In this document: positions 1-64,000 of the stretch, piece by piece
Numbering within the stretch: position 1 is the stretch's first letter
Layout: every line of letters begins with the position of its first letter
Assembly: GCA_949751835.1 (NCBI GenBank)
Contig: CATKHK010000116.1
Coordinates: 49,358-113,357, forward strand
DNA from: Blepharisma japonicum
Taxonomy: Eukaryota > Ciliophora > Heterotrichea > Heterotrichida > Blepharismidae
DNA length: 64,000 bases
Reading direction: 5' to 3'
Notes under the pieces: model-generated
Told to the model about the DNA's origin: nothing
The model's database searches: none
Seen by the model: only the letters and a program-made list of their open reading frames with translations
Position numbers and translations under genes: made by a program

Positions 1-413
1 ATCCAGATATAATCCTGTATTAAAGAAGCAGCTATCATGCCATCATTACTTGCTTTTATTCCTATACAAAATTGCTGAATTTCGTTTTCATTGCTAACCC
101 TCAATTCATGGCAATCTATTACTTCAAAGTATCCCGTACCTTCAGAAAATTCATATATTTTAAGTGCAGATTTAGACGCAACACATATTAAATCTTTGCC
201 ACGTGCCGAAATTTTGCATGAGCTAAAAATATGCTCATTAAAAAGCTGTTCATGTATCAGGATGAGCTTTTCTGGCTTTTCTTCATTGATGGTGAAGACT
301 TGCAAAGATTTTTCTTTAATTCCAATAATCACATCTTCTGATTGTAGAAATTTGCCTGGGTAAACAGATAAAAATTCGCTTTGGGATTGAAGGAGCTTTA
401 TGCCAAAATCCAT
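1..413 (-). CDS. DDB1/CPSF160/SF3b-type beta-propeller protein, N-terminal part (partial, runs off window)
   Basis: An open minus-strand frame starts at an ATG at 411-413 and stays open to base 1 (137 codons). It opens with MDFGIKLLQ and alternates short beta-like stretches (VIIGIKEKSLQVFTI, DLICVASKSALKIYEF) with polar loops, then IGIKASNDGMIAASLIQDYIW. This resembles the first beta-propeller of the DDB1/CPSF1/SF3B3 (MMS1_N) family: an early hydrophobic strand naming a variable, a strand ending in IYE, then a G-I-I-D...R.I...LY.G..KVI-like strand. Members are large scaffold proteins of ubiquitin-ligase, pre-mRNA cleavage or splicing complexes. Which member this is cannot be told from about 137 residues; a generic WD-like propeller is the alternative. 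Only 36 bp separate its ATG from the divergent small gene at 450, so the two must share a very short promoter. Confidence 0.5.
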   Translation of the reverse strand, partial: MDFGIKLLQSQSEFLSVYPGKFLQSEDVIIGIKEKSLQVFTINEEKPEKLILIHEQLFNEHIFSSCKISARGKDLICVASKSALKIYEFSEGTGYFEVIDCHELRVSNENEIQQFCIGIKASNDGMIAASLIQDYIW

Positions 414-449
414 TTATAGTAATCTAATTAATTTTGTGGGCTTAAAAGC

Positions 450-707
450 ATGGATAGTTATGAAGAAAGCATAGAGAATCACGATAAAAACGCAAGCAGC
501 TTTATTTTTGCGTTCTACGTTTTCGCGAGCTGCATGATCATGATGTATTTTATTCTTGGTATATGGATCAAAATGCAAATGTCAGAAATGACATTTTATG
601 AAGCGCTTAGCAGTATTATAATTTGGCAGCCATATTCAAGACTAAGAAAGCTTATAAATTCAGTCAAAGCTTGACTTAATTTACAGAAAAACTATGATCA
701 AGTGTAA
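450..707 (+). CDS. small single-pass membrane protein, unknown function
   Basis: Reads 85 aa from ATG 450 to TAA 705-707 when the TGA at 672-674 is decoded as Trp; a standard code would end it at 74 aa. The N-terminus is acidic (MDSYEESIENHDKNAS). One strong hydrophobic segment follows at about residues 17-40 (FIFAFYVFASCMIMMYFILGIW), then a basic amphipathic tail (YSRLRKLINSVKAW). I recognise no family. The acidic outside and basic inside flanks would place the C-terminus in the cytosol. It is divergent from the propeller gene with only 36 bp between start codons, which supports it being a real gene rather than chance. Its small size and lack of a known motif keep confidence moderate. Confidence 0.55.
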
Positions 708-880
708 TTAAGCTTTTCACAAACGATTAGCATTAATTATATTAGAGTACAAAGCAGTTCGCGTAATCATAATTCGCATATAGAGAAAATATTATTTTTT
801 ACGTAATGCGTGAGCAATTAATGATACTTTTTAAGCTCTATTAGACTTAACATTATGAAGCAAATATAAAAAATAAATAA

Positions 881-1936
881 TTATGCTCTAGACATTACTG
901 GTAAATCATGTTTTCTATCTGGTCTACCCCATGATAAAGTATATAGCCTCTTCCCAGATATCTCCGCCAATGCCTTAGGCGTGGTATTCCTAACCAATGC
1001 ATTGAACATGGAATAAGTCTTCGAATATTCAGTTGCATTTTTTCCAGTTATTTTCCACTCAAAATTATGCAACCCAGCCAGCATAAGCATATTTCCATAT
1101 GTTGGTTCTCCCCAAGATTGTCCTGCCTGAGACGGCCAGATTTCAAAAATAGTGCCATGCCACCTTCCTTTTAAATATATTGGGTTTGTGTACCAAGGAT
1201 CCAAAGCAATATTGATCAAGTTTCTCCTGCATACTTCTACAGCTTTATCAAAGGAGTCGCTATAAGTAGCAGCTGTTCCAACCCCATATGCAATCATCCC
1301 ATTGCCATTCCCCATATAAAGCAGGGTCCTTCTGCTGTTTGTCCTTTGTAGTGCAGATATATTAGTTGACGTCGAAGAATCAAGAAAAATCACGTGAAAA
1401 TCGTCCTCAGCAGAATCTTTCCATATAGGCTCAAATTTCATATTTTTCAGTGTTTTTAGGTCAAAGCCAATGCCAGGCTCCCTTTGTTCAACTAATGTGC
1501 TACTACTGATGACTTTGTCTTTGATGTTCTTGATGTATTCTTTTTTTCTGAACTCTTCATGCATTTGTAGCTCAGCTATACGCTCTTCGTCTGTTTTGAA
1601 TAAGGTTTTTTCATAGTCTCTGACATGGGCTTTCTTTTCAGCTTTTAATATGGATGACCATTTAGGCTCTTCTTTGGACTTGAACTCTTTGAGGAAATCA
1701 TTGAACTCCTCATCAGTCTTTGCGAGTTTTTTGACGGATTCACTCAGAGACATCCCAGGAATTGTGGTTTCGTCCTTTGCAAGCTTTTGGAGTTTGGCTA
1801 AGCGGTCAGGATCGTGCAAATAGTCTGCTTTTCTTTGTAGCCCGAGAGGATTTTTTTTCTTTGGCAGCGAAAATCTGTGAGAAGCTGATAAGCCTGAAAA
1901 TTTGGCTGAAAAGTGCCTGATGCTAAGTCTCAGCAT
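881..1936 (-). CDS. MRPS5: mitochondrial small-subunit ribosomal protein uS5m
   Basis: 351 aa, ATG at 1936, TAA at 881-883. The N-terminus (MLRLSIRHFSAKFSG) is basic, Ser/Leu-rich and acid-free, typical of a mitochondrial presequence. Residues about 30-160 are a charged helical extension. From about residue 205 the S5 fold is visible: a glycine-rich GNGNGMIAYGVG loop corresponding to the bacterial G-D-x-x-G-x-x-G-x-G motif, followed by the helix DKAVEVCRRNLINIALD. A second glycine-containing stretch (LAGLHNFEWKITGKNATEY) and helix SMFNALVRNTTPKALAEISG match the C-terminal S5 domain (AGI..../K..G..N......AL......). It would act in the mitochondrial 30S-equivalent subunit near the decoding centre and mRNA entry. 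The 55-bp spacer to the next co-oriented gene is typical of this compact region. No intron or in-frame TGA is needed. Confidence 0.8.
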   Translation of the reverse strand: MLRLSIRHFSAKFSGLSASHRFSLPKKKNPLGLQRKADYLHDPDRLAKLQKLAKDETTIPGMSLSESVKKLAKTDEEFNDFLKEFKSKEEPKWSSILKAEKKAHVRDYEKTLFKTDEERIAELQMHEEFRKKEYIKNIKDKVISSSTLVEQREPGIGFDLKTLKNMKFEPIWKDSAEDDFHVIFLDSSTSTNISALQRTNSRRTLLYMGNGNGMIAYGVGTAATYSDSFDKAVEVCRRNLINIALDPWYTNPIYLKGRWHGTIFEIWPSQAGQSWGEPTYGNMLMLAGLHNFEWKITGKNATEYSKTYSMFNALVRNTTPKALAEISGKRLYTLSWGRPDRKHDLPVMSRA

Positions 1937-1991
1937 TTAAACCTTTATAAATGTCTTACCATATTCTTTAGAAACTAAATTAGAATTAAGC

Positions 1992-2639
1992 TTATAAATC
2001 AGCTTGTTTTGGTGCTTCTCTGCCACCTCGTTTCTTACAAACGTAAAGATAGTGGACATTGGGCTGGTCTCTGTCGTCTGTAGCTAATGCAGCTGTGCTT
2101 GCGATGGTTGGCTTTTGGACTTGGTGGACTGTGATTTCCCAATTGTACTCTGATTTGTCAAGATACGGATATCTATGAGGAGGCTGCCCATAAGTGATTG
2201 CAACGTATACTCCTGTGGGGGAAAGAACTCTATACACTTCAGAAATCATTTTGTTGGCATGGGTTGTAGAGTTTTCTCCACAAAGTATGGCATCAAGAGT
2301 GCCTTTATCAATTACTGCGTCAAATGTCGCATCATCGAATTCCATATTTCTGCCATCCATATGAAGAAATCTCATAGTCTGTTTGTCTCTGTATTTCTCT
2401 TGCATAGCCTTGATTACTACTTGACTGATATCAATATTAATGCTATTAATAAATCCTTCATCATACATTTCTTCACTTAAACGTGAATTCCCACATCCAA
2501 GGTGTAAGATCTGATGTGTGGGAAAGACATACTGAGCCAGCACATCTTTAATCCCACTTCATCTCTGGTACCAATCAAAGGGCTCAGCGTCTCTTGTGTA
2601 TCTTTCTTCCCAGTATTCTGCTTTTCCGTATTGTGCCAT
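1992..2639 (-). CDS. EEF1A lysine methyltransferase 4 / METTL13-like class I methyltransferase
   Basis: 215 aa, ATG at 2637-2639, TAA at 1992-1994. An in-frame TGA near residue 27 is read as Trp; it lies in YQRWSGIKDVL, directly after the family-typical YWEERY...FDWY entry segment. Starting after the TGA would remove that segment, so the TGA supports the recoded reading. SAM-binding motif I is HLGCGNSRLSEEMYDEG, motif II/III NIDISQVVI, and the post-motif FDAVIDKGTLDAI is diagnostic for the METTL13/EEF1AKMT4 branch (D/E-K-G-T-L-D-A). The family methylates lysines of elongation factor eEF1A in the cytosol. The length fits the short EEF1AKMT4 type rather than the two-domain METTL13. Upstream spacing to the POLE2 stop is 35 bp on the same strand. 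The substrate is inferred from family membership only. Confidence 0.8.
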
Positions 2640-2674
2640 TTGCTATTTAATTATTCTAGAAATAGAGAAAATTA

Positions 2675-4153
2675 TTATTCACTTATATCACACAGCTGGA
2701 CTTTGAGGGAAATCCCTGATATCGCTACAAAGGTGGAATATCGTGAAAAGTGGCCGGGATTTACAACTTTGGAGTCTTCAATTGAGTGGTTGAAGTAGCG
2801 GGTGTTGTCGGCTAGACAGATAAGATCAGGCTGAGATTCGATTCTTAAGGCATAATCATAGTCAGGAAGAACTTGAGTGTGAAGTGTAGGGCATAAGTGG
2901 CCTTGTTTTAAGATAGTATGAGCTAGATGAGCATCAGGATTTGGATTTTCTTCAAAATTTGGCTCTACAGCACTGTTTCGCTGCAGGGTTCTTAATTGGT
3001 CAATTCTTGCAAAAATTAATTTTTTCCCGCAGAATAGGATTCTTGTAGGGTTACTTGAGGATTTTCAGTGCTTTAAAGACTCAAATCCCTCTGTCAGATT
3101 ATTTGGTAGCTTTTGCTGAGGAAGAAACATCCCAAGCCCAGGATCGTTTGGGCCTGGAATAAACACCCACATAGCATTTTCTTGCAAATTTGGGTATTTT
3201 CCTATCAAATTAGCTAAATTTGTAAACAAATTTTTGTGATTATAAGGATTTGCTTGAGGCTCAGAGCTAAAATTTCCCATCAAAACGAATAAAATATTGC
3301 TGAAGGCTTCATAGCCTTTAAATAATTTATCCAGAAGTTTCATTACTCTAGGATCATTTAAGTGCACATTTGATAAAGCAATAATTACACAGTTATCAGG
3401 CCATTGGCATGTTCATAAGCTTTCCGTTCCTTTTCTCTGCTCAATTAAATATTCCCCACCAAAAATATCAATATCTGAGTAAATGCTACATGCAGGAGGC
3501 TGCACGATGCAGCTGACATATAAAACTCCATCAACATGCCTTCCTTGTACAAGGACTATGCAGCCTTCACAAAAAAATCCCGAGTTTTTTTCGACATCGT
3601 ATATATCTAATTTTACAGTTCCATTAAAATCTTCTAAATACCAAGTTTTCCCATCAATTTTAGTGAGCATTCCTAAAATGATTTTTTCATTGTTGCAACC
3701 GATTAAACTTTCTACTTCACTGAACGGAACTGCTGCTTCATTTAAACTAGGATTAAAAGTCTTATGTTTCTTTATCCTAGATCTTGCTATAGCAAATCTT
3801 TCTCTGTACATCATATGTTTTGATAATGGCGCGCCTAAAAATGATGGAGGTGATGCTGGAACAAATTTTTCATTTGAGTTAAAAGTATGCTTCGGTAAAT
3901 CTGTAAACACATCAATTACAACGATTTCTTTTGACTCTTTGATATCTGAGCTTGCAGTTTCCTGTATTACAGACTGCAGCTGATCCACATCTACAACATC
4001 AAACTTGCTTAAATCAGAAATGATATCATCAAGCTGCTCTTCACTATCATAATTTTTATGCTGGGCATAAGACATCAAGTAATCCAGCGCTTGTGGACGT
4101 ATTTTAATTCCTTTTCCCAATAAATAAGAAATTAGCGCCCTTTTATCGTTCAT
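2675..4153 (-). CDS. POLE2: DNA polymerase epsilon subunit 2 (B subunit)
   Basis: 492 aa, ATG at 4151-4153 (an in-frame TAG lies upstream), TAA at 2675-2677. Two TGA codons (3413-3415 and 3065-3067) must be read as Trp. Order: N-terminal helical domain (residues 1-70); linker; RERFAIARSRIKKHKTFNP, the conserved entry to the OB fold; IILGMLTKIDGKTWYLEDFNGTVKLD OB-fold strands; then the calcineurin-like phosphoesterase fold, with CVIIALSNVHLNDPRVM and FSNILFVLMGNFSS. The C-terminal part contains GHLCPTL, LPDYDYALRIESQPDLICLAD and VVNPGHFSR, matching the POLE2 signature (YDYALR...PDLL.IAD...NPGSF). The B subunits of replicative polymerases lack phosphoesterase activity, and here metal-binding residues are also not intact. 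It acts in the leading-strand polymerase holoenzyme in the nucleus. Length is slightly under the animal protein (about 530 aa). Confidence 0.9.
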
Positions 4154-4176
4154 AGTCACTTTATTTATTAATCTAC

Positions 4177-5511
4177 TTAACTACTGTTAATAAACTCATC
4201 AATATAATCCTGATAAAATGTGTGGAGTTGGAAAGTCTGCCTGTTCAAAATCCTAACATCATAGGCTTTTGATAGCAATTTCATATAATTTATCAAGCTC
4301 AATAACTCTTTATCTTCTTTACGGTTTGTCCACGAAATGATAGGGATTCCATTATCAGTTTGGAAGCCAAAACTGTACACTGAATTGTCAACGATTGCTA
4401 TGTCTTGGAGTTTTCTGTTGAGTAGGATCCTCAGATCTTTTATCATTATCCCTCTTAAGTAAATACAGCTTTCTCTATACAGCCTGTGGTGGATATATTG
4501 ATTTGTAGGATCAAGGTAATTTAATACAGCATCAGCATATGCTTTATGTGAAGCTGTAAATACAATGACTTCAAAAAGCTTGCTTGCTTCTTTTAAGCAT
4601 TCTATAGCATACGGCCTGATATTGATCCAAGTCTTGGCAATTACTCCAGAAGGCAAAGTTACATTAATCTGGACATCAGATTCATGTCCATTTGCATCTT
4701 CACAACAGTGCACTAGTGTTTCGTCTAAGTCGAAAACAATTGTTTTCTTATTTTCGTAGCCAGGCCTTTTAGGAAAATTTACTTGCCTGATTCTGACAAG
4801 CTGAATATCAGGAGCAGAAAGTTCTCTTAAGGTTTTTAAGGCTAAGTAGGTTTGGTATAGGTGGTCTTTGATGATTAGCTCTGTTATCTTTTCTTCTGAT
4901 TTTTCATCATCCAAGCTGCAGGTGGCAGTTGTCTTGGATTTTATGACCCTCTTGCGGAAAAATTTCTTTGATTTTTCAAGAGCTACCATTTCTGCTGATG
5001 GAGATTTAAAGAGCTCTTCATCTGGTCTGACACTTTTGATGGTTGGTGTAACTGCTCTTTTAATCTGGGTTTTATGGTTTATAGGTTTTAGGATTTTGGC
5101 CGACGAGCTTGGTCTAGGGAAATAAGTTTGAGAGTCCTCATTTGTATTGTTCTCCATAGCATTTTTAACTAGGTCAAAAGAAATATGGATCGGCCTTTGA
5201 ATAGGTGTAAGCGTATTAAGAAAAAGGCTCCTTGGAGTATTTGGAGCCGTGATGGATTTTTTTTCAGTCACTTCCGCTTTCATCGGAGGTGGCTTGAATA
5301 AAATTGCAGCTCTTTGTTTCAATTTTGAAGAGCTACAAATATCAGGAGTTGCGCTTATTGGAGTTGCTCTGTTTGATCTAGAAGATAAACTTTCGTTCCC
5401 TTCTGGTAGTAGAATTTCGAATTTCTTTAATTTTTTAAGATTGCCTACCTTATCTTGGGTGGTGGAGGAAAAGATATTATTTGTCTGCCTGAAAGCCAGC
5501 CGAACTGCCAT
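4177..5511 (-). CDS. SCP/Dullard-like (FCP1-homology) protein phosphatase
   Basis: 444 aa, ATG at 5509-5511 (in-frame TAA upstream), TAA at 4177-4179. The first 240 residues are Ser/Thr/Lys-rich and look disordered. The FCP1-homology (NIF/HAD) domain follows at about residues 250-430: IVFDLDETLVHC supplies the catalytic DxDxT motif; IRPYAIECLKEASKLFEVIVFTAS is the R-P-x-x-x-x-F-L/IVFTAS element; YADAVLNYLDP, LYRESCIYLRG and IKDLRILLNR are typical; DIAIVDNSVYSFGFQTDNGIPI gives the VDNS/P acid motif. Such enzymes dephosphorylate Ser/Thr, classically the RNA polymerase II CTD (SCP) or lipin (Dullard). There is no membrane segment, which argues against a strict Dullard orthologue. The gene ends 23 bp before the POLE2 start. 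Substrate unknown. Confidence 0.85.
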   Translation of the reverse strand: MAVRLAFRQTNNIFSSTTQDKVGNLKKLKKFEILLPEGNESLSSRSNRATPISATPDICSSSKLKQRAAILFKPPPMKAEVTEKKSITAPNTPRSLFLNTLTPIQRPIHISFDLVKNAMENNTNEDSQTYFPRPSSSAKILKPINHKTQIKRAVTPTIKSVRPDEELFKSPSAEMVALEKSKKFFRKRVIKSKTTATCSLDDEKSEEKITELIIKDHLYQTYLALKTLRELSAPDIQLVRIRQVNFPKRPGYENKKTIVFDLDETLVHCCEDANGHESDVQINVTLPSGVIAKTWINIRPYAIECLKEASKLFEVIVFTASHKAYADAVLNYLDPTNQYIHHRLYRESCIYLRGIMIKDLRILLNRKLQDIAIVDNSVYSFGFQTDNGIPIISWTNRKEDKELLSLINYMKLLSKAYDVRILNRQTFQLHTFYQDYIDEFINSS

Positions 5512-5942
5512 AATGGTCAATAATTTCTCTTACGAAAATTTAAGATATGTATTTAACTATGTCTATTATTACTTATTTTAGCTATTTTTGATGGCTTTTG
5601 TGCAAAGCTAGAAGAAATTTAGATAAATCATACATGCAATAGAGTTGCTTTAATATTTATTAATTTATAAAAGAATTTAGCATCAGTTACCTGTCATGAA
5701 ATATTCGATTGATATTTATAGCTTTATTATGCACTTTAATTATTTGGAGAGCTGCAATCAATATACAGTTCTTAATTTTTAAAGAGCAATCGTTTATTTT
5801 TGATTTAAGATTTGCGCCAATATCATGGGCCATGAATGAAACTGCTTCTTCTCCTAACTAAGGAAAATATGTAGATAAATGAATTCTTTATTAACGGATA
5901 AATGAATGCAGTATTAAAAGTTATATTGATTCTAAATAGCGT
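5512..5942. other. AT-rich intergenic region
   Basis: The region upstream of the phosphatase gene (transcribed leftward). No frame with ATG and useful length is open on either strand under the TGA=Trp code. It probably holds the phosphatase promoter and the 3' end of the small ORF to the right. No motif could be assigned. Confidence 0.5.
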
Positions 5943-6068
5943 TTAAGTCTCTGAGTGAAGAGCTTCTTTTGTTTTTATCTGTTTTAGCTTATTCCTTAAA
6001 AGAAGGAATGAAGCAATCCAAATTACAATTTGCATTGTAATCCAGATTTCGAAGAAGTGTAGCTCCAT
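5943..6068 (-). CDS. possible 41-aa single-pass membrane microprotein
   Basis: A short minus-strand frame with ATG at 6066-6068 and TAA at 5943-5945. It encodes a hydrophobic segment (FFEIWITMQIVIWIASFLLL, about residues 5-24) followed by a basic polar tail (RNKLKQIKTKEALHS). The clear amphipathic order, hydrophobic then positively charged, is not what random AT-rich DNA gives, and it resembles the small membrane protein at 450-707. No homologue is recognised and the length is below normal gene-calling limits. It could be noise; transcript evidence would decide. Confidence 0.3.
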   Translation of the reverse strand: MELHFFEIWITMQIVIWIASFLLLRNKLKQIKTKEALHSET

Positions 6069-6181
6069 CAGTTGATATACATTTTGTGCAGATGCTTATA
6101 TGAATACTTTAGATACAAAATTCAATGTAAATCTGGATTTTTATTTTATATTAAAACGCAAATATAATACATTTTTAAAAA

Positions 6182-6932
6182 TTAATTAGAGGAGATTTGA
6201 ATTAAAATGTCTAATTTACATTTTTCATCTTCAATTTGGTACCTTGATAACTCTTCAATTGTTGATTTCATTATGCTGACTGCTTTCAAAGATGACTGAA
6301 AGCTGCTCTCAAGAGACAATTTTTTATTTATGCTTTTTTTGATTTTAATTTCTTGCTTTTCATTTCATTTTTCAATCATTTGAATCTATAATAATTATTA
6401 CTGAATCTTTTTCTTCAAAATAATCCTTTGATAAGTTTTTAAATTTATCTTCAATGAGCTGTATCTTTAATGCTTCATCATTTTTTTCTGCCTCAATTTC
6501 CTTCAGAGTTTCATATAAGTCAGCGATTTCTTTATCAAATTTTGAGTTATTTTCATCAGCATTTTTTTCAATTGATTTCTTTTCTTTGAGCAATTCAGAA
6601 TACTTAGCCTTTAAATTTTCAATATTAGTATTCAAAATTTTAATTTCACTCACTGCATTTTCAGATTTTTTTTCTAATTCATTCACAATTTCTAACTCTT
6701 TTTCATATAACTCTGAAAAATTTACAGTAAAAACTTCTTCCCAGCAGTCTAAGTTTTCTTTCTTTGTGTCCTCAATTATTGTACCCATCGAAATTTTGTA
6801 TTTTATTGCCTTTTCATTCTGTGGAAAAGTAATATATACAGGAGTTGCAATAAGTCCTGAGCTTGATCTTTTGTCTTTCACCGGAGTTTTTGAGACAGAC
6901 CTCTTTCTTTTCAAATAGTTGCTAAAGTCCAT
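6182..6932 (-). CDS. coiled-coil protein with one 16-nt intron, unknown function
   Basis: 244 aa after removing the 16-nt intron at 6386-6401; ATG at 6930-6932, TAA at 6182-6184. Without splicing the frame ends in clustered stops. With splicing it continues in coiled-coil sequence (KWNEKQEIKIKKSINKKL, then LSLESSFQSSLKAVSIM and TIEELSRYQIEDEKCKLDI), which shows that the downstream exon is real. One TGA is read as Trp just after the splice. The first 45 residues are basic with SVSKTPVKDKRSSSG, possible phosphorylation sites. Residues about 70-235 form heptad-rich coiled coil with many Glu/Lys/Asn. No specific family recognised; cytoskeletal, basal-body or kinetochore roles are all possible. 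Divergent from the dehydrogenase gene with a 28-bp spacer. Confidence 0.75.
6386..6401 (-). other. 16-nt spliceosomal mini-intron in the coiled-coil gene
   Basis: On the minus strand the segment reads GTAATAATTATTATAG: a GTA donor, a TAG acceptor and an A/T-only interior with a central A. Removing it joins ...EEKDS to IQMIEKW and extends the coiled coil by 66 residues, replacing a run of stop-containing frame. Size and sequence match the 15-16-nt introns known from heterotrich ciliates. Confidence 0.85.
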
Positions 6933-6960
6933 ACTTTATTTATATAATCTTCTAATAAAT

Positions 6961-7830
6961 ATGAAACCTGGGCTACTTTTAGGTATTATAGGAGCTGGAG
7001 AGAAAGGTCTTCGAATAGCTCTTCTTGCAAGCCGCAACGCAAAATTCAATGTAAAATTGATTGACACCTGTGAAGAAAATTTATCATACGCAAACCTTTC
7101 AATGGAAACCCTACTGATGAGTATGCAAACTTCAGAAGCAATTTCTGATAAAGAGTTATATGAGATTCCTCAAAGAATTTCGGTTTCCACTAAAATTGAT
7201 GCACTTGAGGCATCTGATTTTGTAATAGAATGTATACATGAAGACTTAGATGCAAAGCGCAATGTATTTCGAAATCTGGAACAGGTAGTTCGAAAAGATA
7301 CAATTGTTGCTAGTAAATCTTTCAAATTCCCAATAACACAGATAGCTCGCGACGCCCATCATCCAGAAAGAATAATTGGATTATCATTAAAATGGGTAGA
7401 TTTCAAAAATTGCTTGGACGATGGTAAAGCTATTATAAGGCCTGGCCTTCAAACATCTCACAATACTATTCACATTGCTACACAGTTCGTAAAATCTATA
7501 AATTGCACACCATTCTATGCATGCGACAGTTTAGGCTTTACAAAATATAGAGACATGTACGCACTTATAAATGAAAGTGCTTCTCGAGTTAAAGAAGATT
7601 TGTCAAATATTAAGGACGTTGATGAAAAATCAAAATCGGAAATGAAAATCCCGTTTGGACCTTTTGAGCTTGCAGATTTAATAGGGCTTGAAAATGTGTA
7701 TGCGAAGCTTGAGAAATATTATCAGAAATTAGAAGATGAAAGGTTTAAACCTTCAGAAATCCTGAACAAGTATCTATCTGCTGGTTGGACTGGGAAGAAA
7801 GCAGGTCGAGGATTTTATGAATACCATTAA
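6961..7830 (+). CDS. 3-hydroxyacyl-CoA dehydrogenase family protein, catalytic residues apparently lost
   Basis: 289 aa from ATG 6961 to TAA 7828-7830; earlier non-ATG starts overlap the divergent gene. The N-terminal Rossmann fold is clear: LLGIIGAGEKGLRIALLASR (GxGxxG), LIDT at the end of strand 2 and FVIECIHEDLDAKRNVFRNLE. The C-terminal helical domain is also conserved: IPFGPFELADLIGLENVYAKL and the ending AGWTGKKAGRGFYEY. The catalytic elements are not. Where active enzymes have S-S before L-Q-I, this protein has KSFKFPITQIA. The G-L-H-F-F-N-P motif is GLSLKWVDF (His to Ser). The following catalytic Glu is not evident. GFIVNR becomes GFTKYR (Asn to Tyr). The fold is therefore kept but beta-oxidation chemistry is doubtful; a lambda-crystallin-like or pseudoenzyme role is possible. 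There is no obvious peroxisomal or mitochondrial targeting signal. Confidence 0.8.
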   Translation: MKPGLLLGIIGAGEKGLRIALLASRNAKFNVKLIDTCEENLSYANLSMETLLMSMQTSEAISDKELYEIPQRISVSTKIDALEASDFVIECIHEDLDAKRNVFRNLEQVVRKDTIVASKSFKFPITQIARDAHHPERIIGLSLKWVDFKNCLDDGKAIIRPGLQTSHNTIHIATQFVKSINCTPFYACDSLGFTKYRDMYALINESASRVKEDLSNIKDVDEKSKSEMKIPFGPFELADLIGLENVYAKLEKYYQKLEDERFKPSEILNKYLSAGWTGKKAGRGFYEYH

Positions 7831-7878
7831 TAATCCCAGTTAATAGGAAATTAGAACAAATTGCTATTAAAGATTACA

Positions 7879-9301
7879 TTAATGCTTTTTCTTGGAAATG
7901 TCAACGGCGCCCGCTTTTCTTTGGGGAAACCTTTGAGTTTTTGGTCTTTCTGAAGCAGGGTGGTTTGGGTTTATCTTGGATGCTGTTTTATTCCTAAATA
8001 AAGGCTTTGGATCTGCAACTTTTAATCGAGAGCCTCATCTATTTTCAGCTTGGCCAGTTTCAAGTGTTTTCTGTTCCTTTCTTTCAGGAATAATTTCATT
8101 TGATAATTGTTGATCTCATTTATTAAAATTAATAGCTGAGCTGATTCACTCCCCAGCCATTGATGCAAATGAAATTCCTTTAGTGTTTTCAAAAGATCTG
8201 TATATGAGTTGATTTTCAGGCTTGCTCTTCGGTGTTAAATCCAAGCCTACAGGATTTTTGAAATTCTTTGAAGTAATATCAAGACTCATTCTGCGATTTG
8301 TTTTCTTCAATTCTGCATTTTTAAAATTATTGCTCTTTGTTCTTTCATAAACTATTGGTGCTATTAAAAGTTGAACTGTTTTAGATCTGTCACTTTCAGT
8401 TGTTAGAGTTTGGCCTAAAAATCCATATTTCTTTTTAATTACTGCTCAGTTAAACTTCCTTTTTGACCATAATTGCTTAATCTTAATCCACAGGAGTTTT
8501 TCTCTGATCTTTATTATTTTTTTATTTTTTTCTTTCAATTCCTCTAAATTTCTTTTGCACTCAATACTTTTTATCCAAGAAATGATAGTTTTAATGGCTT
8601 TATCTCTAAGCATAAGCTTAATCCCTCTATATTTATTTATAACATCTCTAAATCGTTTTCTCCTTAAGTACCCTTTTATATATTTTTGTATCAAAATCAC
8701 TTTGTCAATAATCCCACTCCCTAGCTTTATATAAATATTTTTGACTTCCTTATCCAAAAACTCAATTGATTTATTCAATTTATTTTTCCATAATTCCATC
8801 AGTTTTGACTCAATTTTTTTTCTTGTTAAAAAACCTCTTATATGTTTTTGAATAAAAACAGCAGCATTATTATATTTTATTTTCAATAATTCTCTGGAAA
8901 CTATAATATCCTTATATGACCTCAACCGTTCGGTTTCTTGTTTTATTTCATTTTCTATTTTACTTCTTTTTGATCGGGCTATCTAAATAGAAATTTACAT
9001 CTAGCGCATAAGCCAGTTTATTTCTTCTAAAAGCTTCAGCACTTTTTTGCCTCGTTGGGCTGGATTTTTCAAGTGAATTATCTTTAAAGAAGCGATCAAT
9101 TGATCGCTTTGTGAACTGACTTGATTTTCCGAATCGTGATGTCAAGCTTGGACGACTTGGAGAAATTCTGAAATTCCTTCTTGTACTTAACGAAGGAAGG
9201 ATTTTTGTTGTTGCTTGAGTTAATTTAGAAGGAGGTCTTTGGATCTCGTTAAAACTCAAATTCAAAGTGATTTTGCTTCTTAATGATGGAACTAATGACA
9301 T
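7879..9301 (-). CDS. IQ-motif (calmodulin-binding) protein with one 16-nt intron
   Basis: 468 aa after removing the 16-nt intron at 8983-8998; ATG at 9299-9301, TAA at 7879-7881. Exon 1 (about 101 codons) is basic and Ser/Thr-rich (TRRNFRISPSRPSLTSRFGK). After the intron a helical region carries two IQ motifs, AAVFIQKHIRGFLTRKKI and VILIQKYIKGYLRRKRF (IQxxx[RK]GxxxR), spaced about 50 residues apart, which usually bind calmodulin or centrin. The TGA at 8446-8448 and three later ones are read as Trp. The last 190 residues are polar, Lys/Asn/Pro-rich and probably disordered. Many ciliate IQ proteins belong to the cortex or axoneme, but this one has no diagnostic domain. Intact length over 1.4 kb and the clean splice make it a confident gene of unknown specific role. 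Confidence 0.8.
8983..8998 (-). other. 16-nt spliceosomal mini-intron in the IQ-motif gene
   Basis: On the minus strand the segment reads GTAAATTTCTATTTAG (GTA...TAG, 16 nt). Unspliced, the first ORF ends in DSPIKKK-stop. Spliced, KLAYALD continues into IARSKRSKIENEIKQETE and then the IQ motifs in the required +1 frame, so a single gene results. Same length and same ends as the intron at 6386-6401. Confidence 0.85.
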
Positions 9302-9393
9302 AATTATAACTGGAAATCATTATTATCTAGCACTAAAACCTAGATCCGACCATTTGTTTTTAGAGGAAAATCTGATTATTAAATCTTTAATAT

Positions 9394-9810
9394 ATGAAAA
9401 GGCAAAATAATCATAAAAGCAGCTACTCCCTTTCAAGAAATGGAAGTTTTGATGTGCTTGAAGAGCTGGAGAAAACGAAGTTTGAAATTGCTTCAGTTTT
9501 CAGTCCAATTGGCTCAAAATGCTCCTCGCCTCTATTTGAAAATAGAGCAAAACCTATAAGGGCTAAAGAAAGCCCTTATGGGAAGTTACCAGCTATCAGT
9601 ATTCATCGAAATCCGATGAGCATGATAAGCGGTAGGGAGATCAATTCTGAGTGGAAAAAGAAATACAATCATGTCAATAAAAGTAGGCTTCATCAATGAG
9701 CTGTAGCAAAAAGTATCATAGACAGAAATATTAATCTCAATAGAGCGGAGTTATTTTTAGAAAATCACGGAATTCGGTTTTCCCACTATTATTCCAACTC
9801 AAATGTATAG
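9394..9810 (+). CDS. small basic protein, unknown function
   Basis: 138 aa from ATG 9394 to TAG 9808-9810, with TGA at 9697-9699 read as Trp. It is basic and Ser/Asn-rich at the start (MKRQNNHKSSYSLSRNGSFD), then has an Ile/Pro region with short SP/KP sites (FSPIGSKCSSPLFENRAKP), and a C-terminal helical part (VAKSIIDRNINLNRAELFLENHG). No known domain. It is divergently arranged with the IQ-protein gene (92-bp spacer), so the two may be co-expressed. It is the only gene here ending in TAG; reading through would add just nine codons before TAA at 9835-9837. Confidence 0.6.
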
Positions 9811-9980
9811 TTTATATGGTTTGATGGATTTATATAATTAAAGTATTATCTTAAGTCATGATCAAAATAAAAAAAATTAGTTTAGCCCTTTTTGGTCTTA
9901 AGGTTCGAATTAGTAAAAATTATAATTCAGGAATTGGTGAAAAATTTATATGCTAAGTTTTTATTATGTTTAATTAAATT

Positions 9981-10040
9981 GTTAAGGCAATAAGAAAATT
10001 GTTAAGGCAATAAGAAAATTGTTAAGGCAATAAGAAATTT
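9981..10040. repeat. 20-bp tandem repeat, three copies
   Basis: The unit GTTAAGGCAATAAGAAAATT occurs at 9981-10000 and 10001-10020 exactly and at 10021-10040 with one or two changes at its end. It lies in non-coding AT-rich DNA and is not the Blepharisma-type telomere repeat (CCCTAACA). No function is apparent; slippage or a minisatellite is likely. Confidence 0.9.
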
Positions 10041-10656
10041 CATATTATCAAATTTCGCAACTCTTTTTATACTAAGTTGTTGTAGATTTATTATATAAAT
10101 GATCCAAAAGCATTAAATTAATATCAATGCACATAAAATTCTTTAGTTGAATGAGATCGTTAATTAAGCAAAGCAAAAATTTGAGCAAATAAGTTTTATG
10201 CATGAATTCGATTTGGATCAGGCTAAAGATTATATCTCTAGCTGCATTAATTATTAAAAGTTTATACTTTCCTCTTAATGTAATTGAAACCATTAAGTTA
10301 ACGACGCTAAATTTATTATAATTAAACTTAATTAATTCAGATTTTCAAATATTTTAGCCTAAATTGAAATTGTTTCCAAAATTCGCGAAAAGGGAGACAA
10401 AAAAGAAAAATATTTCTCTCAAATTGAAAAACCAGAGTTTTAATTAATTTATCTGATTTAACATCGTACTATGAAAATTTCACAACTTACAATTAAGTGT
10501 CAATTTATTTACTTGAATCTTAAATTATCTGTAGATGGAGATTCTTGCTCTTAGTAATCCCCAAAAATGAAGTTTCTACTTTTTCACTTCAAAGTCTAGA
10601 GTTTATCATTCCTAGCTTGAAAATTAATTAATTATCATTTTTAAAAGGATTTATAC

Positions 10657-10670
10657 TACAAATTTTAATA
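10657..10670 (+). promoter_or_regulatory. upstream element shared by the two plus-strand giant genes (copy 1)
   Basis: CTACAAATTTTAAT lies 19 nt before the ATG at 10690, and the identical 14-mer lies at 24456-24469, 31 nt before the ATG at 24501. Flanking DNA in both cases is A/T-rich with TATAT or TATAA runs. As the two genes are paralogs this may be simple shared ancestry, but surrounding intergenic sequence is otherwise dissimilar, so retention suggests a core-promoter or transcription-start role. Confidence 0.35.
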
Positions 10671-10689
10671 AAATATATATAAAAATATA

Positions 10690-13600
10690 ATGGAATTGGT
10701 TTTTCTTTTCATTGTCTTCTCATTGTGCAAAACAATTCAAAGTGCCTCAATTGGCATAAAAGATGGAAATATAGATCCTGGGACAATTATTTGGCCTCAA
10801 GATACTTGATGCAGCACTCCAATTCAGCCTTATCAATCAACTCCTGAAATTTATCACGGATTGAAAATTTACTTCCGACCTTCCTCAACAATCCTAAATG
10901 GTATTTTCCAGATTTTAATATTACAAAGCTGAGCATCATTTTCAATGGACATCATAGGAAATCAAGATAATTCAATAATAATTCCAATGAATGATCTGCG
11001 TGGTGAAAATTGGCTTGTTGGAATTGCTACAAGGTCCTCAATAACTGGACAATTATACGATGTGAATTATTCATTTTCTTTCCTAAGTGCTCCATTATAT
11101 TGGTACAGTCCTAAGACCTTTTCAATGCAAACAGCAGGCAATTCTAATAGTAACAAAATTGGGTCACCAATTGAACTGCTTTTTATAATTGATCTTAGCT
11201 TTTCTTTATGAAAATATGATATTATTGAAATTATACCTGATAGTTCATGGGGTACTTCGGCAAGTGTAAGCTGCAGTTCTGTCAGTCCGCTTGGAAAAGA
11301 AAACTTTCTCTATGGCCTTTATGGAGACCATAATATATCTTGCATAGCTTCATCAAGTTTTAATCCTTGGAATAGCATTTATCCAGATAATAAAAAAATT
11401 ACAAAAAAAAGTGTATATATTTATGGGATTAGCGATGTATATCGTACAGATTGGAGAGCTATAATAAGGGTTTCTGGCTTTACTCTAAGCTTACTTTTGA
11501 AACAACCCATGACATTCCTAAAGATGGAAAAATTACTGTTATTTTTAAAAATGTCGATATACAATCTCCTAGATGGTGGCAAGATCTCAATGGAGAAGGT
11601 GCTGCAAGTGGCCAGTGCTATTTAAACACATACATTAAAGGTGCTAAATGCATTATTGATAGTTCTACATCAGTTAACATTTCTTTTCCTCAAGCTAAGC
11701 AGCCAGCAAGTGTCTTTGAAATAATATTGTTAACCACTATCTCTATAGAAGCGAAAGTAGCATCAATATTTAGCATAGATAATAATTACAACAAGGTAGA
11801 CTCTTCTTCAGATTATTTGCTATGGCCTGTCAATGTAACAAATGCAGCAATGAAAACTCTGAAATTCCATGCTTATAATTCTAATATATATCCAAATATT
11901 GATAGCTATTTTTCTAAAGGACGCTATACTAGCAATTTACAAGTAGGAGCAATCCTGAATAAGAGTTATTATTTATTTTTCATGTCTCAGCCAGGTGTTC
12001 TTAATCAGTGAAATGATACTACCATGCTTAAAATTATGATTCCATTCTCAGATTCATCAGTCCAACTTACTCAATCTTACATTGGGAGCTCCGCAGAAGA
12101 TTATTATGTGTGTGATGATTTGACTGGAAGCAGCAGTGTCTCAGTAAATACATATAGAAACATGACTACAAATTACCATAAGAGAGATCCTGGAAACTCG
12201 GGAGAAATAACAGTTTATTTCAGCAATACAAGCCCTGGATGCATCCCATTTAGCAACCAGTATTATATTTTCGGATTCGGAACTCCTTCAAACTCTTCCA
12301 CAGGAATTATTTCGCTTCCAATGGTTCAGTCAAATTTGGCGACTTTTTATGAAATTTGAGCAAAAGCAGTAACAGGGACTCTTGTAGATATAGGCAGTTA
12401 TGTTTTTTCTGTAATGATAACTACACCTGTGAGCGCTTCTCAGCTCAGAACAGTCCCAGTCTGTATGGATATAACACCTCGAATCCCATTGTATCATATT
12501 TTCACTCCTTTATATGTGGACTATGATTTTACTTCTAAAAAAACTTTGTTTCAGATCCAAGTAGATTTTCAAGACTATATTACATTCAGAGGAGTTGATA
12601 TAGGAGATTCCATTCCAGTTTATTCAAATTCTACAACGCCTCCAAAGGCTACAAAAATTGGCAGCAGTAGTCTTATAATTACAGGGCTAGGAAATTTAAT
12701 TGCGAACTCTGCACCAGTCGAAGTTTATATCCCGAATTACTCAACATACAGTAGCTGATATTATTCTGTCACTTCATTGTTTTATGTAACTCCAAAAGAT
12801 CCATCAACTAAAATGATGATTTTTAGCTTAAGTTCTGGGAATATACCTCAAAATGAACCGACAAAGTTTGGAGCTAAGCCAGTAATTTATGAGTCATTTG
12901 AAGTAGGAGGTTCAGGCTCATTGAGTATTACCAATCTGGTTCTGCAAAATAATAAGCCTTCTTCCGGAGTAGGAGATTACATTGGCATACTTCTTCCTCA
13001 AGGATTTGATGCAGTGTCAGAAACTCTTATTTTGGGCGAAGTCGAATGCCAAAATTTAATAAGAGTTTCATCAGCAGGTGATTATTTCGATGGTTTATTT
13101 ATAATGATGAGAGGAACTGACTCTATCTTTCTATCAAACTCAACTGCAAAAACCCTTACTATACTTGGGTTAAAAGCTGCAAATCATGTGGCTAGCCACT
13201 CTCCTACTCCAGTATCTATGGGCGTATTTTTGATAAATTCAAAAAACTATGGCCTTGGAAAAAGCTGTGATGCATCTTATACACTCAATGTTTATATATA
13301 TCCTGGAACAATCTCGTATAGCTCTTGTCTGCCACTTTTAATCCCAGTTAGAGGGCCTGATTCTGTTGATGTAACTATGATCATTACATTTAATACAACT
13401 CATGAAATTCCTGGAAATGGGATTATTCATATTTCTTTAGATTCTAGCTGGACTTTTACTAATCCTAATTCATGCTATTGTCCTGACTTGTCTGATTATA
13501 ATTCAACTACTCATGTAAGTTGTGCAGTAAATATCATAACAGGAGAGCTAGAACTGAGAGGATTTTCCGCTGTTTCTATAGGTGCTATCACAGTTTATAT

Positions 13601-16600
13601 TGATCATACGCTGCCTCCAATTTCTATAGGCTCAGGAACTGCTACCTGCGCCCAAGTAATATATACACTTGATAATTATGGAAATTATATCGACTATGGA
13701 GCTCACCTTAATCAAAACATAACCCTGATCGAAAGTCCGCCTATTGGCAAAACTTTTCAGCTCACTGCTTTTGCTTATCCTAATATACCAGGAAAAGTCG
13801 CAGACATTTCTTTAGTATTTTCTCTCACAAAAACACTCCCGATTGGGAGTGTTTTACAATTGTATTGTGGATTTTCTCAATGAATTGACACTTTAATATG
13901 AATTCAGGAGATATGCTATTCAAGCTTCGATTATTTATCATGTAAATATATAGATGGGACTATTCAACTTATTACTAATGTTCAAATTCCTGCATCAACG
14001 CAAATTGAAATTTATATTGAAACTGCTTTAGTTTTGCCTATTTCTCCAGGAAAAACTTCATCTGGTATCCAAATTACAACGTATTGGAACGGCATTGTAA
14101 TTACAGGAGATCCAGCTCCTGGGTTTCTTTTTACTGTTGGGCCTAAAACAACGTCCCAGATTACCTTGTCTTCAATTGCTTTTAATGGTATAACTAATAC
14201 TGGGCATTTGTCTTCATATACTTTTAACTTTGCTTCATCTGAGGCAGTAGAAATTGGAGATTATTTTGTCATTCAGTTTCCTAAAGCATTTAATCCTTAT
14301 ATAGGAGACGTGATTTATAGTGACTGCTCACCAAATATCTTATACCTTCCTTGCAGCTCATCATCACTTGGTGGAATCATGTGCAATCCTGACCACTGAT
14401 ATCTAAAGGCATCTGGAATAAATATCACTAAAAATGCCAATGAGCGTTTAGATATAAAAATCGATAAAATCTTAAATCCGCAGTCTTCATCTTATAAATT
14501 CAATATATTTCATTATAATTCTCAAGGGTGAATAAAAGCTTATGGATACTCCAGTAAAACTTTATCAATCGATGGAATACCTTACACTATGAATTTAAAA
14601 AACGTCAGTCTGGATGACTCAACAATAGGTGCAGTTACTAATTATTATTTTAAGATTTCTGGAATTCCTACCGCCAATTTGGGAGCTCTATTGCTATTCC
14701 CAAGTGCCTATAATTTAATTAAGGATAAGCTCTCTTGCGCTTATATGTATTTTACTGAAACTGATGAGCAGATGGCTCATGACTGGAACAATACTATCTG
14801 CAGCTGAAATAAAACTTCTGTTAAATTGCAATTCTCTGAAAATCCTTTCATTAGTAACAACATATATATCATTAGGATTCAAGGAGTGCGCAACCCTGAA
14901 TGAGGATATAAACGAAATGGAGGGTGAGATGTTGAGCTTAAATCCATATTTGGAGATTATTCATTGTGAAGCGATCGGTTTAGCGTGGCAGTATTTTTTG
15001 GCAATCAAATTTCATCAATTTATATGAGATCATATCCCTTTTCAAACCCGACTTATTTAGGTTTCAAGTTAAATGATACCACAATTAGAATTAATGAAGA
15101 TATCGATAAGCCTCTCAAAACAATAAAATTACTGCCAGGACTCCAAAGCAAAGATCTAACAGTTTTAGTTCCATTAACTTGGCCGCTTAAATCCAAATCT
15201 CTGGTGCTCACTCCTTCGGTTAGCTTTAATAATTCCACCACTTCAAAAGTATCATGCAGTTCAGCTTTTCATGATTGAACTCTAAAACAAATGAGCTCTT
15301 CAATGCCGTTTAGAATTTCAGCGCTATCTGAAGCATCACCAGGGTACTATTATATTGATTGAAGTATTTCCGAAGTTTCACAAGAAGGGGTTTCTAATTA
15401 TATATATCAAGTTACTTCACAAACAGTTGTAGAAGTATGCAATACAACTTCATCTGTTGTCACAATTGAAATTGCTTCCATTCCAACACTTTTTGTTGGA
15501 TATACAAGTATTCCAATTGCGGTAAAAATTTCAAACTCTCCAGCAACAGACATGAGCATAAATTTATCTATTAATCCAGCTAGTTCTGATATTTCACTTA
15601 CGCCAAGCTCTCTTATTTTTAATCCTGATATAAATGTTCTTTATTTCCAAATCGATGTAACTTCAAGCTATAACTCAGCCCAAGCATCACATACTTTATC
15701 ATTTACTTTGGAAGGGACTGACTCAAATCTTTTTATTTCTCCTCCACCAATCACACTTAAAATTTCTTCAAATCTTACTGTAACCTCTCCTGAGTATTCA
15801 ATATCTTATGAAATTTTAAATGGTAATGAAGCAGCTTTCAATATTACACCAAGCCAAAATGGAGTATTATATTGGAGCATTTCTTGTTTACCTAACAATT
15901 TTATTCCTACCTTCAATGATTTGCACAGTTTGTGTGCTGATTTAGCTGCCAAGAGTGATGGCACTTTGAGTTTAAGGGAACAATTAATGAGAGACTATAG
16001 GAACACTGAAATCGATATCGATGAATCAAAAGGCGACACAGATGCTTATTCATTTTTCAGAAGAGTTTACACAGAGCACTGCTCTCAGAAATGGTACTCC
16101 TCAGAAGTAATCTATGCGAACAAAACAATATCTATAAATTTAAACTGACTTATGGAAGGAACGTGATATACCTTTGTTTCATATTTTGATAATAGATTTG
16201 GAAAAAATCCTCAACAAATTATTAATTTTACGACACCTTCAATATCAGAAATTTCTATCATTTCAGTTAATTTTGATACAGATGAATTAACTCTAGATCA
16301 AGGAGAAAGCATAAGATTTGCTGTGGCCAAAAATATGGGGATCAACCCTTTGTGGCTTTCAAATGAAAAAATAAATATAGATTCTAGTTCAGCTAAATTC
16401 TCTTATGAAATTCTTTATGACAGAAGCAAATCGCTTTACTCTTCATTAGATATTTTAAATAATTTCAACCAAGATCAAGCAATAGATGATATAAAAAATG
16501 ATGTAGATCAGTCTCCTACTTTTAATGAAGGCAAAATTTCAGCTCCCTCTTGGGCATTCCCTATAGTTTTATCAAACATTAGTCCTGAAAATGCCACTTT

Positions 16601-19600
16601 TATTGCAGCATCTACAAGCAATGGCAGAGTATGCACATCCTGCTCTAAGATCTTAAGCAAAAATCCGATTTATGCATGACAAGTTATAAATAAATTAGAT
16701 GCCGATTTTAATGATGTTCCTGGGGCATGCACTAATGTCGCAGCAAATTCTAATACGTCAATTACAGTAGCAGGATTATCAGAGTGAAATACTTATTATT
16801 GTTATTTTACAGCTTGCAGCGATTTCTCGTTATGAAACATCTGCATGGATTATGAAGATAATTCACCTTTGCAAGAGTTTATTATTAGCACTACAAATAC
16901 ATCATTTAATGGAAGTATTGATTGTGCAGACACTAATTGTCAAGTGTGTTCAGCCCAAGGACAGTGCTTACAATGCTTTCCTCCAACTTATTATTTAGAT
17001 AGCTCAAACAAATGCAGCTTGTGTGGAAATGGGAAATATTCTGACGGGATTCAGTGCTATAGCTGCTCCAATCCAGCATGCGATATTTGTTCTGGGCCAT
17101 CTCAATGTTCTATATGTTCCAATCTAACTCTTCATCCAGGTCCTGTTGGGGAATGTATATCATGCCCAGATGGAAAATACTCCAGTAATGATGGCTCTTC
17201 ATGTTTATCTTGCTCTGACAACTGCAAAACCTGCATAGATACTTCAACTACTTGTACATCTTGCTATACCGGATTTTTGTTTAATAACACTTGCCTTCAC
17301 TCTTGCCCTGCTAGCTATTATTATTCCAGCATTATAGGTACATGTGATAAATGCAATTATATATGCAAAGAATGCATTTATGCCAGCACTAACTGCACTG
17401 CATGCTACCCAGGATTTACGCATTATCCAAATACTTGCAAATTAGCATGCGTTAAAGGAACTTATTATGATGGCTTGCAGTGCCAGCCATGCTCTACAAA
17501 TTGTGCTACCTGTAGTGATAAGCCTAATAATTGTACCTCTTGTGCAGGATATTATAAATATTCTTATGGGAACGCCTGCTATAGCGCTTGCCCTGTGGAT
17601 ATATCTATAACTTCTGGGTACACGTGCAAAAACTGTACCTCTCCATGCGCTACTTGTAAAGGAATTTCTACTAACTGTACAAGCTGCATTTCGCCTTATT
17701 ATTTATATCAAGGAAATTGTGTAGAATCTTGTCCTCAGTATTATACACCAGTTTCACTATCAGGGGTTGTTACTTGTACACCTCCATGCCCACAAGGGAA
17801 AATTTTGAATTCTGTAGGAACTTGTGACTCATGTGACACAAGCTGTGCTGCTTGCTCTGGAACAGCCACATATTGTACCAAATGTAGCGATGCCAATCTA
17901 TATGCATACCAAGGCAGCTGCATATCATCTTGTCCTAAAGATACCACGGTTCCAATAAATGGCCAATGCCAAAGCTGTAGCTCCTCATGCTTAACTTGTA
18001 GTGTAAGCTCTGATAACTGTACTTCTTGTCCAGCAGATACTTATTTATGGGGAAAGCAATGCTTAGCAACTTGCCCAGGAGGATATATGGCCTCAACCCA
18101 AAATGGAATTAATCTATGTCTTCAATGCGATACTATTTGTGAAACATGCGCTGAAGCCATTAGTAAATGCACATCATGCAAACTTGGCTCATACAAGCTT
18201 GTTGATACTTGTTATAAATGTGGAACTATGTGTGCTTCTTGCAGCTCAAGCATGGATTGTGATTACTGTGAAGATTCTACTACACAGACAATAGATATGT
18301 TTTATAATCCAGGAAACTGCATTTGTGTCGGTTCTACATATTATAACGGGGTAGCTTGCCAAAGTTGTGGACAGTACTGCTTAGCATGTAATTCAACTTC
18401 ATGCAATCAATGTCTATTAGATTCAATGGCTTTGGCTATAAATAATCCATCAGACTGCTCCTGTGTTGGAGCTTCATATTATGATGGATCTGTATGCCAA
18501 AGCTGTGGCGATCACTGTTCATCCTGCAACGAAAATCAATGCATCAAATGTAGCGTAATTTCTATGATAAATGACCCAAATAACAGTAAAAACTGTATAT
18601 GCCCTCCTGGATCTTATTACAATCCTAGCAATGACAAATGCTGGCCATGCAGTTCCAAATGTGCGATTTGCTCGAGCTCTGATAATTGCTCTCGATGCAC
18701 TCAATCAAACGGAATGAGTATAAGTGCTAAATATCCAGGAACTTGTGAGTGCGATGCTGGATGGACTGATTATAGTACTGCTTGCGCGAATTGTACTAAT
18801 ACTCAATATTGGGGTGGATATGAATGCTTGAATTGCCAAGGACTCTGTTCTTCTTGTTCATCTCAGACAGATTGTTTATCATGCAAGACTCACTCAACTT
18901 TAACAGTCAACAATACTTGCATGTGCGATGATGGATTCATTCAAGATAAAAGCCAATGCTTAGCATGCCCTAGCTTATGCTCTGTCTGCTCAAATCAGAC
19001 TTCATGCACCATTTGTCGGCCAAATTCATCATTTGGCTCTGATAACAATTGTCACTGCAATTCAGGATTCCAAGCAAACTCATCTGGATATTGTGTAGCG
19101 ATCTGTGATAGCTATTGCCAGACTTGTGACGTAGACAATGGAAAAGTTTGTCTGTCATGCATTACAAATGCTGAATTATTTAATAATAGTTGCTTTTGCA
19201 CTGCTGGCTCATATTATGAACTCATCTCGAATAGCTGCCAGTGTAAGATAGGCTATAAATTAATTTTTGGTAAATGTGTTCTTTGCAAAAATTACTTAGC
19301 AGAGTCAGATATTAAAAATTCATCAGCTTTTGATAGTAACTTTGCATACATTAATATTGAATTTTCAGTGAATTTAAACACTTCATTAGATAGCTCCTGC
19401 TCAAAAGTTCTTACAAGCTATTCTTATAGCAGAATGGGAAAAGATCCAGTGTGCTCTTGGTCTAGCACTAGTACTATAAAAATCATTCTAGGAGTAAATT
19501 ATACTCAATGGTCAGACATAATATATTTAGACGGAACATATCTTATAAAAAGCACAACTGATCAATGCACAACTGATTATCAGCCCTTAAGCGTTAAGCC

Positions 19601-22600
19601 CTTAATTCCTTCAAGCTCATATCCTGTCGCTGTTTTATCCGGGCCAAAAAATGTGTCTCTTAATTGCGGCACATCTTTTAACTATACTACTGACTTATCA
19701 ACAGGAAATTTAGGTGGTGTGTTTACTTATAATTGAAGCGCAACAATAAGTTGAACAAATGATACTTTTGTGCATTCCGTCAGCTCTAATAACAAATCCA
19801 GTCTTGAAATTAGCAATAGCTGATTTCCCAAAAGCCAAGCTAATTATTTTGTTACATTGAATGTAACGTTAATGAACAATAAAAATTATAGCAGCTGGAC
19901 TACTTTAACGGTACAATTTGGATGGGGAAACTCTCTAAATGTCCAATTCGACCAAGGAGATAGTATAACTATAAAATCTCCTGACGCGGTGACATTGAAA
20001 GCCAAAGTTCTTTCAACTTGTGGGGGTTCTACAAATACAATAGGATGGGCATGGGCGCTTCAAAGCTCGAAGCCATATATGAACTGGAAACCAAGCTCAA
20101 ATGTAGACAAGCTCTCAATATCACCATATTTTTTTACACCTGGAGGAACTTATTTGATTGATGCAATTGCTTCGCAAACAGCCAATGGAACCACAACTAG
20201 GGGCACCTCAAGTATTAATATTAATGTTGGCTATTCGTCTCTAGCTATCATTTTATCAAGCTCAGATGCAAGCATCTCACCTAATAAGGATTTTTATATT
20301 GATGCCAAAAATTCTTATGACCCAGACAGTCTTACATCAACTTTGACCTATTCGTGAATTTGCAGAAACCATACAGATGGCTCAGACTGCAAAGGTTCAG
20401 ATGGTAATCTGTTGATATCTAATGAAATTTATTCAAGTTTAACAATCCCATCATCAAGGTTCATATCTGGGTCTAAGTGAGATATCACTTGTGAAATATA
20501 CAAAGATACCAGAAGGTCTAATATGACAGTCACAATAACAGTTTTAACGAGTAGCACAAATACAATTGTGGCTATTCCTGCAAGCTCTCTTAAAGTCAGC
20601 AGCTCACAGATTATATCATATACAGCTGATGTCACCACAGATCCTGGATCAAGTTTATTATGAACTCTATCTTCAGGGCAAGATATCATGATTTCTCCAG
20701 ATTATTTACCTACACTTACAATCCCAGCTGACACCTTGAGTGATGGAGGAATATATGTATTCCAACTAGCAGTTGATGATGGGTCAGTTACTTCTACTGC
20801 TCAGTTAACTGTTGAAGTAAATGCAGGGGCCGTATGTACAGGATCTATACAAATAAGCCCTGGTCAAGGAACTGCGTTGATTGACTTATTTACAGTTTCT
20901 ATATCAGGTTGCTATGACAGAGATGGAGATGACTATCCTTTAACTTATGCTTTTCTTGATAACTGGGATGGTAAGTTATATACACTTGGGTACAAATCTC
21001 AAAGCAGCCAATCGATTAATTATTTGTTTCCAGGGTATAATACAATTTCTTCTCATGTATGTGATCAGTTATCAGGCTGCAGTGATGATCAATTAGTTGT
21101 AAATATTTGGGAATATGGAAGCAGAAGATATTTATTAAGTGACTCCTTAAGCGACGCTTATTTGAGAAATACAATAGATAAAGACAAAGTCCCTTCAAGT
21201 ATAGTTTTATTCTGCAGTTCTGCTAAAATTGATGGATCTTTATTTTCCCAGATGTGAAATGACATTGAAATATATGTAAATAGTAATAAAATGAACAATA
21301 ATTTATTAAGTTGTTTATTGGAAGCACTTTATGTAATGAGTAATCAATACGAACAAATGAATATCACTATGTATAATGAGTTCTTTAAGATACTTAATAA
21401 TGTTTATGTTAACAATACTTCTATAATACCAAGCCATAATGATTTGATAAATATTGTTGATCTTGGTGATAATTATAGACTTTTTGGTAATTTGACTAAT
21501 TATGAAGATCAATCTCTGGAAGATTTTATTATTGAAGCAGATAACTTATACCACTCATGAATGACTCGGGCTACAAAATCAGATTTACCTTCTCAAAACT
21601 CTATTTCTAATACCCAAAATACCGCTAATACTATAATCTTCAAAAATAGAGATTTTTCTACCAAAATGCTAAATAAAACTGCACAAATTGAAAGTAACAG
21701 AAAAATTGTTTATCCTTCAAAGCTATCTTTTAACAGTAGCGAAATACTAAATCTCTGAATAAAATACTATAATACTTATCACAGTGACTACTCTGACATT
21801 GTTTCTCTAAAACTGACACAATCAGGAACTTATAATAACTTTATTCTAAATATCACTGATGAATACGATACATCATTCCAAACAAATAGTTATCCTTTCC
21901 AAATTGAACTGCCCATCAATAAAAATAAACTAGAGGAAGAAATTTGGGTATGCAACTTTTATAACGAAAACCAGGCAGAGTGGAAGGAATCGCATTGCAA
22001 TGTTGTGGACTCTAAAAATAATAGCGTGACTATTGAAGTCTACCACTTTTCGATGTATAAAATTTCAGCTAGAAACCCAAGATCAGATAATCATGCACCT
22101 ATATTTATAGTAATTGGAGCTGGATCGCTTACTTTACTATTTATTTTTGTGATAATAATATATGACAAATTGCATAAAGGTAGCTTGAAGATTGAAAAAT
22201 CGTCAAATTTATATGAAGTCACTCAAAATACAGGGAGAAATGAAGAAGGAGTACAAAGAGTTCCTATAAATGCAATGGTTTCAGAATCACAGCAAGTAAT
22301 TACTGAGGATCAACATTTTCTGAAAAAAGACACTAAACAGCGTAATATTCCAAATTTAGAAGAAACACAAAGAAAAATTGAAGAAAAAAGAGAAAAAAGG
22401 CTTTTGAAAGGGCATTTAACTTGTGGGCTATTTTGCACATCTGAGAATGTTTTCTTGAGAATTTTTAGGCTTTTTACACTTCTTGAAATAATTTTGTTTG
22501 AATTTTCAATTGAAGGAATACTTTTCAATCTATTTGAAGACACTGATATAGGTACTGATAAATCAACAAAAGAACTTTTTATTGATTATGATATGATTTA

Positions 22601-22910
22601 CTTTATTTATATTGTATTTGCTCTTATTGCTGCTCTTCCTCTGCAATTTTTTGGGACAAAAATATTATTGCTTGATGGAAAGAAAAGATATAAATGGCTT
22701 ATATTTGCTTTTATAGTGGATGTTTTAGTTATTTCAGGTTCTATTTTTGGAGTCCTACATTTCAACAGTTCTTTTGATCATGATTGAAATGGGTATTGGG
22801 CTATCAGCTTTATGTATGGAGCTACTATTGAAGTTTTTATAAGTCAAACTCTTTTAATGATCTTGAGATTTTATCTCTACAAAAATGTAGTAAAATCTGA
22901 TGCTTATTAA
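10690..22910 (+). CDS. giant REJ/GPS polycystin-1-like surface protein, copy 1 (carries an out-of-frame deletion relative to copy 2)
   Basis: Reads about 4,066 aa from ATG 10690 to TAA 22908-22910 with many TGA=Trp codons, if the frame break near 11470-11490 is bridged. It starts with a signal peptide (MELVFLFIVFSLCKTIQSAS). Residues to about 2,070 are beta-rich, Ser/Thr/Asn-rich and Cys-poor (adhesin-like, unrecognised). From 16900 to 19290 come CxxC-rich furin/growth-factor-receptor modules. REJ/PKD-like sequence follows, including FTVSISGCYDRDGDDYPLTY. A GPS-like element (Cys at 21951; EVYHFSMYKIS, HFS at 22044-22052) precedes TM1 (about 22095-22170), a charged linker and four more helices (22460-22890). 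It shares its architecture along its full length with the gene at 24501-36950. Frame 1 runs to 11489 and the rest is in frame +2: either a rare 20-nt intron (11470-11489, GT...AG), a frameshift, or a recently damaged gene. Unspliced, translation would stop near 11622. Confidence 0.75.
11470..11489 (+). other. frame-break junction / possible 20-nt intron in giant gene 1
   Basis: At this point the reading frame must shift by +2 to continue the protein. The twin gene has 190 bp here (25311-25500) that are missing in this copy, and the join falls between sequence like GTTTCTGGCTTTACTCTA and AGCTTACTTTTGAA. The 20 nt at 11470-11489 start GT and end AG, and removing them restores the frame, but the two certain introns in this window are 16 nt with GTA...TAG. 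A disabling deletion is at least as likely. Confidence 0.45.
16900..19290 (+). other. Cys-rich furin/growth-factor-receptor-type repeat block of giant gene 1
   Basis: About 790 residues with a cysteine roughly every 8 positions in C-x2-C...C-x2-C pairs, e.g. CKTCIDTSTTCTSCYTGF and CATCSDKPNNCTSC. Modules are 40-60 residues and mostly have a Tyr/Asn-rich loop before the next CxxC. This is the disulfide-rod pattern seen in furin-like, EGF-receptor L-domain-flanking and ciliate surface Cys-rich proteins. It sits outside the membrane, upstream of the REJ-like region. Confidence 0.85.
21951..22890 (+). other. GPS-like element, TM1 and four-helix membrane block of giant gene 1
   Basis: Cys (21951) - NFYNENQAEWKESHC - about 15 residues - VYHFSMYKIS gives the C...W..C...H-x-S order of a GPS (GAIN proteolysis site), with HFS in place of HLT/HLS. 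TM1 is APIFIVIGAGSLTLLFIFVI. After about 90 polar residues, KGHLTCGLF...FLRIFRLFTLLEIILFEF starts TM2. TM3 is IYFIYIVFALIAALPLQFF, TM4 WLIFAFIVDVLVISGSIFGV, TM5 AISFMYGATIEVFISQTLLM. The order matches TM1-TM5 of polycystin-1-type proteins without a PLAT domain between TM1 and TM2. Confidence 0.65.
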
Positions 22911-24500
22911 GAAAGAAGTAAATTTTTAGAATTAATAAATTAGATTTTAGTTTAAAAATATAGGATAAATAAAATTATTATAAATAACTATCAATCTTCA
23001 TTTATAAAATAAAAAGATCATTCTTTATTTCATTCTTTTTATTCAATTCGAATTCGTACAATGTAAAATATTCATTTGAAAATTAGGCTCTTTATTTTCT
23101 GTAAAATAATTTAAATTTTAGATGAAAATCTGCATATCAAATTCCAATAAAACTTCGTTTAGATGGGAAACAATTATTAATTATTATTTATTTATTGACT
23201 TTGTTTAAATAATAATCTGAACTACTTTACTTTAGGGATATTATATAATTTTAAAGAAGAGCTATAAAAATCCTGAAAATATATTGCATTCTTACCAATC
23301 TGTACTGTCTATTTTGATTTATTTTATTATTTAAGCTAAAATATAAATAATACTCTTTCAATATGCGTATTTACGTATTCCTATCAACTATTTGACAAAT
23401 AAAATATTTTTTAAGAAATTAGAAAGCAAGCTTATATTGTGTAAGCAGTAAAGATTCAAATATCTTAAATATTCATATTGAAAAAATAAGTTATAACAGC
23501 TCATATTTCCTTTCCAGAGATCAAACAAAACATAATTAGTGTCAGAGACTACAAGTTTAAGCTGTCTTGCACCTATCCTTTTCCTTATATTTATAAGAAA
23601 GAGATTAAATAGCACTTCAAGATTTAAATCGTTATAACTATATATAATTTTGAGCACAATTTTTTATACTCTTTTTAAATATATTTTTAATATCTTAATA
23701 ATAATTATTGCATAACTCCAACTTCATTGTTCTCATTTAGTAGCAATACCTTTTACCTATTGAATAAGCAACAAAAATAATATTATTTCTGTCAAGCATT
23801 ATTTAAAATTGATAAATCCTGATTGTAGCTCATATTCGCCAATTTTTAATTGATCCTTGTCAGAAAATAGTCATTTGAGTGGCCTATTCAATATTTTAAG
23901 GTTTTCTGCTAAAGAATCTTAAATTATATTAGATATATTCTATATATAAAGTAATGGGGGATCGAGTTGTCCCAGATATGCTTACCAGATATCTAAATAA
24001 TTTTGGAATAAGATCGTCTAGCTTGACTTATATAGAATTTGGAATTTGTCTAGCATAATGAGCTGCTCAAAAATTTTTAAATAATTTGAAATTACAATAA
24101 GCTTTGAGTCGACTCATGAGCACAATTAAGTATTTTTGAAAATTTTTGATGCGATATTTATTAATCATTTTTGAGTCATAAAATTTTGAAAGGCAAAATA
24201 TCTAGTATAGCCTGAGGGTATAAACTGTCATTCCAAGCCCACGAGTTGATAAATGAAAATAGTAAAGTGCTGTTCCCAACTACTAGATTTGGATGACAAC
24301 TTATGAAGCCCAACCATTGAATCACTGTATAACTTGAGATGAGTGAATAGTAGTCTTTAGCCATAGCAGTTTGGATTCAAAGCTTAATACTGGATTCAAG
24401 GGATGAGGTTTGAAAAGTTTTTCATAACTAAATTAGGATTTTATTGAGATTCTTGCTACAAATTTTAATTAATTGTATAAAAAATATAATTAAGTGTATT
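22911..24500. other. 1.6-kb AT-rich spacer between tandem giant paralogs
   Basis: No long frame on either strand makes a credible protein under the TGA=Trp code. Small frames at 23388-23657 (minus), 23954-24100 (plus) and 24176-24364 (minus) were weighed and rejected. The last 60 bp carry the promoter element of the downstream paralog. Confidence 0.5.
24456..24469 (+). promoter_or_regulatory. upstream element shared by the two plus-strand giant genes (copy 2)
   Basis: Identical 14-mer CTACAAATTTTAAT to that at 10657-10670, here 31 nt before the start codon of giant gene 2. Followed by TTGTATAAAAAATATAATTA, a TATA-rich stretch. Confidence 0.35.
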
Positions 24501-27500
24501 ATGGTATCGATTTTTATCGTCATTGCTCTCTGTCTTTTTACTAAAATTCAAGGAGCATCTCTAGGAGTAAAAGATGGAAATATTGATCCTGGAATTATTA
24601 CCTGGCCCCAAGAAACCTGATACAGCACTCCATTTCAAGTCTATCAAACTTCTCCTTCTTTCACGGCAACTGGATTTAAAATTAGTTTTAGACCTTCTGC
24701 AACGATTCCCAACGGAGTGCTTCAAATTTTTGTAGGTCAAAGTTTAGGAATGTTTTCAATGAACATAATTGGAAATCATGACAATTCAATAATAGTTACT
24801 TTAAATAGTTTGTGTTATAGCGGTGCAGATCGTATGCCTATTGGAATTGCAACAAGATCTTCAGCTACAGGGCAGATTTATGACGCAAATTATGCATTTG
24901 CTTTCTCAAATCAAGACTGCTCTTTTTATGTTAATCCTGGATTTTCAATACAAACAGCAGGAAATTCAAATAGTAATAGGATTGGATCTCCAATTGACCT
25001 TTTTTTCATTATTGACCTTACCATTCCCTTATGGAAATATGATATTATTGAAATTCGACCTGATGCTTTTTGAGGCATTTCACCGAATGTAACTTGCAGC
25101 TCTGTTAATCCTCTTTTAAAAGAAAATTTTTTATATGGTATTTCTGGAGATCGTAATTTGCCATGTGTAAAAGCATCAGGCTCTAATCCTTGGAATAGCA
25201 TTTTTACAGATAGCCATGGTAGCTCAGCAAGCAGTGTTTATATCTATGGAATTAATGATGTTTATCAAACTCAATGGAGGGCAACAATAAGAGTTTCTAG
25301 TTTTATCTTGCCCCTTTTTACGGCGAAGAGCTCAAGTTGGAGTATATATATTTGAAGATGGGGAACTAGCATATTAAAGTGGTATTATAGTATTTATCTA
25401 AATCTAGATATTTTGCCTGGGCTCATAAATTTGAAGGAGTGAAAGCCTATAAGCTCAATTCCGAAAAATGAAATTGCAGAGGGCTCAACAATATTTACCA
25501 AGCTAACTTTTGAAACGACGCATGAAATTCCAAAAACTGGTAAAATTATTATAAGTTTTAAAAATGCTGATATACAAACCCCTAGATGGTGGCAAGATCT
25601 TAGCGGGGATAATGCAGCAAGCGGTCAATGCTATTTAAATAGTTATATCAAAGGAGCTAGCTGCACTATTTCTAACTCCACAACTGCTATAATTAATTTA
25701 GGAAACGCAAATCAGCCTGCTGGAGTGTTTGAAATAACTTTTCTCGCAACTATTTCAGTCGAGGCAAAAGTAGTATCAATAGTAAGCACTAACTATTATG
25801 TCACTAATATGTATGACTCATCTTCTGATTATTTGCTATGGCCTGTTAACGTCACAAATTCAGCGATGAAGACACTGAAATCTCACATTTATAATACAAA
25901 TAAATATCCGAACATAGATAGCTATTTTTCCAAGGGAACTTACACAAGCGGCTTACAAATAGGAGCCATTTTGAATACAAATAATTATTTATTTTTCCTG
26001 TCTCAGCCAGGTGTACTTAATCAATGGAACGAAACTACTATGCTTAAAATTTTTATCCCATTCTCAGATTCATCAGTCCAGCTTACTCAAACTTATATTG
26101 GTAGCTCTGCTGAAGAATATTATGTGTGTGATGATTTGACTGGAAGCAGCAGTGTCTCAGTAAATACATATAATGACACAAATAAAAATTACCATAAGAG
26201 AAATCCTGGAAACTCTGGAGAAATAACAGTTTTCTTCAACAATATCGACCCTGGATGCATTCCATTCAGCAACCAGTATTATATTTTTGGATTCAAAACT
26301 CCTTCAAATTTTTCAACGGGGATTATTTCACTGCCAATGGTTCAGTCTAACTTAGCTACATTTTACGAAATTTGGGCCAAAGCAGTGACAGGAAGACTTG
26401 TGGATATTGGAAGCTATGTTTTTACTGTTATGAAGACGACTCCTGTTAACACATCACAGCTAAGAACAATCCCAATCTGTATGGATAGGACTTCACGCAT
26501 TCCTTTATACCATCTTTTTACTCCTCTATATGCTAATTTTGATTTCACTTCTACAGAAATTTTGTTTCAAATTCAGATCGACATTTCACCATCAATATTT
26601 AAAGGTATTGATATAGGAAAATCCATTCCTATTTATTCTAATTCAACATCAACTCCTACAGCCACAAAAATAGGTGATCGCAATATGATAATCACAGGAC
26701 TAGGAAATCTTACTGCAAATTCATCACCTGTAGAAGTCTATATTCCAAATTACTCAAACTTTGCAGGCTCATTTTATTCATACACCTCCTTTTTTTATGT
26801 GACTCCTAAAGACCCATCAACAAAAATGATGATATTTGATTCGTCCATTTCAAATTCTTTTACTGAGATAACCAAATTTGGAGCTAAACCTGAGGTTTTT
26901 GAATCATTTGAAGTAGGGGGTTCTGGTTCCCTTAGCATCACAAATCTGGTGCTACAGAGTGGAAAGCTCTCATCTGGGGCTGGGGATTATATAGGCATAA
27001 TTCTTCCTCAGGGCTTTGATGCTATTTCTGAAACACTTATTTTGGGAGAAGTGGAATGCGGAAATTTGCTAAGAATTTCGTCAGCAGGTGACTATTTCGA
27101 CGGCTTATTTATAATCATAAACGGGACTGACTCAGCTTTTCTATCCAACTCAACAGCAAAAACTCTAACCATTCTTGGGCTGCAAGCTGCACACCTTGTA
27201 GTTGGCCACTCTCCCACTCCTACTCCTATGGGGATGTTTTTGGTAAATTCCAAAAATTTCGGTGCAGGGAAAGCTTGTGATGCTTCCTATTCATTTAGTG
27301 TTTACTTATCACCTGGAACAATTTTATATGATTCTTGCCAGCCACTTTCTATTCCAGTTAGGGGGCCTGATTCTATTGATATAACTATGATTATCACATT
27401 CAATACAACCCATAATATCCCAGAAAATGGAGTTATTCATGCATCTTTGGACTCAAGCTGAACTTTCACAGACCCTAACTCGTGCTATTCTCCTGACTTA

Positions 27501-30500
27501 TCTGATTATAACTCAACCGTTCATGTGTCATGCACTATAAATATCATTACAGGAGAATTAGAAATAACTGGATTTTCTTCTGTTTCTCCAGGAATTATCA
27601 ATGTGGTTATTAATCATACACTTCCTCCTAAATCAATAGGTTCAGGAACCACAACTTGTGCACAGGTTATATACACATTGGATTCGTATGGAAATTATAT
27701 AGACTATAAAGCGCATCTTAACCAAAATGTCATTCTTACTGAAAGCCTACCAATAGGAAAAACATCAGACCTAAAAGCTTTTGCTTACCCTAATATTCCT
27801 GGAAAAGTGGCTGATATTTCTTTAACATTTTCCCTGACAAGAACTCTGCCTGTGGGTAGCGTTATCAACGTGTCTTGTGGATTTTCTCGATGGCTTGACG
27901 CCTTAATATGAATTCAGGATATTTGTTATGCAAGCTTTGATTATTTATCTTGCAAATACATAGATGGAACTATTCAACTCATCAATAATGTTAAAATTCC
28001 TGCAGATACACAAATTGAAATTTACATTGACAATTCTTTAGTTTTGCCCAGTAATTCTGGCCAAACTTCATCTGGATTTCAAATATCGACTTATTGAAAC
28101 AATGTTTTAATTACAGCTGATTCAGCTCCAGGATTTGTTTTCTATGTGGATGCTAAGGTAGACTTACAGGTAACTCTCTCATCAATTGCTTTTAATGGTT
28201 TCACTAATACTGGCCATTTATCTTCATATTATTATAATTTTACTTCATCTGCACCTGTAGACGCTGGAGATTATTTTATCATTCAATTCCCAAAAGCTTA
28301 CAACCCTTATATTGGAGAAATTACTTATAGCGACTGCTCGCCAAATCTTTGGTACCTTCCTTGCAGTTCAGCTTCACTAATTAATGTCACATGCAATCCT
28401 GATCACTGATATTTAAAGATTTCTGGTATAAATGCCCATAAAAACGCTAATGAGGTTATAGATATAAGAATTGATAAAATCTTAAATCCACTATCGTCAA
28501 CTTATAAATTCAATATTTTTCATCATAGCTCCAAAGGGCTAATAAAAGCTTATGGATATCCCAACTATGCTTTAGCTATAGAATATTTGCCATCTACCAT
28601 GAGCCTAAAAAATGTCAGTTTGGATAACCCAACAATAGGTGCAATGACAAGTTATTATTTTAAACTTTCTGGCTTCTACTGCTGTGGTAACACCTTTCTA
28701 GTTATATTCCCAAGTGCTTATAGTTTAGATAGAACTAAAATTGCTTGCTCCTATATGTTTTATGCTGAGTCTGATGAGTTGAATAGTCATAGCTGAATTG
28801 ATATTGACTGCAGTTGAAATAAAACTTCTATTAAATTATACTTTTCAAGCTTTGTTAAATCCAACAATATATTAGTGATCAGGATTCAGGGAATACGCAA
28901 TCCTGAGTGAGGATATAAAAGAGATGGAGGGTGGGATATTCAATATAAATCGATCTTTGGGGACTACTCACTGTGAAGTGATCTATTTAGTGTTTTAATA
29001 TTTGGTGGCGATCAAACTACATCTATCTCTCAAAGATCATATACTTATACAAATCCTGCTTATGTAGGCTTCAAATTAAATGGCACTACAATTAGAATAA
29101 ACGAAGATATTGATAAACCTCCAAAGGTGATTAAAGCGTTGCCAGGACTTCAAAGCAAAGATCTAACAGTTTTAGTTCCATTAACTTGGCCTCTTAAATC
29201 AAAATCTCTGGTACTCACTCCTTCGGTCAGCTTTAATAATTCCACCACTTCAAAAGTATCATGCAGTTCAGCTTTTCATGATTGGACTCTAAAACAAATG
29301 AGCTCTTCAATGGTGTTTAGAATTTCAGTGCTCTCTGAAGCATCACCAGGGTACTATTATATTGATTGAAGTATTTCCGAAGTTTCACAAGAAGGGGTTT
29401 CTAATTCTATATATCAAGTTACTTCACAAACAGTTGTAGAAGTATGCAATACAACTTCATCTGTTATCACAATTGAAATTGCTTCCATTCCAGCACTTTT
29501 TGTTGGATATACAAGTATTCCAATTGCAGTAAAAATTCCAAACTCTCCAGCAACAGATATGACGATAAATTTATCTATTAATCCAGCTAGTTCTGGTATT
29601 TCACTTACGCCAAGCTCTCTTACTTTCAATCCTGATATAAATATTCTATATTTCCAAATAGATGTAACTTCAAGTTATAACTCAGCCCAAGCATCACCTA
29701 CTTTATCATTTACTTTGGAAGGGACTGACTCAAGTCTTTTTATTTCTCCTCCACCAATCACTCTTAAAATTTCTTCAAATCTTGCAACGACTTCTCCTGA
29801 ATTTTCAATATCTTATGAAGTGCTGCATGGCAGTCAAGCAATCTTCAATATTACACCTATCCAAAACGGAGTTTTTTATTGAAGTATTTCTTGTTTAACT
29901 AGCAATTTTATTCCTACCTTCAATGATTTGCGCAGTTTGTGTGCTGATTTAGTCGCTAAGAGTGATAGCACTTTGAGTTTAAGAGAACAATTAATGAGAG
30001 ACTATAGAGAAACTGAAATCGACATCGATGAATCAAAAGGTGACACAGATGCTTATTCATTTTTCAGAAGAGTATACAAAGAGCACTGCTCTCAGAAATG
30101 GTACTCCTCAGAAGTAATCTATGCGAACAAAACAATATCTATAAATTTAAACTGACTTATGGAGGGGACGTGATATACCTTTGTTTCATATTTTGATAAC
30201 AGACTTGGAAAAAATCCTCAAAAAATTATTAATTTTACAACACCTTCGACATCAGAAATTTCTATCATTTCAGTTAATTTTGATACAAATGAATTAACTC
30301 TAGATCAAGGAGAAAGCATAAGATTTGCTGTAGCCAAAAATATGGGGATCAATCCTTTGTGGTTATCAAATGAAAAAATAAATATAGATTCAAGTTCAAC
30401 TAAATTCTCTTATGAAATTCTTTATGACAGAAGCAATTCATTATACTCCTCGATAGATATTCTTAAAAATTTAAACAAAGATCAAGCACAAATAGATATA

Positions 30501-33500
30501 ATAAGTGCTTTAGGCAGCACTCCCACATTTAATGATGATAAGATTCAAACACCCGCTTGGGTATTTCCTATTGTTTTATCAAACATTAACCCACAGAACG
30601 CAACATTCATAGCGGCATCCACAACCAATGGCAAAATATGCACATCATGCTCTAAAACATTGAGTCAAAACCCTACATATGCATGGCAAGTTATAAATAA
30701 ATTAGATAGCAATTTTATCGAGGTACCAGGGATTTGCAATACTGTTTCGGCCAATACTAATGTCTCAATTATTGTTACTGGATTGTCAGAATGAAATACT
30801 TATTATTGCTATTTTACAGCCTGCAGTGATTTTTCACTATGAAACCTTTGTATGGATTATGAAGATAATTCACCTTTGCAAGAACTTGTTATTAGTACTA
30901 CAAATACATCCTTTAACGGGAGTATCGATTGCGCGGATACACATTGCCAAGTTTGTTCAGCACAAGGCCAATGCTTACAGTGCTTTCCTCCCACTTACTA
31001 TTTAGATAGTTCAAGCAAATGCAGCTTATGCGGAAGTGGAAAATATTCTGATGGGATTCAGTGCTACAGCTGCTCCAATTCAGAATGCAGCGTTTGTTCT
31101 GGACCATCACAATGCTCAAAATGTTATGATCCTACTCTTCATCCTGATACAACTGGTCAATGCACATTTTGCCCAGATGGACAATTTTCCAATAATGATG
31201 GCTCGTTATGTTTATCATGCTCTGACAACTGCAAAACCTGCACAGATACTTCGAATTTTTGCACATCTTGCTATTCTGGCTTTTTGTTTAATAACACATG
31301 TTTGCATTCCTGCCCTGCTGGCTACTATTACTCCAACATTATAGGCACATGCGATAAATGCAATTATATATGCAAAGAATGTATTTATGCCAACACAAAC
31401 TGCACTGCATGCTATTCAGGATTTATTCATTATCCAAATACTTGCAAATTAGCATGTGCTAAAGGAACTTATTATGATGGTTTGCAGTGTCAGCCATGCT
31501 CTACAAACTGCGCAACATGCAGTGAAAAGTCTAATAATTGTACTTCTTGCGCAGGATATTATAAATATTCTTATGAAAACAGTTGCTTTAATGTTTGTCC
31601 ACCAGATATAACAATAGCTTCTGGATACACATGCAAAGCATGCATATCACCATGTGCTACTTGCAAAGGAATTTCTACTAACTGTACAAGCTGCATCTCG
31701 CCTTATTCTTTATATCAAGGAAATTGTGTAGATGCTTGTCCTCAGTATTATAGCTCAGTATCACTATCAGGGGTTGCTACTTGTGTACCTCCATGCCCAC
31801 AAGGGAAAATTTTGAATTCTGTAGGAACTTGCGACTCATGTGGCACAAGCTGTGCTGCTTGTTCTGGAAAAGCCACATATTGTACTAAATGTAGCGATGC
31901 CAATCTATATGCATACCAGGGCAGCTGTATATCATCTTGTCCTAAAGATATCACAGTTGCAGTAAACAGCCAATGTCAAAAATGCAGCTCCTCATGCTTG
32001 ACTTGCAGTGTAGCTTATAACAACTGCACGTCTTGTCCAGCAGATACTTATTTATGGGTAAATCAATGTGTCACAACTTGCCCTGATGGATATATGTCCT
32101 CAATTCAAAATGGAATTAATATATGTCTTCAATGCGATTCTTCTTGTGAAACATGCGCTGAAGCCATTAATAAATGCACATCATGCAAACTTGGCTCATA
32201 TAAACTTGCTGATACCTGTTATAAATGTGGAACTATGTGTGCTTCTTGCAGCTCAAGCATGGAATGTGATTACTGTAAAGATCCTGCAACACAAACAGTA
32301 GATTTAGTTAATGATTTAGGAAATTGCATCTGTGTAGGAGCGACTTATTATAATGGAGTAACTTGCCAAAACTGTGGAGAGTATTGTTTATCATGCAATT
32401 CGACTAGATGTAATAAATGTATATTTGACTTCATGGGCGTTGATATAACTAATCCATTAGGTTGTACATGTGTTAGAGGATATTATGATGGATCAACGTG
32501 CCAAAGCTGTGGCGAGCACTGTGCAGCTTGTAATAAAGATCAGTGTACTAGATGCAGTCAAAGTTCTATGATAATTAACTCAGATAACAAGAAAAACTGC
32601 ATATGCCAGACTGGGTATTATTATAGTCTTGATAACGACAAATGCTTGCCATGCAACTCCAAATGTGCTATTTGTTCAAGTTTTAATAATTGCTCTAAAT
32701 GCTCTCAAACAAATGGGATGATTATTAGTATTAAAAATCCAGGTACTTGTGAATGTGACTCTGGATGGATTGATCATGGCAATGTTTGCTCAAATTGCAC
32801 TAACACCCAGTATTGGAGCGGATATGAATGTTTAAACTGCACAGGACTCTGTTCAGCTTGCTCTTCATCTAAAGATTGTATATCTTGTAAGCCACATTCA
32901 AGCCTAACTAATAATACTTGTATATGCGATGACGGTTTCATCCAAGGTGGAAGCCAATGCTTAGCATGCCCTGAATTATGTTCTGTCTGTACAAGTCCAA
33001 CTACTTGCAGCACTTGCAGATCAAATGCAATTCTTGGCTCTGATAAGAAATGCCATTGCAATGCAGGATTTCAAGCAAATTCTTCTGGATATTGTACAGC
33101 TATCTGTGATTATTACTGCCAGACTTGTGATGAAAATAATGGGAAGAAATGTTTTTCGTGTATTCCAAATGCTGAGCTAGTTAATGATAGTTGCTATTGC
33201 ACTGCTAATTCATACTATGAGCCTAGCTCAAATAGCTGCCTATGCCAATTAGGATATAATTTAGCTTTTGGTAAATGTGTCCTTTGCAAAAAGTACTTAT
33301 TAACTTCTGAAATTTATAGTTCCTATTTTGAGAGTAACTTCGCAAGCATTTATATTGATTTTTCAGTGACTTTGGACACTACATTAGACAGCTCCTGCTC
33401 AAAAATTCTTACGAGCTATTCTTATCTCAAAATGGGTAAAAATCCAGGGTGCTCTTGAAATGGCACTAATTCTATAAAAATTTTGTTAGGGGCAAGTTTC

Positions 33501-36500
33501 ACTCAATGAGATGACATGATATATTTAGATGGAACATATCTTCTAAAACGAACATCTGATCAATGCACAACTAATTACCAGCCATTATATACTTCACCAA
33601 AAATTCCTCAAAATCCATATCCTGTTGCAGTTTTAACTGGCCCAAAAGATGTGTCTCTTGCTTGTGGAACAGCTTTTAACTATTCCACTGATTTATCGAC
33701 TGGTAACTTAGGCATGCCATTCACTTATACATGGAGCTCTTCAATAGTGCCAGAAATTCAAGGTTTAAGGCTCAGTATTGCATCTAATAACGCATCGAAT
33801 ATATTGATTAGCAAAAGCTGATTCACCCCAGATGTGACTTACTCAGTTACATTAAATGCAACCTTAACGAATTATCAGCATTATAGCAGTTGGGCTGTTT
33901 TAACAATAAAATTCATGTGGGCCTCTTCTCTAGCAATACAATTCGATCAAGGAGATAATATAACGGTAAAATCATCAGATGCAGTATCAGTGAAAGCAAA
34001 AGTTGCTTCAACTTGTGGAGATTCTACGATTCCAATACAATGAGCATGGGCACTTATATACCCAAAATTACAAATAAACTGAACTGTAGTTTCAGATAAA
34101 CTGTCAATATCTCCAAATACTCTGAAGGCAGGAACAAAATATTTAATAAAGGCTTATGCCTCGCAAACCACAGGTGGACTTTCAGTAAGAGGTGAAGCAA
34201 GTATTTATATCAATGTAAACTATTCGCCTCTTTATATAACTTTATCTAGAGGAGGTGGAGATATTTCTCCTAATCAAGATTTTTATATTGATGCTAAAGG
34301 GTCTTATGACCCTGACGATCCTACATCAACTTTGGTGTATTCCTGAATTTGCAGAAACCATACAGATGGTTCAGACTGCAAAGGCCCAGATGGTAATTCA
34401 TTGATATCTAATGAGATTTATTCAAGTTTAACAATTCCATCATCAAGGTTTATAATTGGATCTTATTGGGATATTACTTGCGCAATATATAAAAATAATA
34501 GGAATGCTACTATGACAGTTGCAATACATGTTTTAGAGAATCCTACGAAAACACTTTTGGCGATTCCTGCAAGCTCTCTTAAGGTCAGCTCGCAGACTGT
34601 ATCTTATACAGCTGATGTCACCTCAGATCCTGGCGCAGAATTACTATGAACTCAAACCTCAGGTCAAAATATAACGATTTCTCCAGATTATTTGCCTAGA
34701 CTTACAATTCCAGCTGGCACCATGAGCGATGGAGAAATCTACACATTTCAGTTAGCTGTTAATGATGGGTCAGTTACTTCTACTGCTCAGTTAACTATCG
34801 AAGTTAATGCAGGAGCCATGTGCACAGGATCTACAGAAATAAATCCAGGTGAAGGGATTGCCTTAGTTGACTTATTCACTGTTTCTATATCAGGCTGCTA
34901 TGACAGAGATGGAGATGATTATCCTTTAATTTATACTTTTCATGATAACTGGAATGATAAATTATATACACTTGGGTACACTTCTCAAAGCAGTAAAGTG
35001 ATTACTTATTTATTTGCAGGGTATAATACCTTATCTTCTAATGTATGTGATCAATTATCAGGCTGCAGTGATTATTCATTAGTTGTAAATATCTGGGAAA
35101 CTGACAACAAAAGATATTTATTAAGTGACTCTTTAACTGATGCTTACTTAAGAAATACACTTGATCAAGACAATATTCCCTCAACAATCGTTTTATTCTG
35201 CAGCTCTGTTGAAATTGATGAATCATTATTTTCTCAGATGTGGAATGATACCGAGCTGTATATAGACAGCAATATAATGAGCAATAATTTATTAAGCGGC
35301 TTATTGGAAGCGCTTTATGCAATGAGTAATCAGCAAAAGCAAATGAATATTACTATATACAATAAGTTCTTTAATATGCTTGATAATGTTTTGTTGAACA
35401 ATACTTCTATCATTCCAAGTAATAATGATTTGATAAATGTTGTCGCTCTTGGTGATAATTATAGGATTTTCGGTAATTATACTGGCTATGAAGATCAATC
35501 ACTGGAAGATTTTATTATTGCAGCAGATAATTTATATCACTCATGAATGACTCGGGCTACAAAACCTGATTTACCTTCACAAAGCTCTATTACTGATAGC
35601 CAAAACACTCCGAACACTATAATTTTCAAAAGTAGAGATTTTCCAAATAAAATGCTGAATAAAGCCATCCAGCTTGGAAACGATAGGAAAATTGTTTTTC
35701 CATCAAAGCTCTCTTTCAACGATACTAGTATTTTAAACCTCTGAATAAAATATTATAAAACCTCCCATAATGACTATTCTGACATTGTTTCTCTAAAACT
35801 TACCCAGTCAGGAACTTATAACAATTTTACTATAAATATTACTGATGAATTTGACATTTCTTTTCATACAAGTAGCCACCCTTTTGAAGTTGAATTACCA
35901 ATAAATAGAAATAAATCAAAAGGAGAAATCTGGACATGCAATTATTATGATGAAAAGCAAGAGGAATGAAAGGAATCGCATTGCAGCGTGATTGATGTTA
36001 AAAATAGCAGCATCGTCATTGAAGTTTATCACTTTTCTATGTTTAAGATTTCAGCAAAATTCCCCAAACACCACAATTATGCACCTATATTTATAGTCAC
36101 TGGAGTTATATCTCTGTTTGTGCTATTCATTTTAATTATGGCAATTTATAATAAACTGCATAAAGCGCCTTTAAAAATAGAAAAATCCCCTGATCTCTAC
36201 ATAAATAGTGAGGCTGTAGTCAAAATAGATGAACAGGAACAAAGAGCCCCTGTAAATTCTATTTGTGTGGAGCCACAACATGAAAGTGCTGAAGATCCAA
36301 GTTCTCCAAGAATAGACTCAATACAAATCAGTATCTCGGGTTCATTGCCAAATATTGAAGAAAAACCAATAAAAATTGAAGAGAAAAATTTAAGAAGCTT
36401 TAATGCTCTCTTAGAGCGTCATTTAGCTTTTGGATTATTTTTCGCATCTGAAAATAATGTTTTGAGAATTTTAAGAATGTTCACGCTTGCTGAAATAATA

Positions 36501-36950
36501 TTGCTAGAATTTGTAATTGAAGGAATATTTTTCAAATCATTTGTAGAAACAGATAACAGAACTGATAAATCAACAACAGAGCTTTTTGTTGAATATGAAA
36601 TAATTTATTTTGTATACACAATTATAGCAATTATTGTTACGCTACCTATAGAGATTTTTGAGACTAGAATATTACTTTTTGATGGACAGAAAACCAATAA
36701 GCGGGTTATATTTGCAATTATAGTTGAAATCTTAGTATTTGTAGGGTCTATTGCTGGAGTTTTTATTTTTAACAGTTCTTTTGACCATGATTTGAATGGA
36801 TATTGAACTATCAGCTTTTTATGGGGAATTTTGATTGAACTTTTTATAACCCAGCCTGTTTTAATGTGCTTAAATTACTACTTTTACATAAAAGAGGCAA
36901 AGTTAAGGGTGGATGATAAAGAATGTAAAGGATTTCTTCAAAATAAATAA
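24501..36950 (+). CDS. giant REJ/GPS polycystin-1-like surface protein, copy 2 (intact)
   Basis: 4,149 aa, ATG 24501, TAA 36948-36950, one unbroken frame with many TGA=Trp codons and no intron. Signal peptide MVSIFIVIALCLFTKIQGAS. Residues about 25-2,130 form a Ser/Thr/Asn-rich, beta-rich, Cys-poor ectodomain with long hydrophobic-alternating strands and many N-x-S/T sites. Cys-rich modules lie at 30900-33300 (about residues 2,135-2,930), REJ/PKD-like sequence at about 33610-35110 (e.g. FTVSISGCYDRDGDDYPLIY, CDQLSGCSDYSLVV), a GAIN-like helical stretch, then the GPS-like VYHFSMFKIS (HFS at 36030-36038). TM1 is near 36081-36160 and the four-helix block at 36470-36880 ends in ISFLWGILIELFITQPVLM. 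The I-T-Q-P element recalls the conserved Q-P after the corresponding polycystin-1 helix. Tandem paralog of the gene at 10690. Probably an integral plasma-membrane or ciliary surface protein; ligand unknown. Confidence 0.85.
30900..33300 (+). other. Cys-rich furin/growth-factor-receptor-type repeat block of giant gene 2
   Basis: About 800 residues of CxxC-rich modules aligned one-to-one with those of giant gene 1 (e.g. YICKECIYANTNCTACYSGF). The loops differ in length at a few modules (the module near 32460 is three residues shorter), so the block has diverged by small in-frame indels while all cysteines seem kept. Confidence 0.85.
35937..36880 (+). other. GPS-like element, TM1 and four-helix membrane block of giant gene 2
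   Basis: Cys at 35937, EEWKESHC, then VYHFSMFKIS (HFS 36030-36038). TM1 YAPIFIVTGVISLFVLFILI. The linker is acidic/basic and contains SSPRIDSIQISISGSLP, a likely phosphorylated region. TM2 begins after LERHLAFGLFFASENNVLRI, TM3 IIYFVYTIIAIIVTLPIEIF, TM4 VIFAIIVEILVFVGSIAGVF, TM5 TISFLWGILIELFITQPVLM. Membrane helices were identified by eye. Confidence 0.65.
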
Positions 36951-37869
36951 AATCAGCATCAATTGCATAATCAGCCATTAAATCAGCATACGGCATAGAA
37001 AAACCATTAAAATAAATAATTTTTCTATAAACTAGCACATAAGCAATATACTTTTGTACTATAATTAAACTGGATAAAGGGTTTATTATATTTTTATTTT
37101 TTCATTCAATAAATTTCATATGCCAATTTTTTACTATTGTAATTTTTATTTTGTATAGCCCAAATTTTCCATATCGATTCTTATCTACTCAATCCTAATT
37201 TTAAAATCGTTTGTGAAACTATAATTTATTTTAATCTTTACTAATAAATTATCTTATGCTTAGCTAAATTTGCTTATATAAATATCTTTGAAGCTTTTAG
37301 TAAAATAAGAATCGATGCAAATCAAAAGTAAGTTATTTAATAGCATGAGTAAAACCTCTCAATGATTTTAAATTTGAAGTTTTCAAATTGTTAGTTGACG
37401 TTTCTATTTGCTTAGTTTTATTATAATTGCATAAACAATTTAGATCAAAAAATTCCTTTTCTTCCTTAAAATAATAAGGGATTATAAGAAAGTTATTAGA
37501 ACACCTCACACTCTTGAGAACTTACTAAGAACAAATTTTAATATTCTTTAATAAAAATATTTCTAAGTTAATAATCATTTTTTTCCTAGTCATATTTTTA
37601 AGATAATTCTATAAGAGTCTTTATTCAAATAAGTGAGGCTATAGCCTAATTTTTTAAGCTTGCTTTTGAATTATTTAAAGGTTTGTATATGTATCTATTT
37701 GCAGAAATAATATAATAATCAGATCAAACATTCTACTATTTAATCAACTGATTTTTGTAGTTTTACTCATACTTCAAAGTTAAAAAAAATTCGTGATTAT
37801 ACAATATTAACGAATAAAAAGCAGACTATTAATTTCTAAAAAACATTAGAATTTCGCTCCATTAATAAA
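36951..37869. other. AT-rich intergenic region
   Basis: Between giant gene 2 and the ubiquitin-like gene, both on the plus strand. No credible coding frame on either strand. Presumably holds the 3' end of the former and the promoter of the latter. Confidence 0.5.
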
Positions 37870-39957
37870 ATGCAATTATTCCTAAAATGTTTAGATGGAA
37901 AGTATCTGGCAATTTGTACATCCCTTGAAGAAAGTGTTAAAAGCTTCAAAAAAAAAGTTTCAGAGAAAACTAAAATTCCAATAGATGAAATTTGCTTGGT
38001 TTATCATTCAAAATTCCTAGCTGATTCTTATCTGCTTCAGTATTACCAGTTACGCCATGGAGAAACAGTTTCGCTCCACCTGCCAATAAAGGGAGGTGGA
38101 TGTGTAAATTCAAAATCTAAAAAGAATATAGTAAAGCCAAGCATTAAAAAACTAATTGTTTCGACTTCTTGTGAAAAAATCCCTGATATTGATTTTGCTG
38201 CTGAAAATACGTTTGGCAAAACACCTCAGAGCAAAGGGTCGACTCAACCCAACTTCACAGATATTTCACCAAATCAAGCTGCAAATGAAGAATACAAAGA
38301 ATTAAAAATAAAAACTCCAGATTGCTCTCCAAGAATACTTGACCCAATTGAAGTGGAAATCAGTGAGATTATATGCTCCGAAATTTTCGAAAAATTTTTT
38401 TTATCTATGAGTCAAGAATATTGAACTTGAATAAACCAAGAAATAGAGCTCCGTGAACAAATAATGTTTAGAGACTCATTTAGAACCCTAAGTGTAAAAT
38501 CCTCAGAACTCATAGGATCTCAGCTCATTGAAGGAATTTTCCGAAGTCTCGTTGAAGTCGTTATACAGCAATCCAGTATCGATCGTATGGTAGAATCGTT
38601 TATTATCAGCGAAATCGAAGCAAAAATCAGCACTACAAAGAATATTGATGAAATCAAGAAATTTCAATCAAAAATAAAATCAATTTACAATGAAAGATTA
38701 CAAGAATTAATATATGAAGAAATCTTAGAAGCTCATATAAACGAGCTCCATCTTAACAAAATCTCAGAAAATACAATCGAAGCTTATGAATCTGGCAAGA
38801 GAAGAACCACTTTAGCTTCGAAATCGTCATTAATTAAAGTGGACAGTGTAGATGAGCCAGAAGACTATGTAAATGAAGTTTTTACACCCGGAGAGCACAG
38901 TCCTAATGAATATTCATTAAACGATGCACAAGAAGAAGAAAAAGTAGAGAAAAGTATCGTGCAAAACGAGAAAACAAATGCAAAAGCTAAAAAAACCGGA
39001 GCAGCTTATACAGTTAATCTAAAAACAAGCTGTGTTATTGAAGTCAGTAATGAACGAGTTGAAACAAATGAAGCAATCTGTGATGAAATATTAGAGGTTG
39101 GGAATAGACAGTGCTTATTGCATGGCCTTTTGAATCTTTTTGGAGCTGTTCAAAAAAATTCAATTATATTATCCCAAAATGCCGCAGATATTCGCTTGCA
39201 GAACGATATCACGAATATGCTGGAAATTATAAATTCGATCGATTCATATTCATTTATGAATATTACAGGAAAAGTTCTACCGAATAAGGCAGGAAACGAA
39301 AAATTCCTTCGAGAAAATCACCTTCCAGCAAATTTAGCTTCCAATGGAAAATCAGCAATTTCTATATTAGATCTTTCTTTTCAATGGAAATCAAGCAGAG
39401 ATTTAGTTCAGCCAATTTTAGGTAAACCAAGGAGGTTTTTAAGCTTTGAGCCTAGCGAAATAGAGGTATATAAATCATATAATCTAGAAATTTATACTGT
39501 TCCTACTAGTCAGCCTCATTTAATAGCTATTTTTATACAGTCAGAAGACTTGAAAAATGAGCTAAAAGGATGGGCGAAGAGGAATAAAACTGATGTGTAT
39601 AGTCATTTTGAAGATACCTTTAAAGATTTTGGAGAAAGCGCGAAAAAGCCTTCAGAATTATTGGTGCCGGCATTTAGAAAACAAATTAGTTATGATGTGC
39701 CATGAATTCAAGGGTATGAAATTCCTGCACAAGGAAATAAAAATAATGTTCAGTTTGTCAAGAAATGTAGAGAAACAATAAATCTTGATTTTAGCACCAA
39801 AAATCCACCTCCAAAAGGATCTCAAGCAATAAAACAAAAAGGAGTGATTTTGAATACAGATTTTGTATTTGGGCTAGTCTATGAAAATTTAGATAAAGAA
39901 TTTCACGGTCCTCTATTTTTGTGCGTTGTTGAACCAAAAGATTTTGCTCCTGCATAA
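37870..39957 (+). CDS. ubiquitin-like-domain protein with a possible divergent serpin-like C-terminal half
   Basis: 695 aa, ATG 37870, TAA 39955-39957, with TGA codons at 38422-38424, 38428-38430 and 39703-39705 read as Trp. Residues 1-76 have the ubiquitin strand-helix-strand order: MQLFLKCLDGKYLAI, helix VKSFKKKVSEKTKIP, CLVYHSKFLADSYLLQYY, HGETVSLHLPIKGGG. The last matches the place and di-glycine end of ubiquitin. Residues 80-180 are a polar linker and 180-300 are helical and charged. The C-terminal 290 residues show an order like a serpin: ILDLSFQWKSSRDLVQP, then EVYKSYNLEIYTVPTSQPHLIAIFI, LLVPAFRK, and a final VILNTDFVFGLVYENLDKEF before FLCVVEPKDF. The serpin link is weak. It lies between the two giant pairs; no functional tie to them is evident. 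Confidence 0.7.
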
Positions 39958-40599
39958 TTCAGGTGTCTCTCAATCGTAATTAATTTTAGTCCTATATGGA
40001 AATCATTAATATATAGCTCTATTTAATCTTCTCAAAAGCCATTAATTTATCTAAAACTAATATAATTCTTCCAATTTAAGAAATGAAATCAAAAAAAATA
40101 GATTAAATAAATTTATTGATTTAAATACTTTAAATTAATAGAATTGAGATTAAAAGTGTGCTTTAAAAATTAAATATTTACCTTGAATGTTATGAATTTA
40201 AAGAATTATTTTAGTTGGCTAGCTGAATTGTCTACAAGCATGAAATAGTTTTTACTGTCTTCCCTAAAGATTTCTATACAGGGTATTGACTTTAAAAAAT
40301 CCTATATTTAATTTTATTATTTATTTATAATTTTTCTGATAAAAATACTTTTTACTCTCTTCATAATTCTGGAAAACCAAAATCTATAATGCTTAAAATA
40401 ATTGAAGTTTTATATGAAGCAAAAATATTTTATAATAAAAAATATCACTGGAAGGGGCTATTTCTATAAAATTTAGGAGCTTTTAATATATTTTGATTAC
40501 GTTTAAATGCGAATAAGCTGCATAAGGTTCAAATTTTAATAAGATGGAATAGTTATGTATAAAAATAATTATTTATTGAGACTTTTTTTAAATAAAAGA
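39958..40599. other. AT-rich intergenic region at the convergent junction
   Basis: Between the ends of the convergent ubiquitin-like gene and giant gene 3. No coding frame of note. It should hold two transcription termini and shows no strong hairpin by eye. Confidence 0.5.
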
Positions 40600-43500
40600 T
40601 TATTTAAAGCTTTTTACTTTGCAGATTTCAACTGATGAATACGTTTGTACAATAGCATATCTAATAATCATGTAAATCGTTTGCATGACAAAAATCTCAA
40701 TCAAAATCCCCCATAAGAAACTAACAGCCCAGTACCCGCTTCACTCGTGGCAGAAATCATTGCTTAGCATGACTACTCCAATAATTGAGCCTATAAGAAT
40801 TGAGGCTCCAAGAGTGACTGCAACTGCTGTTCATACCGGCAATTTCACTCTATCAATACTAAATGCAATTAGCATGAATATCTCTACTGGAATTGCTACC
40901 GCAATAGCCAAAATCATATAACCAAAGTAATCTCCTTCATAATTATCAAAATAGGACTGGGTTGAAATTTCGCTTCCGCTGTCTGTATCTTCTGAACCAT
41001 AGAAAAATAGTCCTTCTAGCAGCAATTCGAAAATAATAATAGTTATCAACGTAAAAAGTCTGGCAACTCTTGAAAAGCCTGATCTATAGTAAAGAAGTCC
41101 TATAGTTAAGTGCCCTTCTATTAAATCCTGAAGCTTATTGTGATGTTTTGGTGGAATTTGAGGATCTGTGGGTTTTAAGTCTTTTACAGTTTGCTCAGTT
41201 CATTCAATTTCAATCCCTCTCTTGGTCTCAGGTGCTTCAACAGGAGCATCTCCACAGCAGCTTTCAAGGTCATGAACGATCACAGGATTCGTCCCTTTGC
41301 AAGTGTCCACCAAATTTCTTGAGCTCTCCCTTGGAGTATGGGCAGGGGTGTTTTCAGGGACTATATCAAGCTTTCCTTTTTCTCCATTTGAAAATCTACT
41401 AAATCTATCCATAACAATAACAATAGGAGCGAGCGCTATTCCAATAAAAAGTGTTACCACCAGAATATACAAAGGAGCTAAATTTTCGTCACAGCTTGAA
41501 GAAATTATAGGAGGGATGATTGGAGGTGGAACTTCAATTGGCGCTTCTGAAAGCTTATACATTGAAAAGTGATAGACTTGGAAAGTAATGATTTTCGTTT
41601 CATTATTAATACGTATAATTTCACAATTTGTCTCATCCCAAGTCTTATTCCCTTCATTATAGTATACACATGTCCAGTTCATATCTTTCGAGAGATTCTT
41701 ATAATAAGGTAATTGGATAAGGAACGGATACTCTGAAGAAGAAAATGAGACATCTGTTTCAGCATATGTAGAAAGGGTGAAGTCTGAATAAGTTCCTGAT
41801 TGTCCTAAGCTAAAAGAAGCAATGTCAGAGAAGTCATTGGCAAAGCCGTGATAGAAATTAGCCCTCATATTCATAATACTTGAAGCATCCATTGTAAGAA
41901 CTTCTGGATACTTGAAAGATCTATCGCCCTCATGTTCTCTTGTTGTGTTTTCAAAGTCAGTGATAAAATTCCTTTCTTTGTAAATCTTGGTGTTATCGGT
42001 ATTTTCGTTTCCATTTATTGAAGATTGGGTCACTAAATCGTTTATAGTAGCCGCGTTTATCCAGGTGATATAGAAACTGTCGACCTCAGAAATATATTTT
42101 TCAAAGGATTGGTCAGTGTAATTGGTGCTGTCTCCATAAGATAAATAGCCCTCTCCAAATGTAACTATTAAATCAATGCTGTCTTGGTCAGGTACAAGTG
42201 AAGGGAAAGATGATAAAAGGCTGTTTATCCAAGCAATAAATTCCTGATACAAGCTTAAGCTCATTAAAGATGTTTTGTCTGCCAGGGAACTGATAGCCCC
42301 CATTACTGTTTGCAGCTCTGAGTTAGTCATGCTAATAATCGTTGCATAATATTGTAAGTCACTCCACATCTCAGAGAATAAGGCGCTATCAATATCTATG
42401 CTGGAGTATAAGAGGATGGCGGATGGAATATTGTCTGGGTCTAAAGTCATAGATTTATAACCGTCCCAAAGCCAAGTGGAATCAAGCATTCTTCCTGTGT
42501 ATTTTGTGACTGTGAAATCTGAGGATTGATAGTCTGAGCAAGTTCCTAGCTGATCACAGATATGAGCAGTAGCTCTATTTTGTCCTGATGGGAAAACAGA
42601 AGACACTTCATTACTTTGGGTTGTGTAGCCGACTGTATAAGGAGTCTTATTATTGCGTGAGTTCTTAAATGTGTAGAGAAGAGGGTAGTCTTCATCATCT
42701 CGATCATAACAGCCAGATATAGAGATTTGGAAGGTATCAACTAAAGCAGTCCCACTGGTAGGGTTTACACTTGTAGTGCCTGTGCAGGAAGCTCCCAAGT
42801 TAATATTTACATCTAAGTCCACACTAAAGCTGGCTGTAGCACTTTTTACTGTCAATGTAAAAACATATGAAACTCCTTCACTGAGAGAATTGGCTGGGAA
42901 ATTAATTGTGGGAAGATTGTTAGGAGAAATCGTTACTTGAGTCCCTGAGGTTTGTGTCCAAGTCAGAGTTGAGCTCGAACTTGCAGAGACCGCAGCTGTA
43001 TATGAGTTAGATTGCTGGTTATTTACTTTTATGCCAAGAGTAGGAAGCTCTACTGAAGTCGAGGTGCTCTCAGATAATACAAAAAGAGTTATCGTGGCAC
43101 TAGCAGTCCTCGTGTCTTTTGAGATGGTGCAGGTTATATCCCATTCTGCCCCTTTGGTGATTTTTGCAGAATGAATAGTAAGTGTGCTTGAGGTTTCTGA
43201 AGAAAGCAGCGCACTGTTGTCAGCTGCTAAACACTGAGAACCATCAATATGGTTTACACATGTCCATGCATAATTAAGGGTTGAAGTAGGGTTATCTGGG
43301 TCTTTCGAGTTTTTGGCATTAACTGTGTAGTCCTTGCTAGGGGAGACATCTCCACTTCCTTTAGATAATTTGATATATAGAGGAGATGAAGTAGTCGTGA
43401 CATATACTGTAGCATTTCCTGATACAGATGAATCGCCGTTAGATTGAGACGCGATTGCCATGAAGCCATAAGTACTGCCAGCAGGAAGAGAATTTTTAGC

Positions 43501-46500
43501 AATTTCTAGTTTACTGGTAGCACTGACAGCTAGACTAGACCCAGAAAAACCAGCAGGCCCTGACACATAGGACCATTTCCAAGAAATCGAACTTGTAGAC
43601 CCTCCACAAACGTCAGTAACTTTTGCCTTTAGCTTTGTGGTGTCAGAAGTTTTTACAGATACAGAAGTTCCTGAATCAAAAGAAACATTTAAGGACTCTT
43701 CAGGGGAAAGAATTGTGGACACTGTAGCTGAGGATGTCGTAGAACTGATTCCGTTTTTGATTGTTACAGTCACTGTTAAGCTTGTCTGGGTTGTAATACT
43801 TGTTAATAAGTTTCGAGTAATTGATACGCTTGAGCCTTTTTGGGAGGAAATATAAGTGGATAAGCTAGAAATAGCTGGAGAAATTGTAGAACTCCATGTA
43901 TAGGTCATAGTAGTTCCATAAGAGCCAGTAGATTTTTCAGAAGAGTAGACAATAGTAGTAGTTCCGCAGCCTAAGGAGACTAGCTCTGGGCCTGATAACT
44001 TGGCTGTTGGTGCTGGGTCTGAAGTCATTGTGATTTGAGTGCTAAGTGGCTGATAGTTAGTTGTGCACTGGTCTGTGGTATCTTTAGCAATATAAGTCCC
44101 ATCCAGATTAATTGTGCCACTTCTCAAAGTGAAGCTAGCCCCCAGTACAATTTTCAAAGTCTTTGAGTCAGCCCAAGAGCACATTGGTCCAGTTCCCATT
44201 AATAAAAGAGTATCATAGCTCAATACTTTCGAACAAGTTGGGTCTAACCCAGTATTCAGAGGGACCTTAAATGTCACCGACACAGATGTAAACGAAGAAC
44301 TAAAAGAAGCCCCAGTTACCTCTGAAGGCACCAAATATTTTTTACATAGGACACATTTGCTATTCGCCAAAGAGTATCCACTATTACAAAGACAGCTATT
44401 CGAGGCCTGGTCATACGAAGAATTCTGTGTGCATTTGCAAGTCTTGCTATTAAGCTCAGCATTGGTTATGCAAGTTAAGCATACATTTCCATTATCTTGG
44501 TCACAAGAAGAGCATAAGTTATTGCAGACGACTGTACACACATTATTGGAGTTTAAGGCAAAACCTGGGTCGCACTGACAAATATTGTTTGCGTTTATAG
44601 AAGCATGCGTATTGCAGGTTAAACATTTAGTGGCTGATGAGCAGGTAGTGCATGAAATAGGACACTGATAGCATTTACCATTTAATGGGAAATAGCTGTC
44701 GAGACATGAACAAGTTCTATCATATCTGACTTTAGCGATAGACTTATCTGATGCTTTAGCATTAGGTACACAGTCAATACAGTCAGTAGCTGACATGCAC
44801 GTCAAGCATTGGTTTGCGCAAGCAACACAAGCTTCAGCCTTATAATCAAGCCAAGTTCCAGATGGGCATTCGCAGAAAGAAGTTCCACTTCCAACGAATC
44901 CATCTTTGCAAACATCACAAATACCCCCATTTTCGCTATTGCAAGTATCACAATATTTTACTCCACATACGCATTCTCCAGAGTCATTTGTAATATATCC
45001 GGACACACATACATCGCAGATTCCTCCATCATATTCATTGCAACTAGCACAATTGTTAACTCCACAGGCACATGCAAAAGTCTTAGTAAGGACATATCCT
45101 ACGAAACATGTATGGCATTCTGTTCCTGTCATCTCAACAACATTGCAATATTCTAAAGAAGACTCTGTACATGTGCCGGCTGTATTTAGCATATAGCCTT
45201 TTGCGCAGGAATTACATGCTCCTCCATCATTTTCTATAATATTGCAGTTCGGAACTGTAGAATAAACACAAATTGAAGTAGGGGTAGGAAGATAATCTTT
45301 GTCACAAGTAGAGCATGTGTCGCCGTCATAGCCATTTTCACACATAAAACAGTGAGTAGCATCAGTTACTGTTATGCAGTGAGTTATTGAGGAAGGAATA
45401 CAGCTATTAGATGAAGTTGGCAAGTAGCCGATATCACAGCTTCCACAAGTAGAAGTGATATAGCCTTCTTCACATTGGTTGCAAGATAACCCATTATTGC
45501 TGCCAAGAATTGTACAGTGGGACAATTGAGTCGCTATACAAATGGAATTTACGTCTTTCAAAAATCCTTCATCGCAGCTTTCACAAGTGTCACTAATATA
45601 TCCTTCTTCACATGTCTGACAATGAGTAGAATCAATCATTCTGATGCAGTGCTTTAAGGATGTTGGCATACACCAAAGATTATAGTCAAATAAATATCCG
45701 GTTTCGCATTCTGCGCATGTTGGAGCCTTAAAGCCTGTTTGGCATTGATTGCAAGAAGACCCATTATTGCTGTCAAGAGTTAAGCAATGAGTTAATGAGG
45801 ATTCAATACAAATCGAATTTACATCTATTAAATAGCCTGTATCACAGCCTTCACAAGCGTCTCCTACATATCCAGTTTCGCATTGTTGACAAGTAGATGC
45901 GTCAATAACTGTAGTGCAGTGAGCTAATGATGATTGAATGCATTGAGAATTGGTATCAATTAAATAGCCGACATCACATTCTGAGCATTGTGGGAGTTTG
46001 AAGCCTGTTTCGCATTGAATGCAAGTATTGGGGTCATTGGCTTTAAGAGTGGTGCAATGAGTGAGAGAACTTGATAGACATTGGGTGTTTTGATCACGTA
46101 AAAAACCTTCAGAACAGTCAGAACATGTTGCTCCTGAATAGCCAGTTTCACATAAGAAGCAAGAATTAGCATCGTTGCTGGTGAGAGTAGTGCAATGAGT
46201 TAAGGATGTTTGAAGACATAAAGAATTTTCGTCATGAAGGTATCCTTGAGCACAATCAGTGCAAGTGGCTCCAGCGTACCCTAACTCACAGACTTTACAA
46301 GAATTTCCATTTCCACTTTCAAGAGTTATACAACGAGTAATTGTTGATGAAATGCATTGGCTGTTCTCATCTAGCAAATAATTTGTAAAGCAAACTGAGC
46401 AATGTGTAGCATCAGTAGCTTCTAGGCAGTATGTTAATGAAGAAGCAATACAAATTTGTGTTGTCGATCTAGTGTATCCGGTATCGCAGGTATCACAAGT

Positions 46501-49500
46501 ATATCCTGCATATCCTGTTTCGCACAAGTAGCAGACTGTAGAGCTGCTAGCAATATTGCAATGTGTTAATGATGTTTCCAAACACCTATTTTTAAAGTCA
46601 ATTAAATATCCCTCAGAGCAGCTCTGACAGGTAGTTCCAGTATAGCCAGTATCACAAGCTTTGCAAGCATTTCCATTTCCAGCTTCAAGAGTTGTGCAAT
46701 GGGTAATTGTTGACGAAATGCATTGACCAGTTTCGTCAGGCAAATAACTTGCATTGCAAACAGCGCAATGTGTAGTATCGCTCGCTACTTTGCAATTAAG
46801 TAAAGAAGAAACAACACAATTTTGAGAAGAATCTTTTACGTATCCATTAGAGCAACTCTCGCAAGTATCACCTGAATATTCGGTATCACATGTGGAACAG
46901 TGAGTGGCATCGATAGCTATTTGGCAATGCAGTAATGATGTTTGAATGCACTGAGAGCTTGCGTTTATTAAAAATCCAGTATCACAATCTGTGCATGTGG
47001 CTCCGGAATAGCCTTCTTCGCATTGTTGGCAAGAATTGGGATTATTGCTCACTAAAGTTGTGCAATGATTTATTGAAGATTGAATGCAAGAAGAGGTTTG
47101 ATCATGTAAATAACCTTGGTCGCAGTCAGAGCATGTTAATCCTATGTAGCCTGTTTCGCATTGATGGCAATTCGTTTCACCAGTAACTATAATACAGTGA
47201 GTTAATGATGATTGAATGCATTGAGAGTTCGTATCAATTAAATAACCTAAATCGCAATCTGTACATGTTGGATTTTTATAACCTTCATTACATTTATAGC
47301 AAGCATTAGGATCATTGCTTATTAGAGTAGTGCAATGAGCTAAAGAAGTTAAAAGACATTGAGCGCTTTGGTCATGTGCATAACCTTCAGAACAGAAAGC
47401 GCATATAGGTCCATTATAGCCAGTTTCACATAAGAAGCAATTATTAGCAGTATTGCTTTTAAGAGTAGTACAATGGGTTACTGATGTTTGAAGACATAAA
47501 GAATTCTGGTCATGCAGATATCCTTGAGAACAGTCAGTACAAGTTGTTCCAGTGTAACCACTTTCACAGAGTTTGCAAGAATTTCCATTCCCACTCTCCA
47601 CAGTTTTACAATGAGTAAGTGCTGATGAAATACATTGACTGGTTTCATCAGGCAAATAATCTGCAGCACAAACTGAGCAATGAGTAGCATCATTAGCTGT
47701 TTGGCAATTTGTTAATGAAGAAATGATACAAATTTGTGACGTTGTTTTTATGTATCCACTATCGCAGGTTTCACAATTATCGGTTACATATCCTTCATCG
47801 CATTGAGCACAATGTGTAGCATCACTAACTTTTCCACAATGCTGCAAAGATGTTTGAATACAGTTTGAATTGATATCAATTAAATAGCCTGTATCACAGA
47901 CTGCGCAGGTATTTCCAGTATATCCTGCTTCACATTGATGGCAAGCACTAGGATCATTAGCCATAAGAGTTAGGCAATGGCTTACTAATGGTTGAAGACA
48001 AGCTGAGTGCTCATCGTGCAAGTAACCTTGTGAGCAATCAGTGCAAGTAGCTCCAGAATAGCCTGTCTCACATTCGTGACAAGTTGTAGGATCATTGCTA
48101 GTGAGTGTAGAGCAATGAGTTATCGATGTCGCCAAACAAATAGAATTTTGATCAGGCAAGTAGCCAATCGCACAATCCAAGCATTTATCTCCAGAATAGC
48201 CTGCGTCACATGTATGGCAAGTATTAGCATCATTGCTCTCTAGAGTAATGCAATGAGTGATAAATGTTTTCAAACAAGCTGAATTTACATCATGCACATA
48301 GTCTTGGGAACAATCACTACATGATACTCCTGTATAGCCAGTAGCACAGCTATCACACTTTGTGCCATACCAGCCTAAATAGCAATTAGAACAAGTTGAG
48401 CCATCCCCTACATTAACAGTTGTGCAATGTTCTAATGTAGACGAAGTACACACTTTATTTTCGTCAGGCAAATAATTAGCTGCACAGCTATCACATGCTG
48501 CCCCTGTATATCCTATTTCACATTGATAACATGCATTGCCATTTCCACTCTGAAGAGTTATGCAATGTTGCAAATTTGATGAAATACAGTTTGAGTCGAC
48601 ATCGCGTATGAATTTTCCTTCCACACACTCTGAACAATCATCTTTCCAGTATCCGCTCTCGCATTGGTAGCACATAGTAGGAGTGTTGCTGGCAAGTATA
48701 GTGCAATGGGTAATAGATGTTTTGAGGCAGCGGAGATATTCGTCTCGTACGTACCCTTGTGCACATACATCACAAGTAGTGCCAGAGTACCCAGCATCAC
48801 ATTCGTGGCAAGAATCGGGATTATTACTGGTAAGTATTTTACAATTCATCATTGAAGGGTGAAGACAAATTGAGTTTTCATCATGCAAATTTCCTTCAGA
48901 GCAATCCGAGCAGGTGACTCCAGAATAGAATTCTTCGCATTGATGACAAGAAGTAGGAGTATTAGCAGTAAGAGTAGTGCAGTGAGCAATAGACGATTGG
49001 AGACAAACTGAATTTTCGTCATGTAAATAGCCTTGAGCGCAATCAGTACATTTTGCTCCAGAAAATCCAGTTTCACAGGATTGGCAAGTGTCAGCATCGT
49101 TACTTACAAGCGTAGTACAATGAGTTATTGTTGTTTTAAGACAAACTGAGTTTTGATCGTGTAAATATCCTAGAGAGCAATCAGAACAAGTAGCTCCAGA
49201 GTAGCCTGCATCACATGCATCGCATACTTCGCCAGCCCAACCTAAATTACATTGATAGCAAGCATCACCATTATCGCTAACAACAATTGCGCAATTTTCT
49301 AGAGTAGAAGGAGTGCAATAATTATTTTTGTCAGGCAAATAATTAGCTGCGCAACTATCGCATTTAGTTCCAGTATATCCTTGTATGCATTCATGGCAAA
49401 TATTGGGATTTCCTTGCGCAATTGTTTTACAATTAGTCAATGATGATTGAAGACAATTTGAATCAGTATCAGGCAAATAATATAGAATACAACTCGTGCA

Positions 49501-52500
49501 TTTTTCTCCTTCATAGCCATATTCGCATACAAAACAAGAATCTGGATTATTGCTCTGTAACGCGAAACAATGAGTTAGAGATGATATAAAACAACGATTA
49601 TCAACGTCACGTAAGTATCCCTCAGCACAATTATTGCAAGTGTCTCCTTGAAACGCTGTTTCGCATTTATGGCAGGTATTAGGATCATTGCTAGCAAGAG
49701 TAACGCAATTAGTAATTGATGTTTGAAGACAAGCTGAGTTTTGATCATGTAAGTATCCTCCTGAGCAATCAGAACAAGTTGTTCCTGTATAACCTGTTTC
49801 GCATTTATGACAAGAAGTAGGAGTATTAGCAGTAAGAGTAGTGCAGTGAGTAATAGACGATTGAAGGCATGCTAAATTTTCGTCATGTAAATAGCCTTGA
49901 GCGCAATCAGAGCATGTAGTACTAGAATATCCTGTTTCGCATAAATTGCAAGTAGTTCAATCATTGCTTGCAAGTGTGACACAATGAGTTATTGTTGTTT
50001 GAAGACAAGCTGTGCTTCCATCATGCAGATATCCTTCAGAGCAGTCAGTGCAGGAAGTTCCTGAATAGCCTGCTTCGCATTGATGACAAGAAGTAGGAGT
50101 ATTGGCAGTAAGGATAGAGCAATGGGAAATTGATGATTGAAGGCAAGCTGAATTTTCGTCATGCAAATAACCTTGAGAACAATCAGCACATTTTGCTCCA
50201 GAAAATCCAGTTTCACAGGATTGGCAAGTGTCAGCATCGTTACTTACAAGCGTAGTGCAATGAGTTATTGTTGTTTGAAGACAAACTGAGTTTTGATCGT
50301 GTAAATATCCTAGAGAGCAATCAGAACAAGTAGCTCCAGAGTAGCCTGTTTCACATGCATCGCATGCTTCACCAGCCCAACCTAAATTACATTGATAGCA
50401 AGCATCACCATTATCGCTAACAACAATTGCGCAATTTTCTAGAGTCGAAGGAGTGCAATACTTATTTTTGTCAGGCAAATAATTAGCTGCGCAACTATCG
50501 CATTTAGTTCCAGTATATCCTTCTATGCATTCATGGCAAATATTGGGATTTCCTTGCGCAATTGTTTTACAATTTGTCAATGATGATTGAAGACAATTTG
50601 AATCAGTATCAGGCAAATAATATAGAATACAACTCGTGCATTTTTCGCCTTCATAGCCATATTCGCATACAAAACAAGAATCTGGATTATTGCTAGGTAA
50701 CGCAAAACAATGAGTTAGAGATGATATAAAACAACGATTATCAACGTCACGCAAGTATCCCTCAGCACAATTATTGCAAGTCTCTCCTTGAAATGCTGTT
50801 TCGCATTTATGGCAGGTATTAGGATCATTGCTAGCAAGAGTAATGCAATTAGTAATTGATGTTTGAAGACAAGCTGAGTTTTGATCATGTAAGTATCCTC
50901 CTGAGCAATCAGAACAAGTAGTTCCTGTATAACCTGCTTCGCATTGATAGCAAGAAGTAGGAGTATTGGCAGTAAGAGTAGTGCAGTGAGCTATAGACGA
51001 TTGGAGACAAACTGAATTTTGGTCATGTAAATAGCCTTGATCGCAATCAGAGCATGTAGCACTGGAAAATCCTGTTTCACATAAATCGCAAGTAGTAGGA
51101 TCATTGCTTGCAAGTGTGACACAATGAGTTATTGTTGTTTGAAGACAAGCTGAGCTTCCATCATGCAGATATCCTTCAGAGCAGTCAGCGCAGGAAGTTC
51201 CTGAATAGCCTGATTCGCATTGATGACAAGAAGTAGGAGTATTGGCTGTAAGAGTAGAGCAATGGGAAATTGATGATTGAAGGCAAACTGAATTTTCGTC
51301 ATGCAAATAACCTTGAGAGCAATCAGTGCATTTTGCTCCAGAATATCCAGTTTCACAGGATTGGCAAGTGTCAGCATCGTTACTTACAAGCGTAGTGCAA
51401 TGAGTTATTGTTGTTTGAAGGCAAACTGAGTTTTGATCGTGTAAATATCCTAGAGAGCAATCAGAACAAGTTGCTCCAGAGTAGCCAGTATCGCATGCAT
51501 CGCATACTTCGCCAGCCCAACCTAAATTGCATTGATAGCAAGCATCACCATTATCGCTAACAACAATTGCGCAATTTTCTAGAGTAGAAGGAGTGCAAAA
51601 CTTATTTTTGTCAGGCAAATAATTAGCTGCGCAACTATCGCATTTAGTTCCAGTATATCCTTCTATGCATTCATGGCAAATATTGGGATTTCCTTGCGCA
51701 ATTGTTTTACAATTAGTCAATGATGATTGAAGACAATTTGAATCGGTATCAGGCAAATAATATAGAATACAACTCGTGCATTTTTCTCCTTCATAGCCAT
51801 ATTCGCATACAAAACAAGAATCTGGATTATTGCTATGTAACGCAAAACAATGAGTTAGAGATGATATAAAACAACGATTATCAACGTCACGTAAGTATCC
51901 CTCAGCACAATTATTGCAAGTCTCTCCTTGAAACGCTGTTTCGCATTTATGGCAGGTATTAGGATCATTACTAGCAAGAGTAACGCAATTAGTAATTGAT
52001 GTTTGAAGACAAGCTGAGTTTTGATCATGTAAGTATCCTCCTGAGCAATCAGAACAAGTAGTTCCTGTATAACCTGTTTCGCATTGATGACAAGAAGTAG
52101 GAGTATTAGCAGTAAGAGTAGTGCAGTGAGCAATAGACGATTGGAGACAAACTGAATTTTCGTCATGTAAATAGCCTTGAGCGCAATCAGAACATGTAGC
52201 ACCAGAATATCCTGTATCACAGCTATCACAAACAGCTCCTTTCCAGCCGATGTTGCACAAATGGCAATCATTAGGGTCATTGCTTTTAAGAGTAGTGCAA
52301 TGGGTGATTTCTGTTTGAAGACAAACCGAATTTTCATCTGGTAAATAATTATCAATGCATTCTGTGCATGTAGTCCCTTTATACGGAGATTCACATTCAG
52401 CACAAGAATCGCCTTTACCTCCTGTAAGTGTTAGACAGTGATTAATTGATGCTTGGAGGCAGGCTGAATTTTCATCGATTAAATACCCTTCAGTGCAAAC

Positions 52501-55200
52501 ATCACAGTCATCTCCGGAATAGCCTGCATCACAACTATCGCAGTTAGTTCCCGTCCAGCCTGCATTGCATGTATCGCATACTTCACCATTACCACTAGCA
52601 ACTATTTTACAGTTGTATAGATCAGAACGAACACAAAGTCTGTTTGTATCTAGCTTGTAGTTAAAAGTGCATTCTACGCAGTGATTTACGTCGTTCTGTG
52701 CTAATCGATTGCAATATTGAATTTGGCCCAAAAGGCATTGTGAATCTGTATCTGGAATATAGCCATCTTCGCACCATGCACATTTATTTGGGCTTTCTTT
52801 TACAAGCATTTTGCAATGAGGTTGAGTTGATTGGAGACAATGATATTGGTCATCTAGTAAGTAGCCATCAATGCACTGCAAGCATTGGGTTGCATCAGGA
52901 ACATTAAGTATCTTGCATACTGTATAGTCAGAATAAATACAGTTAAATGATCCATCAATTATATAATGAGCATCACAAGTTTTACAATCAGTTCCACTGT
53001 AGTGCTCTTCACATGTATTGCAGAGTTCATGATCACTGCTTTCAGTTTTAAGACAGTGTCCCCAATCTGTTAATGATGACCTAAAGCACTGCCCAGTTGT
53101 ATCAGGTAATAAACCATTATTACAAGTATGGCAATGGGTGCCATCTCCACTTTCAACTACCTGGCAGAAGCCTATGTCAGACGAAACACAATTTCAATTA
53201 GTATCGCGTAAATAATCAGAAAGGCAGCTGTCACATAAGTCTCCTGTATAACCATCAAAGCATGCTTGACATTTGGCACCATCAATATTGGCAATGTTGC
53301 AATGCTTTATAGATGAGGCTACACAGTAAGAGTTCACATTAAGCAAATAGCCTTCAGCGCACTTATCACAAATTGTCCCTGTATAGCCAGTTTCACATAA
53401 ATCGCAAACACTCCCATCGTCGGCATTACAAGTTTTGCAGAAGGAGACTCCACAATCGCATGATCCAGTAGCATTGAGTTGGTAGCCTTTTTTGCATTTC
53501 ATGCAGAAGGAGTCTCCTGAATAAGGACAATTGCAATTTGAAGAGGAAGACCCACAAGAAGCGCAGTTTAAGGTGTAGCCTGCAGAACAGGCTGTGCAGG
53601 TTATGGCATCAGAAAAGGTGCTACAGTGTTGGATAGGTGATTGAATACACATCCCTTGGCTAAGGACATACCCAGTCTTGCATGTAGAGCATGTATTTCT
53701 ATCAGAGCATGTATCGCAGCCATCCTTCACGCTGCTACACAAATAGCATTTATCATTTTCTTTAAAGTAGCCTGACTGGCATTTAGAGCAAACATATTCA
53801 TTTGTGCAAGTCTCACAGCCTGTAATTCAGCCACTACAGAGCTTGCATTCTTTGTTATCAGTATCCCAGAAACGCCCACTTGAGCAGGTCACACAGACAT
53901 CTGGAAAAGTGCTCCAAGCTACGTCACAATTAACAAGTGACGAAAGCGAACAAGTTTTCAAATCATTGACCAGATAATTTTCATTGCAAACTGTACAAGT
54001 TAACCCATCCATACTGCAAGTTTTACAGTTAGGAATCTTGATGCTGCATGCTGAACAAGTCTTAGGAGAGGTGGATGTCTCTAGGTAAAAGCCGCTTGCA
54101 CATTTGTAGCAAGTTTCTGAGTCCTGATTGACAGGGATATCACAATTATCAAGGTCACTTATGTAGCATCTACCTATGTTGTCTACTTTTGCTGGGTTAT
54201 CGCATTGATAGCAAGTTGTCCCATCCGCGCTACAAGATATGCACATTGGAATTGGAACTGAGCATTCCTCACAAATTTTGGGGTCTCCATTCCAGTGATA
54301 GCCATATGCACATTGGTCGCAAGTGACTCTATCTGGGTTACAAAGATTACAGTGCCCTCCACAATTACTAAGTGTTTTGCAAACGTTAAAGTCCCAGTAC
54401 CACCCATTTGAACAAGTTTTACAACTCCATTCATCATAAACTCTATCGCAATGTTCAAGATTTGACGCAGTACAGCCGCCATTGTCATTTAATAAAGTAC
54501 CTTGAATGCATTTTGTACAAGTGTTGGGATCTGAACAAGAAATACAATTTTCATCTATTCTACTGCATGGTATACAGTTGCCAGAAGCCTCATAATAGCC
54601 ATCTTGGCATACATCACATGCTGGGGCATTTGTGCAAGATATACAGCCGGGTAGCTTGTCACCACATAATTTGCAGCTAGAGCCGTCCAGGTAGTAGCCT
54701 GACTCACATTTTGTACAAGTGCCAGTGTCTGAACAAATATGGCAGTTAGGAATTAATGAACTGCATGATACGCAGTCTAAGTAATAGCTAGCTGAGCATG
54801 TGTCACATGTATAAGAAGAGGCAACCACATCACAGTTATTTAGAGAAGACGTTGTGCATCCTCCTTTATTGTCTGGCTTGTCAGTTTCTGAGTTTATGCA
54901 AGTCCCACAAAGTTCTGTGGTTGCACAAGCTTCACAACCAGCGTCTTCATTTGTGCAGGAAGCGAGAAGATTTCTTTGATTTTGGCTTTTTTGAGTATTA
55001 TTGGGCACTTTTTCTAAATTGGTTTGGTTAAAAGTTGAGTTGCTTTGAATTAATTGATTGAGTTGACTATGGTCATTGAAGAGTGGGCTTCAATTAATAC
55101 TAGAGCTTTTAAAGCTCCCTTGAGTCACTGAATTAGTTTCTTTTGATGCAGAGACTCTTAAAGTTGAGAAGAGAAGGAAAAGTATTCCAGCCACAGACAT
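40600..55200 (-). CDS. giant Cys-rich REJ/GPS polycystin-1-like surface protein, copy 3
   Basis: 4,866 aa, ATG at 55198-55200, TAA at 40600-40602, one frame across 14.6 kb with TGA=Trp (e.g. 55090-55092, 53827-53829, 53194-53196, 49957-49959, 41200-41202). The start is chosen because it opens a signal peptide (MSVAGILFLLFSTLRVSA); the upstream open frame lacks an ATG. After a short Asn/Gln-rich stretch, residues about 70-3,620 are almost entirely Cys-rich modules: first mixed furin-like ones, then a long run of about 46-residue units with the pattern C-x11-C-x7-C-x10-C-x2-C-x8-C. Next come REJ/PKD-like sequence (44040-41950, with FQISISGCYDRDDEDYPLLY), the GPS-like VYHFSMYKLSE (HFS near 41563-41571), TM1 (about 41400-41480) and four helices (40630-41085). 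Unlike copies 1 and 2 it lacks the large Cys-poor N-terminal region. Likely a rod-like surface receptor. Confidence 0.85.
40630..41571 (-). other. GPS-like element, TM1 and four-helix membrane block of giant gene 3
   Basis: CVYYNEGNKTWDETNC, then VYHFSMYKLSEAP; TM1 APLYILVVTLFIGIALAPIV. The linker carries TPAHTPRESSRN and a Cys pair (ESCCGDA), about 100 residues and low complexity. IEGHLTIGLLYYRSGFSRVARL leads into TM2; TM3 FGYMILAIAVAIPVEIFML, TM4 VAVTLGASILIGSIIGVVML, TM5 AVSFLWGILIEIFVMQTIYM. The H-x-x-x-G-L...R..R entry before TM2 and the (F/I)-V/I-x-Q after TM5 match the polycystin-1 order. Confidence 0.65.
48930..52200 (-). repeat. 1,140-bp in-frame tandem amplification, about 2.9 copies
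   Basis: Landmarks recur at exactly 1,140-bp spacing: the strings at 49021, 50161 and 51301, and those at 49555, 50695 and 51835, differ by only a few bases per line. 1,140 bp equals 380 codons (about eight Cys modules), so each duplication kept the frame and the cysteine phase. Copies are roughly 51061-52200, 49921-51060 and 48930-49920 (the last truncated, its far end diverging). Single-base differences exist, including one that creates a TGA (Trp) at 49957 where the other copies have CCT (Pro). Confidence 0.95.
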
Positions 55201-57304
55201 TTTTATAAAGCCATTTGCATGTGTCACAAATATGGACAAATTAACAGTTATACTTTGGAAGAATTTAAAAGGGAAAATTAAGTTTTTGGAAGAGTTAGAA
55301 AGATATTTTAAGGAATTAGCTTTAACTTTTACGACCTCAGATATTAGGCCCAACTTTGTAAATCTCACCAAGGGAAGGACTTGAAGATGGGGGTAAAAGA
55401 TATTTTGCAAGTTAGTACATTTTTGACAGGGTGCAACCTAAAATTAATTCTTCAAATAAGAAAATTAGGCCTTCTATCAGATATTCTTAGCTAACTTTTT
55501 TATAAATAAAATCCACTTAGACATATTTAATCAATGAGGAATCTATAGACTCAATTAAAATGGAGCAAAGCTTCAATAAATCATAATGCTCTTCTTTCTC
55601 AATTTAATCAATATTTAAATACGCCTATTCAAGGGGATTCTTTTAGTTTGCTTAATGATAATTGACTTTCCTGGAAAATTATCTTAAAAAGTGGAGGAGA
55701 AAAATAAAATTAAAAATTCTAAAAGCTAATTTAATGCGAACACTTGTGTAAGGTCAAGCTCCTTGAATTAAACTCTAAAATATCATTTGGAGCAATTTTG
55801 GCCAACTCTTTTTGAATTGAAGAAATTAATATTCTCTTATCATTTTCAAATGACAAAAACACGTGTCGAAATTTCTTATAAAAAATTAAGTATTTTAAGT
55901 CAAGCCCATCCCTGCAAATATGGCTTTTTGATCACTGGCAACTGCTACTCAGACATGTTCACAGAGGGGGAAATCCAAACAATATAGTAAATTTTTGAAT
56001 AATTACGTATTTCTATTATTTTAATGATCAGATTAATTATTCCCAACAATTATTCGCATATTATCTTAAAAGATTTGTATGCCCATTCCACTTTCCGGTA
56101 ATCTAATAATAAAATTTAGATTTATTTAAACATTGAAAATTGAGGTATTGTATACTATAATGACAATATCAATACCTTTTGCATGCGGTGAATAAATGAT
56201 TTTTTATTTAAATCAATTATACCACTAAATTGTAATTTAAGAATACAAAATTCTCTGGGCTAAAATCGCTTAATAAATTTGTATTTTTGATTTTATTTAG
56301 CCCTTCTCTAAGATTTAGCCTGGGGATATTGCTGATTCATTAGAAAAGGATAAAAGATGATAGGCTAAAATCATTTTCTTAGCAATCTATAAAATTATTT
56401 GGGAATGATATTGTCTAGGAAGATAATTCCTAATTGAGTATAGTCAACATCAAAATCCATAAATTTGAATCCATTTCCATAAATGAAAGATGAAGAACAA
56501 CAGTTTCATTTGACAAGAAAATTTAAACTAGCAAGCTGCTAAATTTATTTGAAATAAATTTTACTAGCTTTCATAAGAATTTTTCAAATATTTGTTAAAT
56601 TGAAATCGATCTGAGTGTTTTACCCTAGAAGAGTCATTCAATAGATAAATTGATGAATACTTATAAAAACGTATAGTGTAAAATGGATCTCTTTGGAGAA
56701 ATTTTTAAGAGTCTATTAAGATTGAATATTGTAATTAAGCAGCTTATAAAAAGATGCTCAAGAATTATGTATTAAATATTTCATAATTAATTTTCTCAAA
56801 ATCTATTGAAATAAAAATTTAGAAGATTGGATAAAAATTTTCTTTCTTCATTAAAATTAGTTTATGAGCATTCTTTATTATCTTTTTTTGATTGAAATTA
56901 AATAAATTGAAATGAAAAGCCTTTCAAATGGTAAAAGAGCAGTTTTTGGTAAATTTTAAAACAAAAATCCAAAAAGCTGAATGATTGTCTATAGCAATAA
57001 CTTGAGTTTTAATTCTTCAAATAAACTCTAAATCTTCTTAAAATCACTAATAGTAATTTAGTTAAAACAGATTGGTTTATGCTAAGAGATCTTTCTTTTA
57101 TGTCCATATGAGAAATCAAAATTCTCAATCACATAATTTCTAATAATTTAAAAGCAACACATTTTTTAGGGGTATCTTAATTTGCTCTAAGTTGAATTAG
57201 TTAATAAACACAATTTTTGAAAAATGAAAATAATTTAGATAAGGACTTTCTTAGTAGCTGATTTATTAAGTGAGCAAAATATTGAATAACTATAAAATGT
57301 CTAA
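55201..57304. other. 2.1-kb AT-rich spacer between giant genes 3 and 4
   Basis: Contains the presumed promoter of giant gene 3 at its left end. The frame at 55787-55987 has no ATG start in a sensible place. No other coding signal, RNA gene or repeat was recognised. Confidence 0.5.
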
Positions 57305-57630
57305 GAAATAAAAACTTCCATTAGGATACCAAACAAGACCCCTCTGCCTAATATCCACTCCAATAGAATTAAAAATCTACATTGCTATTAATTGACCGAT
57401 TACTACTCCATACAATAAGGGCAGAATTTTCACTGTTTTTTCTTTTTAAGTGTGTAAGGCAAGCATTATGGAAATTCCATATTAGAGTTCAAACAGTGCT
57501 GTGAGAACGATGTATCCAAAGGAGTTCCTTCATAATTATCAAATGCCTCTAGAGTCAGCATCTCTCTGCCCGCGTCTTTAAAATCTAAAGAATAAGCTTC
57601 CTTCTATTAAAAGCTAAATAAGGCTTACAA
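57305..57630 (-). pseudogene. decayed copy of the giant-gene C-terminal membrane block
   Basis: The plus-strand text aligns in order with 57930-58250 of giant gene 4. Matching stretches are CTTCCATTAGGATACC vs TTTCCATAAGGATTCC; AATATCCACTCCAATAG vs AATACCCACTCCAATTG; a TTTTCACTG...TTTTTCTTTTT stretch; TCCTTCATAATTATCAAA vs TCCTTCATAATTGTCAAA; CATCTCTCTGCC vs CATTTCTCTGCC; and a TTCTATTAA/CTCTACTAA end. It has several indels, including loss of about 70 bp in the middle, and no open frame. It covers TM2-TM5 only. It lies about 195 bp beyond the stop of giant gene 4, same orientation, so it is best read as the surviving 3' end of a further tandem copy. Confidence 0.8.
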
Positions 57631-57825
57631 GCAAGCTTTTTATAAAATGATAAAGTCAATCGTTAAACGAAGAATCACTGCTAAGCATTTCTAAATTTTA
57701 AAAGTTATATTTACTAAACTAATAACAAATTAGCAAAATTTATAATAAGAAGATTTACACTTTTAGAGCTTTATTCAAAAGACTGAAAATTTATTAAAAA
57801 GTCATTTTTTAGAAATGATGATTAT
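57631..57825. other. short AT-rich gap between the pseudogene remnant and giant gene 4
   Basis: No coding content. It presumably includes the 3' untranslated end of giant gene 4. Confidence 0.4.
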
Positions 57826-60800
57826 TTAAAGACTATCTTTTCCTCTTCTTGTTCCTGCTCTCCTTGACTTAATCAAAAGAGCAATATATCTAATAAGCAT
57901 GTAGAAAATCTGAACAATAAAGATTTCCATAAGGATTCCCCATAGGAAGCTTTCAGCCCAATACCCACTCCAATTGTGACAAAAGTCAATATTAAGTATC
58001 ACAATTCCAATGACTGACCCAATAAGAACTGCAATGCCTAGTAATAAAGTCAAAATATTCACTGCTTTTCTTTTTCTTGTTTCCATGCCAGCAATCATTA
58101 GACATTCTAAGTGGACTGCAATAAGGACTGCGAGGACTGTATATCCAAAGTAATTTCCTTCATAATTGTCAAAGATTGTTTGAGTTGACATTTCTCTGCC
58201 TTTATCAGTGTCTTCAAATCCTGAGAATAAGCAACCCTCTACTAATAATTCAAAAATAATAGCAGTAAGTAAAATGAAGACTCTTCTCCATCTTGGCAAA
58301 TCTTTTCTATAATAAATGAGCCCAAATGTCAAGTGGCCTTCCAAAAGCATGCGGAAATTCCCTTTAACTCTGTATTCGTTATATAGTTCTTTTGGATAAA
58401 ACACGGCTTCTGGATCTTTTTTATAATGTCCTGAAGGGCCTAAATTAGTTGCATCTCTGTTTGTATTTTCTCCTGCAAGTTGAGCTTTTTCAGGGTCATT
58501 TCTAGCTTCTTCAGTTTGTACAATTGTCATTTTCACCTTCATAAATGGCTCAGACTGCTCTGAAAGGGCCTCTACCTTCAAAGGTTCCACGTCTTCTTTT
58601 TCTATGTCATCAACTTTCATAGGTTGTTCTGCTGGATTATTTGCAAGCTCAGGGACTGGAGTCACTTTTTTATCTCCTTTTTCTAAGGCATTAGAATTGT
58701 GGGATTTATCCATAAAGACTGTGATTATCATAAGGACAAATCCAATGAAAAATGAGACTATCATAATGATTGTTGGAGCTAAATTGTCTCCACATTCAGG
58801 AGTATAAGTAGGAGGAATGTAAGGGACAATTTCTGTTTCTGAGAGTTTAAATAGGGAGAAATGGGTAAGAGAAAGTGTTATGGTGTCAGTCCCTTGGCTA
58901 GTAATGATACAGCCATCTACGCTCCAAGTTGAAGTTGTGGTGTCATAATACACACAAGAAAGGCCTCTGGTCGCATTTTTGTAATAAGGAATAGTTACTG
59001 TAACTGGGTATCTGTCATCATTGAAAGATTGATATTGCTCACTTGTAGCAGTATATTGGTAATCTTGATATGTACCACTTGTAGAGTAGCTTACAGAAAA
59101 CCAAGGTGAATAGTCATCGGTGACATTATAAGTATTAGCTTTAAAGTTTGTGACTTCGGTTTCATCTATTGGGAGCTTCTTAGGGAAACTTACATCAATA
59201 AACCCAAAGGTTCCGGAAGTTTTGCTGATTGAGTCAGGGAAATTTCTGATTTTTCCGTATTGGATAGGTGAAGTTGAATCTGAAGCTGGAAGCGAGCTCT
59301 GGCCTGGGAGATCATCAACTGTAATATAAGTCATAAAAGCAGTTAAGAAATTATCTGCTTTCAGCAGATAAGTCTCAAATGACATTGCAGCATCGGCTTT
59401 TTTGCTTCCAAAATCTACGTATCCGTTGGAGAACGATACAATAATTTGTAAAATGCTGATTGCATCAGTATTAATAGCAATTGAATTAGCTGTTACTAAA
59501 TTATTGAGCCAAGTCATGAAATTGTCATAAAGAGTGACTGTCATTGAATCAGTCTGGCTTGATAAAGCCAAAACTGCAGCAGCAAAACTCTTGAAGAGTG
59601 ATACTGATACCGAGTTTTGGCTTGCTGCATATGATTGCAAATCATTCCACATCTGTGTGAAAAGAGTATTATCTATTGTGACAGAAGAAGCTATCAATGA
59701 GATTTCACTTGGAATGTTGTCAGGATCAAGAGTTGCTGAGGCATACATAGCTGCATAGTCTGTGTCTTCGAGTTTTCTCTTTAGTGAATCTACTGTGATT
59801 TTGCTTTGGTAAGTGGAGCAGCTTGAAAGTTGGTCGCATGCCTTGATCTTTATTGTGTTGCTGTTAGGGAATAAAGCTGTTGATAGACTGCTGTCTTGAG
59901 TGGATCCAAGCACATACTCTACATTATTCCAGACATCATCATAAGAATAAGTTAGTGGATAGTCTTGCCCATCTTGGTCATAGCAGCCATCAATTGAAAT
60001 TACAAATGAAGTTTGTAAGGCAGTTCCGCTTGTTGGCTGAATATCTACAGACCCATCGCAGGTGGCGCCACTGTTTATGTTTACTATAAGTGATGACGAT
60101 AAAGTATTTCCTGAAGATTCAGTTATTGTAAAGCTGAATTTGTAAGTACTTCCTGGAACAAAAGTATTTGGTGGAATAGAAATGGTAGGCAAATTATCAG
60201 GAGAAATCTTTATTGCGGAGCTGTCACAAGTCCATTTAATGGTAGATCCAGATGATATAGTAGCAGTAGGAGACAAGGTATAAGAGGATCCTGCTGAAAT
60301 TTTAGACGCAGAATAAGGAATGTCTATTGAAGAAGATGAGGCAGTATTTGCTGCTGAAACTTGCACAGTAACTGACGCAGAAGCAGTTCTGTCTCCTGCA
60401 CTTATTAATAGAGTTAAATCATAGCTTGCTCCTGGTATCATTTTTCCTGAAGGAATTGAGAGGCTTGAAGTACTAACAGAAGAGACAAGGTCTTTGTTGT
60501 CAGTTCCGAGACAAGATGTCGCATTTGTTGTATATAAGCAGCTCCATTGGTAGCTCAAAACAGTAGAAGAGCTATCAGGATCTGAAGAGCCATCTCCATT
60601 AATAGAGAAGCCATTCTGGGATGAAGCAGTGCAGCTTGACTTGGAAAGTTTTATTTTCAGAGGAGATGAAGTCACTGTGATGGTAAGTAAAGAATATCCG
60701 GATACAGATGGCTCAGTCGTGCTTTGGCTGGTTGCAGTTGTATTGAATTGGTATGAATATCCACTTGGAAGCACATTTTTGTTTATGACGAGCTTGTTTT

Positions 60801-63800
60801 GCTGCTTGGATGCGGAAAGGATTGCTGAGGAATCAATTGTAGGGACTCCTGTTAAGGCAACATAGCTCCACTTATAAGACACTGAAGACACATCACCGCA
60901 GAATGTTGAAACTGATGCCTTGTAAGTTCTTGAATCTGAAGATTTCATTGTATCAGTTGCTCCTGAGTCAAATACAACTTGAAGAGATGGGGCTGCCTTA
61001 ATTGCTGTTGTCATTGATATCGAGTTTGTGCCTCCAAAGACATTTGTAACTTTTAGAGTGACTACTAATGAGGAGTCAACGTTGCTGGTAAATAGAAGTT
61101 TTGTGATTAAAAGGGATGCTGAAGTTTGTTTGGCAATATAACTAGTGAGACCAGAGTTTTGTGGAGTGCTGGTAGCTGACCAAGTGTAAGTCATAGGATT
61201 ATTCAAATTTCCTGTTGACTTTGAGCCTGAATACTGAAGAGCTGTGTTTCCACAGTCTAAAGAATAGCTTGCAGGCCCAGAAATGACAGCAGTAGGAGTT
61301 GGGTCAGCTGTTTGTCTGACAGTGATATATAACTGAGTATAAGATAAATTGCAAGTGCCTTCTTTTTTAACAATGTTTGTTCCCAATAAATATAACTTTT
61401 CTGCTCTAATAGAATAGCTTTTTCCTAGTTGAATTTTCAGCTTATTTGATCCATCCCATGAGCAGCTGGCTCCAGTTCCCAGTTTACTAATGCTTTGATA
61501 ATCAATAGTATTTGCGCATGCTGCGCTAACTGTTGTATCAACGCCTACACTGAAAGTAACTGTAATGGTAGAAAAATAGGCATCGAAATAAGCATCGGTC
61601 ACATCTGATAATACAAAGTAATTCTTACAAGCTACACATTTATTGCTCACTAAACTATATCCACTATTGCAAACACATGATTGTGAGGATGAGTCGTAGC
61701 TAGAGTTTGCAGTGCAAGAACACTTGGTCTTTACTAGTTCTGCGTTAGTTACACAAGCTGTGCAAGAGTCTCCATCATCTTCGCTACATGTTGTACATAC
61801 TTGGTTGCAGGTAGCTACACATTTAATATCTTTTTGGTAAAATCCGCTAACACAGCTGCAAGTACCGTCTGAATTTGCTGAGGAATGCTTTATGCAAGTA
61901 TTGCAAGTGTCCACAGATTTAGTGCAGATTGAACAATTACTCTTGCAAGCCTGACATGTATTTCCGGATTTTCCATACCCACTACTGCAACTGCATAAGC
62001 CACTATTATCAACTGCTGCATTAGCCACACAAGAGCTGCAAGCCCAATTAGATGAGCATTTCTTGCAGAGTCCTGGACAGGCTGTGCATACTCCACTATA
62101 TGAATAATAATAGTCATTGCATATGCAAACATTTGAAGATAAATCAAAGCTTGCATTTGCATCAGTGCAAGTACAAACTCCACTAGAGAGAGTCATGTGG
62201 CTTGTATCCAAACATTCAGTACATTTAGTAGCTTCATCTACGCATTCTTTGCAAGGAGCATCACAAGCTTCGCATGTATTTGAATCAGTATAATAATAGC
62301 TAGAGCTGCATTGATCGCATGTGTCACCGTCAGAACACTCAGCGCAATTATCCATACACTTAGTGCATGAACCTGGAACGCCATAATACCCTCTGGCACA
62401 TACACAGTCATATGTAGTTGTATCAAACTCCGTATTAGAATCTAAGCAATTATTACAAGTGCCATCATCCAATGTATTGTAAGTCCCACTGCATTTAGTG
62501 CAATAAGTTTGAGAGCTGCATCACAGGCAAGGTTGAACACAAGAAGAAGTAGCTTTATTAGAGCTAAAATAGTAAGTATCATCAGCAACACATACCTTAG
62601 TATCAGTATTAAATGTAGAATGGGTTGGGCATTCACAATCAGGAGTTCCAATCATATGAATTGTATCTATACATAAAGTGCAGGTGGAGGCTGAGGTAGT
62701 ATCGCAAGTTGCACATTCTATGCTACATTTATCACAGCTTTGGTCTGTATCAAAGTAATACCCATAATCAGGGACACATACTTTTGTATCAGTATCAAGT
62801 GTTGAGTGGTCTGGACATGCACAATCAGGAGTGCTTATCATATGCGTCGTATCTATACATGAAGTGCAGGTAGAAGCTGATGTAGTATCACACTTTTCAC
62901 ATTGAGTGCTACATTTTTCACAAGATTTATCCGAATAGAAATAATATCCTTCACTCGGAACACAAACTTTAGTATCAGTGTTAAGTGTAGAATGAGTAGG
63001 GCAGTCACAGTCAGGAACTCCAAGCATATGTGTTGAATCTAAGCAAGAGGTGCAAGTTGAGGCTGACGTTGTAGCACATGTAGCGCATTGTACGTCACAT
63101 AGATCAGTGGTTGTATCTGAATCAAAGTAATATCCCTCACCAGGAACACATGATGATCCACTGAGAGCTGAATTAGCTGGACAAGCACATGTAGGACCAG
63201 TTCCCATATGTGTTGGGTCTTTGCATGCGGTACAGTCACCGGTATCACCATCACAACCATCGCAATTAGTGTCACATTCAGCAGTTGTTGTGTCTGAATC
63301 AAAGTAAAAACCTGTACTAGGAACGCATGTTGATCCACTTAGAGCTGAGTTAGCTGGACAAGCGCATGTAGTACCAGTTCCCATATGTGTTGGGTCTTTG
63401 CATGCAGTGCAGTCGCCGGTGTCTCCATCGCAACCATCACAATTAGTGTCACATTCAGCGGTTGTTGTGTCCGAATCAAAATAATGTCCGCCATTAGGAA
63501 CGCATGTTGATCCGCTTAGAGCTGAGTTGGCTGGACAAGCGCATGTAGGACCAGTTCCCATATGTGTTGGATCTTTGCAAGCACTGCAGTCTCCGGTGTC
63601 GCCATCACAACCATCACAATTAGTGTCACACTCAGTAGTTGTTGTATCCGAATTAAAGTAAAACCCAACACTAGCAACGCATGTTGATCCACTTAGAGCT
63701 GAGTTAGCTGGACAAGCGCATGTAGGACCAGTTCCCATATGTGTTGAGTCTTTGCAATCAGTACAGTCACCGGTATCTCCATCACAGCCATCACAATTAG

Positions 63801-64000
63801 TGTCACATTCAGTAGTTGTTGTATCCGAATCAAAGTAAAACCCAGTACTAGGAACGCATGTTGATCCGCTTAGAGCTGAGTTAGCTGGACAAGCGCATGT
63901 AGGACCAGTTCCCATATGTGTTGAGTCTTTGCAAGCACTACACTCTCCGGTATCTCCATCACAGCCATCACAATTAGTGTCACATTCAGTAGTTGTTGTA
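57826..64000 (-). CDS. giant REJ/GPS polycystin-1-like surface protein, copy 4 (5' end outside window)
   Basis: More than 2,050 codons in one frame, TAA at 57826-57828, open to base 64000; the TGA at 62521-62523 is Trp. The visible N-terminal part is a 59-residue repeat array (63110-64000) with Asp-rich loops (CDTNCDGCDGDTGDC) and, from 62521 to 63100, diverged 62-residue units. Furin-like CxxC modules follow to about 61620. Then come REJ/PKD-like sequence with the family signature FVISIDGCYDQDGQDYPLTY, a GAIN-like helical region, and the GPS-like CVYYDTTTSTWSVDGC...SLTHFSLFKLSE (HFS at 58855-58863). TM1 is near 58710-58785, followed by an acidic cytoplasmic linker of about 120 residues and four helices (57870-58300). 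The C-terminal tail is basic (KSRRAGTRRGKDSL). Of the four copies its GPS-like site is closest to the canonical form. Confidence 0.85.
57870..58960 (-). other. GPS-like element, TM1 and four-helix membrane block of giant gene 4
   Basis: CVYYDTTTSTWSVDGC, then LTHFSLFKLSE, TM1 APTIIMIVSFFIGFVLMIIT. The linker (KSHNSNALEKGDKK onward) is rich in Glu/Lys/Pro and has no PLAT-like strands. LLEGHLTFGLIYYRKDLPRW leads to TM2 VFILLTAIIFELLVEGCLF; TM3 YFGYTVLAVLIAVHLECLMI; TM4 NILTLLLGIAVLIGSVIGIV; TM5 ESFLWGILMEIFIVQIFYML. Confidence 0.65.
63110..64000 (-). repeat. 177-bp in-frame tandem repeat array (at least five units, continues past window edge)
   Basis: The landmark CCCATATGTGTTG recurs at 63203, 63380, 63557, 63734 and 63911, exactly 177 bp (59 codons) apart. 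Units are nearly identical in DNA, differing at scattered third positions. Older units further in (CATATG at 62653, 62839, 63025) are 186 bp apart and clearly diverged. Each unit codes ACPANSALSGSTC, a Tyr/Phe turn, an Asp-Thr-rich loop, CDGCDGDTGDC and KDxTHMGTGPTC. Confidence 0.95.

Follow-up and report, generated by a model that had tools for sequence, protein, structure and literature searches.

The proteins described here share with polycystin-1, PKDREJ and the sea urchin protein suREJ a giant ectodomain, a REJ domain, a GAIN domain with its GPS and a first transmembrane helix (TM1), all in identical order. A 2012 EMBO J paper is said to have reported GAIN domains in Tetrahymena.

GAIN domains cleave their own chain at an HL-T/S site, and the freed stalk can serve as a tethered agonist, as described for the 7TM adhesion GPCRs and for polycystin-1 (PMC9672506). 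The same review confines the domain to these two groups, and PMC12716839 reports that other genes of diverse non-holozoans also encode it; a GAIN domain in a protist is therefore not in itself new. For the Tetrahymena proteins MTA, MTB and MRC1, PMC10901506 describes five TM helices together with a Cys-rich growth-factor-receptor domain; it assigns MTA and MTB, which determine mating type, to the cell surface and not to cilia. According to a 2025 report, vesicles that cilia shed carry mating-type proteins (PMC12029339). In Blepharisma, the gamone 1 receptor is still termed putative (PMC10892320).

The window, by which we mean the whole stretch of DNA that was analysed, comprises 64,000 nt of contig C116 (CATKHK010000116.1, positions 49358–113357) from a genome of 45.2 Mb in 224 contigs. 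It carries four giant genes, A to D, whose products, judged from their sequences, are probably autoproteolytic adhesion-type REJ-GAIN surface receptors with a five-helix stub. The outer half and the domain order are those known from the polycystin-1/suREJ family; what appears to be new is the same device placed on a five-helix stub, and in the openly accessible literature (subscription papers lay outside the scope) we noticed no paper on a REJ-GAIN-5TM family.

Layout and reading frames of the cluster

With TGA read as Trp, an ORF scan of the window yields four giant open frames, A and B on the + strand and C and D on the − strand. These are far longer than expected by chance: when the window was shuffled base by base 20 times, no stop-free run exceeded 265 aa. 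The A/B and C/D pairs are convergent, as the preliminary description had proposed, with one ubiquitin-domain gene (37870–39957, 695 aa) between them. UGA codes for Trp in the nuclear genetic code of Blepharisma, and its introns are mostly 15 and 16 bp long (PMC9942806); the organism fits this genus. TGA makes up 28 of 57 Trp codons in A (second frame), 29 of 63 in B, 7 of 40 in C and 1 of 16 in D. Ordinary neighbours occupy positions 881–8925 (ribosomal S5-like, methyltransferase, DNA polymerase subunit B, NIF phosphatase, 3-hydroxyacyl-CoA dehydrogenase and IQ protein genes). A PADLOC run returned no match and has no bearing on the giant genes.

All four genes follow one layout, in which a REJ domain, a GAIN domain with a GPS-type site and TM1 are followed by a linker in the cytosol and then by the four-helix block. 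The common C-terminal plan suggested beforehand is upheld by alignment, with C-terminal identities to A of 67% for B, 37% for C and 33% for D. The signature SISGCYDRDxxDYPL, said to occur in all four, is exact in A, B and C, but D has SIDGCYDQDGQDYPL.

Gene A (10690–22910, +) is read in two frames, 10690–11625 and 11451–22910, which break near 11,480; here (11451–11625) A is about 190 bases shorter than B and the reading shifts, which may reflect a deletion, an unusual intron or an assembly fault. Gene B (24444–36950, +) has a signal-peptide-like ATG at 24501, giving 4,149 aa. In both proteins a long Cys-poor N-terminal region precedes a furin-like Cys-rich stretch (Pfam E 7e-5 in A and 1.2e-5 in B, below cut-off), which in A spans 16915–19490 (+, ends approximate) as judged from this match and from Cys content.

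Gene C (40600–55410, −) has an ATG at 55200 that is signal-peptide-like by eye, giving 4,866 aa, and is Cys-rich over most of the protein. Its N-terminal piece (53701–55200, −) matches a Giardia VSP profile at 8.4e-9, and the piece 50911–52410 matches EGF_laminin at 9.3e-19 in hmmscan. The EGF-like rod (48900–52200, −, ends approximate) consists of 138-base units within a 1,140-base higher-order repeat, the copies of which are 90–98% identical per 200 bases (mostly 95–98%) over the matching stretch; this near identity suggests a recent expansion that lengthened the rod. Gene D (57826–64000, −) is an open frame at 57826–63999 with no start codon in the window, its N-terminus being lost where the window and C116 (113,357 bases) end together, and its product is at least 2,057 aa long. 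A Cys-rich tandem repeat in D (63094–64000, −; 177-base unit, 5.1 copies, 89% matching) runs into the contig end. Putative signal peptides were recognized by eye at the starts of A, B and C.

These results qualify several points of the preliminary description. Its Cys-rich rods are confirmed, the laminin-EGF and VSP matches in C being above cut-off and the furin-like matches in A and B below it. Its protein lengths of 4,000–4,900 aa hold for B and C, but D is cut by the contig end and the frame of A is broken. Its intron-free genes are seen only as long open frames, with which tiny in-frame introns would be compatible.

REJ domain and GAIN region

In the genome search the REJ domain (PF02010) scored above the curated cut-off in each of the four genes, at E 4e-27 or better, and in none of 14 control genomes, which supports the REJ-like region proposed earlier. 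It lies at 20019–21107 (+) in A (E 1.5e-27 in the genome profile search, 2.3e-31 in hmmscan), at 34062–35117 (+) in B (4.2e-27, and 8.2e-31 in hmmscan of a piece), at 42502–43596 (−) in C (1.9e-33 and 9.4e-33) and at 59749–60918 (−) in D (1.0e-33 and 3.4e-34). Whole-length hmmscan missed the domain in A, B and C; shorter pieces revealed it in A, C and D, and another cut did so in B.

Downstream of REJ, each protein has a GPS-type tripeptide HFS, found at 22044–22052 (+) in A, where the putative cut would follow F, at 36030–36038 (+) in B, at 41563–41571 (−) in C and at 58855–58863 (−) in D. In A and B, which gave no Pfam GPS match when searched singly (genome search and hmmscan), the site is placed by its alignment column. 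In C the alignment is joined by a Pfam GPS match of 19.2 bits, below cut-off. The GPS motif of D (58849–58959, −) reached 24.5 bits, above cut-off, in the genome search only, hmmscan giving 19.2 bits against a cut-off of 22.5; in the genome search one of the 14 controls matched, below cut-off. Paralogs on C174, C19, C5 and C78 carry a canonical or near-canonical GPS (Pfam E 8.5e-13 to 1.2e-7). These four paralogs also have the second Cys pair of the canonical GPS, which A–D lack, the window clade having HFS at the GPS.

A REJ-to-TM1 profile built from eight members (the four window proteins and four paralogs) matched the GAIN domain of ADGRL3 at E 2.5e-11 over about 220 profile positions, and a GPS-to-end profile of 20 members matched ADGRF1 at 2.9e-6. 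Among these 20 aligned members, whose pairwise identities range from 12 to 75%, the GPS His is kept in 20/20, as is a Ser or Thr two residues on, and of 230 gapless columns six are invariant, four of them GPS residues. The alignment (A2) is restricted to members that are complete and can be aligned, chosen by eye on the basis of their first GPS Cys: 21 were tried, L021 was not found by pattern, and the set leaves aside truncated, orphan or GPS-less loci (e.g., L024, L026, L030, L031, L034, L037–L041, L043 and L044), L033 as a near-copy of L032, and REJ loci that were not fetched. From a further alignment (A5), L001 was left out owing to its frame.

An AlphaFold model of D from REJ to the C-terminus (1,030 aa, four sequences) was poor (pLDDT 43.7), and only its GAIN match was used. 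Foldseek ranks 1–4, 6 and 8 were chains with GAIN domains (best E 3.9e-7), but their superpositions reached TM-scores of only 0.09–0.18 over the query, and rank 5 went to an axonemal chain that is unrelated (3.4e-4). The modelled order before the membrane is helices, then strands, then TM1, which is the order of GAIN subdomains A and B. Family profiles, conserved residues and this fold search from a poor model together indicate that a GAIN domain, with its cleavage site of GPS type, probably lies before TM1. The GPS-like element of the preliminary description is thus borne out at the family level, by Pfam, profile-to-structure and fold matches as well as by residue conservation.

Membrane part and comparison with polycystins

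In hydropathy plots, TM1 is separated by a linker from a further group of helices; five segments exceed the threshold in each of B, C and D, against four in A. TM1 lies at 22101–22157 (+) in A, 36087–36143 (+) in B, 41410–41466 (−) in C and 58714–58770 (−) in D. The four-helix block (TM2–5) spans 22374–22907 (+) in A, where TM5 falls below the hydropathy threshold and was placed by alignment; in the other genes alignment and genome search locate it at 36387–36947 (+, B), 40603–41103 (−, C) and 57829–58326 (−, D). Genome-wide, the block gave 36 match rows, some of them pieces of one copy, and 16 of the 36 have no REJ within 4 kb upstream. Three tandem loci on C41 at about 65–72.5 kb (L031, L037 and L038) and one on C52 (L039) are frames of 211–239 aa with a four-helix block, no REJ match upstream and, by eye, no in-frame GPS or TM1. 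A miniature on C92 (L026, −) combines, by eye, a signal-peptide-like start, about 65 aa outside, TM1, linker and four-helix block, with no REJ or GPS.

Of the profile searches proposed beforehand, those for REJ and GPS/GAIN were positive, but PLAT was found neither in the linker (hmmscan of window genes and paralogs, E up to 1) nor anywhere in the genome by profile search, the 14 control genomes being silent too. PKD_channel and Polycystin_dom were likewise absent from the window in hmmscan and genome search. The window proteins therefore differ from the polycystin-1 family in that no PLAT or TRP-like channel was detected and in having five helices, against the eleven of polycystin-1; they also bear Cys-rich EGF/furin-like regions. 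They are not complete polycystin-1s on PLAT, channel and helix number alike, and full membership in that family finds no support, the four-helix block having no convincing sequence or fold match to a solved structure either.

The four proteins could instead be degenerate polycystin-1s that lost PLAT and the TRP-like half, kept the four-helix block as a remnant of TM2–TM5 and serve as ciliary sensory subunits together with polycystin-2 channels. The REJ-GAIN-TM1 order is that of polycystin-1, and the genome does encode separate channels (35 PKD_channel and 9 Polycystin_dom matches), one of which resembles solved polycystin-2 chains at up to 3.9e-19. However, no channel is fused to these proteins and linkage to channel genes is slight: none of the 51 REJ loci listed is followed on its own strand by a PKD_channel match within 10 kb, and 2 of the 51 have a channel match no more than 20 kb away (a count made without a random control). 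The block itself also showed no solved relative. Searched against the PDB at E up to 10, a profile of linker and four-helix block from four paralogs had no hit; with the 20-member profile, and with a single paralog, the only hits were adhesion-GPCR chains at the GPS region and chance matches; and the block model (pLDDT 51.8) found no fold match (best Foldseek E 0.55). The structures searched include 6a70 (chain A) and PKD1L3, and because no polycystin-1 chain spanning TM2–5 was seen among them, the lack of a match speaks only mildly against kinship. We regard descent by such loss as possible though rather unlikely.

With the adhesion GPCRs (ADGRL3, ADGRF1, ADGRB3/BAI3) the window proteins have in common the GAIN domain, its H-x-S/T site and the hydrophobic stalk that directly precedes the first helix. 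They differ in having a REJ domain upstream and a five-helix stub with a linker where adhesion GPCRs have 7TM; membership in that class was rejected, since no seven-helix domain follows GAIN and the helices are arranged as 1+4 around a long linker.

The family in the genome and its proposed working

The genome holds at least 54 REJ matches, which merge into at least 51 loci. Among the 51 listed, 23 have a GPS within 2.5 kb downstream and 19 a four-helix block within 4 kb; 38 have either and 13 neither. In the 23 loci with a GPS match (GPS at E up to 1), the GPS starts 748–1,105 bases downstream of REJ. For 23 of the 51 listed, another REJ locus lies within 20 kb, whereas 500 random placements along a single 45 Mb line gave 2.2 such loci on average and at most 8; this excess is in keeping with the large clustered family foreseen in the preliminary description.

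Its two tandem pairs were resolved differently. In a tree of the 20 rows of A2, A and B are sisters (100/100), but the partners of C are loci on C15 and C190 (87/91), not D. Given these placements, the cluster is best read as one true tandem pair (A and B) plus two members that diverged earlier. The same tree sets L050, L051, L052 and L053 apart from the window clade as a second REJ-GAIN-5TM clade; their GPS is fully canonical (CSCNHL/FT) in three of the four, and the C78 paralog has CRCSHTS.

It is also conceivable that the proteins are mainly a structural or protective coat, a Cys-rich glycocalyx of surface-antigen type in which REJ and GAIN are merely spacer and maturation site. Very long Cys-rich regions, nearly identical internal repeats and the VSP match in C would suit such a role, but stalk and four-helix block are conserved over the 20 aligned members, and a window-like block follows REJ at the 19 of 51 listed loci noted above. 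A simple anchor would need none of this, and we consider the coat reading unlikely.

That the family comprises heterotrich counterparts of MTA, MTB and MRC1, self/non-self surface proteins perhaps including the gamone 1 receptor, would be compatible with a receptor reading and draws on the five helices and Cys-rich regions present in both, but we find it doubtful, since the likeness is drawn from published descriptions (PMC10901506), helix number and a Cys-rich region are a weak criterion, the main text of that paper names no REJ, and the 51 listed REJ loci exceed the need of a two-mating-type system. The resemblance is a lead, not membership.

We return to the autoproteolytic receptor reading. 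The sequences contain REJ, GAIN/GPS in the family, conserved cleavage residues and 1+4 predicted helices, with no detectable PLAT or channel. On this reading, the giant extracellular part would run from a Cys-rich EGF/furin-like region, which in A and B is preceded by the large Cys-poor one, through REJ to a GAIN domain at its end. GAIN would cut the chain at the GPS (H-F-S), leaving the ectodomain non-covalently bound to a membrane stub in which a short hydrophobic stalk leads into TM1, followed by a variable linker in the cytosol and the remaining four helices. Were the mechanism like that of adhesion GPCRs and polycystin-1, the stalk would become exposed when the Cys-rich ectodomain is pulled or binds a ligand, and this would switch the five-helix stub. 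For A–D themselves, we infer actual cleavage, agonism by the stalk and a location at the surface. Output through separately encoded polycystin-2-type channels would be a guess, no link to them having been found here.

A far bolder generalization, which we hold to be improbable, is that REJ-GAIN with a five-helix stub constitutes an alveolate class of self-cleaving, tethered-agonist receptors without 7TM or channel, including mating or gamone receptors of Blepharisma related to the Tetrahymena five-helix proteins.

With a GAIN device mounted on five helices in a large family of clustered protist genes, the basic working of this device could be separated from G-protein coupling and from TRP channels. 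For Blepharisma, the family would provide concrete candidates for surface recognition.
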